In this document: positions 1 through 64,000 of the stretch, piece by piece | Layout: each line of letters starts with the position of its first letter | Position numbering within the stretch: the stretch's first letter is position 1 | Assembly (NCBI GenBank): GCA_011634665.1 | Contig: WAEK01000014.1 | Span: 292,501 to 356,500 of the forward strand | From: Mortierella sp. BCC40632 | Taxonomy: Eukaryota; Mortierellomycota; Mortierellomycetes; Mortierellales; Mortierellaceae | Direction of reading: 5' to 3' | DNA length: 64,000 nucleotides | The notes under the pieces: generated by a model | The model's database searches: none | What the model was told of the DNA's origin: nothing | The model's input: the letters and a program-made list of their open reading frames with translations, nothing else | Position numbers and translations under genes: made by a program

Positions 1-2002
1 TGAGAAAGCGATATCTGACAGACCTGATGGATGACCATGACACTTTGTCTAGTCAGATGTCGACTCGAGGTATGTATTCTTGCTGTTTGTTCCTTCTCTT
101 GATGCCAGGGGAGAGGGTTTCTATCAAGGTGGAAACGCTCCTTTCTGGAAGAAAACGAAAACGAAAAAGAATAAGCTCTCTCTCTAAAAAAAAAGCTCTT
201 TCTTTCTTATAGGAGCTGCATCCGCAGATAGAAAAAAGAGGAAACGAATCCCAGTCCGATCATCAGAACAACCCAGTACCGGATCAAGAACGTCCACCAC
301 TACTCAGGGTCACTCCTCCACCACCACCACCAACAGCAGCAGTAACCTCAACACCCATCCAACAGATTCTAAACCTCATCGTCCTCGTAAACGAACCATG
401 TCTGATCTCTCGGGAATGGTCACCTCTGAGCTCTACACGGATCGACAGCTTCAGATCGAGGCTGCTGGTACACTCTTTTCTATGCAGGGTCCATTTGCTT
501 CCCTGGCCAACTCGTTTCCGAATCGAGGCTCAAGAGGAGGCGCTGGAACTGGTGTTGGTACTAAACTCAAACCAAGAGCGACTCGAAGCAACTTCAAGGT
601 CCCACTAGAGAGTGTTGCGAGGCACCAACAGACGCTTGAAAGCATTTGGTCAGAATCGGGTCGGACTCGACCTCCAGCCTTGCAGCTGATCACTCCTCTG
701 TCTCTTGATCGAGTAGTGATCCGACCCAGTTCCGGCGCGACCACGATTTTGGATCCATTGGAGTACTGTGTCCTCTGTGGTGCCTCGGGAGAACATCTTG
801 CACACACTTCTCATCGTCACCAAGGCAATGCGCTTGCTAAATGTGTCGAGTGTGGAGATGGATATCATCTGGAATGCCTGCCATCCGATCCAATGTGTCG
901 ACCCAGTCACCAAGGCTTTCCTTGGAGATGCCCCTGTTGTACCACCTGCCTCACTTGTCATAAATCCATTCACGAACCACACATGGCTATTGTCTCTCGA
1001 AAGAACCGGAAACCAACCCCATCCTTCTTGAACGATAACACGTCTGAAGAGATTCAGGTCTTGCATTGTGCAAAATGTGAGAGTTTGACGCATCTTCAGT
1101 GTCAATTGACGAGTGAACCCTTCTTGGAAGAGATGTTTGGACCAAAGTCGAGTCCTCTCCAGGAACCCTTGATCTGGATCTGCTCCAGCTGTCGAGAGTG
1201 TGTTGAGTGTGGTCGACGACAAGACTCGGAGGGACAGCCGATGGATGAGGATGAGGAGGTGGGTTCAACAGGCAGTAGTAGTACGCAAGACCCCAAGGAC
1301 GAAGGATCTATTCAAGGACATACTCATGGCAATGGGATCTGGTCGAGTGGGTTCTCGCTCTGTCCTACATGTACAAGTCTGGCAGAAAAGGGCAACGTTT
1401 GTCCATTGTGTTCCAGAGTCTACGAGGACGATGATTATGAGACGCCCATGATCTTTTGCGATGGTTGTTCTCTCTGGGTCCATGTGGCCTGTGACAGAGG
1501 ATTACAGGATCGAGATTATGAAGAGTTGGGTCAAGATTCCAAAAAGTATTTCTGTCCGTCCTGTGTCCCCACACCCATCTCATCCCCAACGCATTCTTCG
1601 TCTTCATCCATGTTGTCCACCGCCAATTCTGTCGAACAGAGTCCACGACAGGATCCGTATTGTTATCGTCCAAGTCGATCGGATTTGTTCCAGGAGGGAG
1701 GATCCTACGAGACCATGCCCTTGATGGGACGAGACGACGATTATTATTTCGCTCCTCAATGGAGAAAAAAGGATGATCTTCTGGACTTGATCCGGGCGGC
1801 CAAGGTGATTTCCGAAGCCGAGTCAATACCCAATTCACTTTATCGTCATGGAGGTACAGGAGTCTCTGTCCCACCAATCCTGCAGTCCACTCGACCTCGA
1901 TCTGTGTCTGTGTCGCTCGAGTCTGTGGCCGAGGTGGCAGCGGCAGAAGCGCTCCTGACCATCTTTAGTGGAACCAGCACACCTATCGCATCTTCGCCCT
2001 AG
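1..2002 (+). CDS. PHD-finger nuclear protein, 5' end outside window
   Basis: Two exons are visible: 1-69 (open from the window edge, codons starting at position 3) and 213-2002, joined across a GTATGT...TTATAG intron at 70-212. The frame is continuous across the junction, so the ATG at 398 is internal and the true start lies upstream. Exon 2 opens with a basic nuclear-localisation-like stretch (RKKRKR) and a Ser/Thr-rich linker. Counting from the ATG at 398, Cys/His clusters lie at about residues 124-190 (YCVLCG...CVECGDGYHLEC...CPCC), 224-271 (LHCAKC...CVEC) and 335-390 (CPLC...FCDGCSLWVHVAC...FCPSC). The last is a canonical PHD finger (C4HC3); the first two are PHD-like. PHD fingers usually read histone H3 tails, so a chromatin role is inferred. 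No catalytic domain is seen, and I cannot assign it to a named complex. Confidence 0.85.
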
Positions 2003-2794
2003 GCCGATATATATGTTTTTCTTTTTGTCCCTCGAGACTCTAGCACGGCAGTGAGCCGGACAACCCCCCCTCCCCTTCTCCGAAATGCGACCGGAACGCG
2101 TGTATAATTTTTTTTTCTTCTCTCTTACCTCGATCTGGGTCGATCCTCAAATGACTTCAGGATTGGTCACAAGTCAGGTGAAGGGAGAAGAAACGAGACT
2201 TTTTTTTTTTTTTTTTTTAATAGACAACACACATCAAAATGGAGTCTCCATTTCCATTTTGAACCACTCAACACGATACCCTCTTCTTTCTTTCTATCTC
2301 TTTCCATCTTTCTATCTCTCTATTTTTCGTTTTTTTTTTGGCCTATTGTTTTCTATTCGCATGAGATCCTTTTTTTTTTTTTTTTTCAACCTCAATCTGT
2401 ATCAAATCGTCACTCAACATACTCCTTCACCAAGACTCAATAGTTCACAAAATAAGTAAATAAAAAAAAATCTTGGTCTTCCATATTCTCTTTTCCAACT
2501 ACAGTTCTTTAGGATCAAATAGACAATAGATCACGGGAAAAAAATGTGAATCCTACACTTTCTGGAAGGAAGGGAAGCGCAAATTGATCATGAGAGGGAC
2601 AGGCAGACAGTGAGGAGGGGGAGCGGGACCGAGAAGGAGGGGGGAGCGGAAGGGGAATTGAACCTTTGACTCCGTTTCGATAGTTTGTTTTATTGGCATC
2701 CTTTCTCATTCTCCCTTCCCCCCGAAGGAGGGGGTGGGGTATAGAAGAGAGAATTGTCCTTTCTTTAATCAAGGTTTCACAGAATGTGCATGCT

Positions 2795-2845
<51 letters not shown>

Positions 2846-2984
2846 AAAGAAATAGTTCCCTGCAATAGTAAAGAAAGCAAAAAAGAGTCCAGCTTTCTCA
2901 AATTGAGACCCATGATATGTAGCCACCGCAGACAATTATCCGAAAAAAAAAGAAAAAATATATATAATAAAATGGAGGAAAGGA
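2003..2984. other. Convergent 3' flank between PHD gene and chk1
   Basis: No gene is seen. The stretch holds the presumed 3' UTRs of two convergent genes. It is rich in T-tracts, the longest being 43 consecutive T at 2798-2840, with shorter ones near 2203, 2330 and 2371. The G-rich part at 2600-2740 has no coding signature. Confidence 0.6.
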
Positions 2985-3085
2985 TTATGGGTTCATCTGT
3001 AGATGGATTGGATTCTCAGAATCTTGCAATGTCGCCACCAGAGCCTTGAACATTCGCTTCCACTCCAGAGGATCACCCTAGATAG

Positions 3086-3155
<70 letters not shown>

Positions 3156-5517
3156 AGTGAGTGGGTGAAAAATCCTTTTTACGTGCTATCGACAAATTTG
3201 TCAACTAAAAAAAGAGATCCAACATGCAATCGCTTCTTCTCTTCACTAAAACAAAAACACTTACTCGACTCTTTTCAAATAGGACCAGTTGGAGATCAAG
3301 GCCATAGGGCACAACCTTGACTTCTCCTGTCAAGAAGCAGCGCCGCTGATCTGTCGTTGAGATGGCAATCTTTATGTTTGGGTAACAGAAATAAAGACGA
3401 AAAAAAAAAAAAAAAGAGGTGGTTCCCGTTTCAGGGATATTAGTGAATATTGTCAATGCACTGAGAAACATTTCCACCCTCCTCTCCCCTTCTCCCCTCA
3501 TCATCACCACAGTCGTCATGGGGTATCGCACGAACCTTTTGTACATTGGCATGCACCGTATGAGCCACCAAGTTGCTGACCATCGCTTCGTCCAATGCAT
3601 CGATAATCACATCGGGTTCAGTGCCCGAGTAAAAGCGAGTCAAACGTTCTGATGAAAAAACCTCCATAAAGGTAGCTTCCGTCAACTGTGTGGTCTATTC
3701 GATTGAAATATTAAAAAAAGTCCGAGTTTTGTTTCTGGAGTCAATAAAAAAAAATATAAAAGAAAGAAGGAAAGAAAGAGATAGGCGTCGAGTGGAAGTG
3801 TCATGTATTCAACAGAACGAGGCGCGTGTGGGAAGGGGAGGGGGTTGACGTTACGGGTTGCGAGAGCTCAAGAGCTTCATCCTGCCATGAGATGGCTATC
3901 CTCGTGCCAAGTGAACTGTCGGATGCTCGTTCGTTATTACGGTTCGGTTGCGAAAAGGCATAGTTTCTGAAGTTTGGAACAAGACTTTGACTTTGCTCTA
4001 TCCTTCCCGTGTTCAATGGTTGAGAATATGCCACTCTATTCAATAAAAGAAAAAAAAAAACTGGGTTAGGAGGGGTTTGGGCAATGGATACTTGGAGCGA
4101 CTTGGTTTGGAGAGCACAGAAGCCAAGGGAGAGAGATGGTTCATACACAGGCGAGCAGTTGTTTGATTCGCTAATATTATCCATGAGAAGTGAAGCAATC
4201 AGAAGTGGATCCTTGACCCGACCTATACATCCAGAATAAAAAAAAAAAAAAAGTTAAATTTCAACAATCTAAACATTGGGCAGACACGTCGATACCCTTG
4301 GAACTGATTGTGTTGAATATCAAGGCTTTAATACCGTCAGTCATCAGTCCGTTTGGCCTAGAGTAAGAAGGATTCAAAAAGAGTTAGTTCGGCAACCTAT
4401 TCCAGTAAAAGAGCTCCTGAGGGATCTATACTCGAGGTCTTGTTTTTCATTAGAGTGCACTCGCTTACCTATTGTACCACTCGTCTTTAAGAATGCCCTT
4501 GATTGTGATTCGCTTAGAGGCATTAATCCTCAGCATCGAAAGTAGAAGCTCTAATTGCGGAGCAAATTTAAAAGCAAAGACAGGTGAATAATATGTCATC
4601 CAGGAACGAAGTAGGGGAAAAGAGGCATCTCCTAGGGGAAGCAGCCGATTCTAACATGCAGGCTTACTCCTGACGGGCCCTTGCAGACGATTCCATGGTT
4701 CGTAGGTTGGATTATCGGTTTTCGAGTATCTTGAGAATTCCTCACTCTCCATCGATGGCAGCTCCCACGGTGTGTCTATAGTTCCACAAGAGAACAAGAA
4801 CGGTTAGACGATATCCTGCGTTCACTCTTCCTCTCCCCTCCCCTCTCCTCCCCTTCCACCCATGCCCTGACACAAACAAACAAAAATACGAAAACATACT
4901 TCCAATCATCATCACATAGAGAATCACACCACAAGACCACACGTCAACAGCATCACCACAATAGACTTCTTGCAAGACCTAAAAAAGAAAAGAAAAGAGT
5001 TAGGGGGCTATTCACTGTCTCGAGTGACTAGAAATTCTAGACAGGGCTACATCGAAAAAAAGAGACCGTCCCCAAAGTACACTTGCCTCTGGTGCAACAT
5101 AGGGCGCACTTCCACAAGGAGTCTCGAGGAACCGGCTCTTTCCTCCATATCGGAACACTGTTGCCAATCCAAAGTCAGAGATCTTGAGAGTGCCTATAGA
5201 CAATACCAAAGTTTCCCCAAGTTTTTATTGTAGAAGTAGAAGAAAAAACAGAATCGGGAGCAAGGCTCCGGTGAGTATTTCTTGTTAATTTCCTGCTCAT
5301 TCCATTCCCACGATGGCAACTTAATGAGGGCTCTTCTTCCTACCTGAAGAGTCCAAAAGAATGTTTTCTGGTTTTAGATCGCGGTGTGATATGCCATTGC
5401 TGTGCATATATTTCTATATGGGTCCACGCAAATCCAGATCATGACGTTGTTAGAATGTCTGAGATGGGGACTGCGAGTCGGGTAGCATCATTGCTCTTGA
5501 AAGCAGATAGACAGACT

Positions 5518-5550
<33 letters not shown>

Positions 5551-6356
5551 ACTCCTGAGATGAGTTGGACGAAATAGAGATGAGCCAGATCCTCTTGAAT
5601 TCCTTGATCGGGTTCTATCATGGTCATCCCCAAAAAGTAGGTCCTTACTGTTAATAACGGTAAAAGAGAAAAAAAAAGAAAAAAAGAAAAACACTTGGAC
5701 CAAACCGTTCCTATAAGAGATTTTCTTGCTCTGGGCTTTGCCCCCCCCCCCCTCCCCTCTCTTCTTGTCTTACCAATCTTGTCAAAGAGCTCTCCTGCTT
5801 CAGCGTATTCGACAAAGATATAGAGACATTCGGGTTCTTCAATCGACTCGAGAAACTTGGAGATATTCCGATGATGAAGTCCACGATGGATCGTCAGCTC
5901 CTTTTGGATCGCCTTGGTGAGACCTGCCTTGGGTGATTCCTTGGGAATAATCTTGACTGCAGCTCGAATGCCTGACCTTTTGTGAAGAGCAAGTCTCACA
6001 CTAGAAGAAGAATAAGAAAAAGAAAAAAAAATGGGGAAAGAGATAAGAAAAGGGTTGCCAAAGAGTTAAAGAGTTAGATTGGGTCTAGCCAGGAGGAAAG
6101 AGCATAGGGGAGACTACTTGTTCCTGACCACTGACCACCATGCCCTGGTCAACCTTCTTTTTTCATTTGTCCATATCGCTTAGTCGATAGAGTATGGGGA
6201 ATACCTCCCCCCTCCCAAAAAAAAAAGAGGTAGCATTTACACTGCATAGGCCCCTACGCCGAGAGTATCGCCCAGTTCATAGTTGCCAACCTGCTCCGCT
6301 TTGGTGACTGTTTGGGAGGCCTCTGGCAATGTAGGCTCAGAGAGATGCTTTAGCAT
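2985..6356 (-). CDS. chk1: Checkpoint kinase Chk1 (13 exons)
   Basis: Exons (- strand): 6356-6241, 6000-5774, 5614-5550, 5413-5344, 5193-5087, 4978-4900, 4775-4668, 4550-4469, 4357-4275, 4222-3855, 3694-3536, 3369-3265, 3077-2985. All phases agree and give about 553 residues. The Ser/Thr kinase domain shows the Gly loop G33-V-G-A-Y, K55 in [14 protein letters not shown] (D148), [10 protein letters not shown] (D166), GSAPYVAPE and [17 protein letters not shown] and the NTPWE-EF-PW pattern after DVWSCG are Chk1 hallmarks. Residues 379-438 hold four SQ and one TQ, as expected of an ATR-target cluster. Residues 436-553 match the C-terminal KA1-like regulatory domain ([20 protein letters not shown]). 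Known role: DNA-damage and replication checkpoint kinase downstream of ATR/Rad3. The intron after exon 5 is GC-AG. The ends of exons 8 and 11 are my best phase-consistent choice. Confidence 0.9.
3079..3152. repeat. (GATA)n(GA)n microsatellite in chk1 intron 12
   Basis: About 26 bases of GATA repeats run into about 48 bases of GA repeats. The array lies directly against the 3' splice site (CTAG at 3078-3081 on + strand) of the last chk1 exon, so its length variation falls in the polypyrimidine tract of that intron. Confidence 0.9.
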
Positions 6357-7393
6357 TGTGGACGAAACGAGGTTGGGTGGCCAAAAGAGAGGAATGAGAA
6401 GAGATGGCGGGAAGGGTGTCTGTCTTTCGGCCCTAGTAAATCCAATGCAAGAGAAGAGGAAGGAAAAAGAAAAGAGAAAGAGGGCTTGATGAAGAGAAGC
6501 AGGGGAGGTTGAATGATGTGAATGGGCGAATGGGCAAAGGAGAATGGAGTGGAATGGGAAAAAAATAAAGACGCCGGGATGTGAACGGCCATGAAATCTA
6601 GGCCCCGCTCTCTCTCTCTCCCCCTCCCCGCTCCCCACTCGTTCTCCTCTTCCTTCAGTGGCTTTTTTGACGCCACCAACTCAAGTTCGTGGCACACGGA
6701 CAGTGGAAATTGACATTTTGGTGGCACGGACCTCCCCAATTGTGAACTTCTCTCTTTCTCTTTCTTAATCATCCTTGGCTACTGGCTTGCTCATGCTCTA
6801 TACCGGCAGATCTGACTCTACTATGAGATCCCTGCTTCGAGACTTTGTATTTCCATGGTATGACCCACACTATGAGAGAAAAAAAAGTCGAGTGGAGGCT
6901 TAGATAGCTCGTCATTTCCCATTTCCCAGGTTCTCTCATGCTTAGTTGATATTACTAATTTCTCAGTCTGCCTTCAAAGTTAGGGGGATCTATCCAAGCA
7001 CAAGAAGAACCTAACGAGGTGCGCTGATGACCCGTGTATCCAGCCCGTTCAGCGAATCTATGATCATGTCGTTTTTGCCTCCATCATCCAGTATCCTGCG
7101 CTTGAATCCAAGAAGGGAGAGAGGAATAGTTTTTGAGGATTCCAATATCAATTGTTGCCAACGAATTGTCAAGCAATAGAGCCCAACTGACAAAGGCCAT
7201 ACGGTCGGGTTTCAGGGTAACTCAATGCGATAGTCATTGAGTGGAATGCGCTCTTGACTCAGTTCGTTGTTGACAAATATTATTTTCTTTGTTTGGCCTT
7301 TCTTCCTGCTGTACTTCCTGCTGTGCTTCCTGTTATGCTTCCTTCAGTCATTTCTCCACGCTATGAACTATGCCAATCCAGCCGCACACAAGA

Positions 7394-7426
<33 letters not shown>

Positions 7427-8846
7427 AAGGAAGGGAAGGGAAGGGAAGGGGAAGGGGGCCAAGAAGGATGGCGGACAAATTTAACACACTGAGGTCAACA
7501 TGGATAGCGGCCATGAATGTCAATGCCTGACAGAGTTGGTTGACAGCCTACATTAATTTGCAACAGCATCAGCAGATCTGAGATGCAGTTGCTAGAGGTG
7601 GAGGTGGCAGCACAACTATACACCGCCTGAAATCAAAAGACTAGGGGCTGAACATTCATTCTTTAGTGGTTCTATATTGGGTATTAAGGAGGATTCTGTA
7701 GTATCGATCACTCTCTTGCGTTTTGCTACATTGTAAACACACTCAGACTACACGTTATTTAGTGAGAAAATCCAGCGTCTGAAGAAGAGGGCAGAGGAGA
7801 AAAAGTAATAATTTATAACTGGCTGCATGGTTGCGGACACAGTAGTAGGACTAGTATCAGAGCCCAATCTTTACAAGTTTTACACGCTATTCGAATTTTA
7901 TTTGCCACTGAGCATGGTACTAGCTCCTGATATCTTTGTGCCCGCCTAACGGGCACCGATTATGTTCCCACACTGATAGCGCGAGGTCACGAGGTTGAAC
8001 TCTCCGATATCAGCTACCGGATAGCAAGTCTTGTACCCCAAGGATATGACGAAAATCTAAACTCGCTAACCTAAAGGATGGAAAGTAAAAGGGTGTTGGT
8101 AAGACCTAATGGCAGATGAGGCAAGTAAAATAGACGCGTATGATGATACCAGATACCAAGGAAAACAAGAACTGCCTTTACTTAAAATGAAGAAGGGTGC
8201 CTTATAAGCATCCCCCAAACAGGACTCAAAGGCCAGAAGCTCTTTCAAGCGCATTTACTGTGGTACAAAGGGAGAAAAAAAAAAAGAAAAAAAAAAGAAA
8301 AAAAAAAAAAAAAAAAAAAGCCTCTTCCTGCAGACATCAGCATCTTTGATTGGTTTTTGGTGGTTGCAAACCATGAGTTCTCAACGTAGATTAAGTAAGG
8401 TAGAGTGGAGTATGACCAAGACTAAGGAGACGCCGGCAGAATAAGCCGTCAATCTCTTAATGTCTTGTTGATAGACTAAGTCAGTAGAAGGACCAAGCAA
8501 AGTGTTCTAGAGTGCCTCTTAGTCCAGCTTTGGGTCAAGTTCAAGTCACTGAGAAGTAAGAAACATTCTCGGAAACACATCCTGCAAGCTGCCAGCTCAA
8601 TATGCAGTCCTAGCATCTCCATTTATTAGGAAACAAGGAAGAACATTAGAACATTGTCAACCTGTCAGTCTTGTCATCTGTAAGTTTCTTTTTTGTTCAC
8701 TCCGGTGCCTGGTCTTCAAGCTTCTTCCTGTCGATTTCATAGAGCGCTTTGACCCCTCTCACTAGAAGGGACACCACTTCAGCGTGCCCTGCTCAACGAC
8801 AGACTGCTCAAGTAAGCGAACACATCCTGGAACAGGATGTGTGACG
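6357..8846. other. Region upstream of chk1, no gene recognised
   Basis: The first 400 bases upstream of chk1 are CT-rich on the coding strand and probably contain its promoter; no TATA box stands out. The rest has no ORF with family features. It holds homopolymers (30 A at 7395-7424 followed by GGAAGG repeats, and an interrupted A-tract at 8275-8319). No tRNA or rRNA gene was recognised. Confidence 0.5.
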
Positions 8847-8920
8847 AGGGGGTGTACAAAATTTTGACGGGGGCGCAGAATTTTATTTGACGGGTGGTAT
8901 CAGAATTCCTTTGTCCGTTC
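8847..8920. repeat. Diverged MULE terminal-inverted-repeat fragment
   Basis: This stretch (GGGGGTGTACAAAAT, TTTGACGGGTGG, AATTCCTTTGTCCG) aligns by eye, in the same order, with the reverse complement of the outer part of the left MULE inverted repeat at 12288-12367 (GGGGGTACACAAAAT, TTTTACGGGGGG, AATTCCTTCGCCCG). Many substitutions separate them. It looks like the end of an older related element; no matching second end or internal sequence was found nearby. Confidence 0.5.
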
Positions 8921-9492
8921 CCTTCCTCCCACAACCAAGAACCATGTTGCTACCGAGTCATTCATGTCAGGTCGAGGTGTCTGGTTACAAAGATCGTCAT
9001 GAAGGCTTGGTAAATTTCATGAGACGTTTTCACGAAAGAGTGAGAATGTGAGAGAACCAAACAGGTCAACGAGAAAAGAAGAAAAGAAGTTGTTGTTTAT
9101 TGTTGTGAGGAAAGTTGGTAGGAGAGCCCTAGTGACTTGTCATCCAATCGTAATTTATCATATAATTTACCATTTACCCCACAAACAGCACAGAACACAT
9201 CAACAGCAAGGAACCTTCACTGATTCCTCCACCAAGAAGAGAGATACCTCGCTTTGAAATCATTGTGGTGTGATGCGCTGGCACTTGTAACTTGATAGTG
9301 CAAACATGCGAATGGAAAAGGGTTCATCAAGCTCATCACTTCATTATATCCCAGTATCAACGACCTGTAGCCTCACAGGCCTATTCGTCGAGGTGTTGAC
9401 TTTGCTGTTTCATGTCCTTCCCAAGAACACTAGAGAAATAGGCGGATGTCAAGCATACTCAGGAGAAAAGTACTGCTTGGAGCGTAAGTGAA
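8921..9492. other. Intergenic, nothing recognised
   Basis: About 570 bases between the diverged terminal repeat and the 3' end of the decayed gene. Short ORFs here show no family signature, intron structure or repeats. Confidence 0.4.
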
Positions 9493-11583
9493 CTAAGCAT
9501 GGGCTGAATAAAACGACCGCTTACTGGGAGACATATTGGTAGGTCGGGGTCGAAGCTCGTCTGGAAGGTCTGCATCAAGGATTTTTTCAGGTGGTGTGTG
9601 AAGATATGGCCTGGTGTCGATATCTTTGATGAATTTCTATGATAAGAGAGAGCAAAAGGTAAATACTAAATAATAGTACATCATACCAATCGAGATGAGA
9701 AAACTGATACGTCCAAGTTACCTTGAAGGTGCGCAACAGAGCGAGGGATCCAGCAACGGTGCCACGGTCATTCATGTCACGAGGAAGGTATGAGACCCCG
9801 ACTTGTTGCCAGACATAAAGGCCAGACATGAACTCCATCTTATAAAGAATCATCTGATATCCTATGAGCTTAAAACACCGCATAAAAAACGTTAAAAAAG
9901 ATGAAACAGCATCCGGACAATCCCTACGCCTAACCACATTTCACCTAACAAAGACTTGAACGCATGGGATAGTTTTAAATGGGCGACCGTGGCGTAAATG
10001 ATAATCAATCGCATCCTTGGCAAATGTAGCCAGTGCCCACTGGTCTTCCAGGAATGCCCTCTCGTGACGCTCTTCCCGTGGCGGCTTGATCTCCACAAAT
10101 GCAACTTCAAAAATATCCTTTAGAAGCATAGCGTCTGGCTTGTTGGGATCTCCTCGGCGGTCTTTGGAGCCAATGGATGGCCTGTTTGCCCAACTGAGCT
10201 CAATACTGCGGGAACGCGAAGGGAATACCATGGCCAACAGAAGATCCAGTGAGCTGTGCGCATGAGTATCCTCGTTTTGCTGCCGGAACGCCAAGAATCG
10301 CCGAGGAAGCTTATATGAACTATTTTGTATTAAAAAAAAATGACGATTGCACGACATTAGCTGTCATGCTATGAACCATGCACCAATTTATCCTGCAGGC
10401 ACATGGCATACTTATCCACCTACAGCTGTTGATAGAGGGAGCGAAGAGATTCCTCTTCAGGCTCACACTCCTTCGAGCGAACCCATCCCAAGTTTGCCTA
10501 TTCTTCGTCAAGAGTACTGTGTAGAAGAGCTGTCTCATTCGAAACCCTCACGAGGCCAACGCGCAGGGAGTCTCGAATCTTGCTCATGTCATCTTCATCC
10601 ACTCCTGGAATATCAGAATCGAGATGCAATATGTAGCTGCATGCCCTAAGTACATAACAAACAAAGAAGGTTGATTAGCATATCATAATTAAGTGAATGG
10701 CACGTGCCTCGTAACTCACAGAGATCTTTGATCTTACATGAACATTGGCAGCCTCTCAAAAGTGAGTTTCTTGTTTTTGTTGTTAACGACTGGGGCCGCT
10801 TCGCGCTGAAGCTCTTTGAAGCCAGTGCCAACTTCCACACCGGCGATCCATAGCTTTATCGTTTCGGCAGAGTCACAGTCAAAAAACTCATGCTGGTCTT
10901 CCCCGGTTCCTGCGATGGTAGCATCGGTACGCCCGACAGCTTCTGGCACATCATCAGTAGCCCCATGGCTAATAACACCTCCCCAGAGACAGCCATATTG
11001 CCATGTAGGCTATGCTCAACATCGACACCAACTTTTTTAATCTCGCTTCTCTTCTTTCCTGATCCCTTTTGATGTTGAATTGCCCTTCTCTTTGCCGTTG
11101 ACGCTGATGACAATGTGGATGAAGACACACTCGATATGGCAATTTCCTCCGTGAAGGCATCAGGCGACTTCTAAAATTGCAAGCGGAGAGAAGAAATGGC
11201 GAGTAAGTGCGCGCTACAAGCGAAAATGTTCTTGTCACTGAAGGCGACAAACAACTTACCTCGTTCTGAACGACAACTGGAAGCTCGTTCGTTGCCGCCT
11301 TAATCAGACTTGTTCCTGCAACCGTCTTCCCTTTCTTGACCGCCAGTGATTGCTTTTGGCTCAGCCAAAACAGGGCAGCCCACGACTTGTTCGCTTTCCA
11401 TGTTTTCAACTCGTCCAGCACCGCTCTCTTCACAGACGCTTTCCTTTTTGAATTGGTGATGGCGTACGAGAAATCTTTGTATGCGGCCTGCCGCTGTGTA
11501 TATGCAAATTTGACGCTGAATTCTTCGATGGTGAGTTTGTTGTTGCTGTCGGCCCAGCTGCAATGTTCCTTTTGGATGCTCAT
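9493..11583 (-). pseudogene. Decayed multi-exon gene with PD-(D/E)XK-like motif
   Basis: Exons (- strand): 11583-11260 (true ATG, MSIQKEHCSW, GTAAGT donor), 11170-10738, 10645 to about 10370, about 10322-9955, 9861-9722 and 9636-9493 (ends SAHA, TAG). The fourth exon has KPDA followed after about ten residues by VEIKPP, the D...ExK spacing of PD-(D/E)XK nuclease cores. The following exons carry QMILYKMEF and YLPRD. Breaks: a frameshift in exon 2 near 10980, an in-frame TAG in exon 3 (after LDEE, with coding similarity continuing beyond), and a lost donor G at the end of exon 4. I have a general impression of a multi-copy uncharacterised family in Mortierella-type fungi, but could not check it. 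Nuclease function is only inferred from the motif. Confidence 0.55.
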
Positions 11584-12135
11584 GATTTCTAGTTCGTTGG
11601 CATGGTGTGTTTAGCCAATGTAAATGTATCAAGCAATAGAATATGAAAATTAGTAGGCTTTTTTTCAGGCGACAAGATAATTTGAGAAAGGAAAAAAAAA
11701 AAGGAAAGGACAGAGAAGAAAGGAGACAGGCTCAAAGATAGAGCTACATGTTTTGTATACAAGCTTATCAGTCTCAGTTTTCAAGAAACAAGTAAACCAT
11801 CAATTCTCGACCAGAGGTCTAGGCAGGGGCATTCCTTGTTGTCAGACAATAAGGTGCAGACTCCCTGGATTCAGCTTTTGAGAAAGCTTTTGAGATCCAG
11901 CAAGCACAAACCTGCCCATCACACAGCAGGAATCAGAAACGATGGTCCAGCCAGGTTTACGATGTGCACGTCTCCATTCGAGAAAGGCAAAAGATGATTC
12001 AAGAACAAAGAATGACAAGGAATGGGACAAGATCAAAGGAAATGACATTAATGGTGAAGGCGCTGAGTGAGAATCATGTACTTGCGGACAGCGGCAAGCA
12101 GGAAAAAAATACTCGACAGTAACCTCTATCTCACT

Positions 12136-12186
<51 letters not shown>

Positions 12187-12287
12187 CAGACAGACAGACA
12201 GACCAGACAGACAAAAGAGAGAAAAAAAGGACAGATGGCAATTCGAGAGCTCCTTCCTAAAACGGCATTTCGTCAGCTGCTCTTTGA
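11584..12287. other. Intergenic before the transposon nest
   Basis: No gene is seen. It contains the presumed 5' flank of the decayed gene and, at its right side, a GACA microsatellite. Confidence 0.5.
12139..12213. repeat. (GACA)n microsatellite
   Basis: Nearly perfect tetranucleotide GACA array of about 75 bases with a few CCAGACA interruptions at its right end. Too short a unit for a telomere. Confidence 0.9.
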
Positions 12288-12832
12288 GGGAAAAGCGGGC
12301 GAAGGAATTTTACCCCCCGTAAAATTGAAAAATTACCCCCGTAAATATTTTGTGTACCCCCATTAAACACCCCCGTATCCGGAATATTCACCCCCCTCCC
12401 ACCCGTGAATTTTCCTTTTTTTTTTTTTTATTTTTTTTTATACAATGAGACCTCGGCCAATAGTCCACGACCTAGCCAAACAAACACTATCTAGAGACTA
12501 GTTTGTGCCTGCCGGTCTGCCACTGTTATTGTGGGTTAAACCCCACATCGGACACAGTCCGAAACACTAAGTCTCGATTGTGAGGGGGAGGCCCACTCTC
12601 CCGCCCACGGCCCATAAAGGGGTCATCATGCACGAAAAACACATGTGCTACCTCGGGCATGAACCGAGGACCTCTAGATTGAGAGGTGGAAGCTTTACAG
12701 CTAAGCTGAGGGGCTCGCCCGCCCACCCGTGAATTTTCCTGTACCCCCCCGTCAACCTTCTCCAAGATGAAATCCTCACCCCCCCGTCAACTCTCTCTCA
12801 ATTGACATCTTCACCTCCCCCCGTAAAAATTT
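12288..12832 (+). repeat. MULE left terminal inverted repeat (split by SINE 1)
   Basis: C-rich repeat with multiple CCCCCGT blocks. Bases 12740-12832 are the reverse complement of 21826-21917, and 12349-12397 matches the reverse complement of 37554-37587. The SINE between them is flanked by an 18-bp duplication. Confidence 0.85.
12416..12721 (-). mobile_element. tRNA-headed SINE, copy 1
   Basis: Flanked by an 18-bp TSD (CCCACCCGTGAATTTTCC at 12398-12415 and 12722-12739). Read on the - strand it begins with a tRNA-like head: an A-box-like CAGCTTAGCTG, a hairpin CCTCT...AGAGG at the anticodon position, and a T-arm CCTCGG-TTCATGC-CCGAGG containing the B-box-like GGTTCATGCCC. These are expected to be internal RNA polymerase III promoters. 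A unique body follows, then a 3' part (12440-12527) closely similar to the LINE 3' end at 37415-37508, then an A-rich tail. It is probably mobilised by that LINE. Confidence 0.85.
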
Positions 12833-12991
12833 CTCTCTCTTTTCCCTTTTCCGTCCGAGTCAGAGTGCACAATATCCCGAGCACTGCTTGCGTCTGAGAG
12901 TCTCTTCTCTCTTCTCTCTTCTCTCTCATTTTTCATCTTTCATTTTTCATCCTCTCATCCTGCCAATATTAGTTTATTTTTTTTAAATGCT

Positions 12992-15874
12992 CTACTCGAA
13001 GTCGTCCTTCGTCTTTGGCTTTTTCCAAACGATTTCTCCCACACGTTTAGTGCGTGCCTTGCCTTTGCGTGATGTACTCCTCTTTCTTCTTCTCTCATAG
13101 CCTGTTTTGTACCTACGGCTGATTGGCCTTCCCTTGGTATGCGACGACACCCCATCAACAATGTCCTCCACAGGGATTCCTTTGAACAAGTCAGTCTCCT
13201 CGACAGAATCGCCATCATCTGCCTGTTTCAACTTCGCCCCGATGTTAGAAATAGAACTACTGTCATGATCGGGGCTGCCTCTTCCATCACCTTTGGACAC
13301 ACCCACATTTTCGATCTCGTTGGGCTCTGTCACTGTTGCACCATGCACCTCGTCTGAGTCTTCCGAAAGCGTTTGTACTGCTGGCTCTGTAAGATCTCCA
13401 TATCGCCCTGGGCCCTCCATTGAACCAGGGCCTTGGCTCCTTCGAGTTGAAGCTTTGACGAACGGCTCGTTCTTTGTCTTGACGTCAACCCTCCGATCTT
13501 CTCGGATACTCTCGTCAAACCATCGCCTGGGTATCATATTAATGTGGTATTCGAATCTATGGTCTACCTGCATCAACCAGAAGTAATGAGAGCACACAAA
13601 CCCTTTGGTAACAAGTAGGGCACAGGTGCAATGGTACGACTTGTTATCAAAAAGTGTGACGATTTCGGACTCTGACGATGTCTTACTTTCAACTGAACAT
13701 AGTACCAGAATACCCTCTCTTTTGGATCTTTCCATGCCATGGATCAGTGTAGAGACACAATGCTTTCGGATATTCAGGTTTCCGAACTATTTAATAAAAA
13801 AAAAAAAAAAAACGAAAAAAATGAAAAAACATTTGTTGAGTTAGAATGTTGCCAAGCAAGGAGGAAAGACATTCGACTTGGTGTAACTTACTATAGTTTT
13901 GGACCCGCGGTTTGCTCTCTCCTCCCTCTCCAAGTCTTGGTAACGCAGAGACTCATGGTAGAAGCCGAAAGAGAGTCCCATCTGGATTCTCAGCTCATTC
14001 ATGGCGTACCTCGAGAGGTAACGACTGTTTACCTTCAGAACAGATTCGAATATCGTGCCGATCATGTCCTGCGATATCCCAGGTTCCTGCTTGCTTGATT
14101 TGAGTCGATAGTACTCTCCACCGACTGCGTCACAGAGGGCATGAAAGAGTTCGGTCATGGAAGTTTTGCTGTTAAGTCCAAGGCCTTTGACTAGACTATT
14201 TGTTGATTCCACCCGTTGTGTCGATTTCATCCCTGCGGCAAAAACTGAATTGATCCAAGGACCTGCCCATTTAGACCGACGTTTGAAAAGTTTGACCAGG
14301 TATGAATCAATTTCAGATATGGGCTGGAGATCCTCATCTGTAGCAAGGGATTCAGAGTCGGTATCTTCGCGACCAGCGAAATCACGGCGTATTTGCCTCC
14401 AAATGCGCCTGAAGTTCTCCTCCGTTAAGACTTCGCGCGCTTGCTTCAGTCGATTCTTGAAGGCCGGAAACCTTTCGCCAAGAGCAGGTTGTAAATGCTG
14501 ACGAATCTTTTGGTTTAAATGCCATAAACAGTTCAAGACATGTGCCTTCTTGCCAAACACTTTAGAGGCTGCTGCATTCATGCCGTGGTGTCCATCCATC
14601 ATCATGACTCTTGGGATAATCCCATCGTTAGCCTTAATCAGCTGTGTGAAGATCCAAGAATAATCCTCTGTTGTTTCGGTGCGTATCAAGGCGCATGCCA
14701 CCAGTCGGGTCCGAAAATTCGCGTCGACAACAACCGTACAGTTGAGAGGCATTTGAAGCCGGTTTATCTTGTAGGTGGAATCGGCGACAACTACGTCAGA
14801 ATAGCGCCGATATGTCCTGCGTTGATCAGGAGTCATCCAAAAAAGATGTGTCAGAGTGTTGTCAGTAAATTGGGTTTCACAGTACCAGCCGTCGGCGCCC
14901 TTGTGTTTGCTCCTCTCTTGGTTCAACAAAGTGAGGAGTTGATTCGTCTGTGTCACGCCAACATTACGGTTCTCCTTCCTGAAGGCCTTCAGTCTGCTTT
15001 CCACCTTCGACTTGTCAAATTTATGCTTGGGATACTCGCTCTCCAGGAATCTCATTGTTGATCCGATTGGAAGTTTCGCCCCAGCGCACTTCTTAATAGT
15101 GTTGAGTACTTCGTCTGTGATCTTGTGGAACTCTCTCAACTTTGTATTCATCTCGTGATCGTTGTGGGTGAGGTACAGAGTTGTGATATGCCATTTTGGA
15201 TGTAAACATCGTGGACTGGTGATGTTGATGAAAAACGGGCAATTGCAGCGCCGCGATAGTGGTTTGTTGTGCCGGTTCGTAACATCGGGGGTTTTTTTGG
15301 ATTCGTATGTCCCCTCATAATAACAAACTATCTTAGCTGCGTGATTTGGGTGGTTTATGTTAGCCCCTTGTTCGCATGAATGCTCTTCAAGTTTTGGCTT
15401 GACCAAGATTAAGCACCTACCCGAATTGTAGTCAGTTCTTTTGGCTCTGACAGTGAATCCAATGTTCTCTGCCCATATATCGATTGTTGCTCTTGCTACT
15501 AAGTAACTCTCAAACTGATATTTGGCTTTAGGTGTCCATGTTGTCGTAACACTATCGCGCACTTTGCTGTTGTCATCACTGACTGAGATTTCTGGACTGT
15601 GGCTGCAGCTGTCTTGGCTTTCATCACTCCAACCACCACTGCCTTGACTGTCATTTTTTTTGCCATTCCCGTAATATCCTTTGAAATCCCAACTGTTTTC
15701 GTATCGACCACTATCATAGTTGCAGCCACCATCAAAATTGTCGTCACCGCGCCTGTCATTGCGGTGTCTGTCGAAATAGCCATGGTACTTGCTTCTCTGG
15801 CGGCTGCTTTTATGGCGCCTATTATTATCATTGCGGGGGTTGTGCTGTGTGTTTAGGGCAGAGCACTCTTTCAA
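12992..15874 (-). CDS. MULE transposase (FAR1-like, DDE, SWIM)
   Basis: Two exons, 15874-13892 and 13786-12992, joined across a GTAAGT...AATAG intron with a frame that continues; about 925 residues. Counted from 15874, the order is: RS/RD-rich N-terminus; FAR1-like Cys/His region (SRRCNCPFF...HNDHE) around 215-250; MULE catalytic domain with D365 (VVADST), D427 (MMMDGHHG), the CLWH motif and E556 (QRVESTNS); and in exon 2 a SWIM zinc finger (CTCALLVTKGFVCSH), then a basic tail. All catalytic acids are present. There is no ATG before about residue 247, inside or after the DNA-binding region, so the N-terminus probably comes from the upstream Ulp1/RS exon by splicing (intron 15875-15932, one base out of phase as written). 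It would cut at the MULE inverted repeats. Confidence 0.85.
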
Positions 15875-15930
15875 CTGAAGCAGCGCAATAATAAGAATCG
15901 TCTCTCACTCTCAGTACCCAAGAAAAACTC

Positions 15931-17647
15931 ACCTGTCATCAAAACCCCAGTCACTTCTATTTCTCTTACTATTACGCGTGTCATGGTAGCACCTGCCTTG
16001 ATACCTGCTGTCTCGTCGATTACTCTGGTAGCTGCTGCGCTGGCGATCACGGTCGTAATCGCTAGTGTGGTCACGGTCGTAATCGCTACTGTGGTCACGG
16101 TCGTAATCGCTACTGTGGTCACGGTCGCTGTCGGAATGTCTGATCCTTTGGTGCCTGCTTCTACGTCGGCCACTCCTATCGTCATGGTGCCTGCTGAAAT
16201 GCTCTTCGAAACTAGTCTCTCTATCATGGCGGTCACTACCGTGGCGGTCACTACCGTGGCGATCACTATCGTGGCGGTGCTTGCTGTGGTGCTTGTACTC
16301 CTGGTCCTCATCGCTATGGCTATCGCTCCTTTTACCATGGTGCCTGCTGAAATGCTCTTCGAAACTAGTCTCTCTGTTGCGGCGATGACTGTTGTGGCGC
16401 ATGTCGTCTTTCTTAAGATTGCTCTCATTACTATTTTTTAAGCCCTCCTCGTCCACTTTGCAGGCTACGCTCGGACTCCCCTCATCCAAATCGCGGGCTG
16501 CACTCAAGCAACAATTTCCTTGGCTCTTGTATTCTATCTTAAAGTCAGGTTTTTTAAACTGATAAAAACTAGAGCTCAGTCACCAAGCTTCTCCAATATT
16601 CAAGAGTCCTTTGTTTGATCAGCTTACCTTATAAAAGTTTGTTAGGGCTCCTAAGTATCGTGCTCGGGTAAGGGATACTTGTTCTCTCGTGTCGAGTTTC
16701 CACTCAAAAGGAGGATACTCTTCGTAGGCCCACCATGCATCAGTTTCGATTGCGCCGAGGGCATAGATCCCACATGACCCCTCATCTATTTGTTGTTGAA
16801 CTGAGAGTTCGCCGATGGGTCTATCCCAGCTCTGCATCTCCTTCTCTCCGAGACACTGTTCCAGCCACATCCGGACAGCGTTCAATGGCTGTTCTGGTGC
16901 TTTCCTTCTCAAGGAATCTCCATACAAAATCTCACGGATTTTCAAAGTTTACGGTGATAACACCCCAGTGGTCTACTAGATGCAGCATAATGTATGCTCT
17001 CTTGATCCGTCCCGAAGTGACTTTCCCTTTCCCCAGACCTCGTCGCCACCAGCACTTGGATTCTCCCAACAAAACAAAACATGCCTTGGTACAAAAAGAC
17101 AATCCGAACATGCCTTCCCTAGACGCTCAAATATGCTGTCTATTACCGCATCGTCTAGCCATTGAGTGCCAGATAACGTGAGGACGTTCCCCAGTAATAT
17201 GCCTCCAAAGTCTTCCCTCCATGACCACTCAGTTAACTTTTTTCTAAACAACCCCACGAGACTTGGGTTGGTCTTTTTCACCTCTTCGTCTAGCCATTTA
17301 AGCATACCTTCCAAACCCTCGATCACCTCCACACCATTGATCACTTGCGACAGCAGTATGAATGTTGAATAGGTGAATCCAAAACGCCCGATGGTCGTCC
17401 AGCAAGAGTCTTTACCCAGATCATCCATCCGTTTTAGAATCGACTCAAAATCACCCCTCCTCGGGATCAAGGGAAGTTGATGGATGTCTGAGGGTGGGCA
17501 AAGAGAGGCTGGTCGGGCTTTAACTACGTGTATGGCCGACAGCGAGCCATACTTCGGGAAAAGGTTTTTCGATTTCAAGAGCTCTTGGGCGGATCTTTGA
17601 TCGCACCACTTTCTACCAAGCTGAAAGGTGGAGTTGGATTGATGCAT
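15931..17647 (-). CDS. Ulp1-type SUMO protease (C48) with RS-rich tail
   Basis: Starts at a good ATG (17647, MHQSNSTFQLG). Residues about 155-180 show LSGTQWLDDAVID, the substrate-binding entry of C48 proteases. The catalytic His follows in VDHWGVITV (near 16955, another frame), then YGDSLRR, then QQIDEGSCGIYALG with the catalytic Cys (near 16775). Known C48 enzymes process or remove SUMO; the His, Asp-region, Gln and Cys are all visible. Two single-base frameshifts separate the parts: one near 17010, and one at about 16937 where one extra C restores the frame. After FYK a GTAAGC donor (intron 16559-16627) leads into an RS/RD/H-rich exon (16558-15933) with two copies of RETSFEEHFSRHH, ending in a GTGAGT donor toward the transposase. 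Plant MULEs with Ulp1-like domains are the nearest parallel. Confidence 0.75.
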
Positions 17648-17779
17648 TGGAGGAGTTCCATAGGCGTCTCGGAGTCAGCAGTGTTGGTGAGAGAGTAAAG
17701 GAATAAAAGTGAGGTCTTAAGCCGACCTTTTATTTAGGTGCAGTTAGTGATAACTATGCTGGAAACAGTGAATAGGTAA

Positions 17780-17906
17780 AACAAAGTGGAAAAGTAAGAC
17801 AAAGTGGAAAGTATGACAAAGTGGAAAGTATGACAAAGTGGAAAGAATGATAAAGTGGAAAGAATGACAAAGTGGAAAGTATGTCAGCGTGGGAAAGTAT
17901 GACAGC
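17780..17906. repeat. 17-bp tandem array between the divergent MULE genes
   Basis: About seven imperfect copies of a 17-bp unit (ACAAAGTGGAAAGTATG and variants) lie between the protease start (17647) and the zinc-finger ORF (18243). They sit in the shared upstream region of two divergent genes, so a regulatory or protein-binding role is possible but unproven. Confidence 0.8.
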
Positions 17907-18099
17907 GTTCCCCCTCCCCCCAAAAAATGATGGGGATTCTATGATATTTCCCATGCCTACTTTACAAGTTCACCCATTTCCTTCCTTCCCCCAGTCCCTT
18001 TCCCACTTCACTTTTCGCTTTCTAGATTATCTCCCAGTTCTCTGCCACCTTTCCGACATCTTTCTCCAGCCTCTTTTCAGCCTTTCTTCAAACTTCTCT

Positions 18100-18165
18100 T
18101 CAGTCCTGTCAAGTCCATTTCAGTCCTGTCGACTCCATTTCAGTCCTGTCGACTCCATTTCAGTC
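18100..18165. repeat. 20-bp tandem repeat upstream of zinc-finger ORF
   Basis: Three copies of CAGTCCTGTCGACTCCATTT (the first with AAG for GAC) within about 65 bases, 80 bases upstream of the ORF at 18243. Confidence 0.85.
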
Positions 18166-18242
18166 TTTATTTCTGTTTTATTTCCTTTTTGTCAATTGTT
18201 CATCTATCAACTATCTCCGTTGCACACTTTACACCTTAAAAT

Positions 18243-18866
18243 ATGACAAAAACTCGGTCCATTGGCAGGCAATTCATTCCCCGAAAGTGTTCTTACAAAC
18301 ACTGCTGTCAAGGCTATCTAGGAACTGATCTAGGGCTACTCGACAAGACAAAAAGAGAGCACATTGCGCGAACACACACCGACACTGCTGTGAAAACGCG
18401 ATGTCCACGGTCAGGAGCAATCAAAATTTTCGAAAGAAACCCCTTGAAAGAGATGAAGTACGAGTGCTTTTGTGGAAAAATATATCTTTCGTCCCAGTCT
18501 TTTCGCGACCATTACAAGGTTAAGTGCATGGACACGGGTGCCCCGGTTACAAACCAGAACATCGAGGTAACTAATCTACCAGGGCCTGGTGTACATTATG
18601 AAGGTTTCGATTTCAACTACGGTAATGCTGTCATTCCAATCATGGATACCCAATTTGTGGAGCTATGCTGTCTGTCCCTATTCAGATTAATCTCAACGGG
18701 ACCGAGAAGGCAGGGATATCGCCCACATGAAGTCAATGAAAGGATTGAGCGTTTGGAAAGACGGTTGCAGGAGATGGACACTCTACACTCTCACTACCGT
18801 TTATGGATGAAGAGAACCACGAAGCGTTTGGGAAATATTGAACAAAAAGATAAAAGAAATAAATAA
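18243..18866 (+). CDS. MULE accessory zinc-finger/coiled-coil protein
   Basis: Intact 207-residue ORF with a real ATG, transcribed divergently from the protease-transposase gene inside the MULE. Two Cys/His modules are visible: C16-x4-C21...H40-x4-H45, and a compact C75-x-C77-G...H90-x4-C95 resembling a C2H2/C2HC finger. The C-terminal third (about 160-207) is rich in Glu/Arg/Leu heptads (ERIERLERRLQEM) and probably forms a coiled coil. I recognise no named family. From its place inside the inverted repeats it may be a DNA-binding co-factor or repressor of the transposon, or a captured host gene. The absence of stops, unlike its neighbours, suggests recent constraint. Confidence 0.65.
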   Translation: MTKTRSIGRQFIPRKCSYKHCCQGYLGTDLGLLDKTKREHIARTHTDTAVKTRCPRSGAIKIFERNPLKEMKYECFCGKIYLSSQSFRDHYKVKCMDTGAPVTNQNIEVTNLPGPGVHYEGFDFNYGNAVIPIMDTQFVELCCLSLFRLISTGPRRQGYRPHEVNERIERLERRLQEMDTLHSHYRLWMKRTTKRLGNIEQKDKRNK

Positions 18867-18966
18867 TATTGTTTCTTTTTGTTCTTCATTTGGTCTATTA
18901 AAAGCAGCTCCATGGTTAACAATGGCCCATGTGGGGCTTTTCAAAGATCAGGGGCGAGAGCTAGCA

Positions 18967-19080
18967 GTAGCTTTTTTTTTTTTTTTTTTGTTAACGAGGC
19001 CCCCCACGTGGGCATGCAGAATTTATGGAATACCAGGGCTACTGCCCCGTTGTCACTTGGGCCACAACAGGATCTAGTCC
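18967..19080 (-). repeat. 5'-truncated retroposon tail (copy 1)
   Basis: Read on the - strand: GTGGCCCAAGTGACAACGGG, then CTGGTATTCCATAAA, then CATGCCCACGTGGGG and a 17-base A-tract. The same sequence occurs at 19292-19366. Probably the 3' end of an unidentified LINE or SINE; no convincing TSD was seen for this copy. Confidence 0.5.
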
Positions 19081-19291
19081 TGCAAATAAACACTAAATAG
19101 TTCTACCTAATGTCCAGATACTCTGTTCGCCATCACCCACGTCGCATGAGTGGTCGTATTGCCAGCTCCCTACGTGGCCTGTTGCGCTCATTCGTCGTCT
19201 TTTAGCCGAGATCCATCGCTAACACCTTTTTCCAACTTCCCAGCCGCTCCATCACATCCAGCTTTTTCTTCCACAGGAATCTACTGCCCCG

Positions 19292-19366
19292 TTTTTTTTT
19301 TTTTTTTGTTAATGAGGGCCCCCGTGGGCATGCAGAGTTTATGGAATACCGGGGCTACTGCCCCGT
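19292..19366 (-). mobile_element. 5'-truncated retroposon tail (copy 2) with TSD
   Basis: About 75 bases ending in an A-tract (T-tract on +), flanked by a 13-bp duplication ATCTACTGCCCCG at 19279-19291 and 19367-19379. It shares GGTATTCCATAAA and CATGCCCACG with the copy at 18967-19080, so the two come from the same retroposon family. Confidence 0.7.
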
Positions 19367-19715
19367 ATCTACTGCCCCGTTTTCACTTGGACCACAACAG
19401 GATGTAGGAGAGGGTGGAGTTCGGTGACTGCTGGGGGTACGAATGAGATGCGCTCGACCTTTCAAAAGTGAAAGAAATAGGGTATCTTATAGGTATCCTA
19501 TACGAGCGCCAACTAGCCACAATGCTATGGGCGCGATGATGAAAAGAAAGCTGGAAGGTTTCCTTACACAAAGGTCAGTTTATTGTCATACAGAGGGATG
19601 GGTATATAGAGTACTGCAAAGAGGTCGAAGGTCCTACCTGGAAGGTTTCCTTACACAAAGGTAAGGAACTCTCCAGGCAGGCGTGTCTACTATTTATATA
19701 GCATCACCCCAAGGG

Positions 19716-19743
19716 TTTTTTTTTTTTTTTTTTTTATAACAAA
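19716..19743 (-). mobile_element. Minimal retroposed tail (T-tract) with TSD
   Basis: Twenty T plus ATAACAAA, bounded by CCCCAAGGG at 19707-19715 and 19744-19752. It is effectively only a poly(A) tail with eight bases of body, the product of an extremely truncated retrotransposition. Confidence 0.6.
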
Positions 19744-20093
19744 CCCCAAGGGTGACGTGCTCCGGCAGGGGGGTTGATGGGTACTGCTCCCGCCGTAGGC
19801 GGAGCAGTAGCTGCAGGAGAGCCAAGCAGGGTTGCTTGTCCTATAGGACGCCTGGATAGATTACCTCTATTCAGGACAAAAGTAAGTGGTGGCATGTTTT
19901 TCTTTTTTGGTTACACCCGAGATAAGTCGCCTGTTCTCGCAGGTTCGAGTCCTGCTTTTTTTTTTTTATTACTGACTATTCTTCTTTTATTACTCTAGAA
20001 GTATCGCCATCGGATGGATGGTGCGGTGGTTGCCAACGGCACCACATAGCGCGTACCTGGAGTAGCTACCAGCATCCAACTCGGTGTCGCAGG

Positions 20094-20560
20094 AATGTTC
20101 CATCATTCATTCCAGTGATGTTGGTCGGGTCAGGAGGGACAGGAGTAGGAAGCCGAATTGGAGGGCATGCTAGGCAGGGAGGAGGAAAGATGAGAGAACA
20201 GCACATGCGGTACGGAGTGGTTGGACTCACAGGTGAGTTCAGGACGAGCCAGACGTGCGCAGAGTACTTTGGACAACTGAGGAAGGCACGGTCGCGTCGT
20301 ATTATTGATGGCAAGGAGAAGATGGTTCAGGTGCATGGAGCAATGGAGTGTACCAACAGCCAGTGCAAGTCAGTCCGGCGAGGACATACGATCAAGTCCC
20401 GGGATGTGAATGCAGCTGTTTGTATTGCGATAGCAGGAGGGTCGAATCTACTTTCGGCAGAGAGGAGGACGTTAGAGCCATTTGTCAGGACTGTGCGTCC
20501 CACCAAACTTACCTGTTCATATTCACAGGAGATAATTGAACATTCCATGCCTCCAACATC
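20094..20560 (+). pseudogene. Fanzor-like (eukaryotic TnpB homologue) C-terminal fragment
   Basis: The frame reads VPSFIPVMLVGSGGTGVGS, then IGGHARQGGGKMREQH, then GEFRTSQTCAEYFG, CTNSQCKSV and RDVNAAVCIAIAG. This order (Gly-rich RuvC-II region, EFRTS, zinc ribbon, RDxNAA RuvC-III) is that of the C-terminal nuclease half of TnpB/Fanzor proteins. The second Cys of the first zinc pair is Tyr (CAEY). No N-terminal half was found upstream, so this is a remnant. Fanzors are RNA-guided DNA nucleases carried by eukaryotic transposons and giant viruses. Family assignment rests on motif order recognised by eye. Confidence 0.6.
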
Positions 20561-20801
20561 TGTTAGAGATGCAATGGGGGCTCCCTGCGGTACGCAGGGC
20601 AGACTAAACTAGTTGTTAGGAGTGATCCTGACAAGACAATCCCTGTGGTATCGGGAAAGGTGTGATCAGTCGCTTTGTTCCAGTATCTCTCGCCGCAAAT
20701 ATCGTTTTTCTATTAATCCAGAGGCGCAATAGTCAACCGTACACTCGAAGGCTAGCGATCTTGCTCTCCCCTTGACTTTTGGCATTGGAGAACAGGGGTA
20801 G

Positions 20802-21280
20802 TGCGGTGTAGAGGATAAGAAGTCCCTGGTCTCGGATACTTGGCCGCTTCAAGACCCATGTCAGACAGATCCTCTCCTCAGCAACGAGGAGATCAAAAAG
20901 AGCAGTGAAGGTTGCGGTATGATAGACAAGCACCGGGGAAATGACTCTTACTGCTTGGCAGGCAAGTGATTAAACCATCTGCGAAAGGGGATCGCCATAA
21001 TGGCGGGAAATGAGGGAGGACATAACGACCGAGACGCGTATCACTGTCTCAAAGGAAAGAGAAAGAAAGGAACAAGGTAGCACAAAAGACTCGTAAATCA
21101 CACCCGAGGGCGCTGTCGAGAGGACCTGCTCCAGACGGTAAGTATTCAACTAACTGGTCAAGAAAAGAAAAGGGAAAACAAAACTTTCTTTATTGAGATG
21201 GCTGGAAGGGGTGCTTTTTAAGGCACCAGAAAAGGTCCCAAACGGCCGGAAGATCGCCTGGTTGCATTTACTACACCACA
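20802..21280 (-). mobile_element. Solo LTR H (4-bp-TSD family)
   Basis: Begins TGCGGTGTAGAGG and ends TACTACACCACA on +, flanked by GTAG at 20798-20801 and 21281-21284. It shares CCTGCTCCAGACGGTAAGT, GACGCGTATCAC and ACTACACCACA with LTRs G and E, but is longer and diverged. There is no internal region, so it is a solo LTR left by recombination. Confidence 0.85.
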
Positions 21281-21825
21281 GTAGGGTTGAGAAAGGAAGA
21301 TGAGTGAAGGTGTTCGGTCGAAGGACAAATTGGGAAAGCAGAAAAGATGAACAGGCTTCCTCAGCTTGCTCTTTTATTCTCGCATCACAGTTTGGCAACA
21401 TCGGACATAAACCAAGAGGAGGGGGACGAGGAAGGAGAGGAACGAAGGTTGGGGGTGAGAATGACACAAAGAGGGTGGCGATTAAGCGACGACGAGGCGA
21501 CGACGAGGGTGGCAAAGAAAGGACACTGGGAGAGTAGAGGTTTAGTTTGATAAATGTTGACAGGGGGAGTCATGGACAATTGACGTTGACAGGAGGTTCA
21601 GCATTTCAGATAAGGAGAGCCAACCTGCCTAGAAACGAATTACTTTAGTGTTGTTGACATGCTACAGACGTAAGGGAAGAGAGGAACTCGCAACAACTTA
21701 GTTGTTTTATTCCGCTACTCTGTCGCTAGATCTGGTTTAAAAAAGTTCGTGAGAAAACCCATAAAAAAAAGAGAGAGAACCAAAACATACCAGAATAGTA
21801 GCTGGCAGTGCCTTTCTGGCTTCGA
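21281..21825. other. MULE interior, nothing recognised
   Basis: About 545 bases between solo LTR H and the right MULE inverted repeat. No coding or RNA signature is seen; the + strand is purine-rich. Confidence 0.4.
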
Positions 21826-21917
21826 AATTTTTACGGGGGGAGGTGAAGATGTCAATTGAGAGAGAGTTGACGGGGGGGTGAGGATTTCATCTTGGAGAAG
21901 GTTGACGGGGGGGTACA
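21826..21917 (-). repeat. MULE right terminal inverted repeat (inner part)
   Basis: Reverse complement of 12740-12832 with very few differences. It continues after the LINE at 37554-37587, where the DIRS element interrupts it. Confidence 0.85.
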
Positions 21918-22059
21918 GGAAAATTCACGGGTGCTCCTTTCCCTCATACCACTCGTGTCACAAAGAGTGGGAAAATATTCAATACGAAAAATAGTACTCT
22001 GTCCAAAAAACAGCGCCTTTGGGTACTCATCGAAAACTCGGGTGACAGCTTTCTTCGTT

Positions 22060-23815
22060 ATGGGCCCCGGATCGAAACGGAAGGGGGTGCCATCTTCCTC
22101 TCCACCAATACCGTCGGGAGGAGGAAACAAAGTAACAAAAACCACCAATGTCGGAGTACGTACCAGAAGTGGTGCGGGAAGTGGACCTCAATCGAATGCA
22201 CTCAACCTTTCTCAATCTCTACGACATTCCTCTGACGTTCTCAATGCTTCAGAGGAGGAAGACAACATGGATCTAGATGGTGACGAAGACACCTCTGTGA
22301 CAAGGGAATCGTCTCAAAAGAACACAACATTTTCAGAGGAAAATATTTTTGCAGGATCATCTCAGGTGGAGGGCGTATCTGGTGAAGAGTTTGAGGATAT
22401 GTCGTCTGAGATTTCCATCGAGGAGCTGCCAGATCCACAAGAACATTGGACCACTGTCACTACTAGGAAGAGAGGCTTCATGATGCGCATTCCTGCCAAA
22501 CACCTTTATGGTGATACAGACAGAGAAAGACTGACATCGTTGACTAAAGACTTAAGGCAACAAGTTGATCTGATTCAGAACCCACGAATGAAGATAGTCG
22601 AAGGAATATCTTATGCCTATTTCATGGTTCGACACCAAGGCAATGTCGACACCCTTGCGCAATCACCTTTTGCCAGCTCAAAAAAGGCACCATTGAGACG
22701 CCGCTCCACGTCTGCTTCGAGTCTGTCTCTGAAAAGGATCTGATGGACATCGCCAAGAGAACTGTTCATATTGCGAAACTGCCCACAAAGATGCACAAAG
22801 ACCAGATCAAGGGAGCACTCTCCATCTTTGGCAAAATCGAGAGTATCACTGACAATGTTGATCGTCGCGGAAAGTCAAGATACTTTATTGTCACTTTTCA
22901 ATCAGAACAAAGCATTGGGAACCTCCAGGAGTCCAATGGTACTATGGTCATGGTGGGCAATCACATGGGCCGAATCAGCGAAATAGGGGGGGTAGCCGAG
23001 TAGACTGGAACAAGGAATGTACGGTCACACTGACACACTTGCCCAGAGGATGCACTCAAGCCGACCTTGCATTCTTAGTGGTCCAACACGGAGCGACATA
23101 TGTTCACGTTCCTTGGAAACTTGGAGAAAGGGATAGACACCGACACGCACACGTGTATTTCCAAAATGAAGAGGATATGAAACATGTCACATCATTGAGA
23201 TTCAAGATTAGACAACAGGAAACGGCATGGACTGATAACGCCCAGACGTGCTGTTATTATTGTGGGGCTACCGGACACAAGAAGGCAGAGTGTTCGCAAC
23301 GTCTCACTGAGAGAAACCATGCTGAAATGAGGGCATATGCAGTCAACGGTTTCCGTCAGGCTTCACGGCCATCATTACCAACAAGACGTGTTGTAAAAAA
23401 AGATGTGTCTTACAGCGCTGCTGTCACGAAACAACAAGACTTTCCCCCGTTACCGGCTACCCCAAAGACAAGGCAGCACTCAACAACAACGGGTGTCAAA
23501 GCAACTCACTCGCCCCCACAATCTGAAACGCCTAAAAACGGGCATACAGTTAACCAACTGGCGGCAGACGTGGAACGATTGAAGAGTGCAATGAAAGAAC
23601 ATGCTCTACAGAACCAGATTATACACACTAAGCTAGAGGAGCTCACTTCTACTACCCAAACCATCCTACAAGCTCTAACACAGCTACTGGAAAATTCAAC
23701 TTCAACAGTGTTGTCAAAAGCTGTTAATCAGGTGAATTCGATTCATGCTCACCAAGGAACGAACACATCTATACAGCAGAAGGAACCCCTTATTCAGCGT
23801 CGCCAACATGAATAA
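22060..23815 (+). CDS. LINE ORF1 (RRM-like, CCHC zinc knuckle)
   Basis: Start chosen at ATG 22060 (MGPGSKRKGV), the first ATG of the frame inside the LINE. The N-terminal 220 residues are acidic/Ser-rich. After a frameshift near 22720 comes an RRM-like stretch (VHIAKLPTKMHKDQIKGAL, then YFIVTF), then a further shift near 23000. The last part (23039-23815) has a zinc knuckle CYYCGATGHKKAEC, a linker, and a coiled-coil-like region (LAADVERLKSAMKEH). Such ORF1 proteins bind LINE RNA in a ribonucleoprotein. The stop (TAA 23813-23815) overlaps the ORF2 start ATG at 23808 by eight bases, suggesting coupled translation. Confidence 0.8.
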
Positions 23816-25060
23816 CGAACAAGAAACCACTAGCAACTGTCTCTTAGATTGGGATAACGATAGTTACGAGACAATGGATTTCAATATCCTACCAACATGG
23901 GACAACGAAATGGAGGGTGATGAAGTAATGGATGAAGTGAGAAGGGAGATGGAGTCAACTACGATCTCGGAACCTGCCTACCTGCAATATGTTAGTTCGC
24001 TGGAACAAATGATGAAACCTAGGAGAAAGAATGAGGCAGACAACGATGTAGCGAGGAGCGTGCTCACTGTAGCTACTCTCAACATCAAGGGAGGCAACAA
24101 TAATCATACTATTGAGGCCATAACTTCATGGATGACAATTTTGAATGTCAATGTGGTAGCTTTACAGGAAACAAACTTGGATTCAAGGAAAGCAAAAGTT
24201 CAAAATCCCAGTAACTGAGAATTATCATGGTTACTGGCCTCAAAAGCTACCACAAAAGAGAGGAGAAGGAGTAGGCTTCTTAGTCACAACATTCTGGCAC
24301 AGACATGTCATAAGACGATACGAGGACGAGGATAAACGAGGAATGGCAATGGACTTTGCGTTTCGAACTGGACACACAATCCGAGTCATTAACGTTTACT
24401 GGCCTCCAAGCATGGCAACTGAAGCCACGAGGGCTATTGGGGTGAGACTGGAGAAATGGGTCGAGGGGTTGATGGATGATGCAGAGGACAAAGGATACGA
24501 ATATATTCTACTCGGAGACTTCAATGCCGTGATGAATCCGTGGATTGATCGTAGTACGGGAGAAGGGCGGTCTACCCCCCCGGAAAGCTCACTTTTACAA
24601 AAATGCAAAGAAAAGAATCTCTATGGTACTTTCCGAGCTACATTTCCGTCGGCAGCAGGATACACCTTTGCAAATGCAGGGAGATCTAGTCGAATCGACT
24701 ACATCTTTTTATCGACTACTCTAGTGCATAAAGTGGTCAGCGAAAGTGTTCGCATAATTTTGAAATTGCAGCACTTTTGTGATTACTCCCTGTTCCAAGA
24801 CACAGTGCTATCGCAATTGAAAGAAAGGGTTGTCTGGCCGTTGGGTTTCATTCCGGTTTCATCTGTGACAGGAATCTGCTCAGCATGATATCAAACCATG
24901 ATTTCAAAAATATCCAGTCCATTCATACACTTTGTTTGAAATAGCATTCTTTTCACCTCCGCTTCTCTTTCTCAACCAACTCTTTATCTTTCAGCACGGC
25001 TCCTCAGCACTGTATTCTCCTCTCCTGCTGTTTCAATCATTAACAGAACACCAATCCAAA

Positions 25061-26453
25061 ATGAGACGGCTCTCCCAAGAAAAGATCAACAATGTCAAGA
25101 CTCTTCTTCGACACGGAAGGTCGATCCGTCGGGTGGCAAATGAGCTTCATATCTCCCTTGCAGCTATCGATAAGATCAGGAACGAGGACAAGGAGAATAT
25201 TCCTGATCCGATAATAGGTCGTCCTAAGAAAGTTTGCGATGCCACTAGGAGGATGCTTATTCGCCAAGTGGACAGTGGTCAAATTTCAACTGTTCTCGAG
25301 GGAAAGCAGCTCGTTCTTGGAACAGACGGAGTTGACGTTCACATAGAGACAATCAGGAAGTATCTGAAAAAAGATAGTCTCTATTCGTATGTCAAGCGCA
25401 AGGAACTTTATCTGACGAAGAAGCACAAGCAAGATCGAGTCCGGTTTGCCAAGGATCACTTGCACTGGACGGTGGAGGACTGGAAGAACGTTATGTTCTC
25501 CGACGAGACTGTAGTTAGTAGGATTGGGTCCTACGGAAGGAAGCACTATTACTCTCGAAAACGAAACAAAGGCAAGCGAGAACATCACAAGATAGGAGTT
25601 CCACAGGGTGGAGGAGGGAAAATTATGATGTGGGGTTGCATTACATTTTTTGGCGTAGGGGACTCCGAGTGGATCAAGGATAGGATCAATTCGCAAGTGT
25701 ATCTGGAGATACTCGATGACTATTGCGGCGTAGAGGACCAGCACAGGGGGAAAGAGCTCGCACTACTTGGCAGGCAGGTGTGTGAAACCTATTGGGAAAG
25801 GGGATTGCCAGCATAGAAGAGGGAAACATACTGATCACGACGCGTATCACCGTTCTATAGAGAGAGAACAAGGCAAGAGAAAAGACTCGCAAATGAACAA
25901 TATCTAGCTACAGGATCGCACCCCCGGGGCGGGCGGACGAGTGGACCTGCTCCAGACGGTAAGTATTCACAAACGGATCGGGAAAATAAAAGGAAGAAAA
26001 CAAAAACTGTCTTTATTGTCTGGTGTCGAGGGACACCATTTATACCCCCTGGCCCAGGGGCCAGAAGATCGCCCAGTCGTATTTACTACACCACACTATG
26101 TAATCGCTTCTCGCAACTGGTGGCAAATGGACGCTGCAAGTTTTCTTTTTCAACAGGACAACGCCAAAGTTCATACTGCACGTATTATCCAAGACTTCTT
26201 CAGACGCAGAAGAATTCGACGACTTGAGTGGCCTGCAAACTCTGCCGACCTCAACATCATTGAGCATGTATGGGCATACATCAAAAGGGCTCTGGATAGA
26301 TACGAAACGACTGCACCAAATCTACAGACCTTGTGGGAAAGAATCGATCATATCTGGGGATCGATCCCAGATGATTTCCTCCATTCATTGTATGAGAGTC
26401 TTCCTAGTCGAATGGAGAAAGTGATACGACTGAAAGGGTGCCAAATAAATTGA
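25061..26453 (+). pseudogene. Tc1/mariner transposase, split by solo LTR G
   Basis: ATG at 25061. The N-terminus has a helix-turn-helix (NVKTLLRHGRSIRRVANEL) and a GRPKK hook. The DDE catalytic domain shows D1 in VMFSDETVV, the GGGKIMMWGCI block, D2 in FLFQQDNAKVH (after the LTR insertion), and E in SADLNIIEHVWA (DD34E-type spacing). The ORF is otherwise open from 25061 to 25723 and from 26100 to its stop at 26453. The solo LTR between residues ...EILDDY and VIASRNWW inactivates it. It would have catalysed cut-and-paste transposition into TA. Confidence 0.85.
25724..26095 (-). mobile_element. Solo LTR G (4-bp-TSD family)
   Basis: 372 bases, TGCGGCG...CACCACA, flanked by CTAT at 25720-25723 and 26096-26099. 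It is near-identical, in reverse orientation, to the LTRs of element E. On the - strand it holds a TATA box (GGTATAAATGG) and AATAAAG. It sits inside the transposase of Tc1 element 2. Confidence 0.92.
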
Positions 26454-29400
26454 AACTAGAATTGGTCCGACTCCATCAAACAAAAAGTGTAGTGATTCAA
26501 ATAAAGTGTTCGAATGGAGTGAAGAAATAGAGGGTGTTTATATCTTGACCAAATCTTTTTCAAATCGATTGACATACAGCCAAAATAGAGACCATCAGCC
26601 AAGCAATCTACCATTTAAAAAAGAGAATCGCATAAGTTAAAATGAGCGAGGGAGGAAAACTGATATAGCAAAACAGAAAACATGCGAACACTTTCGCTGA
26701 CCACTATAGATGTACTCAAGTGTCACTTAGTGATGAACGAGATAAGCAAGAACTTAAGGCTATCGGGACAGACCATCAACTACTTTGTTGTACCCTCAAT
26801 GTAGCCTCATGGTTACAAGTCGGTATTGCAAAGGAAATCTCAGAAGCAAAACGGATGGCGTGTTCGAGAGTCTTTGACTACAAGCGCCTGAGTAGCGAAA
26901 CATGGGAGTCATTTACCCAGGAGTCGGAGGAAAGATTTGTGGCTTCGTCAGTTATCAATACTTTGGCGAATGGTACACTGGTGGATCAAGATATCGATAT
27001 TGACTATGTATGGGACAGCTTTGCGATGACTATGTTGGAGTCAGCACGCAATATCATACCTATGCGAGTCCGTGGGTCAGGACCATCCATTCCGAAAGTG
27101 GAAATCATGGAGGCAAAAGCAATTCGCGATCTTGGCCAGTTAAGGTACATTGTGTCCCAGTTTTTGGAGGACCATGAAGGCATTGATAAAGTGCGACAGG
27201 TATACGATCGCTGGCACAGGAGATGGTATGATCGACTTCCATATATTACTAATCCCCCGTCACAGACAGAGGAGAAGGAGGAATGGGAACAATGGAAAAG
27301 AAACATCACAGATATATGGAGAGACCTTCAGAAACATCGACGACGTAACAAGAAACAACAACTGACAAATATTATTAGACAGCGTATTGATGAAAGATGT
27401 GAGCGATGGGCGAAGGACCCATCAGTGACGCTAAAAACAATATTGGACATTCAACGTTCTTTCGTTGTCATTGACAGGGTTATCCAAGAAGACAATGGTC
27501 GCAACGTGCTGATTGAGAGACCAGATGATGTTAAAGGCGCTGTGGTCCAGTTTTTCACAAAATGGCATAGGGAGAGGCATACGAAGGTTATACCCAGAGG
27601 GTCTTTCTGGGAAAGACAGTATCAGCCTATTGAGAATATCCAAGAGTCGTGGTACGATGGACTTATGGACCCGCCTTCAGAGGAAGAGGTACAGGAAGCG
27701 GTTGCAAGGTCACCTCTTAACAAAGCTACAGGGGTCTCTCAAATCAGCAATGAAATGTTCAAACACATGGGTCCCACGGGTAGATATGTTTTCCGACTAT
27801 TGATAGCGCAATGTTTATCCCAACGGAAACTCCCAGTGCAGTGGAAGACAGGCCTGATTTATTGCATTCCAAAGACAGAGGTCTGGTCTGGGGAGCCTGG
27901 ATGATGTTCGACCTATTACTCTGTTGGAGCACGGACGCAAGATCATGTTTTCCATCCTCACAAAAAGGCTTACAAAAGTTTTTTGAGCGAACATCACATA
28001 TTGCAGGGCAACAATTTCTCGGTGCTCAAAGGTACCTCGACCAAGGATGTATTATACTCACTACAGGCGATGATGGAGGATGCAAGGGAAAACAAAAAAC
28101 AACTTTGGATCACCTTCCAAGATATGAAACGCTGTTTCGACTCGGTCTCATGCAAACCCAACGGAATGTTGGAAATGGCTTTTCGCCGCATTAAGATTCC
28201 TGAGTCTTTCATTGCTCTATGTGCCGATATTGCCAATACAAAACAAAACAGGATCATCACCGCATTTGGGGTGACGGACTCATATCAGCCTGCTTGTGGG
28301 ATTGATCAAGGAGGTGTAGAGTCCCCATTGTTCTGGAGGATTGCATATGATGTGCTTCTTTGTGCTGTTCAAGAAAGCAACTTTGGTTATATTCTAAACC
28401 GGCGGGATATACCAGAGCGATTTCAAGATTCCTGGCAGACTCGTGGGAACAGAGATATCAAGGTCCCAACACTCGCGTTCGCTGACGACACTACGTGGTT
28501 AGCTGATACTAAAACGGGAATGCAAGGAATATTGGATATTGCGACATCCTTCTTTGAGGTTCATGAAATTGAAATCAATGTCAAGAAGACAGTTGTTCTT
28601 TCATTACACAGCGCTGAACCAAATGCACCAATCTATTTCGGTAGACCCAGGACTGTCATTCAACCACTTTCAAATCAAGAAAGCACTCGAGTTTTGGGAG
28701 TTTGGGTTGCGCGGACCAAATCTATCGAAGACAAAGGAACGATGGACATCGTAAATAAGGAACTGTCGTTGGTTCTCGACACAATTCGAAACAAAAAGAT
28801 AACTGACAAGCAGGCAGTGTACATAATCAACAATGTACTTCTACCTAGGATTGTGTATCGCTGCACACTTACGGTGTTATCAGCCAATCAACTCTCAAGT
28901 ATCACAGCCCGGTATATGGCTGTTTGTCGGAACAAATGTCAACAGTCTAGAGAACTTCCAAGTGCAATCATGCATCACCCAAGGTGGTATGGGATCAGGC
29001 GTATAGAGGATTTGCAGGCGGAGGAGCAGCTTAGTTCTTTCTGGATCCGCATCAATGACATTGGCCTGGCAGGACAGTTATCGCGAGCAAGGCTAATGGC
29101 ATTACAGTATCGACAAAGGTTGCAATTTTGCCCTCTGAACCAGCCGGGCATAATAATGACAGCTGAACCGAATAACATGATACAGAGTCTTTTGAAAATT
29201 ATGCATGAGAGAGAGATCTCCATGGCATTCACTGGTAACGGTGCACAAGACACAGTGGAGGCGACCCCAATACTTCCACCAGTGGATCATATCGATATCT
29301 TCCCTAGTACACAGCGATTTTATCATCTTGTGGCCTTGGAGGAGAAGGCGATGCAGTTATTTCAGGCACCGATGGAGGAACACTCACAAGAACAACACGC

Positions 29401-31061
29401 CAACAACTGTATTATATACGGGCCAGAGCTACCTATTTCGGCTAGCTTGTCCATTCAACATGCTTTATCGGAATTCGGAAAATACCAAGAGGCGTTGCTG
29501 AGGACTAAATTGTGGACTATCGATCAAGTTCTCTCTGAAGACCAGGGAAAGCTACTTGAGTGGATTCCCCTCCGACGCAAGTTGGATATAAGGGGTAATG
29601 TGGGTCGAAACTGGTATAAAGATATACAGAGGGAACTTACTGACTCAACAGAGGAGGTACATTCGTACCAGATCAATATCAACAAGCTTGACGACAAAGC
29701 AAGAGGTGTTTTAGTGAATCCAGTTTCCGCATCACTACACTGCAAAGTGATGCAGTCTATTGATGGAGTATGGATGCCGACCGAAATGGCAAATCTTGCC
29801 AGACGACTGAAGGAGGAACCACCAGTCGACACAAGATTGGAACTATACACAGACGGATCTTTAAAGGATAGAGGCTCCCATGGAGTGAAGATGGCTTTTG
29901 CGTGTATCCGTGCACCGGAGCGGCAGCGTCGAGCGATCTCGGGACGTGTGGATGGCTATGCATCATCGACTAAAAGCCGAGTTGTACGGACTCCTAGGTG
30001 CATTGGTCTCAGTGCCTCAAATGCAGGATATCACGGTGTACCTAGACAATAAGGGGGTCGTCGATAAATTCCAAACGTTTGTGCAGGAAAGAGAGAGTCT
30101 CACGATACGACAGAAACTGAGATGTAACTTTTACAGAGAATGGGCAATAATCCATGCTGTAGTTAGAAGACGCACCGGACATACCATGGTGACATGGGTC
30201 AAGGGTCACTCAGGGATTCAAGGCAATGAAATTGCCGATCGGGTGGCAAGTGCAGCTCAGGAGAGAGATACACCATCTTTCCGACTAGATATGAGACAGC
30301 AAGTTGACATAATGTTCCAGGTTTACTTTGGGGAGAAGATCGTTGACAGTGAATTCCGGAAAACACTTAGAATGCAGTCGTGTAGACGAGCACATTCTGC
30401 TTGGCTATCGTCGCATAGAGTTCAACGTGCAATTCGCCCCCACACGTCTCGACATCGATTGGTTGGCAACACACGATCTTATTCATGACGGCATCCCAAT
30501 GGCGACGTGGATGAGTTCGTTTAGGAACAGCCAGCGTCGAACGTTCAATATCAAACGGCTTCATGACTCACTCCCAGTAATGTCGGTAATGTTCAACAGG
30601 TATCCATACACATATCCTGACGACAACTGCAGATTATGTCTCGATGATATTGAGGATAACGACCATCTTTGGCGTTGCCCGGTAAAACCGTAATGAAAGA
30701 AAGAAGATCTGGCAGGAAGTTCTAGCTTCGGTAAATACTGTCGGACTCTCGGTGACCAGGAAGTTTAATGACAAGTACCCGGAGCGAGAAACAGCTGTTT
30801 GGAAAGAGTTCACATCGTTGCGGACCACGATGATGGAGAAGCTAGTGGGACTAACGGAAACCCTCACAGACGATGATGCACCAGACAGGGAACGTGGGTA
30901 CAGGGTCAATAGAGATTGCTGGACTGTTGAAGACTTTTATCGTGGGATCATACCAAAGTGGTTGACAGATGTGATACGTCAGGAAGCAGACGTTCCTCGG
31001 GAGGTGGCAAGGAAGGTAACACTTACTCTGTGCCAGAACATTGCGGATCGCGCATATGAAC

Positions 31062-31135
31062 TGCAGCAGTATATAAATACCTCTCACCACCCTCTAATAA
31101 ACGGCAGTTCATTCTCAACCATCGTTCCTGTTATA
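31062..31135 (+). repeat. 5' LTR of Ty3 A (74 bp)
   Basis: Begins TGCAGCAG and ends CTGTTATA. In 74 bases it contains TATAAATA (positions 10-17) and AATAAA (positions 35-40), a compressed promoter and poly(A) signal. Identical to 36993-37066. Confidence 0.9.
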
Positions 31136-31336
31136 TGATAGCAAAGGAATTTTTTTCCACCCCTGACACCCTGAACATTACTTTTCAAGTTGACCTCCCC
31201 GTCGCCCCCCCGTCTTCCCCGTCCACCGCCCTAACCCTGTCCCCTGCTCTCTCCCACACCCCCCACCCCCCTACCAAACGACCCCCCTGTCCCTCTCGAC
31301 CCCCTGTCCGCCGCATTCGACCGTTTGTCTATCACC

Positions 31337-32278
31337 ATGTCTACCGTTGCTCCCACCACACCTTCACATAAGTACCCCCTTCCAGACAAATTCAAAGGAG
31401 GTCGCGATGGATTTTCTGCACAAGCATGGTTAAAAAGCGTTAGACGCTACCTCCTCGCCACCTCCGTCCCCGAGAACATCCAAACAATTGTCGCAGTTTC
31501 ACTTTTGGATGTGGACGCGGCATGTTGGTTCGATGGATCAGGATTGAGCGACACTGCCTCCTTCATAGACTTTGAGAAAGACTTCTCCGAGATGTACATC
31601 CCTGCCGACTTCACACGCACCATCCGCTCCAAGTTGTTCAACCTACGAATGACTTCTACTGTCGAGACCTATGTTACCGAGTCAAAAAAGACTTCTTACT
31701 GCCTTACTGACCGAAGCTAAAACCGCCGAAGTCAGAGCTGATATCGAGAATACGGCCCACATCAGATTTGTCGATGGCTGCCCTAAAGCTCTCCAACAAC
31801 TCCTGGAGGCCTTGTTCATCTCCAAGGATCTCTCTGTCTACGAGCTCTTCGCTGCAGCTGAGAAGTTCGACCGAATCTACAACTTCCAACCAGACCACGC
31901 TGGTACCAAAAGTAAGAATACAACGAACACCCAACCTTCTGTCGTTGCTTCCAACTTCCAGCCCCAGCACCAATCGCCCATGGCCATGGAAGTGGACAAT
32001 CTTCGGTTCGAGATTAATGCCCTCAGGAAGGAAAATAATAGGCTCAAGCAAAACGGCAATAATCGTCAGAATAAAACAGGCCTCAAACCCCCCTCTCCCC
32101 TTCTGAGCGCCAATGGTTGCGAGACAATAACGGCTGCTTCAAATGCCGTGAGTTGGGTCACCATCAACGAGATTGCCACGTCAACAAACCCCCATCCCGG
32201 CCCGCAAGACTAAACAACATATCGGTTAATGAGGACTCCTCCCCAGAGTCGGGAAAAGTCTCCGGCAATCAGGATTAG
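31337..32278 (+). CDS. Ty3 A gag (frameshifted)
   Basis: ATG at 31337 (MSTVAPTTPSHKYPLPDKF). The capsid-like region includes WLKSVRRYLLA and FEKDFSEMYIPADFTRTIRSK. A run of six A near 31685 (five in copy B) shifts the frame. A CCHC zinc knuckle CFKCRELGHHQRDC is encoded near 32130-32175 but again out of frame. By comparison with copy B the natural stop is TAG at 32276-32278 (after GNQD). Gag would form the virus-like particle and bind RNA. Both shifts may be homopolymer errors in the sequence. Confidence 0.75.
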
Positions 32279-35200
32279 TCCAGGACCTGATTGCCGATGC
32301 CCCCCCCTCTTGTTCTCTGGACAGGGGAGTGTACTAGTTCCAGAGTTAAGTTGTAGTTCTTCTGAATTAAAAATTAAGCTCCAAAACCAAAACACTTCCC
32401 CTTCGAACATTCCTCATGCATGTAAACTTTTCAAAGAATCTGACGACAGTTACTCCGACCCTGTCACACCTACCCGTACCACGCCAACCACCCTTCTACC
32501 TAGGTCGATTGAGGCAGTGGACCTGGACCCATCTGACCCCTCTCTCATCTCTAGAACCGCCGTGGCCGCGCGCGCCATTCGCTTACAATCGGCTACATCG
32601 AACAGCACGACAAATACACTCCTCACCTTTCTTGGCAAGATCGATGGCTACTCTGCTCGCATCCTCATCGATGGAGGAGCAGAAGGAAATGTACTCAGCA
32701 ATACCTTTCAGGAACGCCATTCTCTTCCCCTCCACCCTTGCGCTGCCATTCCAGTTATTCTGCCGGATGGCTCTGTCTCAGTCATAAACCATGTTTCCAA
32801 CATAGTTTTATCACACAAAACTTATTCGGCCAACCTGGAACCGATCCTTTATCCACTACAAAACTATGACCTTATTCTCGGCAAACCTTGGCTAGCCCTC
32901 GTGAACCCCATGATCAATTGGCGCACAAACGAGGTGAAGTTTAAATCCAACGGTCGCGATATTCATTGGATATGCAACGACAGACTAGACGGCCTCAAAG
33001 ACAAGAGCCCCAATCATGGTAACAATCATTGCAAACGAGTCAACGCCATCAAGTTCTGCAATATCGTCGCTCTTCCGGGTAGTGAATTATTTATTGCAAA
33101 ACCTACAACCGATCCATGGGTCAAACAACCCCTCCGATCTCTCCCCTGAGGTTGCAGCAATCATCCAAAACGAGTTTGCCGATGTCTTTCCAACATCCCT
33201 TCCCTCGGGACTCCCACCTGACCGAGGGGACGCCATGAAGATAGAGACTGATCCAATGGCTGACCCTCCCGTTCGACCAGTCATCCGATTGTCCATTGCC
33301 GAACTAGATGAGCTCAGGAAGCAACTGGACGATCTTCTAGAAAAGGGTTTCATCAAACCTAGCACCTCACCATTCGGCTCACCTGTACTTTTGTTCGGAA
33401 AAAGAGGGGCACACTACGTATGTGTGTCGACTATCGAGGACTGAATCAGATCACCAAGAAGAACAGACACCCTCTACCAAGGATCGATGAGCTTATCGAC
33501 CGCCTTCAAGGAGCACGATATTTCTCGAAACTGGATCTCCTCTCAGGTTATCACCAACAAAGGATATTCGAACCACACACTCACAAAACTGCCTTCCGTT
33601 GTCGATATGGTCATTTTGAATGGAACGTGATCCCCTTCGGTCTGACTAATGCTCCTGCCTCGTTCTCTGCCATGATGAGAAATGTTCTTCACCCTGTTCT
33701 CGACAAAAGTGTCATTTCATATCTTGACGACTTACTCATCTACTCCAGGACAAAAGAGGAGCATCTTCAACACATTCGAGAGGTGCTGGCGTTATTAAGA
33801 AAAAATCAACTCTATGCAAAACTGAGCAAATGCTCATTCATGCAGAAACAAACAGAGTTCCTTGGCCACACGATCACGGAAGAAGGAATACAAATCAGTG
33901 CTGTTCACATCAAAGCCATCCAGGAGTGGCCCCGCCCTTCAAAGCAAAAAGACGTCCAACAGTTTGTAGGACTCGCACAATATTGTCATCAAGGTGTCAA
34001 GGACTTTGCCGAGATCGCCCTTCCATTGACCAACCTCCTAGGAAACAAGACATCCTTCTGCTGGGAGGATGAACATGAAAAGGCTTTTATGAGACTCAAG
34101 AAGGCCATCACATCTGCCCCCATACGACGAATATTCGACCCTACACTGACGACTATTGTGGGAGCGGATGCCTCTGGATTTGCACTAGGTGGATATCTCG
34201 CCCAAACGGATAGACAAGGTGTGACCCGACCTGTCGCATTCACCTCACGGAAATTGAACAGTGCCGAACGCAATTACAGAACTCATGAGCAGGAGCTGCT
34301 TGCGATCGTGCACGCCCTCAGGACTTGGAGGTACTACCTAGATGGCACCAAGTTCACAGTCTACACCGACCACGATACCTTGAAACACTTCTTGACACAA
34401 CCCAAACTCACTGGACGCCAGGCGCGGTGGATGGAACTACTACAGGAATATGATTTCGAAGTAAAACACAAACCTGGAAAAGAAAACATCATCGCAGACG
34501 CCCTCTCACGCCGCCCCGACCACCAGGAGGAGGAGCCGAAGACGATAAACAACCTGGAAATCTCAATGGAACCAAGTGTGAGACAACGTCTAATAGATGG
34601 GTACTCAGAAGACCCCCGTCTGGGCCCAATCTATGCAAGCTGCTTAGAAGGAAGTTGCCCAAAAATTATGCCTTGTACAAGGGACTGTTATGTATTGAAC
34701 ACAAGGGCGTTTATCTGATCTGCATCCCTAGCAAAGCCGACATCCGCCTTGACCTTCTCCATGATGCCCATGACTCTGCTATTGCCGGCCACCTCGGGTT
34801 CGACAAGACTTACGATGCCCTCCGACGCTCTTTCTACTGGCCTCGAATAGCCAATGATACCAGGCGTTATGTTGAATCTTGCGAAAGCTGTCAAAGATCC
34901 AAACCCAGTCGACAAAGGCCAGCCGGCTTGCTCCATCCACACGAAACCCCCGAACAGCGCTGGGATACAGTGACTATGGATTTCGCGGTTCATTTGCCAA
35001 AGACGGACCAAGGATTTGACGCGATCACGGTGTTTGTGGACAAACTCTCTAAACAAGTTCACTTCGCCCCTTCCAGGACCACAGACACAGCATCAGACGT
35101 CGCCCGTATATTTTTTAATAATATCTTCCGACTACATGGCATGCCTCGCAGGATCATCTCAGACCGCGACAGCAAGTTTACGAGTAACTTTTGGCAGGAA

Positions 35201-36042
35201 CTTCACCGCCTCATGGATGTTAAATTAGCATTGTCGACCGCTTTCCACCCGCAGACGGATGGTCAATCCGAACGGGCTATCCAGACCCTTACATCTGTAC
35301 TAAGGGCTTACGCGGACGACAAGCAGACCAACTGGGACGTTTTATTACCGGCAGCCGAGTTTGCTTACAACAACTCTGTTAACCCCACTACAGGCTTCTC
35401 TCCTTTCTTCATGAACTACGGATTCCACCCACGTGTTCCAACCGCACTGCTACAACCACCAACATCATCAGTGCCAAGCGTGGAAGACTTTGTCAAGGAG
35501 CAACAGCACGTATTGAAGACGACACAGGAGAACATTCGCCTCGCTCAAGAAAGACAAGTGTGGAACTCCGACCATAGACGACGCGACCATGATTTCAAAG
35601 TAGGAGACAAGGTTATGCTGAACGCTGAAAATATCACCTTGCCCAAGGACAGAGGAGTTAAGACCAGAGCTCAGAAGCTACTTGCTCGATTTATTGGACC
35701 TTTCACTATCATCGAACAACACTCCCCCGTTACCTTCCGTCTTGAGTTGCCGCCGACTTACAAGATCCATGATGTTTTCCACGTGGACAGGTTCCGACAC
35801 TACCACGAGTCACCCGAAGAACTTGGACAGCGAGCCCCACCTCGTCCAGACCCTGAGTTGATCGACGGCGAGGAGGAATATGAGGTAGAGAGAATTCTCA
35901 ACTACCGCTTGTACCGTAGACAACACCAGTTTCTCGTCTTATGGAAAAGGATACAACAACGAGGACGCAACATGGGAACCGGCCCGCAACCTCGACCACT
36001 GCAAGGAGACTGTCGACAGATACAGGGAAGAACATGGATTGG

Positions 36043-36049
<7 letters not shown>
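32229..36049 (+). CDS. Ty3 A pol: PR, RT, RNase H, integrase, chromodomain
   Basis: Order: aspartic protease (ARILIDGGAEGNVL, about 32655); the conserved YDLILGKPWLALVNP linker; reverse transcriptase (FSKLDLLSGYHQ, ISYLDDLLIYSR with YLDD near 33725); RNase H (TTIVGADASGFALG, VYTDHDTLKHF); integrase zinc domain (HLGFDKTYDALRR...CESCQRSK) and DDE core (MDFAVHLPK, IISDRDSKFTSNFW, FHPQTDGQSERAIQT); then a chromodomain (EYEVERILNYRLYRRQHQFL). The chromodomain is cut short by one extra base near 35945 (copy B reads WKGYNNEDATWEP). Frame changes near 33100, 33400 and 34660 look like single-base indels. An A-tract of about 34 follows the pol end. Confidence 0.88.
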
Positions 36050-36077
<28 letters not shown>

Positions 36078-36256
36078 TCATCTTTGGCATCATGTGATGA
36101 ACCTGGCATCAATCAGAAATCGACATGTCATCAGGATGCCAGGACCAGATATATATAAATTATGAATGGATGCTGAAATCGACAAACCTCTCTCTCTTCT
36201 CTCCTCATCAACCTCACCACCCTCACCACCACCAAAAACACACACACACACACACA

Positions 36257-36966
36257 ATGGCCGCCCCCTCCCCAAAGACAGCTACCCCCGTCCCAAAGAC
36301 ACCTGCCCCCCCGTCCCAAAGACGCCTGCCCCCCCGTCCCAAAGACACCTGCCCCCCCACCCCAACGACTCCCCTCCCCTGTCCCAATGACGCCCTCCCT
36401 TCCACCCTCAAGGACGACCAAACCACCCTCCTCAGTGCCAGCGCAGGCACAGACCAGGCCACAGCAGCCGACCCCGCAACAACCGCACCAACGACTGGGG
36501 CAAGGCGACTCGGCACTGTCGGCAGAGGAGAGACAATGGAATTACTTGAGGGACACACGACATATGCGCAAACCGTTGTCTTTCGAAAGGTTGATGCTCG
36601 CCATCGAGGATGAGTTAACATTCTCAAGAGCCATGGCTATGAGGTTCGAAAAGACTTGCGACACTGACATGGACAAGGCTGGGGTGTTCTCTCGAGAAAT
36701 GCAGCAAAGCAAAAAAAGGAGAGCAGAGTATAACGACCTTGCGCTGATGTATTTTCCGGAACAGGTGGATACAAAAAAGAGTTCGCAAAAACCGCTCGAC
36801 GACATGCAAGGATCAGCAACGCGAACTTTTGGACAAACACGTGGAGGCATACATGGCCAACACCTCCCTGTTCAGGGAACTCTTCGTGAGAGAAGCGGAC
36901 CATACTTCTCACGCGCCCCCACCTAACCAACAACCAGAGAACCCTCCCCAGAGCCGTAGTAATTAG
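36257..36966 (+). CDS. Ty3 A third ORF (unknown), behind a TATA box
   Basis: Lies between pol and the 3' LTR. A TATA-like AGATATATATAAATTATG (36145-36162) and a CT-rich then CA-rich leader precede ATG 36257. The first part is Pro-rich with repeats of CCGTCCCAAAGACACCTG. After one frameshift near 36390 the frame encodes DSALSAEERQWNYLRDTRH, RKPLSFERLMLAIEDELTF, MRFEKTCDTDMDKAGVF and KKRRAEYNDLALMYF, a charged helical region; by comparison with copy B the stop is 36964-36966. The same ORF is present in copy B. I recognise no family. It is not envelope-like (no signal peptide or membrane segment), and its own promoter is inferred only from sequence. Confidence 0.6.
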
Positions 36967-36992
36967 ATAATTTTTTTTTTTAAATGGGAAGG

Positions 36993-37066
36993 TGCAGCAG
37001 TATATAAATACCTCTCACCACCCTCTAATAAACGGCAGTTCATTCTCAACCATCGTTCCTGTTATA
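36993..37066 (+). repeat. 3' LTR of Ty3 A (74 bp)
   Basis: Identical to 31062-31135; followed by the TSD TGAAC. Confidence 0.9.
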
Positions 37067-37587
37067 TGAACACATTTGGGTCCCTCGCTGTAAAGAGGTC
37101 GCAAGATGGGAAAAGGAAAATAGAATCACTGCTGGTCAAAAGCGCAAGAGATTTAGACCAGAAGAAGCCGAAGAAAAAGAGGAATGGTCAAGATGGTACA
37201 AAGGTGGCTTTAACACGGATGGTTTGATGGACCTCTGTGACTGTGGCGAACGACTTCAAGAGCACGTCCATGACCGCTGTCCAGGCAGGCACGGAAACGA
37301 AGCAGGAGGGGAGATGCAGCTCTCCGGATGAGTCTCCTGGGGGGAGACTACAGCCTCTTTCATGGAGAAGATGGGAGGGGTTGTCCGTTGGGGTTTCTAG
37401 AGGGAGAACGTGTAAACAGTGGCAGATTGGCAGACACAAGATAGAGCTTCTCTTTGTAGTGTTTGTTTGGTTAGGCTTAGAGCTAGTGGCCGAAATCTCA
37501 CTGTATAAAGCAGCAAAAAAAAAAAAAAAAAAAAAAAGGAAAATTCACGGGTGGGAGGGGTGAATATTCCGGATACGGGGGTGTTTA

Positions 37588-37621
37588 ATGGCTAGCAAAA
37601 GTCGAATATCATGAAGACTTT

Positions 37622-37657
<36 letters not shown>

Positions 37658-38217
37658 CAATGAGACCTCGGCCAATAGTCCACGACCTAGCCAAACAAAC
37701 ACTATCTAGAGACTAGTTTGTGCCTGCCGGTCTGCCACTGTTATTGTGGGTTAAACCTACACATCGGACACAGTCCGAAACACTAAGTCTCGATTGTAGG
37801 GGGAGGCCCACTCTCCCGCCCACGGCCCATAAAGGGGTCATCATGCACGAAAAACACATGTGCTACCTCGGGCATGAACCGAGGACCTCTAGATTGAGAG
37901 GTGGAAGCTTTACAGCTAAGCTGAGGGCTCGCCCGCCCAAGACTTTAGCCTATTATCCGAGGGGCCAGGACCATATATGTGTAACCTTCTTTACTCGAAA
38001 ATCCAGAAAAAATACCCGCTAAATAAATTCAGCTCTCCACACTACAGAGTACTACATCTTCGATGGGAGAGACAGGAAAACAACTAAAGAAAACTAAGGG
38101 AGGAAATAACGAGGGTGGGAGCTATATGGTCCTGGCCCCTCGGATAATAGGCTAAAAAAGTCTTCATGATATTCGACTTTGCTAGCCATTATCCATTTGG
38201 GGCCAGGACCATATATG
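37588..38217. repeat. DIRS terminal and internal complementary repeats
   Basis: GGCTAGCAAAAGTCGAATAT (37590-37609) and TAGCCTATTATCCGAGGGGC (37947-37966) recur as the reverse complement within 38117-38190. TATATGGTCCTGGCCCC also recurs in both orientations (38117, and 38193-38217 complement). This fits an inverted terminal repeat plus an internal complementary region, used by DIRS elements to form circular intermediates. SINE 2 lies inside the outer arm. Confidence 0.65.
37622..37938 (-). mobile_element. tRNA-headed SINE, copy 2
   Basis: Flanked by AAGACTTT (37614-37621 and 37939-37946). It is about 97% identical by eye to SINE copy 1 (12416-12721), with the same tRNA-like head and the same LINE-like 3' part (37655-37741), plus a T-tract of about 30 on +. 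Inserted in the terminal repeat of the DIRS element. Confidence 0.88.
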
Positions 38218-38234
38218 TGGATCCAGAGCGGAAT

Positions 38235-39071
38235 TTATGGCAAAATCATCGACGTGAAATTGGTTGAAGTAGCTGTGTTCAACCGATAGAACTTGTCGAA
38301 AAGTACAGAGGACGACCAATTCCCGTGTACGACAACGTCGTCCACTCTAGCACCCTGTCTGATTGCAGCCGTGGAACCAATTGCTCTTGCTTTAGGGAGC
38401 TTGGCATTCTTGGGAAGATTTAGCTTGCGTGTAATCGAAGCGATGTGGTTGCTGATGCGTTCAGAACCGACTGGTTTGTCTAGGTCTCTGACATCTCGGA
38501 TCAATGGGCGATACGATAATGAGGGGTCCTTCGGGTGAGGGACATCTACCTCATGGCCTTGAATACGCGATAGGTACTCGGCAAGCGTCTTGATAGGGCA
38601 CAACAAAGGGTCATCATGGCATTTGACGGTGGTGTATTTGCAGATACGACTACCCCTCCTAGTTTCCTTTGGTAAGAGGATTGGTAATACCACAGCGAAC
38701 TGGTCTATATGAAACCTGTCATTGGAGAGATCAATGCACATTATATCGCTGGGTCGGAAGAAACCGCAGGTACCAAGGAGCCAACAAAGCTTTTGGGTGA
38801 GGAAAAGATCAGTGAGGGACGAGTTCTGCCCCTGCTGTCGGAAGTGTTCCACGATTGGACTGATATCGATGCTTAACTCCTTTGTGTGCTTGATCTCTCG
38901 TCTGCGAAGAGAGCGAAAGAACTGTTGGTAGTCTTCACCGTTGAAGAGAGACTTGTCGTCGTACATCTGAATGATGGCTGATTTGTAAGTGTCAACTGTG
39001 TTGGCTGCCCATCCATTAATGGATACACCTGAGGCTAACCAGTTGAGGAGTTGGACTGGTTGAGGTACCAT
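38235..39071 (-). CDS. DIRS tyrosine recombinase
   Basis: 279 codons in one open frame, probably continuous upstream with pol. It shows an N-terminal SAM-like core-binding region (WAANTVDTYKSAIIQMY) and the catalytic domain: R in CGFFRPSDIM, a KETRRGSRICKYTTV strand region, R in KARAIGSTAAIRQGA (the usual His of HxxR is not evident), HGNWSSS, and the nucleophile Tyr in LFDKFYRL. It would integrate the circular DNA copy in place of an integrase. The frame is intact, although the rest of the element is interrupted. Confidence 0.88.
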   Translation of the reverse strand: MVPQPVQLLNWLASGVSINGWAANTVDTYKSAIIQMYDDKSLFNGEDYQQFFRSLRRREIKHTKELSIDISPIVEHFRQQGQNSSLTDLFLTQKLCWLLGTCGFFRPSDIMCIDLSNDRFHIDQFAVVLPILLPKETRRGSRICKYTTVKCHDDPLLCPIKTLAEYLSRIQGHEVDVPHPKDPSLSYRPLIRDVRDLDKPVGSERISNHIASITRKLNLPKNAKLPKARAIGSTAAIRQGARVDDVVVHGNWSSSVLFDKFYRLNTATSTNFTSMILP

Positions 39072-39218
39072 TGCGTCTACGTTGCGTGCTGTAGCCCAAG
39101 TTATGTACCTGTCCTGTATGCTGGAATACGCTTTTTTTGTCTGCGTTGTACTTCTGGGCTATCGACTATGATAGATGCTGTGCTTGCATCCCATCCTTTG
39201 TCCATTAGGCGTCGCCTC

Positions 39219-40096
39219 TTATCTTCCAAGCGCATAAAGACCAGTGGGGATTCTTCTCCAGGATGTCCGGTGCGTTTCCTGGGCTGGGATCACTCTGTGT
39301 CGAGGGACAGGCATCGGTGGAGCTGTTGCCATTTCTAACGCCGTTGGGAACCAGACTGCTGTCGGCCAATAGGGAGTTATCAGAGTGGCTTGAATTTTCT
39401 CCATGCGGATCTTCTGAAGAATGAGGGAGATCAGATTCCATGGAGGGCAAATGTAAGCTCTGCCTAGGTCCACCCAGGAGTGTTTGAGAGCGTCGCAACC
39501 GATGGCGTCTGCTGATGGCTTCCAAGTCATGTACCGTGGCAGTTGGTGGTTGCTGGGAGAGGCGAAGAGATCGACGTGGTGAGGGCCCCAATACCGATCT
39601 AGTTTTGCGAAGAACTGAGGGTCTATGGACCATTCCAGTTGACCTACGAGCCGTCGTGATGGAGCGTCTGCAGGATTGAAGGCTGAGGGCACATATGTCG
39701 TCCGTATCCTTGTCTCTGTCTGTAGACACCATTCCCATATCGTCGTCGCCAGTTTCCTCAATTGTGGTGACCTTGTCCCTCCGAACCTGTTGATGTAGGA
39801 TATTGTCGTAATATTGTCCGATATTATGTTGACGACTTTTCCCTTTGCTTCCGGTTGTCGAAGGGCGATTTGCACTGCCAACAGTTCCTTGACATTGATG
39901 TGTTTGTGTTGATCTCGAGGAGGCCAAGTCCCTTTGACCGTCCTGTTGTTGATCACTACACCCCACCCTGGGTCGGAGGCGTCTGTGTAGATGTCTGCTT
40001 GAGGTGTTGAGGTGATCCATGAAAGCCCATTCCATTCCTTGAGTTGTGTCGTCCACCAGTGTAGCTCCTTGCATGCTGCTGGAGATAGAGATATTA
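39219..40096 (-). CDS. DIRS pol, RNase H part (downstream of Tc1 insertion)
   Basis: Continues pol after Tc1 element 1. It reads TVISLSPAACKELHWWTTQL, IYTDASDPGWGVVI (RNase H D), NVKELLAVQIAL (E), NIISDNITTISYINRFGG (D) and SAFNPADAPSRR (final D), then DVDLFAS-like sequence (HHVDLFASPSNHQLPRYMTW), typical of DIRS/Ngaro pol C-termini. Without the Tc1 it joins ...SEDSWESL upstream in frame. RNase H removes template RNA during reverse transcription. Confidence 0.85.
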
Positions 40097-41736
40097 CAGT
40101 GGGCGCCAAAATGGTTTCAATAATTCTCAAATTTTCATATTTTAGCAATTTTCTACCCATCGAGAATATGTAAATGCACCTTGTTGCTTAGATTGAAAAC
40201 AATACCCAGAATGCCTTGTTCACGACAGTGTAAACAGATTTTCAATATGTTGTCAGAAAGGCGTGCTATGAGGTAAATTGTTGAAGCTAGATATTGGAAC
40301 CATTTCGCCACTTGGGCACGCCATTTATATTTATTGCTATTTCATCTCTTTTTTCACAATCGTTTGTCTTATATCTACAGTCAGTCAGAGAGATGAAAAG
40401 ATGATGAATAGATCTTGACAAGTTTGATATAAAATACGGGTGCAATCGCTCGAAGATGGTCGATATTCCTCCATCATGAAAAAAAAACGAAAGAAGACAC
40501 TCAAAAACTCTATCATAAGCCAGCTAAAAGCAGGCTACTCCGTCAAGAATGTCGCTAGACGATTATCAGTCAGCCCTGCTTCTGTTTCAAGGATCCGAAC
40601 CAAGCATTTACCTACTCTACAAAGGCAACCAACAGGAAGACCAAGAATTCTCTCGGCTCGCTCCAAGAATGATCTCAACAGAAAGTTACTTTTCCGGCAT
40701 GTTGAAGACTGGCAAGCAGGTCCACAAGAGCCTCAATGGTGAAGGGACAGTTATCTCGTACAGATCAGTCCTTCGCAACCTCAGGGAGATCGGCTTTCAA
40801 GCGAAAAAAAAAAAGTCAAAAAAAGCCTTTCCTTAGTAAGCGACACAAGCAAGCGCGGTTGGAGTGGGCAAGAGGTCATAAAAAATTGGACCATCGATGA
40901 CTGGAAGCGAGTGGTATTCTCAGATGAAACAAAGATAAACATCTGGAACTCGGACGGGATACAATATTACTGGGCTAAGCCAGGCGATCCGGTTCAACCA
41001 TTTCATCTTCAACCTACTGTCAAGCATGGAGGTGGATCCTTGATGTTCTGGGGCTGTATGACGTCCAAGGGACTTGGCTATGGCTGTCAGATCTATGAAG
41101 GAACTATGAAAAAGGAGGATTACATCAATATTCTCGACACAACATTGAAAGAAAGTCTCGAGTATTATGATCTCGGAAAAAAATGACTTCATTTTTTTCA
41201 GCACGACAACGACCCCAAACACAAAGCCAAAAGCAACAACCAAGTACCTGGAGGATCAGGATATTGAGGTTCTTCGATGGCCTGCACAATCAGCAGATTT
41301 AAATCCAATCGAGCATGTTTGGGACAAGCTGAAGGTTCAGATTGGTCAACGAGAGAAGCGGCCTACGAGTGTTCATGACTTGTGGGATATGGTGCTGGAG
41401 GAATGGGGAGCTGATACCACAGGATATGATTGACAAGCTCTATGAGTCGATGCCACGAAGAGTAGAGGCCGTGTTGAAAGCGAAAGGGGGAATACGAGGT
41501 ATTGAAGAATTTTCCCGGACTAGTGGCAAAAATGGTTTCTATGAGACGACAACATTGGAGGCGGCATAGCTCGCTCATGTGAAGTGATAAAGGCCCGCTT
41601 TCTTATTTCTCGGGTCCACCATTGATAAGACTTTCCTTTCTATTAGAATTGAATATGAAAGAGAAAGAAAGAATAAACGAGAAAATTAGAAAAAGCGAAA
41701 TTTCTGAAAACATTGAAACCATTTTGGCGCCAACTG
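40097..41736 (+). mobile_element. Tc1/mariner element 1 inside DIRS pol
   Basis: 1640 bp. The termini begin CAGT, as in Tc1 (inverted repeat CAGTTGGCGCCAAAATGG at the right end, with one T/G difference at the left; weaker match for a further 30 bp). TA duplications lie at 40095-40096 and 41737-41738. It carries a degenerate transposase. It is a different subfamily from Tc1 element 2: the terminal repeats are unlike. Confidence 0.92.
40476..41569 (+). pseudogene. Tc1/mariner transposase, frameshifted
   Basis: ATG at 40476 (MKKKRKKTLKNSI). A paired-like HTH (SIISQLKAGYSVKNVARRL) and the GRPR hook come first. D1 is in VVFSDETKINIW (about 40920), followed by HGGGSLMFWGCM. D2 is in FFQHDNDPKHKA (about 41195), and E in SADLNPIEHVWD (about 41300). 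The catalytic triad residues are all encoded, but in different frames, with shifts near 40740, 40815, 41180 and 41420. Not functional as written. Confidence 0.85.
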
Positions 41737-43131
41737 TAAGCTCTCCCATGAGTCCTCTGATTTCAGAGCTTGTATCTTCTCGGTCATCAGGTTTTGGACT
41801 TTGAGACGGGCCGGGAATACTGCGGCTGTCATCGCGACTGTCTTGCCGATAAAGGACGACAGTTGGCGAACTGAGCATTCCTTCTTGTTCAACATCTTGG
41901 ATGCCATCCTGCGAACATCGCGGATCTTCTTGCCCGGCAGACGAAGTGTCATCGAGGCTGTGTCTAGCTCGAACCCCAGGTGCTCCAGCTTCTTGGATGG
42001 TTTGAGGCTCGACTTGGACTCCTTTGTCAAGAAACCGAGGTCCTTGAGCTTCTTTAGGACCCTGTTGGTGGCTATCTCTGACTTCTTTTTGGATGTCGCT
42101 GCGATAATTAGATCGTCCAGATAGGCTGAGATTCGAATTCCCTTTTTCCTTGCCCAGCGGAGTAGGGGTTTCAAAATCTTGGTGAAAATTAACGGTGCGA
42201 GAGACAGACCGAATGGGAGGACCCTGAACTGATAGAGTTTTTCTTTCCACAGGAACTGAAGATACTTCCTGGATGAGGGGTCGATGGGGACGTGGAGGAA
42301 AGCATCTCTTAAGTCTATTGAGGTAAGGTAATCGTTCCTCTTTATTAAACTGCATACATGCTGAATCGTCTCCATTTTGAACGGTCTGGTCGGTACGAAC
42401 TTGTTCAGAGGCCTCAAGTTCAATACTGGGCGCAAGTCCCCTGTCTTCTTTGGAATGGTGAAGAGTTGGCTGGTGAAACCATCTCCATTTGTACATTCTA
42501 TCGCTCCCTTTTCCAGTAAGGCTGACACCTCGGCGTCTATACTCGCTGTTTCCTCCTTTGAAAGGGGTCTTGGAGGAGGGTGTGTCTCCGATGTCGGAGG
42601 AGGGAGAGAAACGGGACCCTGTAGCCGTGCTCGATGATTCGGAGAATGGCGGGGTTGTCGGTAACAGTCCGCCATTCTTCTAAGAAGAATCTGAGTCGTC
42701 CTCCGACCTTCTCTTTGTTGGTTGCGACTCTGGCTTCGTCCTCTTCGGTGGTTTGAGCCTCGGTACTTGTTGTCGTCCCTCCGTCTGGAGTTGTTGTCCT
42801 TGTGAAAATGGGAACGGTCATTATCGCCGTTGTTGTTTCGACGATTGTTGTATGCATTGTTCTGCTTGTACCCCTGGTTGTTGTCCCTGTTGTTGTTCTT
42901 GGGATTAGAGTAATTGTTATTCTTGAATTTACTCTTGGGTCGGAAGGTGTTCTCCAACGAACGTTGGGTCTTGAGCTCTTCCTCCAGCTTCTTAGGGTCA
43001 ATGATGTCTGAGGTGTCCGACTTAAAGGTGATGCCTTGAGCGTTGCGGATGTTGTCAAGGCGCATCCTGTTGACCTTCCCGGTTGTTCCTGCGATGTGGT
43101 CTCGCATAAGTGTCGCGAACGAGGTGCAGAT
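41737..43131 (-). CDS. DIRS gag C-terminus and reverse transcriptase
   Basis: Begins ICTSFATLMRDHIAG, which continues the gag frame of 64000-63732 once Ty3 C is removed. An Asn/Arg-rich tract follows (NNNYSNPKNNNRDNN), then a frame change near 42600-42720, where gag may pass to pol. The RT shows KGAIECTNGDGFTSQLFTI, RPVLNLRPLNKFV, YLTSIDLRDAFLHVPI, FRVLPFGLSLAP and the catalytic ISAYLDDLIIA (YLDD). It stops at the Tc1 insertion after SEDSWESL. Confidence 0.85.
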
Positions 43132-43341
43132 CTCCATGTCACGTACCTAGGCGAATGAACCTGTCTATAGGATCCTCATTCCTAAAGGAATGAGGAATGA
43201 GGAAAAGAATAGATTGAGACGGAGCTCTGATGAGCTCCGTCCCAAAAATACTGAGTGCGCGCTCCGCGCCACTCAGCAGTCACCTCTTGTCCCTCCTCCG
43301 ACGCGCCGCCTAGAATCCTACACACCGACTGGCCTGGGTCC

Positions 43342-43718
43342 TGTGGTGTAGTAAATACGACTGGGCGATCTTCTGGCCCCTGGGCCTGGGGGTATAAATG
43401 GTGTCCCTCGACACCAGACAACAATAAAGACAGTTTTTGTTTTCTTCCTTTTATTTTCCCGATCCGTTTTGTGAATACTTACCGTCTGGAGCAGGTCCAC
43501 TCGTCCGCCCGCCCCGGGGTGCGATCCTGTAGCTAGATATTGTTCATTTGCGAGTCTTTTTTCTCTTGCCTTGTTCTCTCTCTATAGAACGGTGATATGC
43601 GTCGTGATCATTATGTTTCCCTCTTCTATGCTGGCAATCCCCTTTCCCAATAGGTTTCACACACCTGCCTGCCAAGTAGTGCGAGCTCTTTCCCCCTGTG
43701 CTGGTCCTCTACGCCGCA
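43342..43718 (+). repeat. 5' LTR of E
   Basis: TGTGGTGTAG...CTACGCCGCA, 377 bases, TATA box at about 43394 and AATAAAG at about 43427. Confidence 0.92.
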
Positions 43719-44640
43719 CAGAAAAAATGGTGGAGAACCTGGGCAACCATTGTCGGATACTCAATAAGAGGTTCTAGCGGAAGGTCATCTTCAATGATTG
43801 CACTCTCCCCTAGATAAAACAAACAACCGATCAAGACGTTGCTTTCACTGTTCTTGTTGTTTTCATATTTTGTACCTTTTTTTTTCCTTTTTTTTTTTTT
43901 TTTTTTTTTCATCACATTACTTTCTTTTTCGACCTTTCTGACACACGCTGAGCCATCGATGGGCGATACCCTCCACCACCACAAGTTATCTCCATCAGAA
44001 GCGATTCGCCAGACCCTGCTCCATTTCACACTTGCACCCACGACATACCCTTTTCAAAATATTTGTCCTTTGATGGCATGCCTCCCTCCTCCACACCCTC
44101 AGATCCGTAAAATATTTTCAGCCGGAGTTTAGTTGTCGGTTCAAGTGTTTTCGTTACCACTTTGAAATGACAAAGCCACGGGTTGCCATGGATCACCAAC
44201 TGCTCTCTTCCCTCTATTCTTTCTACGGCCAAAGGTCCCTGATGTTCAATATTTGCCGGCTCAAAGCTTAAGATGACCCCGAACAGTTTCCCAATCCACA
44301 CTCCCTCGATTCCTTTTTGTAGAAAAGGCAGGAAGTCGTCTCCGGAAATTAAGTAACGGTTGTTCAGGTTGAGGACGGACGGCTCGCCGTTGGTGGGTGA
44401 TAAAGTAAATGAACGGATCGACTAGAAGGGAGCAGGGAGGAGATCCTCGTGCCCGCAGTTTGCAAAAGCAGTTTTTGTTATTATTATTATTTATCTTTAT
44501 TTTGTCCTTTCTCTTTGACTCCTTCCATTTGTTCTTCTTCCCTGTCCTTTCCCCTCGTCCTTGTCCTTTTCCTTTCACCCTTCCCCCCCCTATTCCCTGT
44601 GGCGACCATGATCATCTCAAAAAAAAAAAAAAAAAAAAAA

Positions 44641-44673
<33 letters not shown>

Positions 44674-44694
44674 CAATTCCTTGGTTTCCCCATT

Positions 44695-45797
44695 TCACAT
44701 ATTTCTGCCGTGCGTTCCATCTTGATCCTCTTCTGGTTCATCCTCATCAGTTTCTCCACCTCGAGCGGCTTCAAGATTCTCCTCCTCCATCTCCTCGGCC
44801 TCACGAATATAAGGCCTGATACGCTTGGCGTGTTTCCAGGCTTCCAGGTTATGTCGATCCAGGCTATGGCCTATGGCGTCGAGACGTTGTCCATTCTCGC
44901 GAAGGGCGGCCTCATGTTGCATTAGCGCAGATTGATGTTGGACTAAGGAACGAAGGGAGCTCTCCAAGAGAAATTGACTATGGATGATATCCATGGAAGT
45001 CCTGCTGACCCCCAAGCCAGTGATTGTATAGCGGCCCAGGTCTTGAGCGGCCCCAAGAACATCTATGGGTCTGGCGCACATCGTCGGATCATGGAGAGCC
45101 TTGAACGCTAGTTCGGAACGGAGTAGCTCTAGGTGCTCCCAACGCCGGAACAACTGCTGATAGGACGACAGATCAGCGAGCATCGAAGGGGTCCCGTGAG
45201 CCTTCCTGGACCAGCCAGGAACTTCCTCATCACTTCGTTGTTTCCGTTTACCGAGACCAGATGGACTCCCCTCCTGTGAGCGAGAACCCGACCCCTGCAA
45301 ATTCAGCGCAGGAGAACTCCTCGTGCCTGGACCCGAAGGACTTGCCCCACGAGTCGTCTCATTTGGACGCTGTGAAGATCCAGCATCCGCAGAAGCCCCT
45401 TGCACCCGGAATAGATGATTCCTCGTCTCTCTCGGACCCTACATGCCGATCGATGAGAGGCCTCTCTGTTGCAGGCACAACGTCCGTCGCGTCCTCAAGA
45501 AAGAGTCTTTTCCTGTCTTGGTCTGCACCTTTGCGGTGCGCGGGAGACTCATCGCCATCCTCGCCGTCCGAATTGGCCACAAACGCATCCGACCACAGTT
45601 CGCGCCCAGTATCTGAGTCGGCTGATCGAATGGAGGAGGTTCTTCGGATGATCCCTCCGCAACCACTGGGGGGCTAAACAGGATATTAATTTGACCTCCC
45701 CTAAGGGTGGCCTTGGGATGTGCTGTCGAAGAGTCCCAGCGCTCGGCGCATCGCCAACACGACCTTGCTGAGTGTTTCCTGAACGTGGGCGGGGCAT
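44695..45797 (-). CDS. Antisense ORF carried by E, unknown function
   Basis: Runs opposite to the E LTRs. It starts at ATG 45797 (MPRPRSGNTQQGRVGDAPS) and, with frame changes near 45690, 45580 and 45400, continues to a stop at 44695. The last 236 codons are one open frame: a Ser/Gly/Pro-rich part (GTRSSPALNLQGSG), a basic GKRKQRSDEE, a helical region (LSSYQQLFRRWEHLELLRS, LESSLRSLVQHQSALMQHE) and an acidic end (TDEDEPEEDQDG). No known domain is recognised. It could be a captured host gene, or an antisense gene as described in some plant and fungal LTR elements; this is a guess. Confidence 0.45.
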
Positions 45798-45877
45798 GGT
45801 GGTGGTTGGGTGATAACGGTGAAAGGGCGTTCCCGGAAGGGTATCAAAGCAGAAGTGGCAGGTCAAAAGAGCAGGTT

Positions 45878-45914
<37 letters not shown>

Positions 45915-46203
45915 GAATGAGCAGACAACGAGTGGACAGAATGAAGAGGGGGGATGTCTTCTTGTCGAGCCCATGTTCGAACTCTTATTTTATTTTTTTT
46001 TTTTGGGAAACATCAGATGAGATTGAGTCAATCAGATGATGCATGGTGGACCAATCAGATGTCAAGATCACTTGGTGGTGCTTTGAGCAAGGAGATGTCA
46101 AAAAAAAAAAAAAAAAAAAAAAAAAAGCTCAAAGGAGTAGAGCTACTCACTTGGCAGCTGCGATATCCAGTTGGGTATCGAAGAGGCACGGGGATCAGAG
46201 AGG

Positions 46204-46574
46204 TGTGGTGTAGTAAATACGACTGGGCGATCTTCTGGCCCCTGGGCCTGGGGGTATAAATGGTGTCCCTCGACACCAGACAATAAAGACAGTTTTGTTT
46301 TCTTCCTTTTATTTTCCCGATCCGTTTGTGAATACTTACCGTCTGGAGCAGGTCCACTCGTCCGCCCGCCCCGGGGGTGCGATCCTGTAGCTAGATATTG
46401 TTCATTTGCGAGTCTTTTCTCTTGCCTTGTTCTCTCTCTATAGAACGGTGATATGCGTCGTGATCATTATGTTTCCCTCTTCTATGCTGGCAATCCCCTT
46501 TCCCAATAGGTTTCACACACCTGCCTGCCAAGTAGTGCGAGCTCTTTCCCCCTGTGCTGGTCCTCTACGCCGCA
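46204..46574 (+). repeat. 3' LTR of E
   Basis: 371 bases, almost identical to 43342-43718; followed by the TSD GTCC. Confidence 0.92.
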
Positions 46575-46696
46575 GTCCCCAGTTCTCTGGGCTCCTGCCC
46601 CTAGATAGAAACACATAAATAGCCCTTAGATAGACATAGCATCGAACTTCAGTCTGCAATACATATTATCCTTGCCCTATAGAAAAATCTGCCTTG

Positions 46697-47408
46697 TGCC
46701 GCGTAGAGTCTAAGGACAGATGCTTCTAATCAATAACTACTCTTCTTTTCTATCATAGAAATACGGACCAAGTGAAGATGTACTGAAGACTTACAAAGGA
46801 CAGGTACGGAAGACTACAGTAGGGACTGGGAGACAGCGACAACTATGAGGGGATCGCCTTCGACTCTAACTATTCTATGAATGCATAAAAGGGAGGACGG
46901 AGATAGCTATCAATAAACGGGATCTTGAGGCATGAATCCAATGCGGATCAAACTGGGATGGGTCCGTAAAGTCCTCGCATGTTGATCAAAGGAATCTTGC
47001 AAGAATGGCCACCGAAGGAGAGCCATTCAGGGAGCAGTCTTCGTCCGATCTTTTTACTTTTCACCGAGTCTCATACTTACAGCTGGGATAGCACCGTTAA
47101 TGGGAAATGGCTCTTGAGTCCTGCCTTTTCTTTCAAAAGGAATCGAGGAGTCAATACTGCAGATCTGTTCAGGGTAGCTGGAGATGAGGACTGATTTAGT
47201 ATGGGAGAGTGAAAAGATAATAGATCATGATCTTGATCGAGGTCTTGGGCTCGGTCAATACCTTGGGGACAGCGCGACAGGGACAGTTGCTAAAGCAAAT
47301 GGACTTGAGGGACAGAGGAAAGAAAGCTGACTTTATTACAGGGGGGAGGGGAAGGCTACTTTTATATCCCTAGCCTGGAAGACTAGGGATCGTAAATGCT
47401 ACACTGCA
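46697..47408 (-). mobile_element. Solo LTR F (712 bp, 4-bp TSD)
   Basis: On the - strand TGCAGTGTAGCATTTACG...CTACGCGGCA, flanked by CTTG (46693-46696 and 47409-47412). It has TATAAAAG and AATAAAG in the same relative positions as the E LTR, and its ends resemble those of E/G/H, so it is a related but diverged family member. Inserted in the 5' LTR of C. Confidence 0.85.
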
Positions 47409-47500
47409 CTTGTCTGTCCTTGACATTGCAGACTCATACACACTTCCTGCCCCCTGACCCTCTTCCATACAACACTGACCCCCCATCAACCATCCAAGTC

Positions 47501-48599
47501 ATGAGCCAAGACGACCAAGGTCTATTTACCATGCGTTCCCTCCTCGAGCAAGCCCAGCAAGGTAACCTCGACACAAGCCAGTTTGTTACGCATGTCCACG
47601 GCACGATCGAGGCACTCCAACAACAGTTGCGTATGCTCCAACAAGAGCTTCATGCTACCCAAGCGGCCACACGCCCCGACCAAGCCGTCCTCCAGTCACT
47701 AGCCGAGCGCCTCCAAGAGGCTGCCCACTCGAACCAAGTCTCGACTGCGTCTATGCAAAGAATTGCTGAGTCCCTGATCAACCGTCCCCCTAGCTCCCGC
47801 ACGCCTACCTCGCTCCCCTCGAAGTTCAAGGGAAACTCTGATGAAATGAGCCTCGACGATTTTAAAGCTCGCCTAGCAACCGTGTTCGGACGTCACCCCT
47901 GACCATTTCAGGAACGATAAGGACCGAATTTACTTCGCCCTGAACTCCATGGAAGGAGCCCCCGCCAAGATGTTCACTCCATACCTCAACGGGGAACTTG
48001 AAGACTCCGATGGGGTCCTCGACGATTACGAGTCATTCCTAGCTGCCCTGGAAAATATTTTTGGCAACCAACTGGAACAAGACGAGGCCTCCGAGAAAAT
48101 CATGACCTTGAAACAGCACGGAAAAACGATGGCCCAGTATATCACAGAATTCAAGACTTTGCAGAGTAAACTTAACGGATGGGGCGAGCCAGCCCTCACC
48201 TCTGCATTCAAGATGGGTCTTTCCCGCGAAGTCAAGGCCGCTATGTGTCCTTATTGGGATACACTCCGAAGACTCAAGGATGTACAGACCAAGGCATCGA
48301 CGGTTTATGCTAACCTGTCCCGCTTCCCTAACAAAGCGCAAACCAACTTACCCATGAAAAGACCTGCCCTTACCTTGAAGCCATCTCAAACTGCCTCCTT
48401 GCCAAACCCAATGGCAATGGACATTGATTCAATGAAGACCCGAAAGCTCAGTGATGAGGATAAACGCTACCGAAGAGACAATGGTCTCTGCCTCTACTGT
48501 GGCAAGCCAGGACATATCGCTCAAGAATGCCCAGCCAAGAGGGTTCGTATTGCCTCTGTGTCTACCGACGTAGACGACCAGGGAAACGAGTCGGCCTAG
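47501..48599 (+). CDS. Chromovirus C gag
   Basis: ATG 47501 (MSQDDQGLFTMRSLLEQAQ), then a coiled-coil-like region (IEALQQQLRMLQQELHATQ). One frameshift near 47900 separates it from the capsid part (NDKDRIYFALNSMEGAPAK, then QHGKTMAQYITEFKTLQSK). It ends with a CCHC zinc knuckle CLYCGKPGHIAQEC and TAG 48597-48599. Pol begins in the -1 frame, overlapping by about 70 bases (48527-48599), which could be a programmed frameshift site. Confidence 0.8.
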
Positions 48600-49561
48600 A
48601 TCCAAAGACAGACTGGATCCTAGGCCAAATGTTCGCCGCCCAACCTCCCAAACCCCGAGTCTGTCTCCTTGTCCCCATTGCCATCACCCTTTCCGACCGA
48701 GACGCCCCAATTTATGTCAAGGCGCTGATCGATTCCGGTGCTCAGGCTTCCTTTGTGGACGCTTCCTTTGTCCAATCTCGCTCCATCACCACCCAGCCCC
48801 TTGAACAGAAGATTCTCCTAAACATGGCCGATGGGAACACCAGCACCCATGGCCCCGTCACCGAGTTTATTCAGCTACCGATGTCTATCGGAAGTCATCA
48901 TGAAACCATCTCCCTTCATGTCACGAAGCTCCAGAGACAACCTGTTGTCTTAGGCGTTGACTGGCTGAAAAAGCACAACCCCTCAATCAACTGGAAAAAG
49001 AGCACATAGTCTCCTTCCGTGATGATCATTGTAATAAAAAACTGTTTTGAACAGTGTCCAGTCTCCTTGCCTAGCTCCCTAGAAAATAATCTTGTATCTT
49101 GTCTTGAGGTTGATAACCCCAATCCCAGTATTGACCAGTATTATCTTTGCCAAATGTACTTGGACGATATCCTAGCCCCTGAGCAAAATGACCTTGCTTC
49201 CCAGTCTAGTATCTTGTCACTGTCCGAGATCAGTGCCCCAGAACACCCTGTTGATCCATTATCTTTCCTGCCAGATAATTACAAAGAATTTATCCCATTG
49301 TTTAAGGATCGTGAAGCGGGATCCTTGCCTCCGCATCGCCCCTGCGACCATTCTATCCCTCTTGAACCCAATGCCAAGATCCCCTTCGGTCCCTTATACA
49401 CCTTGTCACAAAAAGAACTTGACGCGCTTAAAGAGTACCTTGACGACAATTTGAAAAAAGGATTTATTCGGCGTTCCGAATCACCAGCAGGTGCCCCTGT
49501 CCTGTTTACTCCTAAGAAGGATGGCAAGTCCTTGCGTTTATGTATCGACTATCGAGCACTC

Positions 49562-49724
49562 ATCTAACAAAGAAAGGAGTGGCAGGAAAAGATGATCTTT
49601 ATTGGTGGTAGGTGAAGGGACTATTTATACATGTGAGTGAGGTGGACCTTTTAAGTTATAGGGGTGGGAGTGGACATGACCTCAAAGGTTAAAGGGGTGG
49701 GTGCTGATGGTCGATACTGTGACA
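49562..49724 (-). repeat. 3' LTR of D
   Basis: About 163 bases, identical by eye to 61059-61221. On the - strand it has TATAAATAGTCCC and AATAAAGATC. Confidence 0.88.
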
Positions 49725-49731
49725 CCTTCCC

Positions 49732-49805
49732 TATAACAGGAACGATGGTTGAGAATGAACCCCCGTTTATTAGAGGGTGGTGAGAGGTATTTATATACTG
49801 CTGCA
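49732..49805 (-). repeat. 3' LTR of Ty3 B (74 bp)
   Basis: Identical to 55672-55745; TATAAATA and AATAAA both present on the - strand. Confidence 0.92.
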
Positions 49806-49829
49806 CCTTCCCATTTAAAAAAAAATTAT

Positions 49830-50542
49830 CTAATTACTACGGCTCTGGGGAGGGTTCTCTGGTTGTTGGTTAGGTGGGGGCGCGTGAGAAGTATGGTCCG
49901 CTTCTCTCACGAAGAGTTCCCTGAACAGGGAGGTGTTGGCCATGTATGCCTCCACGTGTTTGTCCAAAAGTTCGCGTTGCTGATCCTTGCATGTCGTCGA
50001 GCGGTCTTTGCGAACTCTTTTTGTATCCACCTGTTCCGGAAAATACATCAGCGCAAGGTCGTTATACTCTGCTCTCCTTTTTTTGCTTTGCTGCATTTCT
50101 CGAGAGAACACCCCAGCCTTGTCCATGTCAGTGTCGCAAGTCTTTTTCGAACCTCATAGCCATGGCTCTTGAGAATGTTAACTCATCCTCGATGGCGAGC
50201 ATCAACCTTTCGAAAGACAACGGTTTGCGCATATGTCGTGTGTCCCTCAAGTAATTCCATTGTCTCTCCTCTGCCGACAGTGCCGAGTCGCCTTGCCCCC
50301 AGTCGTTGGTGCGGTTGTTGCGGGGTCGGCTGCTGTGGCCTGGTCTGTGCCTGCGCTGGCACTGAGGAGGGTGGTTTGGTCGTCCTTGAGGGGTGGAAGG
50401 GAGGGCGTCATTGGGACAGGGGAGGGGGAGTCGTTGGGGGTGGGGGGGGCAGGTGTCTTTGGGGGGGGGCAGGCGTCTTTGGGACGGGGGGCAGGTGTCT
50501 TTGGGACGGGGGGTAGCTGTCTTTGGGGGGGGGGGCGGCCAT
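49830..50542 (-). CDS. Ty3 B third ORF (unknown)
   Basis: Counterpart of 36257-36966. ATG at 50542 follows a CA-rich leader; the TATA-like signal of copy A is reduced here (ATAAATTATAG region near 50645). The Pro/Lys repeat part (PVPKTPAP) leads to KDDQTTLLSASAGTDQA. A frame change near 50290 leads to the conserved C-terminal half, intact here: MDKAGVFSREMQQSKKRR, YFPEQVDTKRVRKD, KHVEAYMANTSLFREL, ending QSRSN and TAG. The last 98 codons diverge from copy A only through indels in A. Confidence 0.6.
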
Positions 50543-50717
50543 TGTGTGTGTGTGTGTGTGTTTTGGTGGTGGTGAGGGTGGTGAGGTTGATGAGGAGAGA
50601 AGAGAGAGAGGTTTGTCGATTTTCAGCATCCATCTATAATTTATACATCTGGTCCCTGGCATCCTGATGACATGTCGATTTCTGATTGGATGCCAGGTTC
50701 ATCATGATGCCAGATGA

Positions 50718-50755
<38 letters not shown>

Positions 50756-50761
<6 letters not shown>

Positions 50762-53700
50762 GTCCAATCCATGTTCTTCCTTGTATCTGTCGACAGTCTC
50801 CTTGCAGTGGTCGAGGTTGCGGGCCGGTTCCCATGTTGCGTCCTCGTTGTTGTATCCTTTCCATAAGACGAGAAACTGGTGTTGTCTACGGTACAAGCGG
50901 TAGTTGAGAATTCTCTCTACCTCATATTCCTCCTCGCCGTCGATCAACTCAGGGTCTGGACGAGGTGGGGCTCGCTGTCCAAGTTCTTCGGGTGACTCGT
51001 GGTAGTGTCGGAACCTGTCCACGTGGAAAACATCATGGATCTTGTAAGTCGGCGGCAACTCAAGACGGAAGGTAACGGGGGAGTGTTGTTCGATGATAGT
51101 GAAAGGTCCAATAAATCGAGCAAGTAGCTTCTGAGCTCTGGTCTTAACTCCTCTGTCCTTGGGCAAGGTGATATTTTCAGCGTTCAGCATAACCTTGTCT
51201 CCTACTTTGAAATCATGGTCGCGTCGTCTATGGTCGGAGTTCCACACTTGTCTTTTCTTGAGCGAGGCGAATGTTCTCCTGTGTCGTCTTCAATACGTGC
51301 TGTTGCTCCTTGACAAAGTCTTCCACGCTTGGCACTGATGATGTTGGTGGTTGTAGCAGTGCGGTTGGAACACGTGGGTGGAATCCGTAGTTCATGAAGA
51401 AAGGAGAGAAGCCTGTAGTGGGGTTAACAGAGTTGTTGTAAGCAAACTCGGCTGCCGGTAATAAAACGTCCCAGTTGGTCTGCTTGTCGTCCGCGTAAGC
51501 CCTTAGTACAGATGTAAGGGTCTGGATAGCCCGTTCGGATTGACCATCCGTCTGCGGGTGGAAAGCGGTCGACAATGCTAATTTAACATCCATGAGGCGG
51601 TGAAGTTCCTGCCAAAAGTTACTCGTAAACTTGCTGTCGCGGTCTGAGATGATCCTGCGAGGCATGCCATGTAGTCGGAAGATATTATTAAAAATATACG
51701 GGCGACGTCTGATGCTGTGTCTGTGGTCCTGGAAGGGGCGAAGTGAACTTGTTTAGAGAGTTTGTCCACAAACACCGTGATCGCGTCAAATCCTTGGTCC
51801 GTCTTTGGCAAATGAACCGCGAAATCCATAGTCACTGTATCCCAGCGCTGTTCGGGGGTTTCGTGTGGATGGAGCAAGCCGGCTGGCCTTTGTCGACTGG
51901 GTTTGGATCTTTGACAGCTTTCGCAAGATTCAACATAACGCCTGGTATCATTGGCTATTCGAGGCCAGTAGAAAGAGCGTCGGAGGGCATCGTAAGTCTT
52001 GTCGAACCCGAGGGGGCCGGCAATAGCAGAGTCATGGGCATCATGGAGAAGGTCAAGGCGGATGTCGGCTTTGCTAGGGATGCAGATCAGATAAACGCCC
52101 TTGTGTTCAATACATAACAGTCCCTTGTACAAGGCATAATTTTTTGGGCAACTTCCTTCTAAGCAGCTTGCATAGATTGGGCCCAGACGGGGTCTTCTGA
52201 GTACCCATCTATTAGACGTTGTCTCACACTTGGTTCCATTGAGATTTCCAGGTTGTTTATCGTCTTCGGCTCCTCCTCCTGGTGGTCGGGGCGGCGTGAG
52301 AGGGCGTCTGCGATGATGTTTTCTTTTCCAGGTTTGTGTTTTACTTCGAAATCATATTCCTGTAGTAGTTCCATCCACCGCGCCTGGCGTCCAGTGAGTT
52401 TGGGTTGTGTCAAGAAGTGTTTCAAGGTATCGTGGTCGGTGTAGACTGTGAACTTGGTGCCATCTAGGTAGTACCTCCAAGTCCTGAGGGCGTGCACGAT
52501 CGCAAGCAGCTCCTGCTCATGAGTTCTGTAATTGCGTTCGGCACTGTTCAATTTCCGTGAGGTGAATGCGACAGGTCGGGTCACACCTTGTCTATCCGTT
52601 TGGGCGAGATATCCACCTAGTGCAAATCCAGAGGCATCCGCTCCCACAATAGTCGTCAGTGTAGGGTCGAATATTCGTCGTATGGGGGCAGATGTGATGG
52701 CCTTCTTGAGTCTCATAAAAGCCTTTTCATGTTCATCCTCCCAGCAGAAGGATGTCTTGTTTCCTAGGAGGTTGGTCAATGGAAGGGCGATCTCGGCAAA
52801 GTCCTTGACACCTTGATGACAATATTGTGCGAGTCCTACAAACTGTTGGACGTCTTTTTGCTTGGAAGGGCGGGGCCACTCCTGGATGGCTTTGATGTGA
52901 ACAGCACTGATTTGTATTCCTTCTTCCGTGATCGTGTGGCCAAGGAACTCTGTTTGTTTCTGCATGAATGAGCATTTGCTCAGTTTTGCATAGAGTTGAT
53001 TTTTCTTAATAACGCCAGCACCTCTCGAATGTGTTGAAGATGCTCCTCTTTTGTCCTGGAGTAGATGAGTAAGTCGTCAAGATATGAAATGACACTTTTG
53101 TCGAGAACAGGGTGAAGAACATTTCTCATCATGGCAGAGAACGAGGCAGGAGCATTAGTCAGACCGAAGGGGATCACGTTCCATTCAAAATGACCATATC
53201 GACAACGGAAGGCAGTTTTTTTGTGAGTGTGTGGTTCGAATATCCTTTGTTGGTGATAACCTGAGAGGAGATCCAGTTTCGAGAAATATCGTGCTCCTTG
53301 AAGGCGGTCGATAAGCTCATCGATCCTTGGTAGAGGGTGTCTGTTCTTCTTGGTGATCTGATTCAGTCCTCGATAGTCGACACACATACGTAGTGTGCCC
53401 TCTTTTTCCGAACAAAAAGTACAGGTGAGCCGAATGGTGAGGTGCTAGGTTTGATGAAACCCTTTTTTCTAGAAGATCGTCCAGTTGCTTCCTGAGCTCA
53501 TCTAGTTCGGCAATGGACAATCGGATGACTGGTCGAACGGGAGGGTCAGCCATTGGATCAGTCTCTATCTTCATGGCGTCCCCTCGGTCAGGTGGGAGTC
53601 CCGAGGGAAGGGATGTTGGAAAGACATCGGCAAACTCGTTTTGGATGATTGCTGCAACCTCAGGGGAGAGATCGGAGGGGTTGTTTGACCCATGGATCGG

Positions 53701-54581
53701 TTGTAGGTTTGCAATAAATAATTCACTACCCGGAAGAGCGACGATATTGCAGAACTTGATGGCGTTGACTCGTTTGCAATGATTGTTACCATGATTGGGG
53801 CTCTTGTCTTTGAGGCCGTCTAGTCTGTCGTTGCATATCCAATGAATATCGCGACCGTTGGATTTAAACTTCACCTCGTTTGTGCGCCAATTGATCATGG
53901 GGTTCACGAGGGCTAGCCAAGGTTTGCCGAGAATAAGGTCATAGTTTTGTAGTGGATAAAGGATCGGTTCCAGGTTGGCCGAATAAGTTTTGTGTGATAA
54001 AACTATGTTGGAAACATGGTTTATGACTGAGACAGAGCCATCCGGCAGAATAACTGGAATGGCAGCGCAAGGGTGGAGGGGAAGAGAATGGCGTTCCTGA
54101 AAGGTATTGCTGAGTACATTTCCTTCTGCTCCTCCATCGATGAGGATGCGAGCAGAGTAGCCATCGATCTTGCCAAGAAAGGTGAGGAGTGTATTTGTCG
54201 TGCTGTTCGATGTAGCCGATTGTAAGCGAATGGCGCGCGCGCGGCCACGGCGGGTTCTAGAGATGAGAGAGGGTCAGATGGGTCCAGGTCCACTGCCTCA
54301 ATCGACCTAGGTAGAAGGGTGGTTGGCGTGGTACGGGTAGGTGTGACAGGGTCGGAGTAACTGTCGTCAGATTCTTTGAAAAGTTTACATGCATGAGGAA
54401 TGTTCGAAGGGGAAGTGTTTTGGTTTTGGAGCTTAATTTTTAATTCAGAAGAACTACAACTTAACTCTGGAACTAGTACACTCCCCTTGTCCAGAGAACA
54501 AAGAGGGGGGCATCGGCAATCAGGTCCTGGACTAATCCTGATTGCCGGAGACTTTTCCCGACTCTGGGGAGGAGTCCTCAT
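50756..54581 (-). CDS. Ty3 B pol: PR, RT, RNase H, integrase, chromodomain
   Basis: Near-identical to pol of A. RT YLDD (ISYLDDLLIYSR, about 53080), RNase H GADASGFALG, integrase (RIISDRDSKFTSNFW, FHPQTDGQSERAIQT) and an intact chromodomain ending KGYNNEDATWEPARNL...EEHGLDF with TAA at 50756-50758. Frames change near 53900, 53400, 52975, 52140, 51660 and 51245, mostly at homopolymers where copy A has the other length (e.g. HTHKKTAF here, HTHKTAF in A). About 39 A (T on +) follow the stop, at the same place as in A. Confidence 0.88.
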
Positions 54582-55473
54582 TAACCGATATGTTGTTTAG
54601 TCTTGCGGGCCGGGATGGGGGTTTGTTGACGTGGCAATCTCGTTGATGGTGACCCAACTCACGGCATTTGAAGCAGCCGTTATTGTCTCGCAACCATTGG
54701 CGCTCAGAAGGGGAGAGGGGTTTGAGGCCTGTTTTATTCTGACGATTATTGCCGTTTTGCTTGAGCCTATTATTTTCCTTCCTGAGGGCATTAATCTCGA
54801 ACCGAAGATTGTCCACTTCCATGGCCATGGGCGATTGGTGCTGGGGCTGGAAGTTGGAAGCAACGACAGAAGGTTGGGTGTTCGTTGTATTCTTACTTTT
54901 GGTACCAGCGTGGTCTGGTTGGAAGTTGTAGATTCGGTCGAACTTCTCAGCTGCAGCGAAGAGCTCGTAGACAGAGAGATCCTTGGAGATGAACAAGGCC
55001 TCCAGGAGTTGTTGGAGAGCTTTTTAGGGCAGCCATCGACAAATCTGATGTGGGCCGTATTCTCGATATCAGCTCTGACTTCGGCGGTTTTAGCTTCGGT
55101 CAGTAAGGCAGTAAGAAGTCTTTTTGACTCGGTAACATAGGTCTCGACAGTAGAAGTCATTCGTAGGTTGAACAACTTGGAGCGGATGGTGCGTGTGAAG
55201 TCGGCAGGGATGTACATCTCGGAGAAGTCTTTCTCAAAGTCTATGAAGGAGGCAGTGTCGCTCAATCCCTGATCCATCGAACCAACATGCCGCGTCCACA
55301 TCCAAAAGTGAAACTGCGACAATTGTTTGGATGTTCTCGGGGACGGAGGTGGCGAGGAGGTAGCGTCTAACGCTTTTTAACCATGCTTGTGCAGAAAATC
55401 CATCGCGACCTCCTTTGAATTTGTCTGGAAGGGGGTACTTATGTGAAGGTGTGGTGGGAGCAACGGTAGACAT
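54532..55473 (-). CDS. Ty3 B gag
   Basis: ATG 55473. It parallels A: capsid-like region, then after shifts near 55260 and 55025 the nucleocapsid part with an intact zinc knuckle CFKCRELGHHQRDC (near 54670) in a frame that runs to TAG 54532-54534. Together with A it shows the ancestral gag frame. Confidence 0.78.
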
Positions 55474-55671
55474 GGTGATAGACAAACGGTCGAATGCGGC
55501 GGACAGGGGGTCGAGTAGGGACAGGGGGTCGTTTGGTAGGGGTGTGGGGGTGTGGGAGAGAGCAGGGGACAGGGTTAGGGCGGTGGACGGGGAAGACGGG
55601 GGCGACGGGGAGGTCAACTTGAAAAGTAATGTTCAGGGTGTCAGGGGTGGAAAAAAATTCCTTTGCTATCA

Positions 55672-55745
55672 TATAACAGGAACGATGGTTGAGAATGAAC
55701 CCCCGTTTATTAGAGGGTGGTGAGAGGTATTTATATACTGCTGCA
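55672..55745 (-). repeat. 5' LTR of Ty3 B (74 bp)
   Basis: TGCAGCAG...CTGTTATA on the - strand; abuts the TSD TTCCC at 55746-55750. Confidence 0.92.
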
Positions 55746-58700
55746 TTCCCCCATTAAGTGAAGCAGGTCGTGATCCTTACAGTACTGTCTAAGGGTGTCT
55801 TCACAATGTGAAAGATTTTTGAGAGGCTCCCAGGTGGCATCTGAAGCAGCATCGTACCCGACCCATTTGACAAGAAAACTTGTCTTTTTCGTTTTGGGTG
55901 TCGTCCTGTGCGCTAAGATAGCCTCTACTTCATGTTCCTCATTACCCTCAATGATATCGGGTTCTGGAGGAGGTGAAGACCGGCGGCCAAGCGACTCTGG
56001 AGATGGAACAAACGGTTTAAAACGGTCGACATGAAATACGTCATGTATTTTCAATGTAGGGGGTAGCTCGACCTTGAAGGAGACCGGGCTTCGTTGTTCG
56101 AGGAGTGTGAACGGGCCAAAGTATCGAGCCTGTAGTGATGCAGCTGGTCGGCTAGAGTCATACGCAGTTGTGATGTTTTCCGTACTGAGCAGGACTTGGT
56201 CCCCCACTTTGAATGAGTGTGGCCTCCGGTGAGCATCAGCATTCTTGATTTGCTGATTCTGAGCCGAGAGAAGGCTGTCTTGTGCCAGAGATAATGAGGT
56301 CTTCTGCAAGGCAACAAATTTGTCCATGTCTGTGGGACAAGCTTCTTCAGGGGCCCGAGGAGGGAAGCAGGAACCCGTGGATGGAATCCATGATTGAGAA
56401 AAAATGGGGAGACTCCTGTGGATGAATTGACGGCATTGTTGTATGCGAATTCTGCAGCAGGGAGGTATAGGTCCCAGTCATCCTGTTTGTGGTTCACTAG
56501 ACTCCGAAGAACTGACTTAAGAGTTTGAATGGCTCGTTCGGATTGACCATCTGTCTGCGGATGAAATGCTGAGGACATGGCAAGCTTCGTTCCTAGTCGC
56601 TCGTGGAGGCGCTTCCAAAAGGAACTAGTGAACTTGCTATCCCGGTCGGAGACAATCGTGGAGGGGCAACCCATGGAGGCGAAAGACATTTGCAAAGAAA
56701 CAATTGGCAACGTCCTTTGCTGAATCTGTAGTCCGACTAGGGGCAAAATGGACCTGTTTCGACAATTTGTCTACGAAGACAGTGATTGCATCGAATTTGC
56801 GTGCTGTTTGTGGTAGTTTTACCACGAAATCCATTGATACTGTGTCCCAACGTTGTTCTGGAATGGCTAAAGGTTGAAGAAGTCCAGCTGGAAGGCGGCG
56901 GACTGCTTTGTTACGTTGGCAGCTCGAGCAGGATTCGACATACCGTCGGACATCATTTGACATCTTAGGCCAATAGGCAAACCGCCGTAAGGTGGCGTAT
57001 GTCTTGTCAAAGCCGAAGTGGCCTGATATTGCAGCATCATGAACCTCGTGGAGTAGGATTAAACGCAGAGTGGACGACTTCGGGACGCAGAGTAATAGGT
57101 CACCCTTGCGCTCGACATACAATAGACCGTCCTGCAAAAAGTAGTGTGGTGGTGGTTGGCCTTGAAGACACCTCTCATAGACGGGAGCAAGACCAGGGTC
57201 ATCAGCATACCCCTCTATAACGTGCTGTCTCCAACTTGTATCCGTCTGAAGGCTGAAAGAGTTGATGGACATAGGGACAGGATCTGGTTCAAGTTTATCA
57301 GGTTCGCGGTGGTCCGGACGACGAGAGAGAGCATCTGGTACGATGTTCTCAATTCCCCGCTTGAACTTGAACTCGAAATCATACTCTTGGAGGAGTTCCA
57401 TCCATCTCGCCTGGCGCCTTGTCAGTTTGGGCTGGGTTGGAAAGTGTCTCAGCGTATCGTGATCGGTATATACAATAAAAGTGTGAACCGTCTAAGTAAA
57501 AGCGCCATGTTTTGAGGGCGTGGACAACAGCCAGGAGTTCCTGTTCATGGGTAGGGTAGTTCCGTTCAGCTGGGTTTAGTTTGCGGGATGTAAATGCGAC
57601 AGGTCTGGATGATCCGTCGGCGTCTGTTTGGAAAAGAACAGCACCTATGGCAAATCCAGAGGCATCAGTCTCCACTGTGGACGGCAGATCGGGGTCAAAG
57701 ATTCGTAGGACTGGAGCGGAGCTGATTGCAGATTTGAGGCTAAGGAATGCTTGTTCGCTGTTTTCATCCCATACGAACTGATGGTTTTCGCCAAGGAGGG
57801 AGGTGAGGAAGTGCGATGTCGGCAAAATTCTTGATATATTGGTGATAAAATTGCGCAAGACCAAGAAATTGCTGAACGTCGCGTTGTTTCTCCGGTCGTG
57901 GCCATTCACGGATCGCTTTAACAAGCCCTGCATTGGTGTGAACGCCATCTTTGGTTATTACATGGCCGAGAAACTCCGTTTCTTCTTTCATGAAAAAGAG
58001 CACTTGCTCAGCTTGGCGTACAGTCCATGTTTTCGGAGGAGGGCAAGGACACTTCGAATATGGCGGAGATGCTCGGTCTTGGTTTTGAATAAATCAAGAT
58101 ATCGTCGAGGTAGACGACAACCCACTTGTCCAGAACAGGATCGAGTACTTTCAGCATCATATTGGAAAAGGAAGCCGGTGCATTTGTGAGGCCAAATGGA
58201 ACCACATTAAACTCAAAATGACCGTATCTGCAGCGAAAAGCGGTCTTGTGCGTGTGTGGTCCATAGATGCGCTGTTGGTGGTAACCAGAAATGAGGTCAA
58301 GCTTGGTAAAGTAGCGAGCGCCACGGAATCTGTCAATAAAGCTCGTCTATTCTGGGCAGCGGGTGGCGATTCTTCCTTGTGATACTGTTGAGAGCACGAT
58401 AATCGACGCACATTCGGAGAGTGCCATCAGCCTTCTTGACGAATAAAACAGGGGCACCATACGGAGACGTGCTTGGTTTGATGAACTTTTGGAGAGTAGG
58501 TCGTCCAGTTGTTTCTTTAGCTCGTCAAGTTCAGCAACAGATAGTCGAATGACGGGGCGGAAGGGGGTCTGCCGCTGGGTCAGTGTCGATACGCATAGCA
58601 TCACCTCGGTCGGGGGAAGGCCTGATGGGAGGGTAGGGGGGAAAAATGTCTGGGGAATTCGTCAAAACAATTGAGTGGATGTCGGGGTGTAAGGGGAGGG

Positions 58701-59946
58701 GTTGGGGGGGGAGGATGGAGGAGGAGGAGAAGAGGGAGAGGAGGAAGGGAAGAGGAAAAGAGGAGGAGGAGGGGGCAGAGGAAGGAGTGGAGGAAGGAGT
58801 GGAGGAAAGGAGGGAGGAAGGAGTGGAGGAAGGAGTGGAGGAAGGAGTGGATGAAGGAGTGGAGGAGGGAGTGGAAGAGTGATTTGTTTGATCTGTGCTA
58901 TCCTCATCGAGAGACCGAATAAGGGGGCTTTGGCAGAGATCTCGCTTCCGATGTCTGTTGCCTCAGTGAAGAAATGTACGTGAGTGAGGAGAAGTCCCCG
59001 AGTGCGAGATGAGATAGATGACGATTTGAAACCAGTGCATTCCCAATCGATGGTGAGGCCGTTGTGTTGGAACCGTAGATTGTTTGTCCGCCAGTTGATG
59101 AGTGGGTTGATCTCAGCAAAGCCAAGGCTTGCCAAGAATAAGGTCATATTTGTGGAGAGGGTAGACGATAGGGGTAAGAGTTGTGGAGTATTGGTGTCGT
59201 TGTAGGGAGATGTTGGATTTGAGTGCTGCAAAAGATTGGGAGCCATTTGGGAGGATGATAGGGATAGGGGGAGATGCAAGTGTAGGGATTGAATGTTTTT
59301 TGATGAAAGACTCGCTGACCACATTGCCTTGGGCTCCGCCGTCGATGAGGACCCGCGCTGGATGGCCGTCAACATTGCAAATAAATGTAAGGAGTGTCGA
59401 CTTTGCCTTCTCCACTGTGAAAGTAGAGACTCCAATGCCTTTTTTACGTAGGCGGCGAATCTTGCTTTTAGATAGAACTGAGGTAGAGCAGGGTTCGGAG
59501 ATTGAGGATGATGGGGATGAACTGAATGCAGGGTAGGTGTTATCGTCCAATCCTGTCTCAGGTTGAGTAGGCAAGGGGAGAGTATAGTCATAGGCGGTGG
59601 AGTGAGGTAAATGATTGTGGGAAGGCGAACATGATGATGGAGAAGTATGTATTTTATCTGAAATAGCGATCGGTTTATTGGAAGTGACAGAAAACTTTTC
59701 AGAGGAAATAATATTTCTCCCATGGTCCAGAAGATCGGAGGAGGGAGTAGCAGCAACAAGAGTCTGGACCTTTTCTAGTTGCTGTTGGCTTTTCCCGACT
59801 GAGGTGTGGGGAGGGGAGTGGCTGTTTGCTGCGCCTGGGGGGGGAGTGGTTTCAATGTTGTTGAATTGTCGGGGGAGGGTTTCGCAGAAGGGGGAAAGGT
59901 GCGGCATTTGTCCGCCATGTGGCCTATTTTGCGACATTTGAAGCAT
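55746..59946 (-). pseudogene. Chromovirus D pol: CCHC, PR, RT, RH, IN, chromodomain
   Basis: Zinc knuckle CFKCRKIGHMADKC near 59930; protease ARVLIDGGAQGNVV near 59340; YDLILGKPWL near 59130; a long Pro/Leu linker (PPLLPPLLPPSFPPLL) encoded by a GGAGGAAGGAGT-type repeat at 58700-58880. RT includes WVVVYLDDILIYS (YLDD near 58105), RNase H STVETDASGFAIGAVL, integrase (HFGFDKTYATLRR...CSSCQRNK, IVSDRDSKFTSSFW) and a chromodomain (HEVEAILAHRTTPKTKKTSF). Frames change many times (near 58600, 58340, 58080, 57940, 57480, 56660, 56330). The coding end runs directly into the tract disrupted by element B. Confidence 0.85.
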
Positions 59947-60059
59947 CCCCTGTTCGCCTTGAGGTATTCGCGTTCCTCGTTGGTGAGCTTAGCTGGGCGA
60001 GGACGCTGCCTCGGTTATTCGAAAGGTTTGACAAATAATTGACTTGGGCAGAGAGATTA

Positions 60060-60797
60060 TTGATCATCATCTGCATAGAGTCAATGTCCATGGCGTTAGG
60101 GTCCTTGACAGGGGTGGTCTTGGAGGTAAAGGCCCTCAGGGGAAGAGGATGGCATGCACGTTTGTAGCCTGTTGGATGGCCACATCCAAAGATTTGGGCT
60201 CACGAAGGCGAACCTCTTTGCTAGTATCATAGTGTAGGCCTTTCATGTACCAGTGTAAAGGCAGTTTCGTCGTCGAGTGTAGGGACGCGTCGTCTCAAGC
60301 GGCGGAACTCGTGAGTGTAGGCAGCAATGGTTCGTTTGCCTTGTTTCAGACCTTCGAGGGGCCTCACGAGCGGCGGTCTTTGCATTGGGAGGGGTGTGGA
60401 AATCAAGGAATGCCTCTCGAAATTTTATCCATGGGCAGGTGATGTTGAGACCGCATGTTCTCCACCAGGATTTAGCGTCTCCAGTAAGGTTTAAGGCTGT
60501 ATACTGCACCCAGTCGCATTCGTTGAGCTTGACGACCTGGTAATACTCCTCCTGGTTGTCGATGAAGTTGTTGCAGGCGTCCGCGTCGATGTCCCCAGAG
60601 TAGGGGGCGGGGGTTTGAGGTTTGAGGATTTTATGCAAGGTACGCGCAACGTCGCGGTGAGCAGCCTCAATTTCAAGCTGGGATGGGGCGGGGGGATCAG
60701 AGGGGGTGGTGATGGACGAGAGCAGAGAGCTGATCCTGTTTCTTTCCTCCTCTGGGAGGGAGGCGACGATGCTGAGGATTTCGTGCTGGGCCGACAT
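60060..60797 (-). CDS. Chromovirus D gag (frameshifted)
   Basis: ATG 60797 (MSAQHEILSIVASLPEEER). It contains YSGDIDADACNNFIDNQEE and DWVQYTALNLTGDAKSWWR, a typical Ty3 capsid motif. A shift near 60365 moves the frame to LEGLKQGKRTIAAYTHEFR, another conserved gag block, and further shifts follow before the zinc knuckle. Structural protein of the particle. Confidence 0.78.
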
Positions 60798-61058
60798 GTT
60801 GGAAATAGGGGAAACAGAATAGGGGTGAGAAAAAAGAGAGAAAAAAAAAAAGGGGGAGGGCGGGAGGGTCAAGGGAAAAAGGGTGGGGAAAAAAGAAAAG
60901 AGAGGGAGGGTTCTAGGAACCGAGTGGAAAGGAAAGTAGAGGGGAAGAGTGAAAGTGAAGTGAATAAAAAAAAGTACTGCCAGGGAGCTGCCTAACGAGT
61001 GGAGGGAAAGATAATAGTCAGGGTAGAAGAGGCAGTGAATCGAGGTACCTTTGCTAAC

Positions 61059-61221
61059 ATCTAACAAAGAAAGGAGTGGCAGGAAAAGATGATCTTTATT
61101 GGTGGTAGGTGAAGGGACTATTTATACATGTGAGTGAGGTGGACCTTTTAAGTTATAGGGGTGGGAGTGGACATGACCTCAAAGGTTAAAGGGGTGGGTG
61201 CTGATGGTCGATACTGTGACA
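61059..61221 (-). repeat. 5' LTR of D
   Basis: Matches 49562-49724; borders C coding sequence (ISPMTRLL) at 61222. Confidence 0.88.
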
Positions 61222-63387
61222 TATCTCCCATGACAAGACTCCTAAGGAAAAACGTATCCTTCATTTGGGACAAGGCCGCCCAAGATGCCTTTGACGACCT
61301 TCGCCAGAGATTTGCCTCCAAGCCGATACTACGCCACTTCGATCCAGAGAAACCGTGTTATCTTGAACCAGACGCATCTAAGAAAGCTGTGGGCGTTGTG
61401 TGTAGCCAGCCAGACGAGAATGGCAACCTCCGCCCCATCGGATATTATTCGCGCTCCCTTTCCGGCCCTGAGAAGAACTACCATGTCCACGACACAGAGC
61501 TTTTGGCCGCTATCGAAGGACTGGAACAATTCCGCCATTACTTTGCCTACTCAGACTTTCCTGCCACTATCCTCACTGATCATAAGAATCTGGGTATTTT
61601 TCGGAAAAAGATCTCTCAGTGATCGTCAAGTCCGATATGCCGAGCGTCTTTCCAAGTTCAATGTTCGAGTTGTATACCGTCCTGGAGTGCTGAATGGTGC
61701 TGCTGACGCCTTGTCCCTGCAGGTACCCCCTCTGAGGAGGGGGAGAGTCGAGTTCATGAAGCAATCTTGCCAAGAATGGAGTATGTCCTCGCGAATCCAG
61801 AGCACGCCAATCGCAGAAATAATTGATGAAGTGTTACAAGAACCCGTTGAAGATGAAGATGAAATCCAGAATCCAATGAATCAAGAGCCTCCGGTGCTGG
61901 ACCTGACAGACCGTATCAAGGCTGCCTATCTTGAAGATGAAGAAACCCCGAGATATCATCCAAGCTTTGGAACAAGATCCAACTGTGGAAGAAGACTTTG
62001 TTGTGATGGATGGATTGTTGTACTACAAAGGTCGTATCGCAATCCCTGACGACGACTCGATCAAGAAGGATATTTTATCCCATTGTCATGATGATCCCAT
62101 GTCAGGTCACTTTGGAATCCACAAGACCCATGAGCTGGTTAGCCGTTCATATTCATGGCCCTCTATGAGAATGTTTGTGAAGCGCTTCATCAGTTCGTGT
62201 GACACCTGTCAAAGGAACAAATCATCCAAGCATAAACCGTATGGTCTCTATGCACCTGTCCCAGTACCTGAGCTCCCGTGGTCCTCGTTATCCATGGACT
62301 TCATCTACCCAGCTGCCAAGCTCTGAGGACTTTGACGCAATCCTGGTTATTGTAGACCGCTTTTACCAAGATGGCGCGCTTCATCCCCACGAAAGGTACC
62401 GTGGGTGCTGAGGGGCCTCGCCACTCTCTTCTTACAACATATCGTGTCCAAGTATGGCCTGCCAGACGAAATCATGACCGACCGCGGATCAGTATTCACT
62501 GCTGAATATTCCCGACAATTCTTGGACGCCCTTCGTGTCCAGCAAAACATGACCACATCCTATCGACAACAGACGAATGGTCAAGCAGAAAGGACCAATT
62601 CCACCTTGGAGCAGTATCTACGGTGCTTCCTGAACTATCAGCAAGACAACTGGTCAGAACTATTATATTGGGCAGAGTTTTGTTATAACAACACCTTACA
62701 TTCATCAATCAACATGACCCCATTCTATGCATACCAAGGATATCATCCCCGCTTCAGCGTCAACATCCCGCGAGTCGCCGCAAGTAATCCTAGAGCAGAA
62801 GAACGACTCCTCCAGAATCTCAAGGAGCTTCAAGAGGACCTAAAGTTCCATATTGGGTACGCCCACGAGGCCCATGAACGTAGTGTCAATAGTCGCAATC
62901 AAGAACAGCCCCATTATGAACAAGGTGACAAGGTTTGGCTCTTACGTACCAATATTCGTACCAAGAGGCCCTCACCCAAGTTGGACAACGTCCGGCTAGG
63001 ACCATTCAAGATCCTTGAAGCGGTAGGCTCGCGATCATTCAGATTAGAGCTGCCACGAGAGATGTCGCGTCTCCATCCTGTGTTCCATGTCTCTTTGTTA
63101 GAGCCCCATGTGGAGGAGAATGATCTACAAGACAGGAGAGCGCCCCCACCTCCGCCCGTGGAGATTGATGGCGAAACCGAATATGAGGTCGAGATCATCC
63201 TAGATTCAAGGCGTCGCTATGGCCGTTTGCAATATCTGGTCAAATGGTTGAGCCATGATGAACAAACGTGGGAACCGATTGACCATGTACAGCATTGTCC
63301 CGATTTAATCAAGACTTCCATGCAAGGTACCCCGGAAAGCCTCGCGGACCCATTGTCGCGCCTGGAGGCCCGCGCCTAAGAGGGGAA

Positions 63388-63726
63388 TGTCACGTACCTA
63401 GGCGAATGAACCTGTCTATAGGATCCTCATTCCTAAAGGAATGAGGGAATGAGGAAAAAGAATAGATTGAGACGGAGCTCTGATGAGCTCCGTCCCAAAA
63501 AATACTGAGTGCGCGCTCCGCGCCACTCAGCAGTCACCTCTTGTCCCTCCTCCGACGCGCCGCCTAGAATCCTACACACCGACTGGCCTGGGTCCCCAGT
63601 TCTCTGGGCTCCTGCCCCTAGATAGAAACACATAAATAGCCCTTAGATAGACATAGCATCGAACTTCAGTCTGCAATACATATTATCCTTGCCCTATAGA
63701 AAAATCTGCCTTGTCTGTCCTTGACA
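63388..63726 (+). repeat. 3' LTR of C (uninterrupted)
   Basis: 339 bases, TGTCACGTACC...CCTTGACA, TATA-like ACATAAATAG at about 63632. It serves as the reference for locating E and F within the 5' LTR. TSD CTCCA follows. Confidence 0.92.
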
Positions 63727-63731
63727 CTCCA

Positions 63732-64000
63732 CCATGTCCTTTGCGTCAATGGAAACACTGTCTTCCATTGCCCAAACTTGATGTAAGAAAAGGTCGATTG
63801 GTCTGGTGAGATTGGCGAGTCTCTTTTGAATCGAGCGTAATTGAAGATCGTGGCCTTTCTGGGAAGTTGAGAACTTGACTGAAAGGGGTCTTCGGTGGAT
63901 CGTACTGCATAAAGGCGTTCTTGGGGTACTGTCTGAACGACTCCCAGAAGTCTTCATCGCTGATGTCCTGCTCGAAAAAGGAGTTTGGGTCTGAGGGGCG
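63732..64000 (-). CDS. DIRS gag, partial (runs off window)
   Basis: Read on the - strand: PNSFFEQDISDEDFWESF, one frame change near 63860, then HDLQLRSIQKRLANLTRPI, DLFLHQVWAMEDSVSI and DAKDMVE, directly continuous with ICTSFATLMRDHIAG at 43131 when Ty3 C and one CTCCA are removed. The RLANLTRPID block is typical of DIRS/Ngaro gag. The rest of the element lies beyond 64000. Confidence 0.7.

Follow-up and report, generated by a model that had tools for sequence, protein, structure and literature searches.

The DNA analysed here, termed the window, comprises 64,000 nt of the Mortierella sp. BCC40632 genome (assembly GCA_011634665.1, contig WAEK01000014.1, positions 292,501 to 356,500 of the forward strand); coordinates count from its first letter. 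It contains a MULE, assigned to this class by its long terminal inverted repeats (TIRs) and by a MULE transposase ORF at 13841 to 15904 on the minus strand (PF10551, E = 1.6e-18), an open frame as it stands. The inner segments of the left TIR (12724 to 12833) and the right TIR (21824 to 21933) are 100% complementary over the full 110 bp. No clear target duplication of the MULE itself is seen in its flanks.

Both TIRs are interrupted. On the left, SINE 1 (12416 to 12723, minus strand) has its A-tail at about 12416 to 12439 (T on the plus strand), a LINE-like 3' tail with a three-helix RNA fold at 12440 to 12527 (minus strand), and a tRNA-like head at the 12723 end. It is flanked by copies of CACCCGTGAATTTTCC at 12400 to 12415 (3' side) and 12724 to 12739 (5' side); the part of the TIR outside it (12312 to 12399, start approximate) matches the outward right TIR. 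On the right, a LINE, hereafter LINE-A, occupies 21934 to 37537 on the plus strand, with a complete 5' end and an A-tail, between copies of GGAAAATTCACGGGTG at 21918 to 21933 (5' side) and 37538 to 37553 (3' side). GGAAAATTCACGGGTG is the complement of CACCCGTGAATTTTCC, and a scan of the window finds no further exact copies of either. To the nucleotide, SINE 1 and LINE-A occupy one and the same position in the left and right TIRs of a single MULE, as the initial annotation had it; the duplications, put there at 16 to 18 bp, are 16 bp at both.

The extent of the LINE required revision. Its first base is 21934, and two later elements, both on the plus strand, interrupt it: a Tc1-like element at about 24730 to 26708 (PF01498, E = 5.8e-13; ends read, borders approximate) and, in its 3' part, an LTR retrotransposon at about 31062 to 37069 with identical 77-bp terminal repeats. 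By subtraction of these inserts, LINE-A is ~7.6 kb long. Its upstream ORF (22862 to 23815, plus strand) contains a weak CCHC zinc knuckle (PF00098, E = 0.006, below the cut-off). The APE-type endonuclease part (24160 to 24888, plus strand), in a frame that runs into the Tc1-like insert, matches PF03372 above the cut-off (E = 3.5e-8) as well as PF14529 (E = 7.8e-7), and the reverse transcriptase (RT) part (27905 to 30052, plus strand) matches PF00078 (E = 6.8e-16) and also R2 protein structures (best E = 1.7e-10). By these predicted domains, LINE-A is an APE-type LINE; its named protein relatives include those from Entomortierella and Linnemannia. The 3' tail (37415 to 37508, plus strand) folds into the three-helix RNA also found for the SINE tail. 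A second copy with a complete 5' end was read in a stack described below (L010/L099/L020).

The part of the right TIR outside LINE-A (37538 to 37589) is in turn interrupted by a DIRS-type element, beyond which it restarts at about C14:356842, ~340 bp past the window end. SINE 2 (37623 to 37938, minus strand), previously placed in the MULE repeat, lies in the outer terminal repeat of this DIRS-type element, the outer end of which spans 37590 to 37622; its duplication, AAGACTTT, is found at 37614 to 37621 and, on the 5' side, at 37939 to 37946. The element ends in inverted terminal repeats and contains an internal region (ICR) that is complementary to both of them; the inner arm of the ICR at 38130 to 38188 carries the same core motif as the end and is empty. 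Its body (38235 to 43146, minus strand) encodes an RT (41686 to 43146; RVT_1, E = 7e-27), an RNase H-like region, assigned solely from a DNA_pol_viral_C match (E = 1.3e-8), together with Dam (E = 5.6e-7) at 39219 to 40187, and a putative tyrosine recombinase at 38235 to 39158 (NDC10_II, E = 0.0048, weak and below the cut-off), all on the minus strand.

The SINE family and its LINE-like tail

At least 32 near-complete copies of the SINE, short, dispersed, A-tailed and with duplications, are found in 19 places in the genome. This count excludes tail-only matches and L028, which has the SINE head at 84% and a different 3' end; another candidate, L032, was dropped, as it has no SINE match. The copies are nearly identical, with a mean substitution of 0.19% from the SINE majority sequence, showing that their spread is recent. 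A tRNA origin of the head, as originally proposed, is only suggested: the head folds into D-arm-, anticodon-arm- and T-arm-like hairpins (z = -1.2) and scores 12 bits against the Rfam tRNA model, for which the threshold is 29. ARAGORN returns no tRNA in the window and three loci, and the window contains no match to Rfam at the gathering thresholds.

The proposed sharing of a 3' tail holds. LINE-A positions 37415 to 37506 align to the 3' part of the SINE over ~92 nt with 72 of 91 letters (79%) in common, and the local score of 78 compares with a maximum of 32 in 1,000 dinucleotide shuffles (mean 17.7, sd 2.4). Folded separately, the two tails yield the same three-helix structure. In an alignment of 10 tails, 96.2% of the cells pair, 17 cells are changed on both sides, and the covariation is 0.259, values reached by none of 500 shuffles. 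Controls in which the structure is slid along the alignment give 34 to 43% pairing, a comparison in which the true position has the advantage that the structure was taken from the SINE fold; RNAalifold, unaided, recovers 29 of the 30 pairs. Two other measures are not unusual: both-sided change affects six pairs of the 10 tails, a number reached by 60 of 500 shuffles, and the number of further pair types is reached by 489 of the 500. The tails of L037 (5'-truncated) and L035 (diverged) are included in alignment A1 and removed from A2, which also omits further LINE-A and SINE copies as near-duplicates. Tail sharing is real and well supported by the RNA covariation and, in view of the conserved fold, recognition of the SINE tail is likely of the stringent type.

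Insertion sites across the genome

All 32 near-complete SINEs, every one with its flanks read, lie near the ends of mobile elements or repeats. Fifteen of the 19 places belong to the DIRS-type element (7 right-end arms with 20 copies, 3 in a diverged subfamily, and 5 left ends), 3 are MULE TIRs, and the remaining one is another repeat (L016). LINE-A copies with a complete 5' end are found at MULE or DIRS sites in 3 of 3 cases, a count that leaves out C9:1912666 with its partial 5' match (31 to 361, 95%). Seven of 11 LINE-A tails, not counting a 30-base tail piece at C7:1392152, are at DIRS, MULE or Tc1-like ends; no transposon end is demonstrated for the other four (C25:206609, C9:2281669, C10:1287639 and C1:847456). 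The SINE and LINE-A have three target types in common and occur together in stacks. Insertion at transposon ends is the rule for the pair, so that neither random sites nor a unique coincidence is borne out, and of the two explanations first offered for the shared site, strong target preference or a hotspot, it is the preference that these counts support.

The insertion depth depends on the host: the very end of the DIRS-type element on the left and ~37 bp inside it on the right, ~66 to 70 bp in the Tc1-like element, ~100 bp in the MULE and, in the L016 repeat, ~72 bp from where its copies cease to be alike. The A-tails face outward from the host element whose site was used. All 32 SINEs, and likewise the three complete-5' LINEs, are flanked by a target copy (8 to 16 bp as read), so that each insert would renew the nick site. 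The inserts are found in stacks of 8 SINEs, 5 SINEs plus a LINE, 3 SINEs, a LINE plus a SINE (L026), and a SINE plus a truncated LINE (L022), with renewed target copies in between. The stack at L010/L099/L020 includes a LINE with a complete 5' end, and target copies within L010 are of unequal length (AAAGTCTT and TAGGCTAAAGTCTT).

A check for empty MULE repeats gave none: two MULE copies were found, and each of their four TIRs carries an insert at the site, in a pattern search that TIRs with indels in the pattern could escape. In the right TIR, one MULE copy carries a LINE and the other a SINE. A seventh TIR match (C3:547462, three mismatches) was set aside, as its flanks are not those of a MULE. 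Within the DIRS-type element, the ~60-bp arm is repeated, and no insert is found in any of 13 inner arms or 13 ICR copies; since the inner arms contain the core motif, this motif is not sufficient for insertion. By hand tally, right-end arms with terminal-type upstream sequence are empty in 8 cases and occupied in 7. The target duplicated at these seven right-end places is internal to the element, whereas at the five left ends the duplication takes in DNA outside it, different at each place.

No motif common to all target types was found among the five target contexts, and upstream of the nick no 7-mer is common to three or more of them. Two 6-mers occur in at least three contexts (null mean, 1.2). 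Twelve 8-mers, including AGAAGGTT in DIRS and MULE, are common to pairs of contexts, a number above the null mean of 2.5 and within the range of mononucleotide shuffles (maximum, 14).

Two other inserts were noted. For an A-tailed insert at C27:178k, a parent search found the insert itself only. The 3' ~160 bp of an insert at C5:2267k are part of a repeat with inverted copies.

Interpretation and alternatives

Judged from the genome sequence, these elements probably represent a SINE/LINE pair that strongly prefers the termini of other mobile elements and stacks there by repeated insertion; we put the probability of this reading at about 0.78. Both the LINE transcript and the SINE transcript would present the three-helix RNA at their 3' ends for recognition by the LINE RT. 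The LINE endonuclease would nick a single strand in a DIRS-type retrotransposon, a MULE, a Tc1-like element or one further repeat, at a small number of favoured positions that range from the terminus itself to ~100 bp inward, and reverse transcription would be primed at the nick. Because each insertion would renew the nick site, head-to-tail stacks of SINEs and LINEs would arise in one orientation, with the A-tails pointing out of the host element.

The LINE had been called the probable partner of the SINE, a view that the initial annotation would give up if another LINE matched the SINE 3' end better. The shared tail stands, but better matches do exist, and LINE-A is a candidate partner. The LINE-A tail (72 of 91, 79%) is not the closest to the SINE in the genome, as other tails reach 80 to 89%: a better match is seen in L029 (C6:1232173; 80 of 90, 89%) and in a sibling LINE family (L030, L036, L038 and L039; 67 to 69 of 82 to 86, 80 to 83%). 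It is nevertheless rather unlikely that one of these families is the true partner and that LINE-A shares its tail by descent. L029 occurs as a single copy, and no ORF for an RT or an endonuclease is seen in the next 6 kb; its tail breaks three of the thirty structure pairs, and neither its 3' flank nor those of the four sibling tails show DIRS or MULE targets, whereas the SINE and LINE-A have target types and stacks in common. The SINE tail may have originated from such a LINE (L029 or the sibling family) and now be used by LINE-A.

Three other explanations concern the insertion process. Capture of the SINE once or twice, followed by its spread as a passenger of the moving DIRS-type element and MULE, would agree with the near identity of the copies, and the seven right-end places, with their targets duplicated inside the element, are compatible with hitch-hiking place by place. 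This explanation appears highly improbable, given the different outside DNA duplicated at each of the five left ends, the LINE and the SINE in the same TIR of two MULE copies, the variation in stack size, tail form and duplication length among DIRS copies, and right-end arms that are empty about as often as occupied. The stacks might instead result from unequal crossing-over of a single SINE-plus-target unit, as their near-identical units and regular spacing would allow; this is quite unlikely, given stacks that contain a complete-5' LINE, a LINE with a SINE or a SINE with a truncated LINE, the unequal length of target copies inside one stack, and the mixture of variants of SINE start and tail. 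Recombination may still alter copy number on top of insertion. It is very unlikely that nicks made by the host recombinase or transposase served as primers, independently of the endonuclease, with the LINE enzyme lacking specificity: the assigned sites do lie near the ends of recombinase or transposase elements and show a single polarity, but their positions vary with the host from the very end to ~100 bp inside, every SINE has duplications of 8 to 16 bp, and LINE-A has retained its APE-type domain.

Within the preferred reading of terminus-directed insertion, a broader proposal is tentative and somewhat doubtful: that the LINE machinery detects mobile-element termini in general, through some physical or chromatin feature they have in common and not through one sequence, and inserts with a fixed outward polarity, so that the termini form a renewable safe haven for the pair and a stack records the order of insertion.

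Relation to known systems

A LINE, together with a SINE carrying its tail, uses the ends of several unrelated mobile elements at repeatable nick positions. Stacks reach eight insertions, and natural controls are at hand in empty sites and in internal decoys, which have the core sequence and yielded no insert, so that endonuclease or tethering specificity and the recognition of RNA structure in trans become testable. The pair could serve as a model of a transposon living on transposons, a habit that may spare genes.

The targets known for LINEs are mostly of other kinds, such as telomere repeats and loose T-rich motifs. Tx1L of Xenopus is an APE-type LINE that occupies a fixed place inside the DNA transposon family Tx1D; the present LINE is alike in this respect, but here several unrelated host families are used, a SINE is involved, and there are multicopy stacks. 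Target-specific non-LTR retrotransposons of the Tx1, R1 and RLE clades, as described in the available part of PMC4640811, insert into rRNA genes, U2 snRNA genes and microsatellites. Like the present pair, they use a fixed position within a multicopy sequence, but the sites used here are the termini of mobile elements. Like the fungal DIRS elements in the available part of PMC3783388, the main host described here combines an RT and Dam with an RNase H-like match, inverted terminal repeats and an internal complementary region; it differs in that its recombinase ORF is only weakly recognised and that it is the target, not the insert.

Partner pairs with a common 3' tail have been reviewed, with Mg-SINE/MGR583 and SINE2-1_BG/Tad1-24_BG as fungal examples in the available part of the review (PMC3747384). 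SINE/LINE pairs in fungi are already known, and it is the targeting of transposon termini that looks new: among the titles and abstract openings listed by searches of open-licence papers, no report was found of a SINE/LINE pair that targets DIRS or MULE ends. Like the pairs in that part of the review, the one described here combines a non-autonomous element whose 3' ~90 nt match the 3' end of a LINE in the same genome with a poly(A) end. It differs from them in that the partners also have rare target sites in common and stack in the same target, and in that the RNA fold is backed by covariation across sibling tails of one genome.

A MULE with SINE 1 and the LINE in its terminal inverted repeats

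SINE 1 (12416-12723, minus strand, including the A-tail) lies between copies of CACCCGTGAATTTTCC at 12400-12415 and 12724-12739. The LINE (21934-37537, plus strand) is flanked by GGAAAATTCACGGGTG, the complement of CACCCGTGAATTTTCC, at 21918-21933 and 37538-37553, and exact copies of this 16-mer in the window are found only at these four positions. Segments 12724-12833 and 21824-21933, which belong to the terminal inverted repeats (TIRs) of a MULE whose transposase is encoded between them, are 100% complementary over 110 bp. Thus, relative to the TIR, SINE 1 and the LINE share both their orientation and the nucleotide at which they are inserted, which bears out the proposal of the initial annotation that the two had hit the same position in both ends of one MULE.

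The LINE contains APE-type endonuclease and reverse transcriptase (RT) domains, with a weak CCHC match upstream, and is split by two elements, one Tc1-like and the other an LTR retrotransposon whose repeats are 77 bp long. SINE 2 (37623-37938) is located in the outer terminal repeat of a DIRS-type element nested within the right TIR of the MULE; direct reading shows this TIR picking up again ~340 bp past the window end. The window also contains two inverted copies of an LTR retrotransposon (31062-37069 and 49732-55755; 98.7% identity over ~6 kb) with protease, integrase, and SH3/chromo-like matches and terminal repeats of 77 to 84 bp. A ~375-bp repeat is present in four copies, at 25724-26096, 43342-43718, 46204-46574, and 20912-21283; three are 97 to 99% alike, the fourth is 68% alike, and one lies within the Tc1-like element.

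The 3' tail common to the SINE and the LINE, also proposed initially, is clearly supported: local alignment of the LINE 3' untranslated region with the SINE scores 78, versus a maximum of 32 in 1000 dinucleotide shuffles. Folded independently, the two tails adopt the same predicted structure, a closing stem followed by two hairpins. The z-score against shuffles is -2.7 for the SINE tail and only -1.1 for the LINE tail, so the case for this structure rests on covariation and not on single-sequence stability. Among 10 tails of related sequence (one SINE, two copies of LINE-A [the family of the window LINE], and seven related LINE tails), pairing is kept in 96.2% of 289 cells, both-sided changes occur at six pairs in 17 cells, and the covariation score is 0.259; the pairing level, the 17 cells, and the score are each matched in 0/500 shuffles. 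Sliding the partners by 1 to 3 columns lowers the pairing to 34 to 43%, a comparison in which the structure has an advantage because it was derived from the SINE fold. The count of pairs with a both-sided change (60/500 shuffles as high) and that of further pair types (489/500) are ordinary. RNAalifold without help recovers 29 of the 30 pairs. Compensating helices include AGACC/GGUCU in the SINE versus AGAUU/AAUCU in the LINE and GGUC/GACU versus GGCU/AGCU. The predicted fold of the SINE head makes a tRNA nature plausible, which the Rfam tRNA model (12 bits; threshold 29) and ARAGORN (no tRNA) do not confirm. A sequence at C16:1267953-1268155 (contig number and position) is 84% identical to this head and has a different 3' end; it is either an older SINE or a SINE with another partner.

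Insertion sites across the genome

In the 49.9-Mb genome (62 contigs; repeat counts are lower bounds), the SINE has at least 52 matches, 32 of them near complete and found in 19 places, with the flanks read for all 32. Twenty copies in seven places occupy the outer arm of the DIRS right end, at the site GGATAA^TAGGCTAAAGTCTT, and three more the equivalent position in a diverged DIRS subfamily. Five copies are found at DIRS left ends (GGA^TAAT), where the duplication extends into differing outside DNA, and three are in MULE TIRs. The remaining copy, L016, lies near the end of a further repeat: the ~71 bases downstream recur in 33 other places with 79 to 96% identity, stopping at query positions 62 to 77, and in four fetched copies the site is empty. 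Since similarity in these copies stops ~72 bp downstream, L016 is no exception. Hence, the target preference suspected initially extends through the genome, all 19 SINE places being near element or repeat ends. In 19/19 places, the A-tail points outward from the element that supplied the site; at C8:643k, a second DIRS left end opposes the insert from the other side. Against uniform insertion, the transposon-end sites (18 of the 19 places, L016 left out) give log10 P of about -84, on a rough estimate of ~43 sites of 20 bp.

Inserts also occur in stacks: eight SINEs in tandem at locus L012, three at L013, five SINEs followed by a LINE (L099, L020) at L010, a LINE followed by a SINE at L026, and a SINE followed by a truncated LINE at L022. 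A target copy, either long (TAGGCTAAAGTCTT) or short (AAAGTCTT), follows every unit. At L012, the target on the DIRS side has a T-to-C change (GTCCT). The change recurs in five internal copies of the target, whereas those on the far side retain GTCTT, a pattern in keeping with serial insertion next to the DIRS element once the change had arisen.

The DIRS-type element provides an internal control. The full element has four copies of the core GGTCCTGGCCCC...GGATAAT, one at each end and two within the internal complementary region (ICR), and inserts are found only at the terminal sites. By coordinate counts, an insert adjoins 5/16 left ends (in one case, C8:643874, the end used was the opposing one, of the diverged subfamily) and fills 6/23 outer or unpaired arms, to which the window copy, kept out of the pattern by an extra A, is additional; 0/13 inner arms and 0/13 ICR copies are filled. 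The diverged subfamily has 4/15 arms filled, each on a separate element. Fisher tests of terminal versus internal sites give P values of 0.002 from coordinate counts alone, 2.2e-4 from loose hand totals (15/48 versus 0/33), and 2.3e-5 from strict ones (15/39 versus 0/33). With identical contexts counted once, (A)AAGAAGGTTACACATATAT or a close form precedes the core in 13/13 used contexts; another sequence does so at internal contexts and at the empty solitary right arms L061 and L070. The terminal form is also found at empty terminal sites. Because used and internal sites differ upstream of the core, recognition either reaches at least 20 to 40 bp upstream or depends on a position at the terminus.

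By hand tally, 6/7 occupied DIRS right ends are at the higher contig coordinate of their element and 7/8 empty ones at the lower, probably by chance, contig orientation being arbitrary. One DIRS outer arm holds an A-tailed, single-copy insert (C27:178293-179003) that ends in TTGTATAAAAGCAAAA, similar to the SINE/LINE end; it may be a retrocopy mobilized by the SINE/LINE machinery. Another A-tailed insert, L065 (C5:2267675), adjoins this DIRS target as well, and ~160 bp at its 3' end are part of a repeat with inverted copies.

The MULE target pattern identifies two copies, in the window and at C25:187-197 kb, and copies with indels in the pattern may escape this search. No empty repeat is found among their four TIRs, which contain a SINE, a LINE, a SINE plus a truncated LINE, and a SINE. 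In the right TIR, the window MULE has the LINE and the second MULE has a SINE. Counting the truncated LINE, these inserts represent at least four independent events, and the SINEs in the two left TIRs may descend from a single insertion.

LINE-A and the origin of the SINE tail

Three sequences match the 5' 500 bp of LINE-A in full, at 100% (the window, C14:1304748, and C12:1571112, the last placed from its end portions), and one matches in part, at 95% (C9:1912666). The three full copies sit in a MULE TIR and two DIRS right ends. Of 11 LINE-A tails with at least 93% identity, MULE TIRs and DIRS right ends hold two each, diverged DIRS right ends another two (L019 and L053, read on the 3' side only), and a Tc1-like element one (L031), ~66 to 70 bp inside its end. 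The other four (C25:206609, C10:1287639, C9:2281669, and C1:847456) are unassigned; the flank is multicopy in the first and partly similar to other loci in the second. The tail at C10:1287639 is joined to upstream sequence similar to L065, has a 3' flank, TCTAAAGTCTC, similar to the DIRS target, and looks like a template-switch chimera.

The window LINE had been put forward as the partner of the SINE, but it is not the best match to the SINE tail. Identity is 79% (72/91) to LINE-A and 78% to a second LINE-A copy, versus 89% (80/90) to a lone tail at C6:1232173 and 80 to 83% (82 to 86 aligned letters) to L030, L036, L038, and L039, four tails that belong to a sibling family; tails L050 and L048 reach 71% and 75%. 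No RT or endonuclease open reading frame is seen within the 6 kb adjoining the lone tail, and the 3' flanks of this tail and the sibling tails lack DIRS and MULE targets. LINE-A has targets as well as stacks in common with the SINE. LINE-A is favored as the present driver of the SINE, whose tail was perhaps borrowed from a LINE-A relative. Named relatives of the LINE protein include those of Entomortierella parvispora and Linnemannia elongata, which makes a mortierellaceous host probable.

Target choice and relation to known systems

Among the DIRS, MULE, Tc1-like, L016-repeat, and L040 contexts, no 7-mer occurs in more than two. Candidate explanations are direct recognition of several sequences, tethering to a factor of the host, and some property of chromatin or replication at the ends of transposons. 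As nick positions are nearly constant within a family, we put direct or assisted choice by the endonuclease first.

A LINE within a DNA transposon is known from Tx1L/Tx1D. Published work establishes tail sharing between SINEs and LINEs, including two fungal pairs (PMC3747384), and describes LINEs specific for rRNA genes, U2 snRNA genes, and microsatellites (PMC4640811). The features of the window DIRS-type element agree with those of fungal DIRS elements (PMC3783388), except that the recombinase is only weakly recognized here. In our reading, the novelty is the combination, in one SINE/LINE pair, of several families of host element, outward polarity, targets that can be renewed, and stacks of mixed content.
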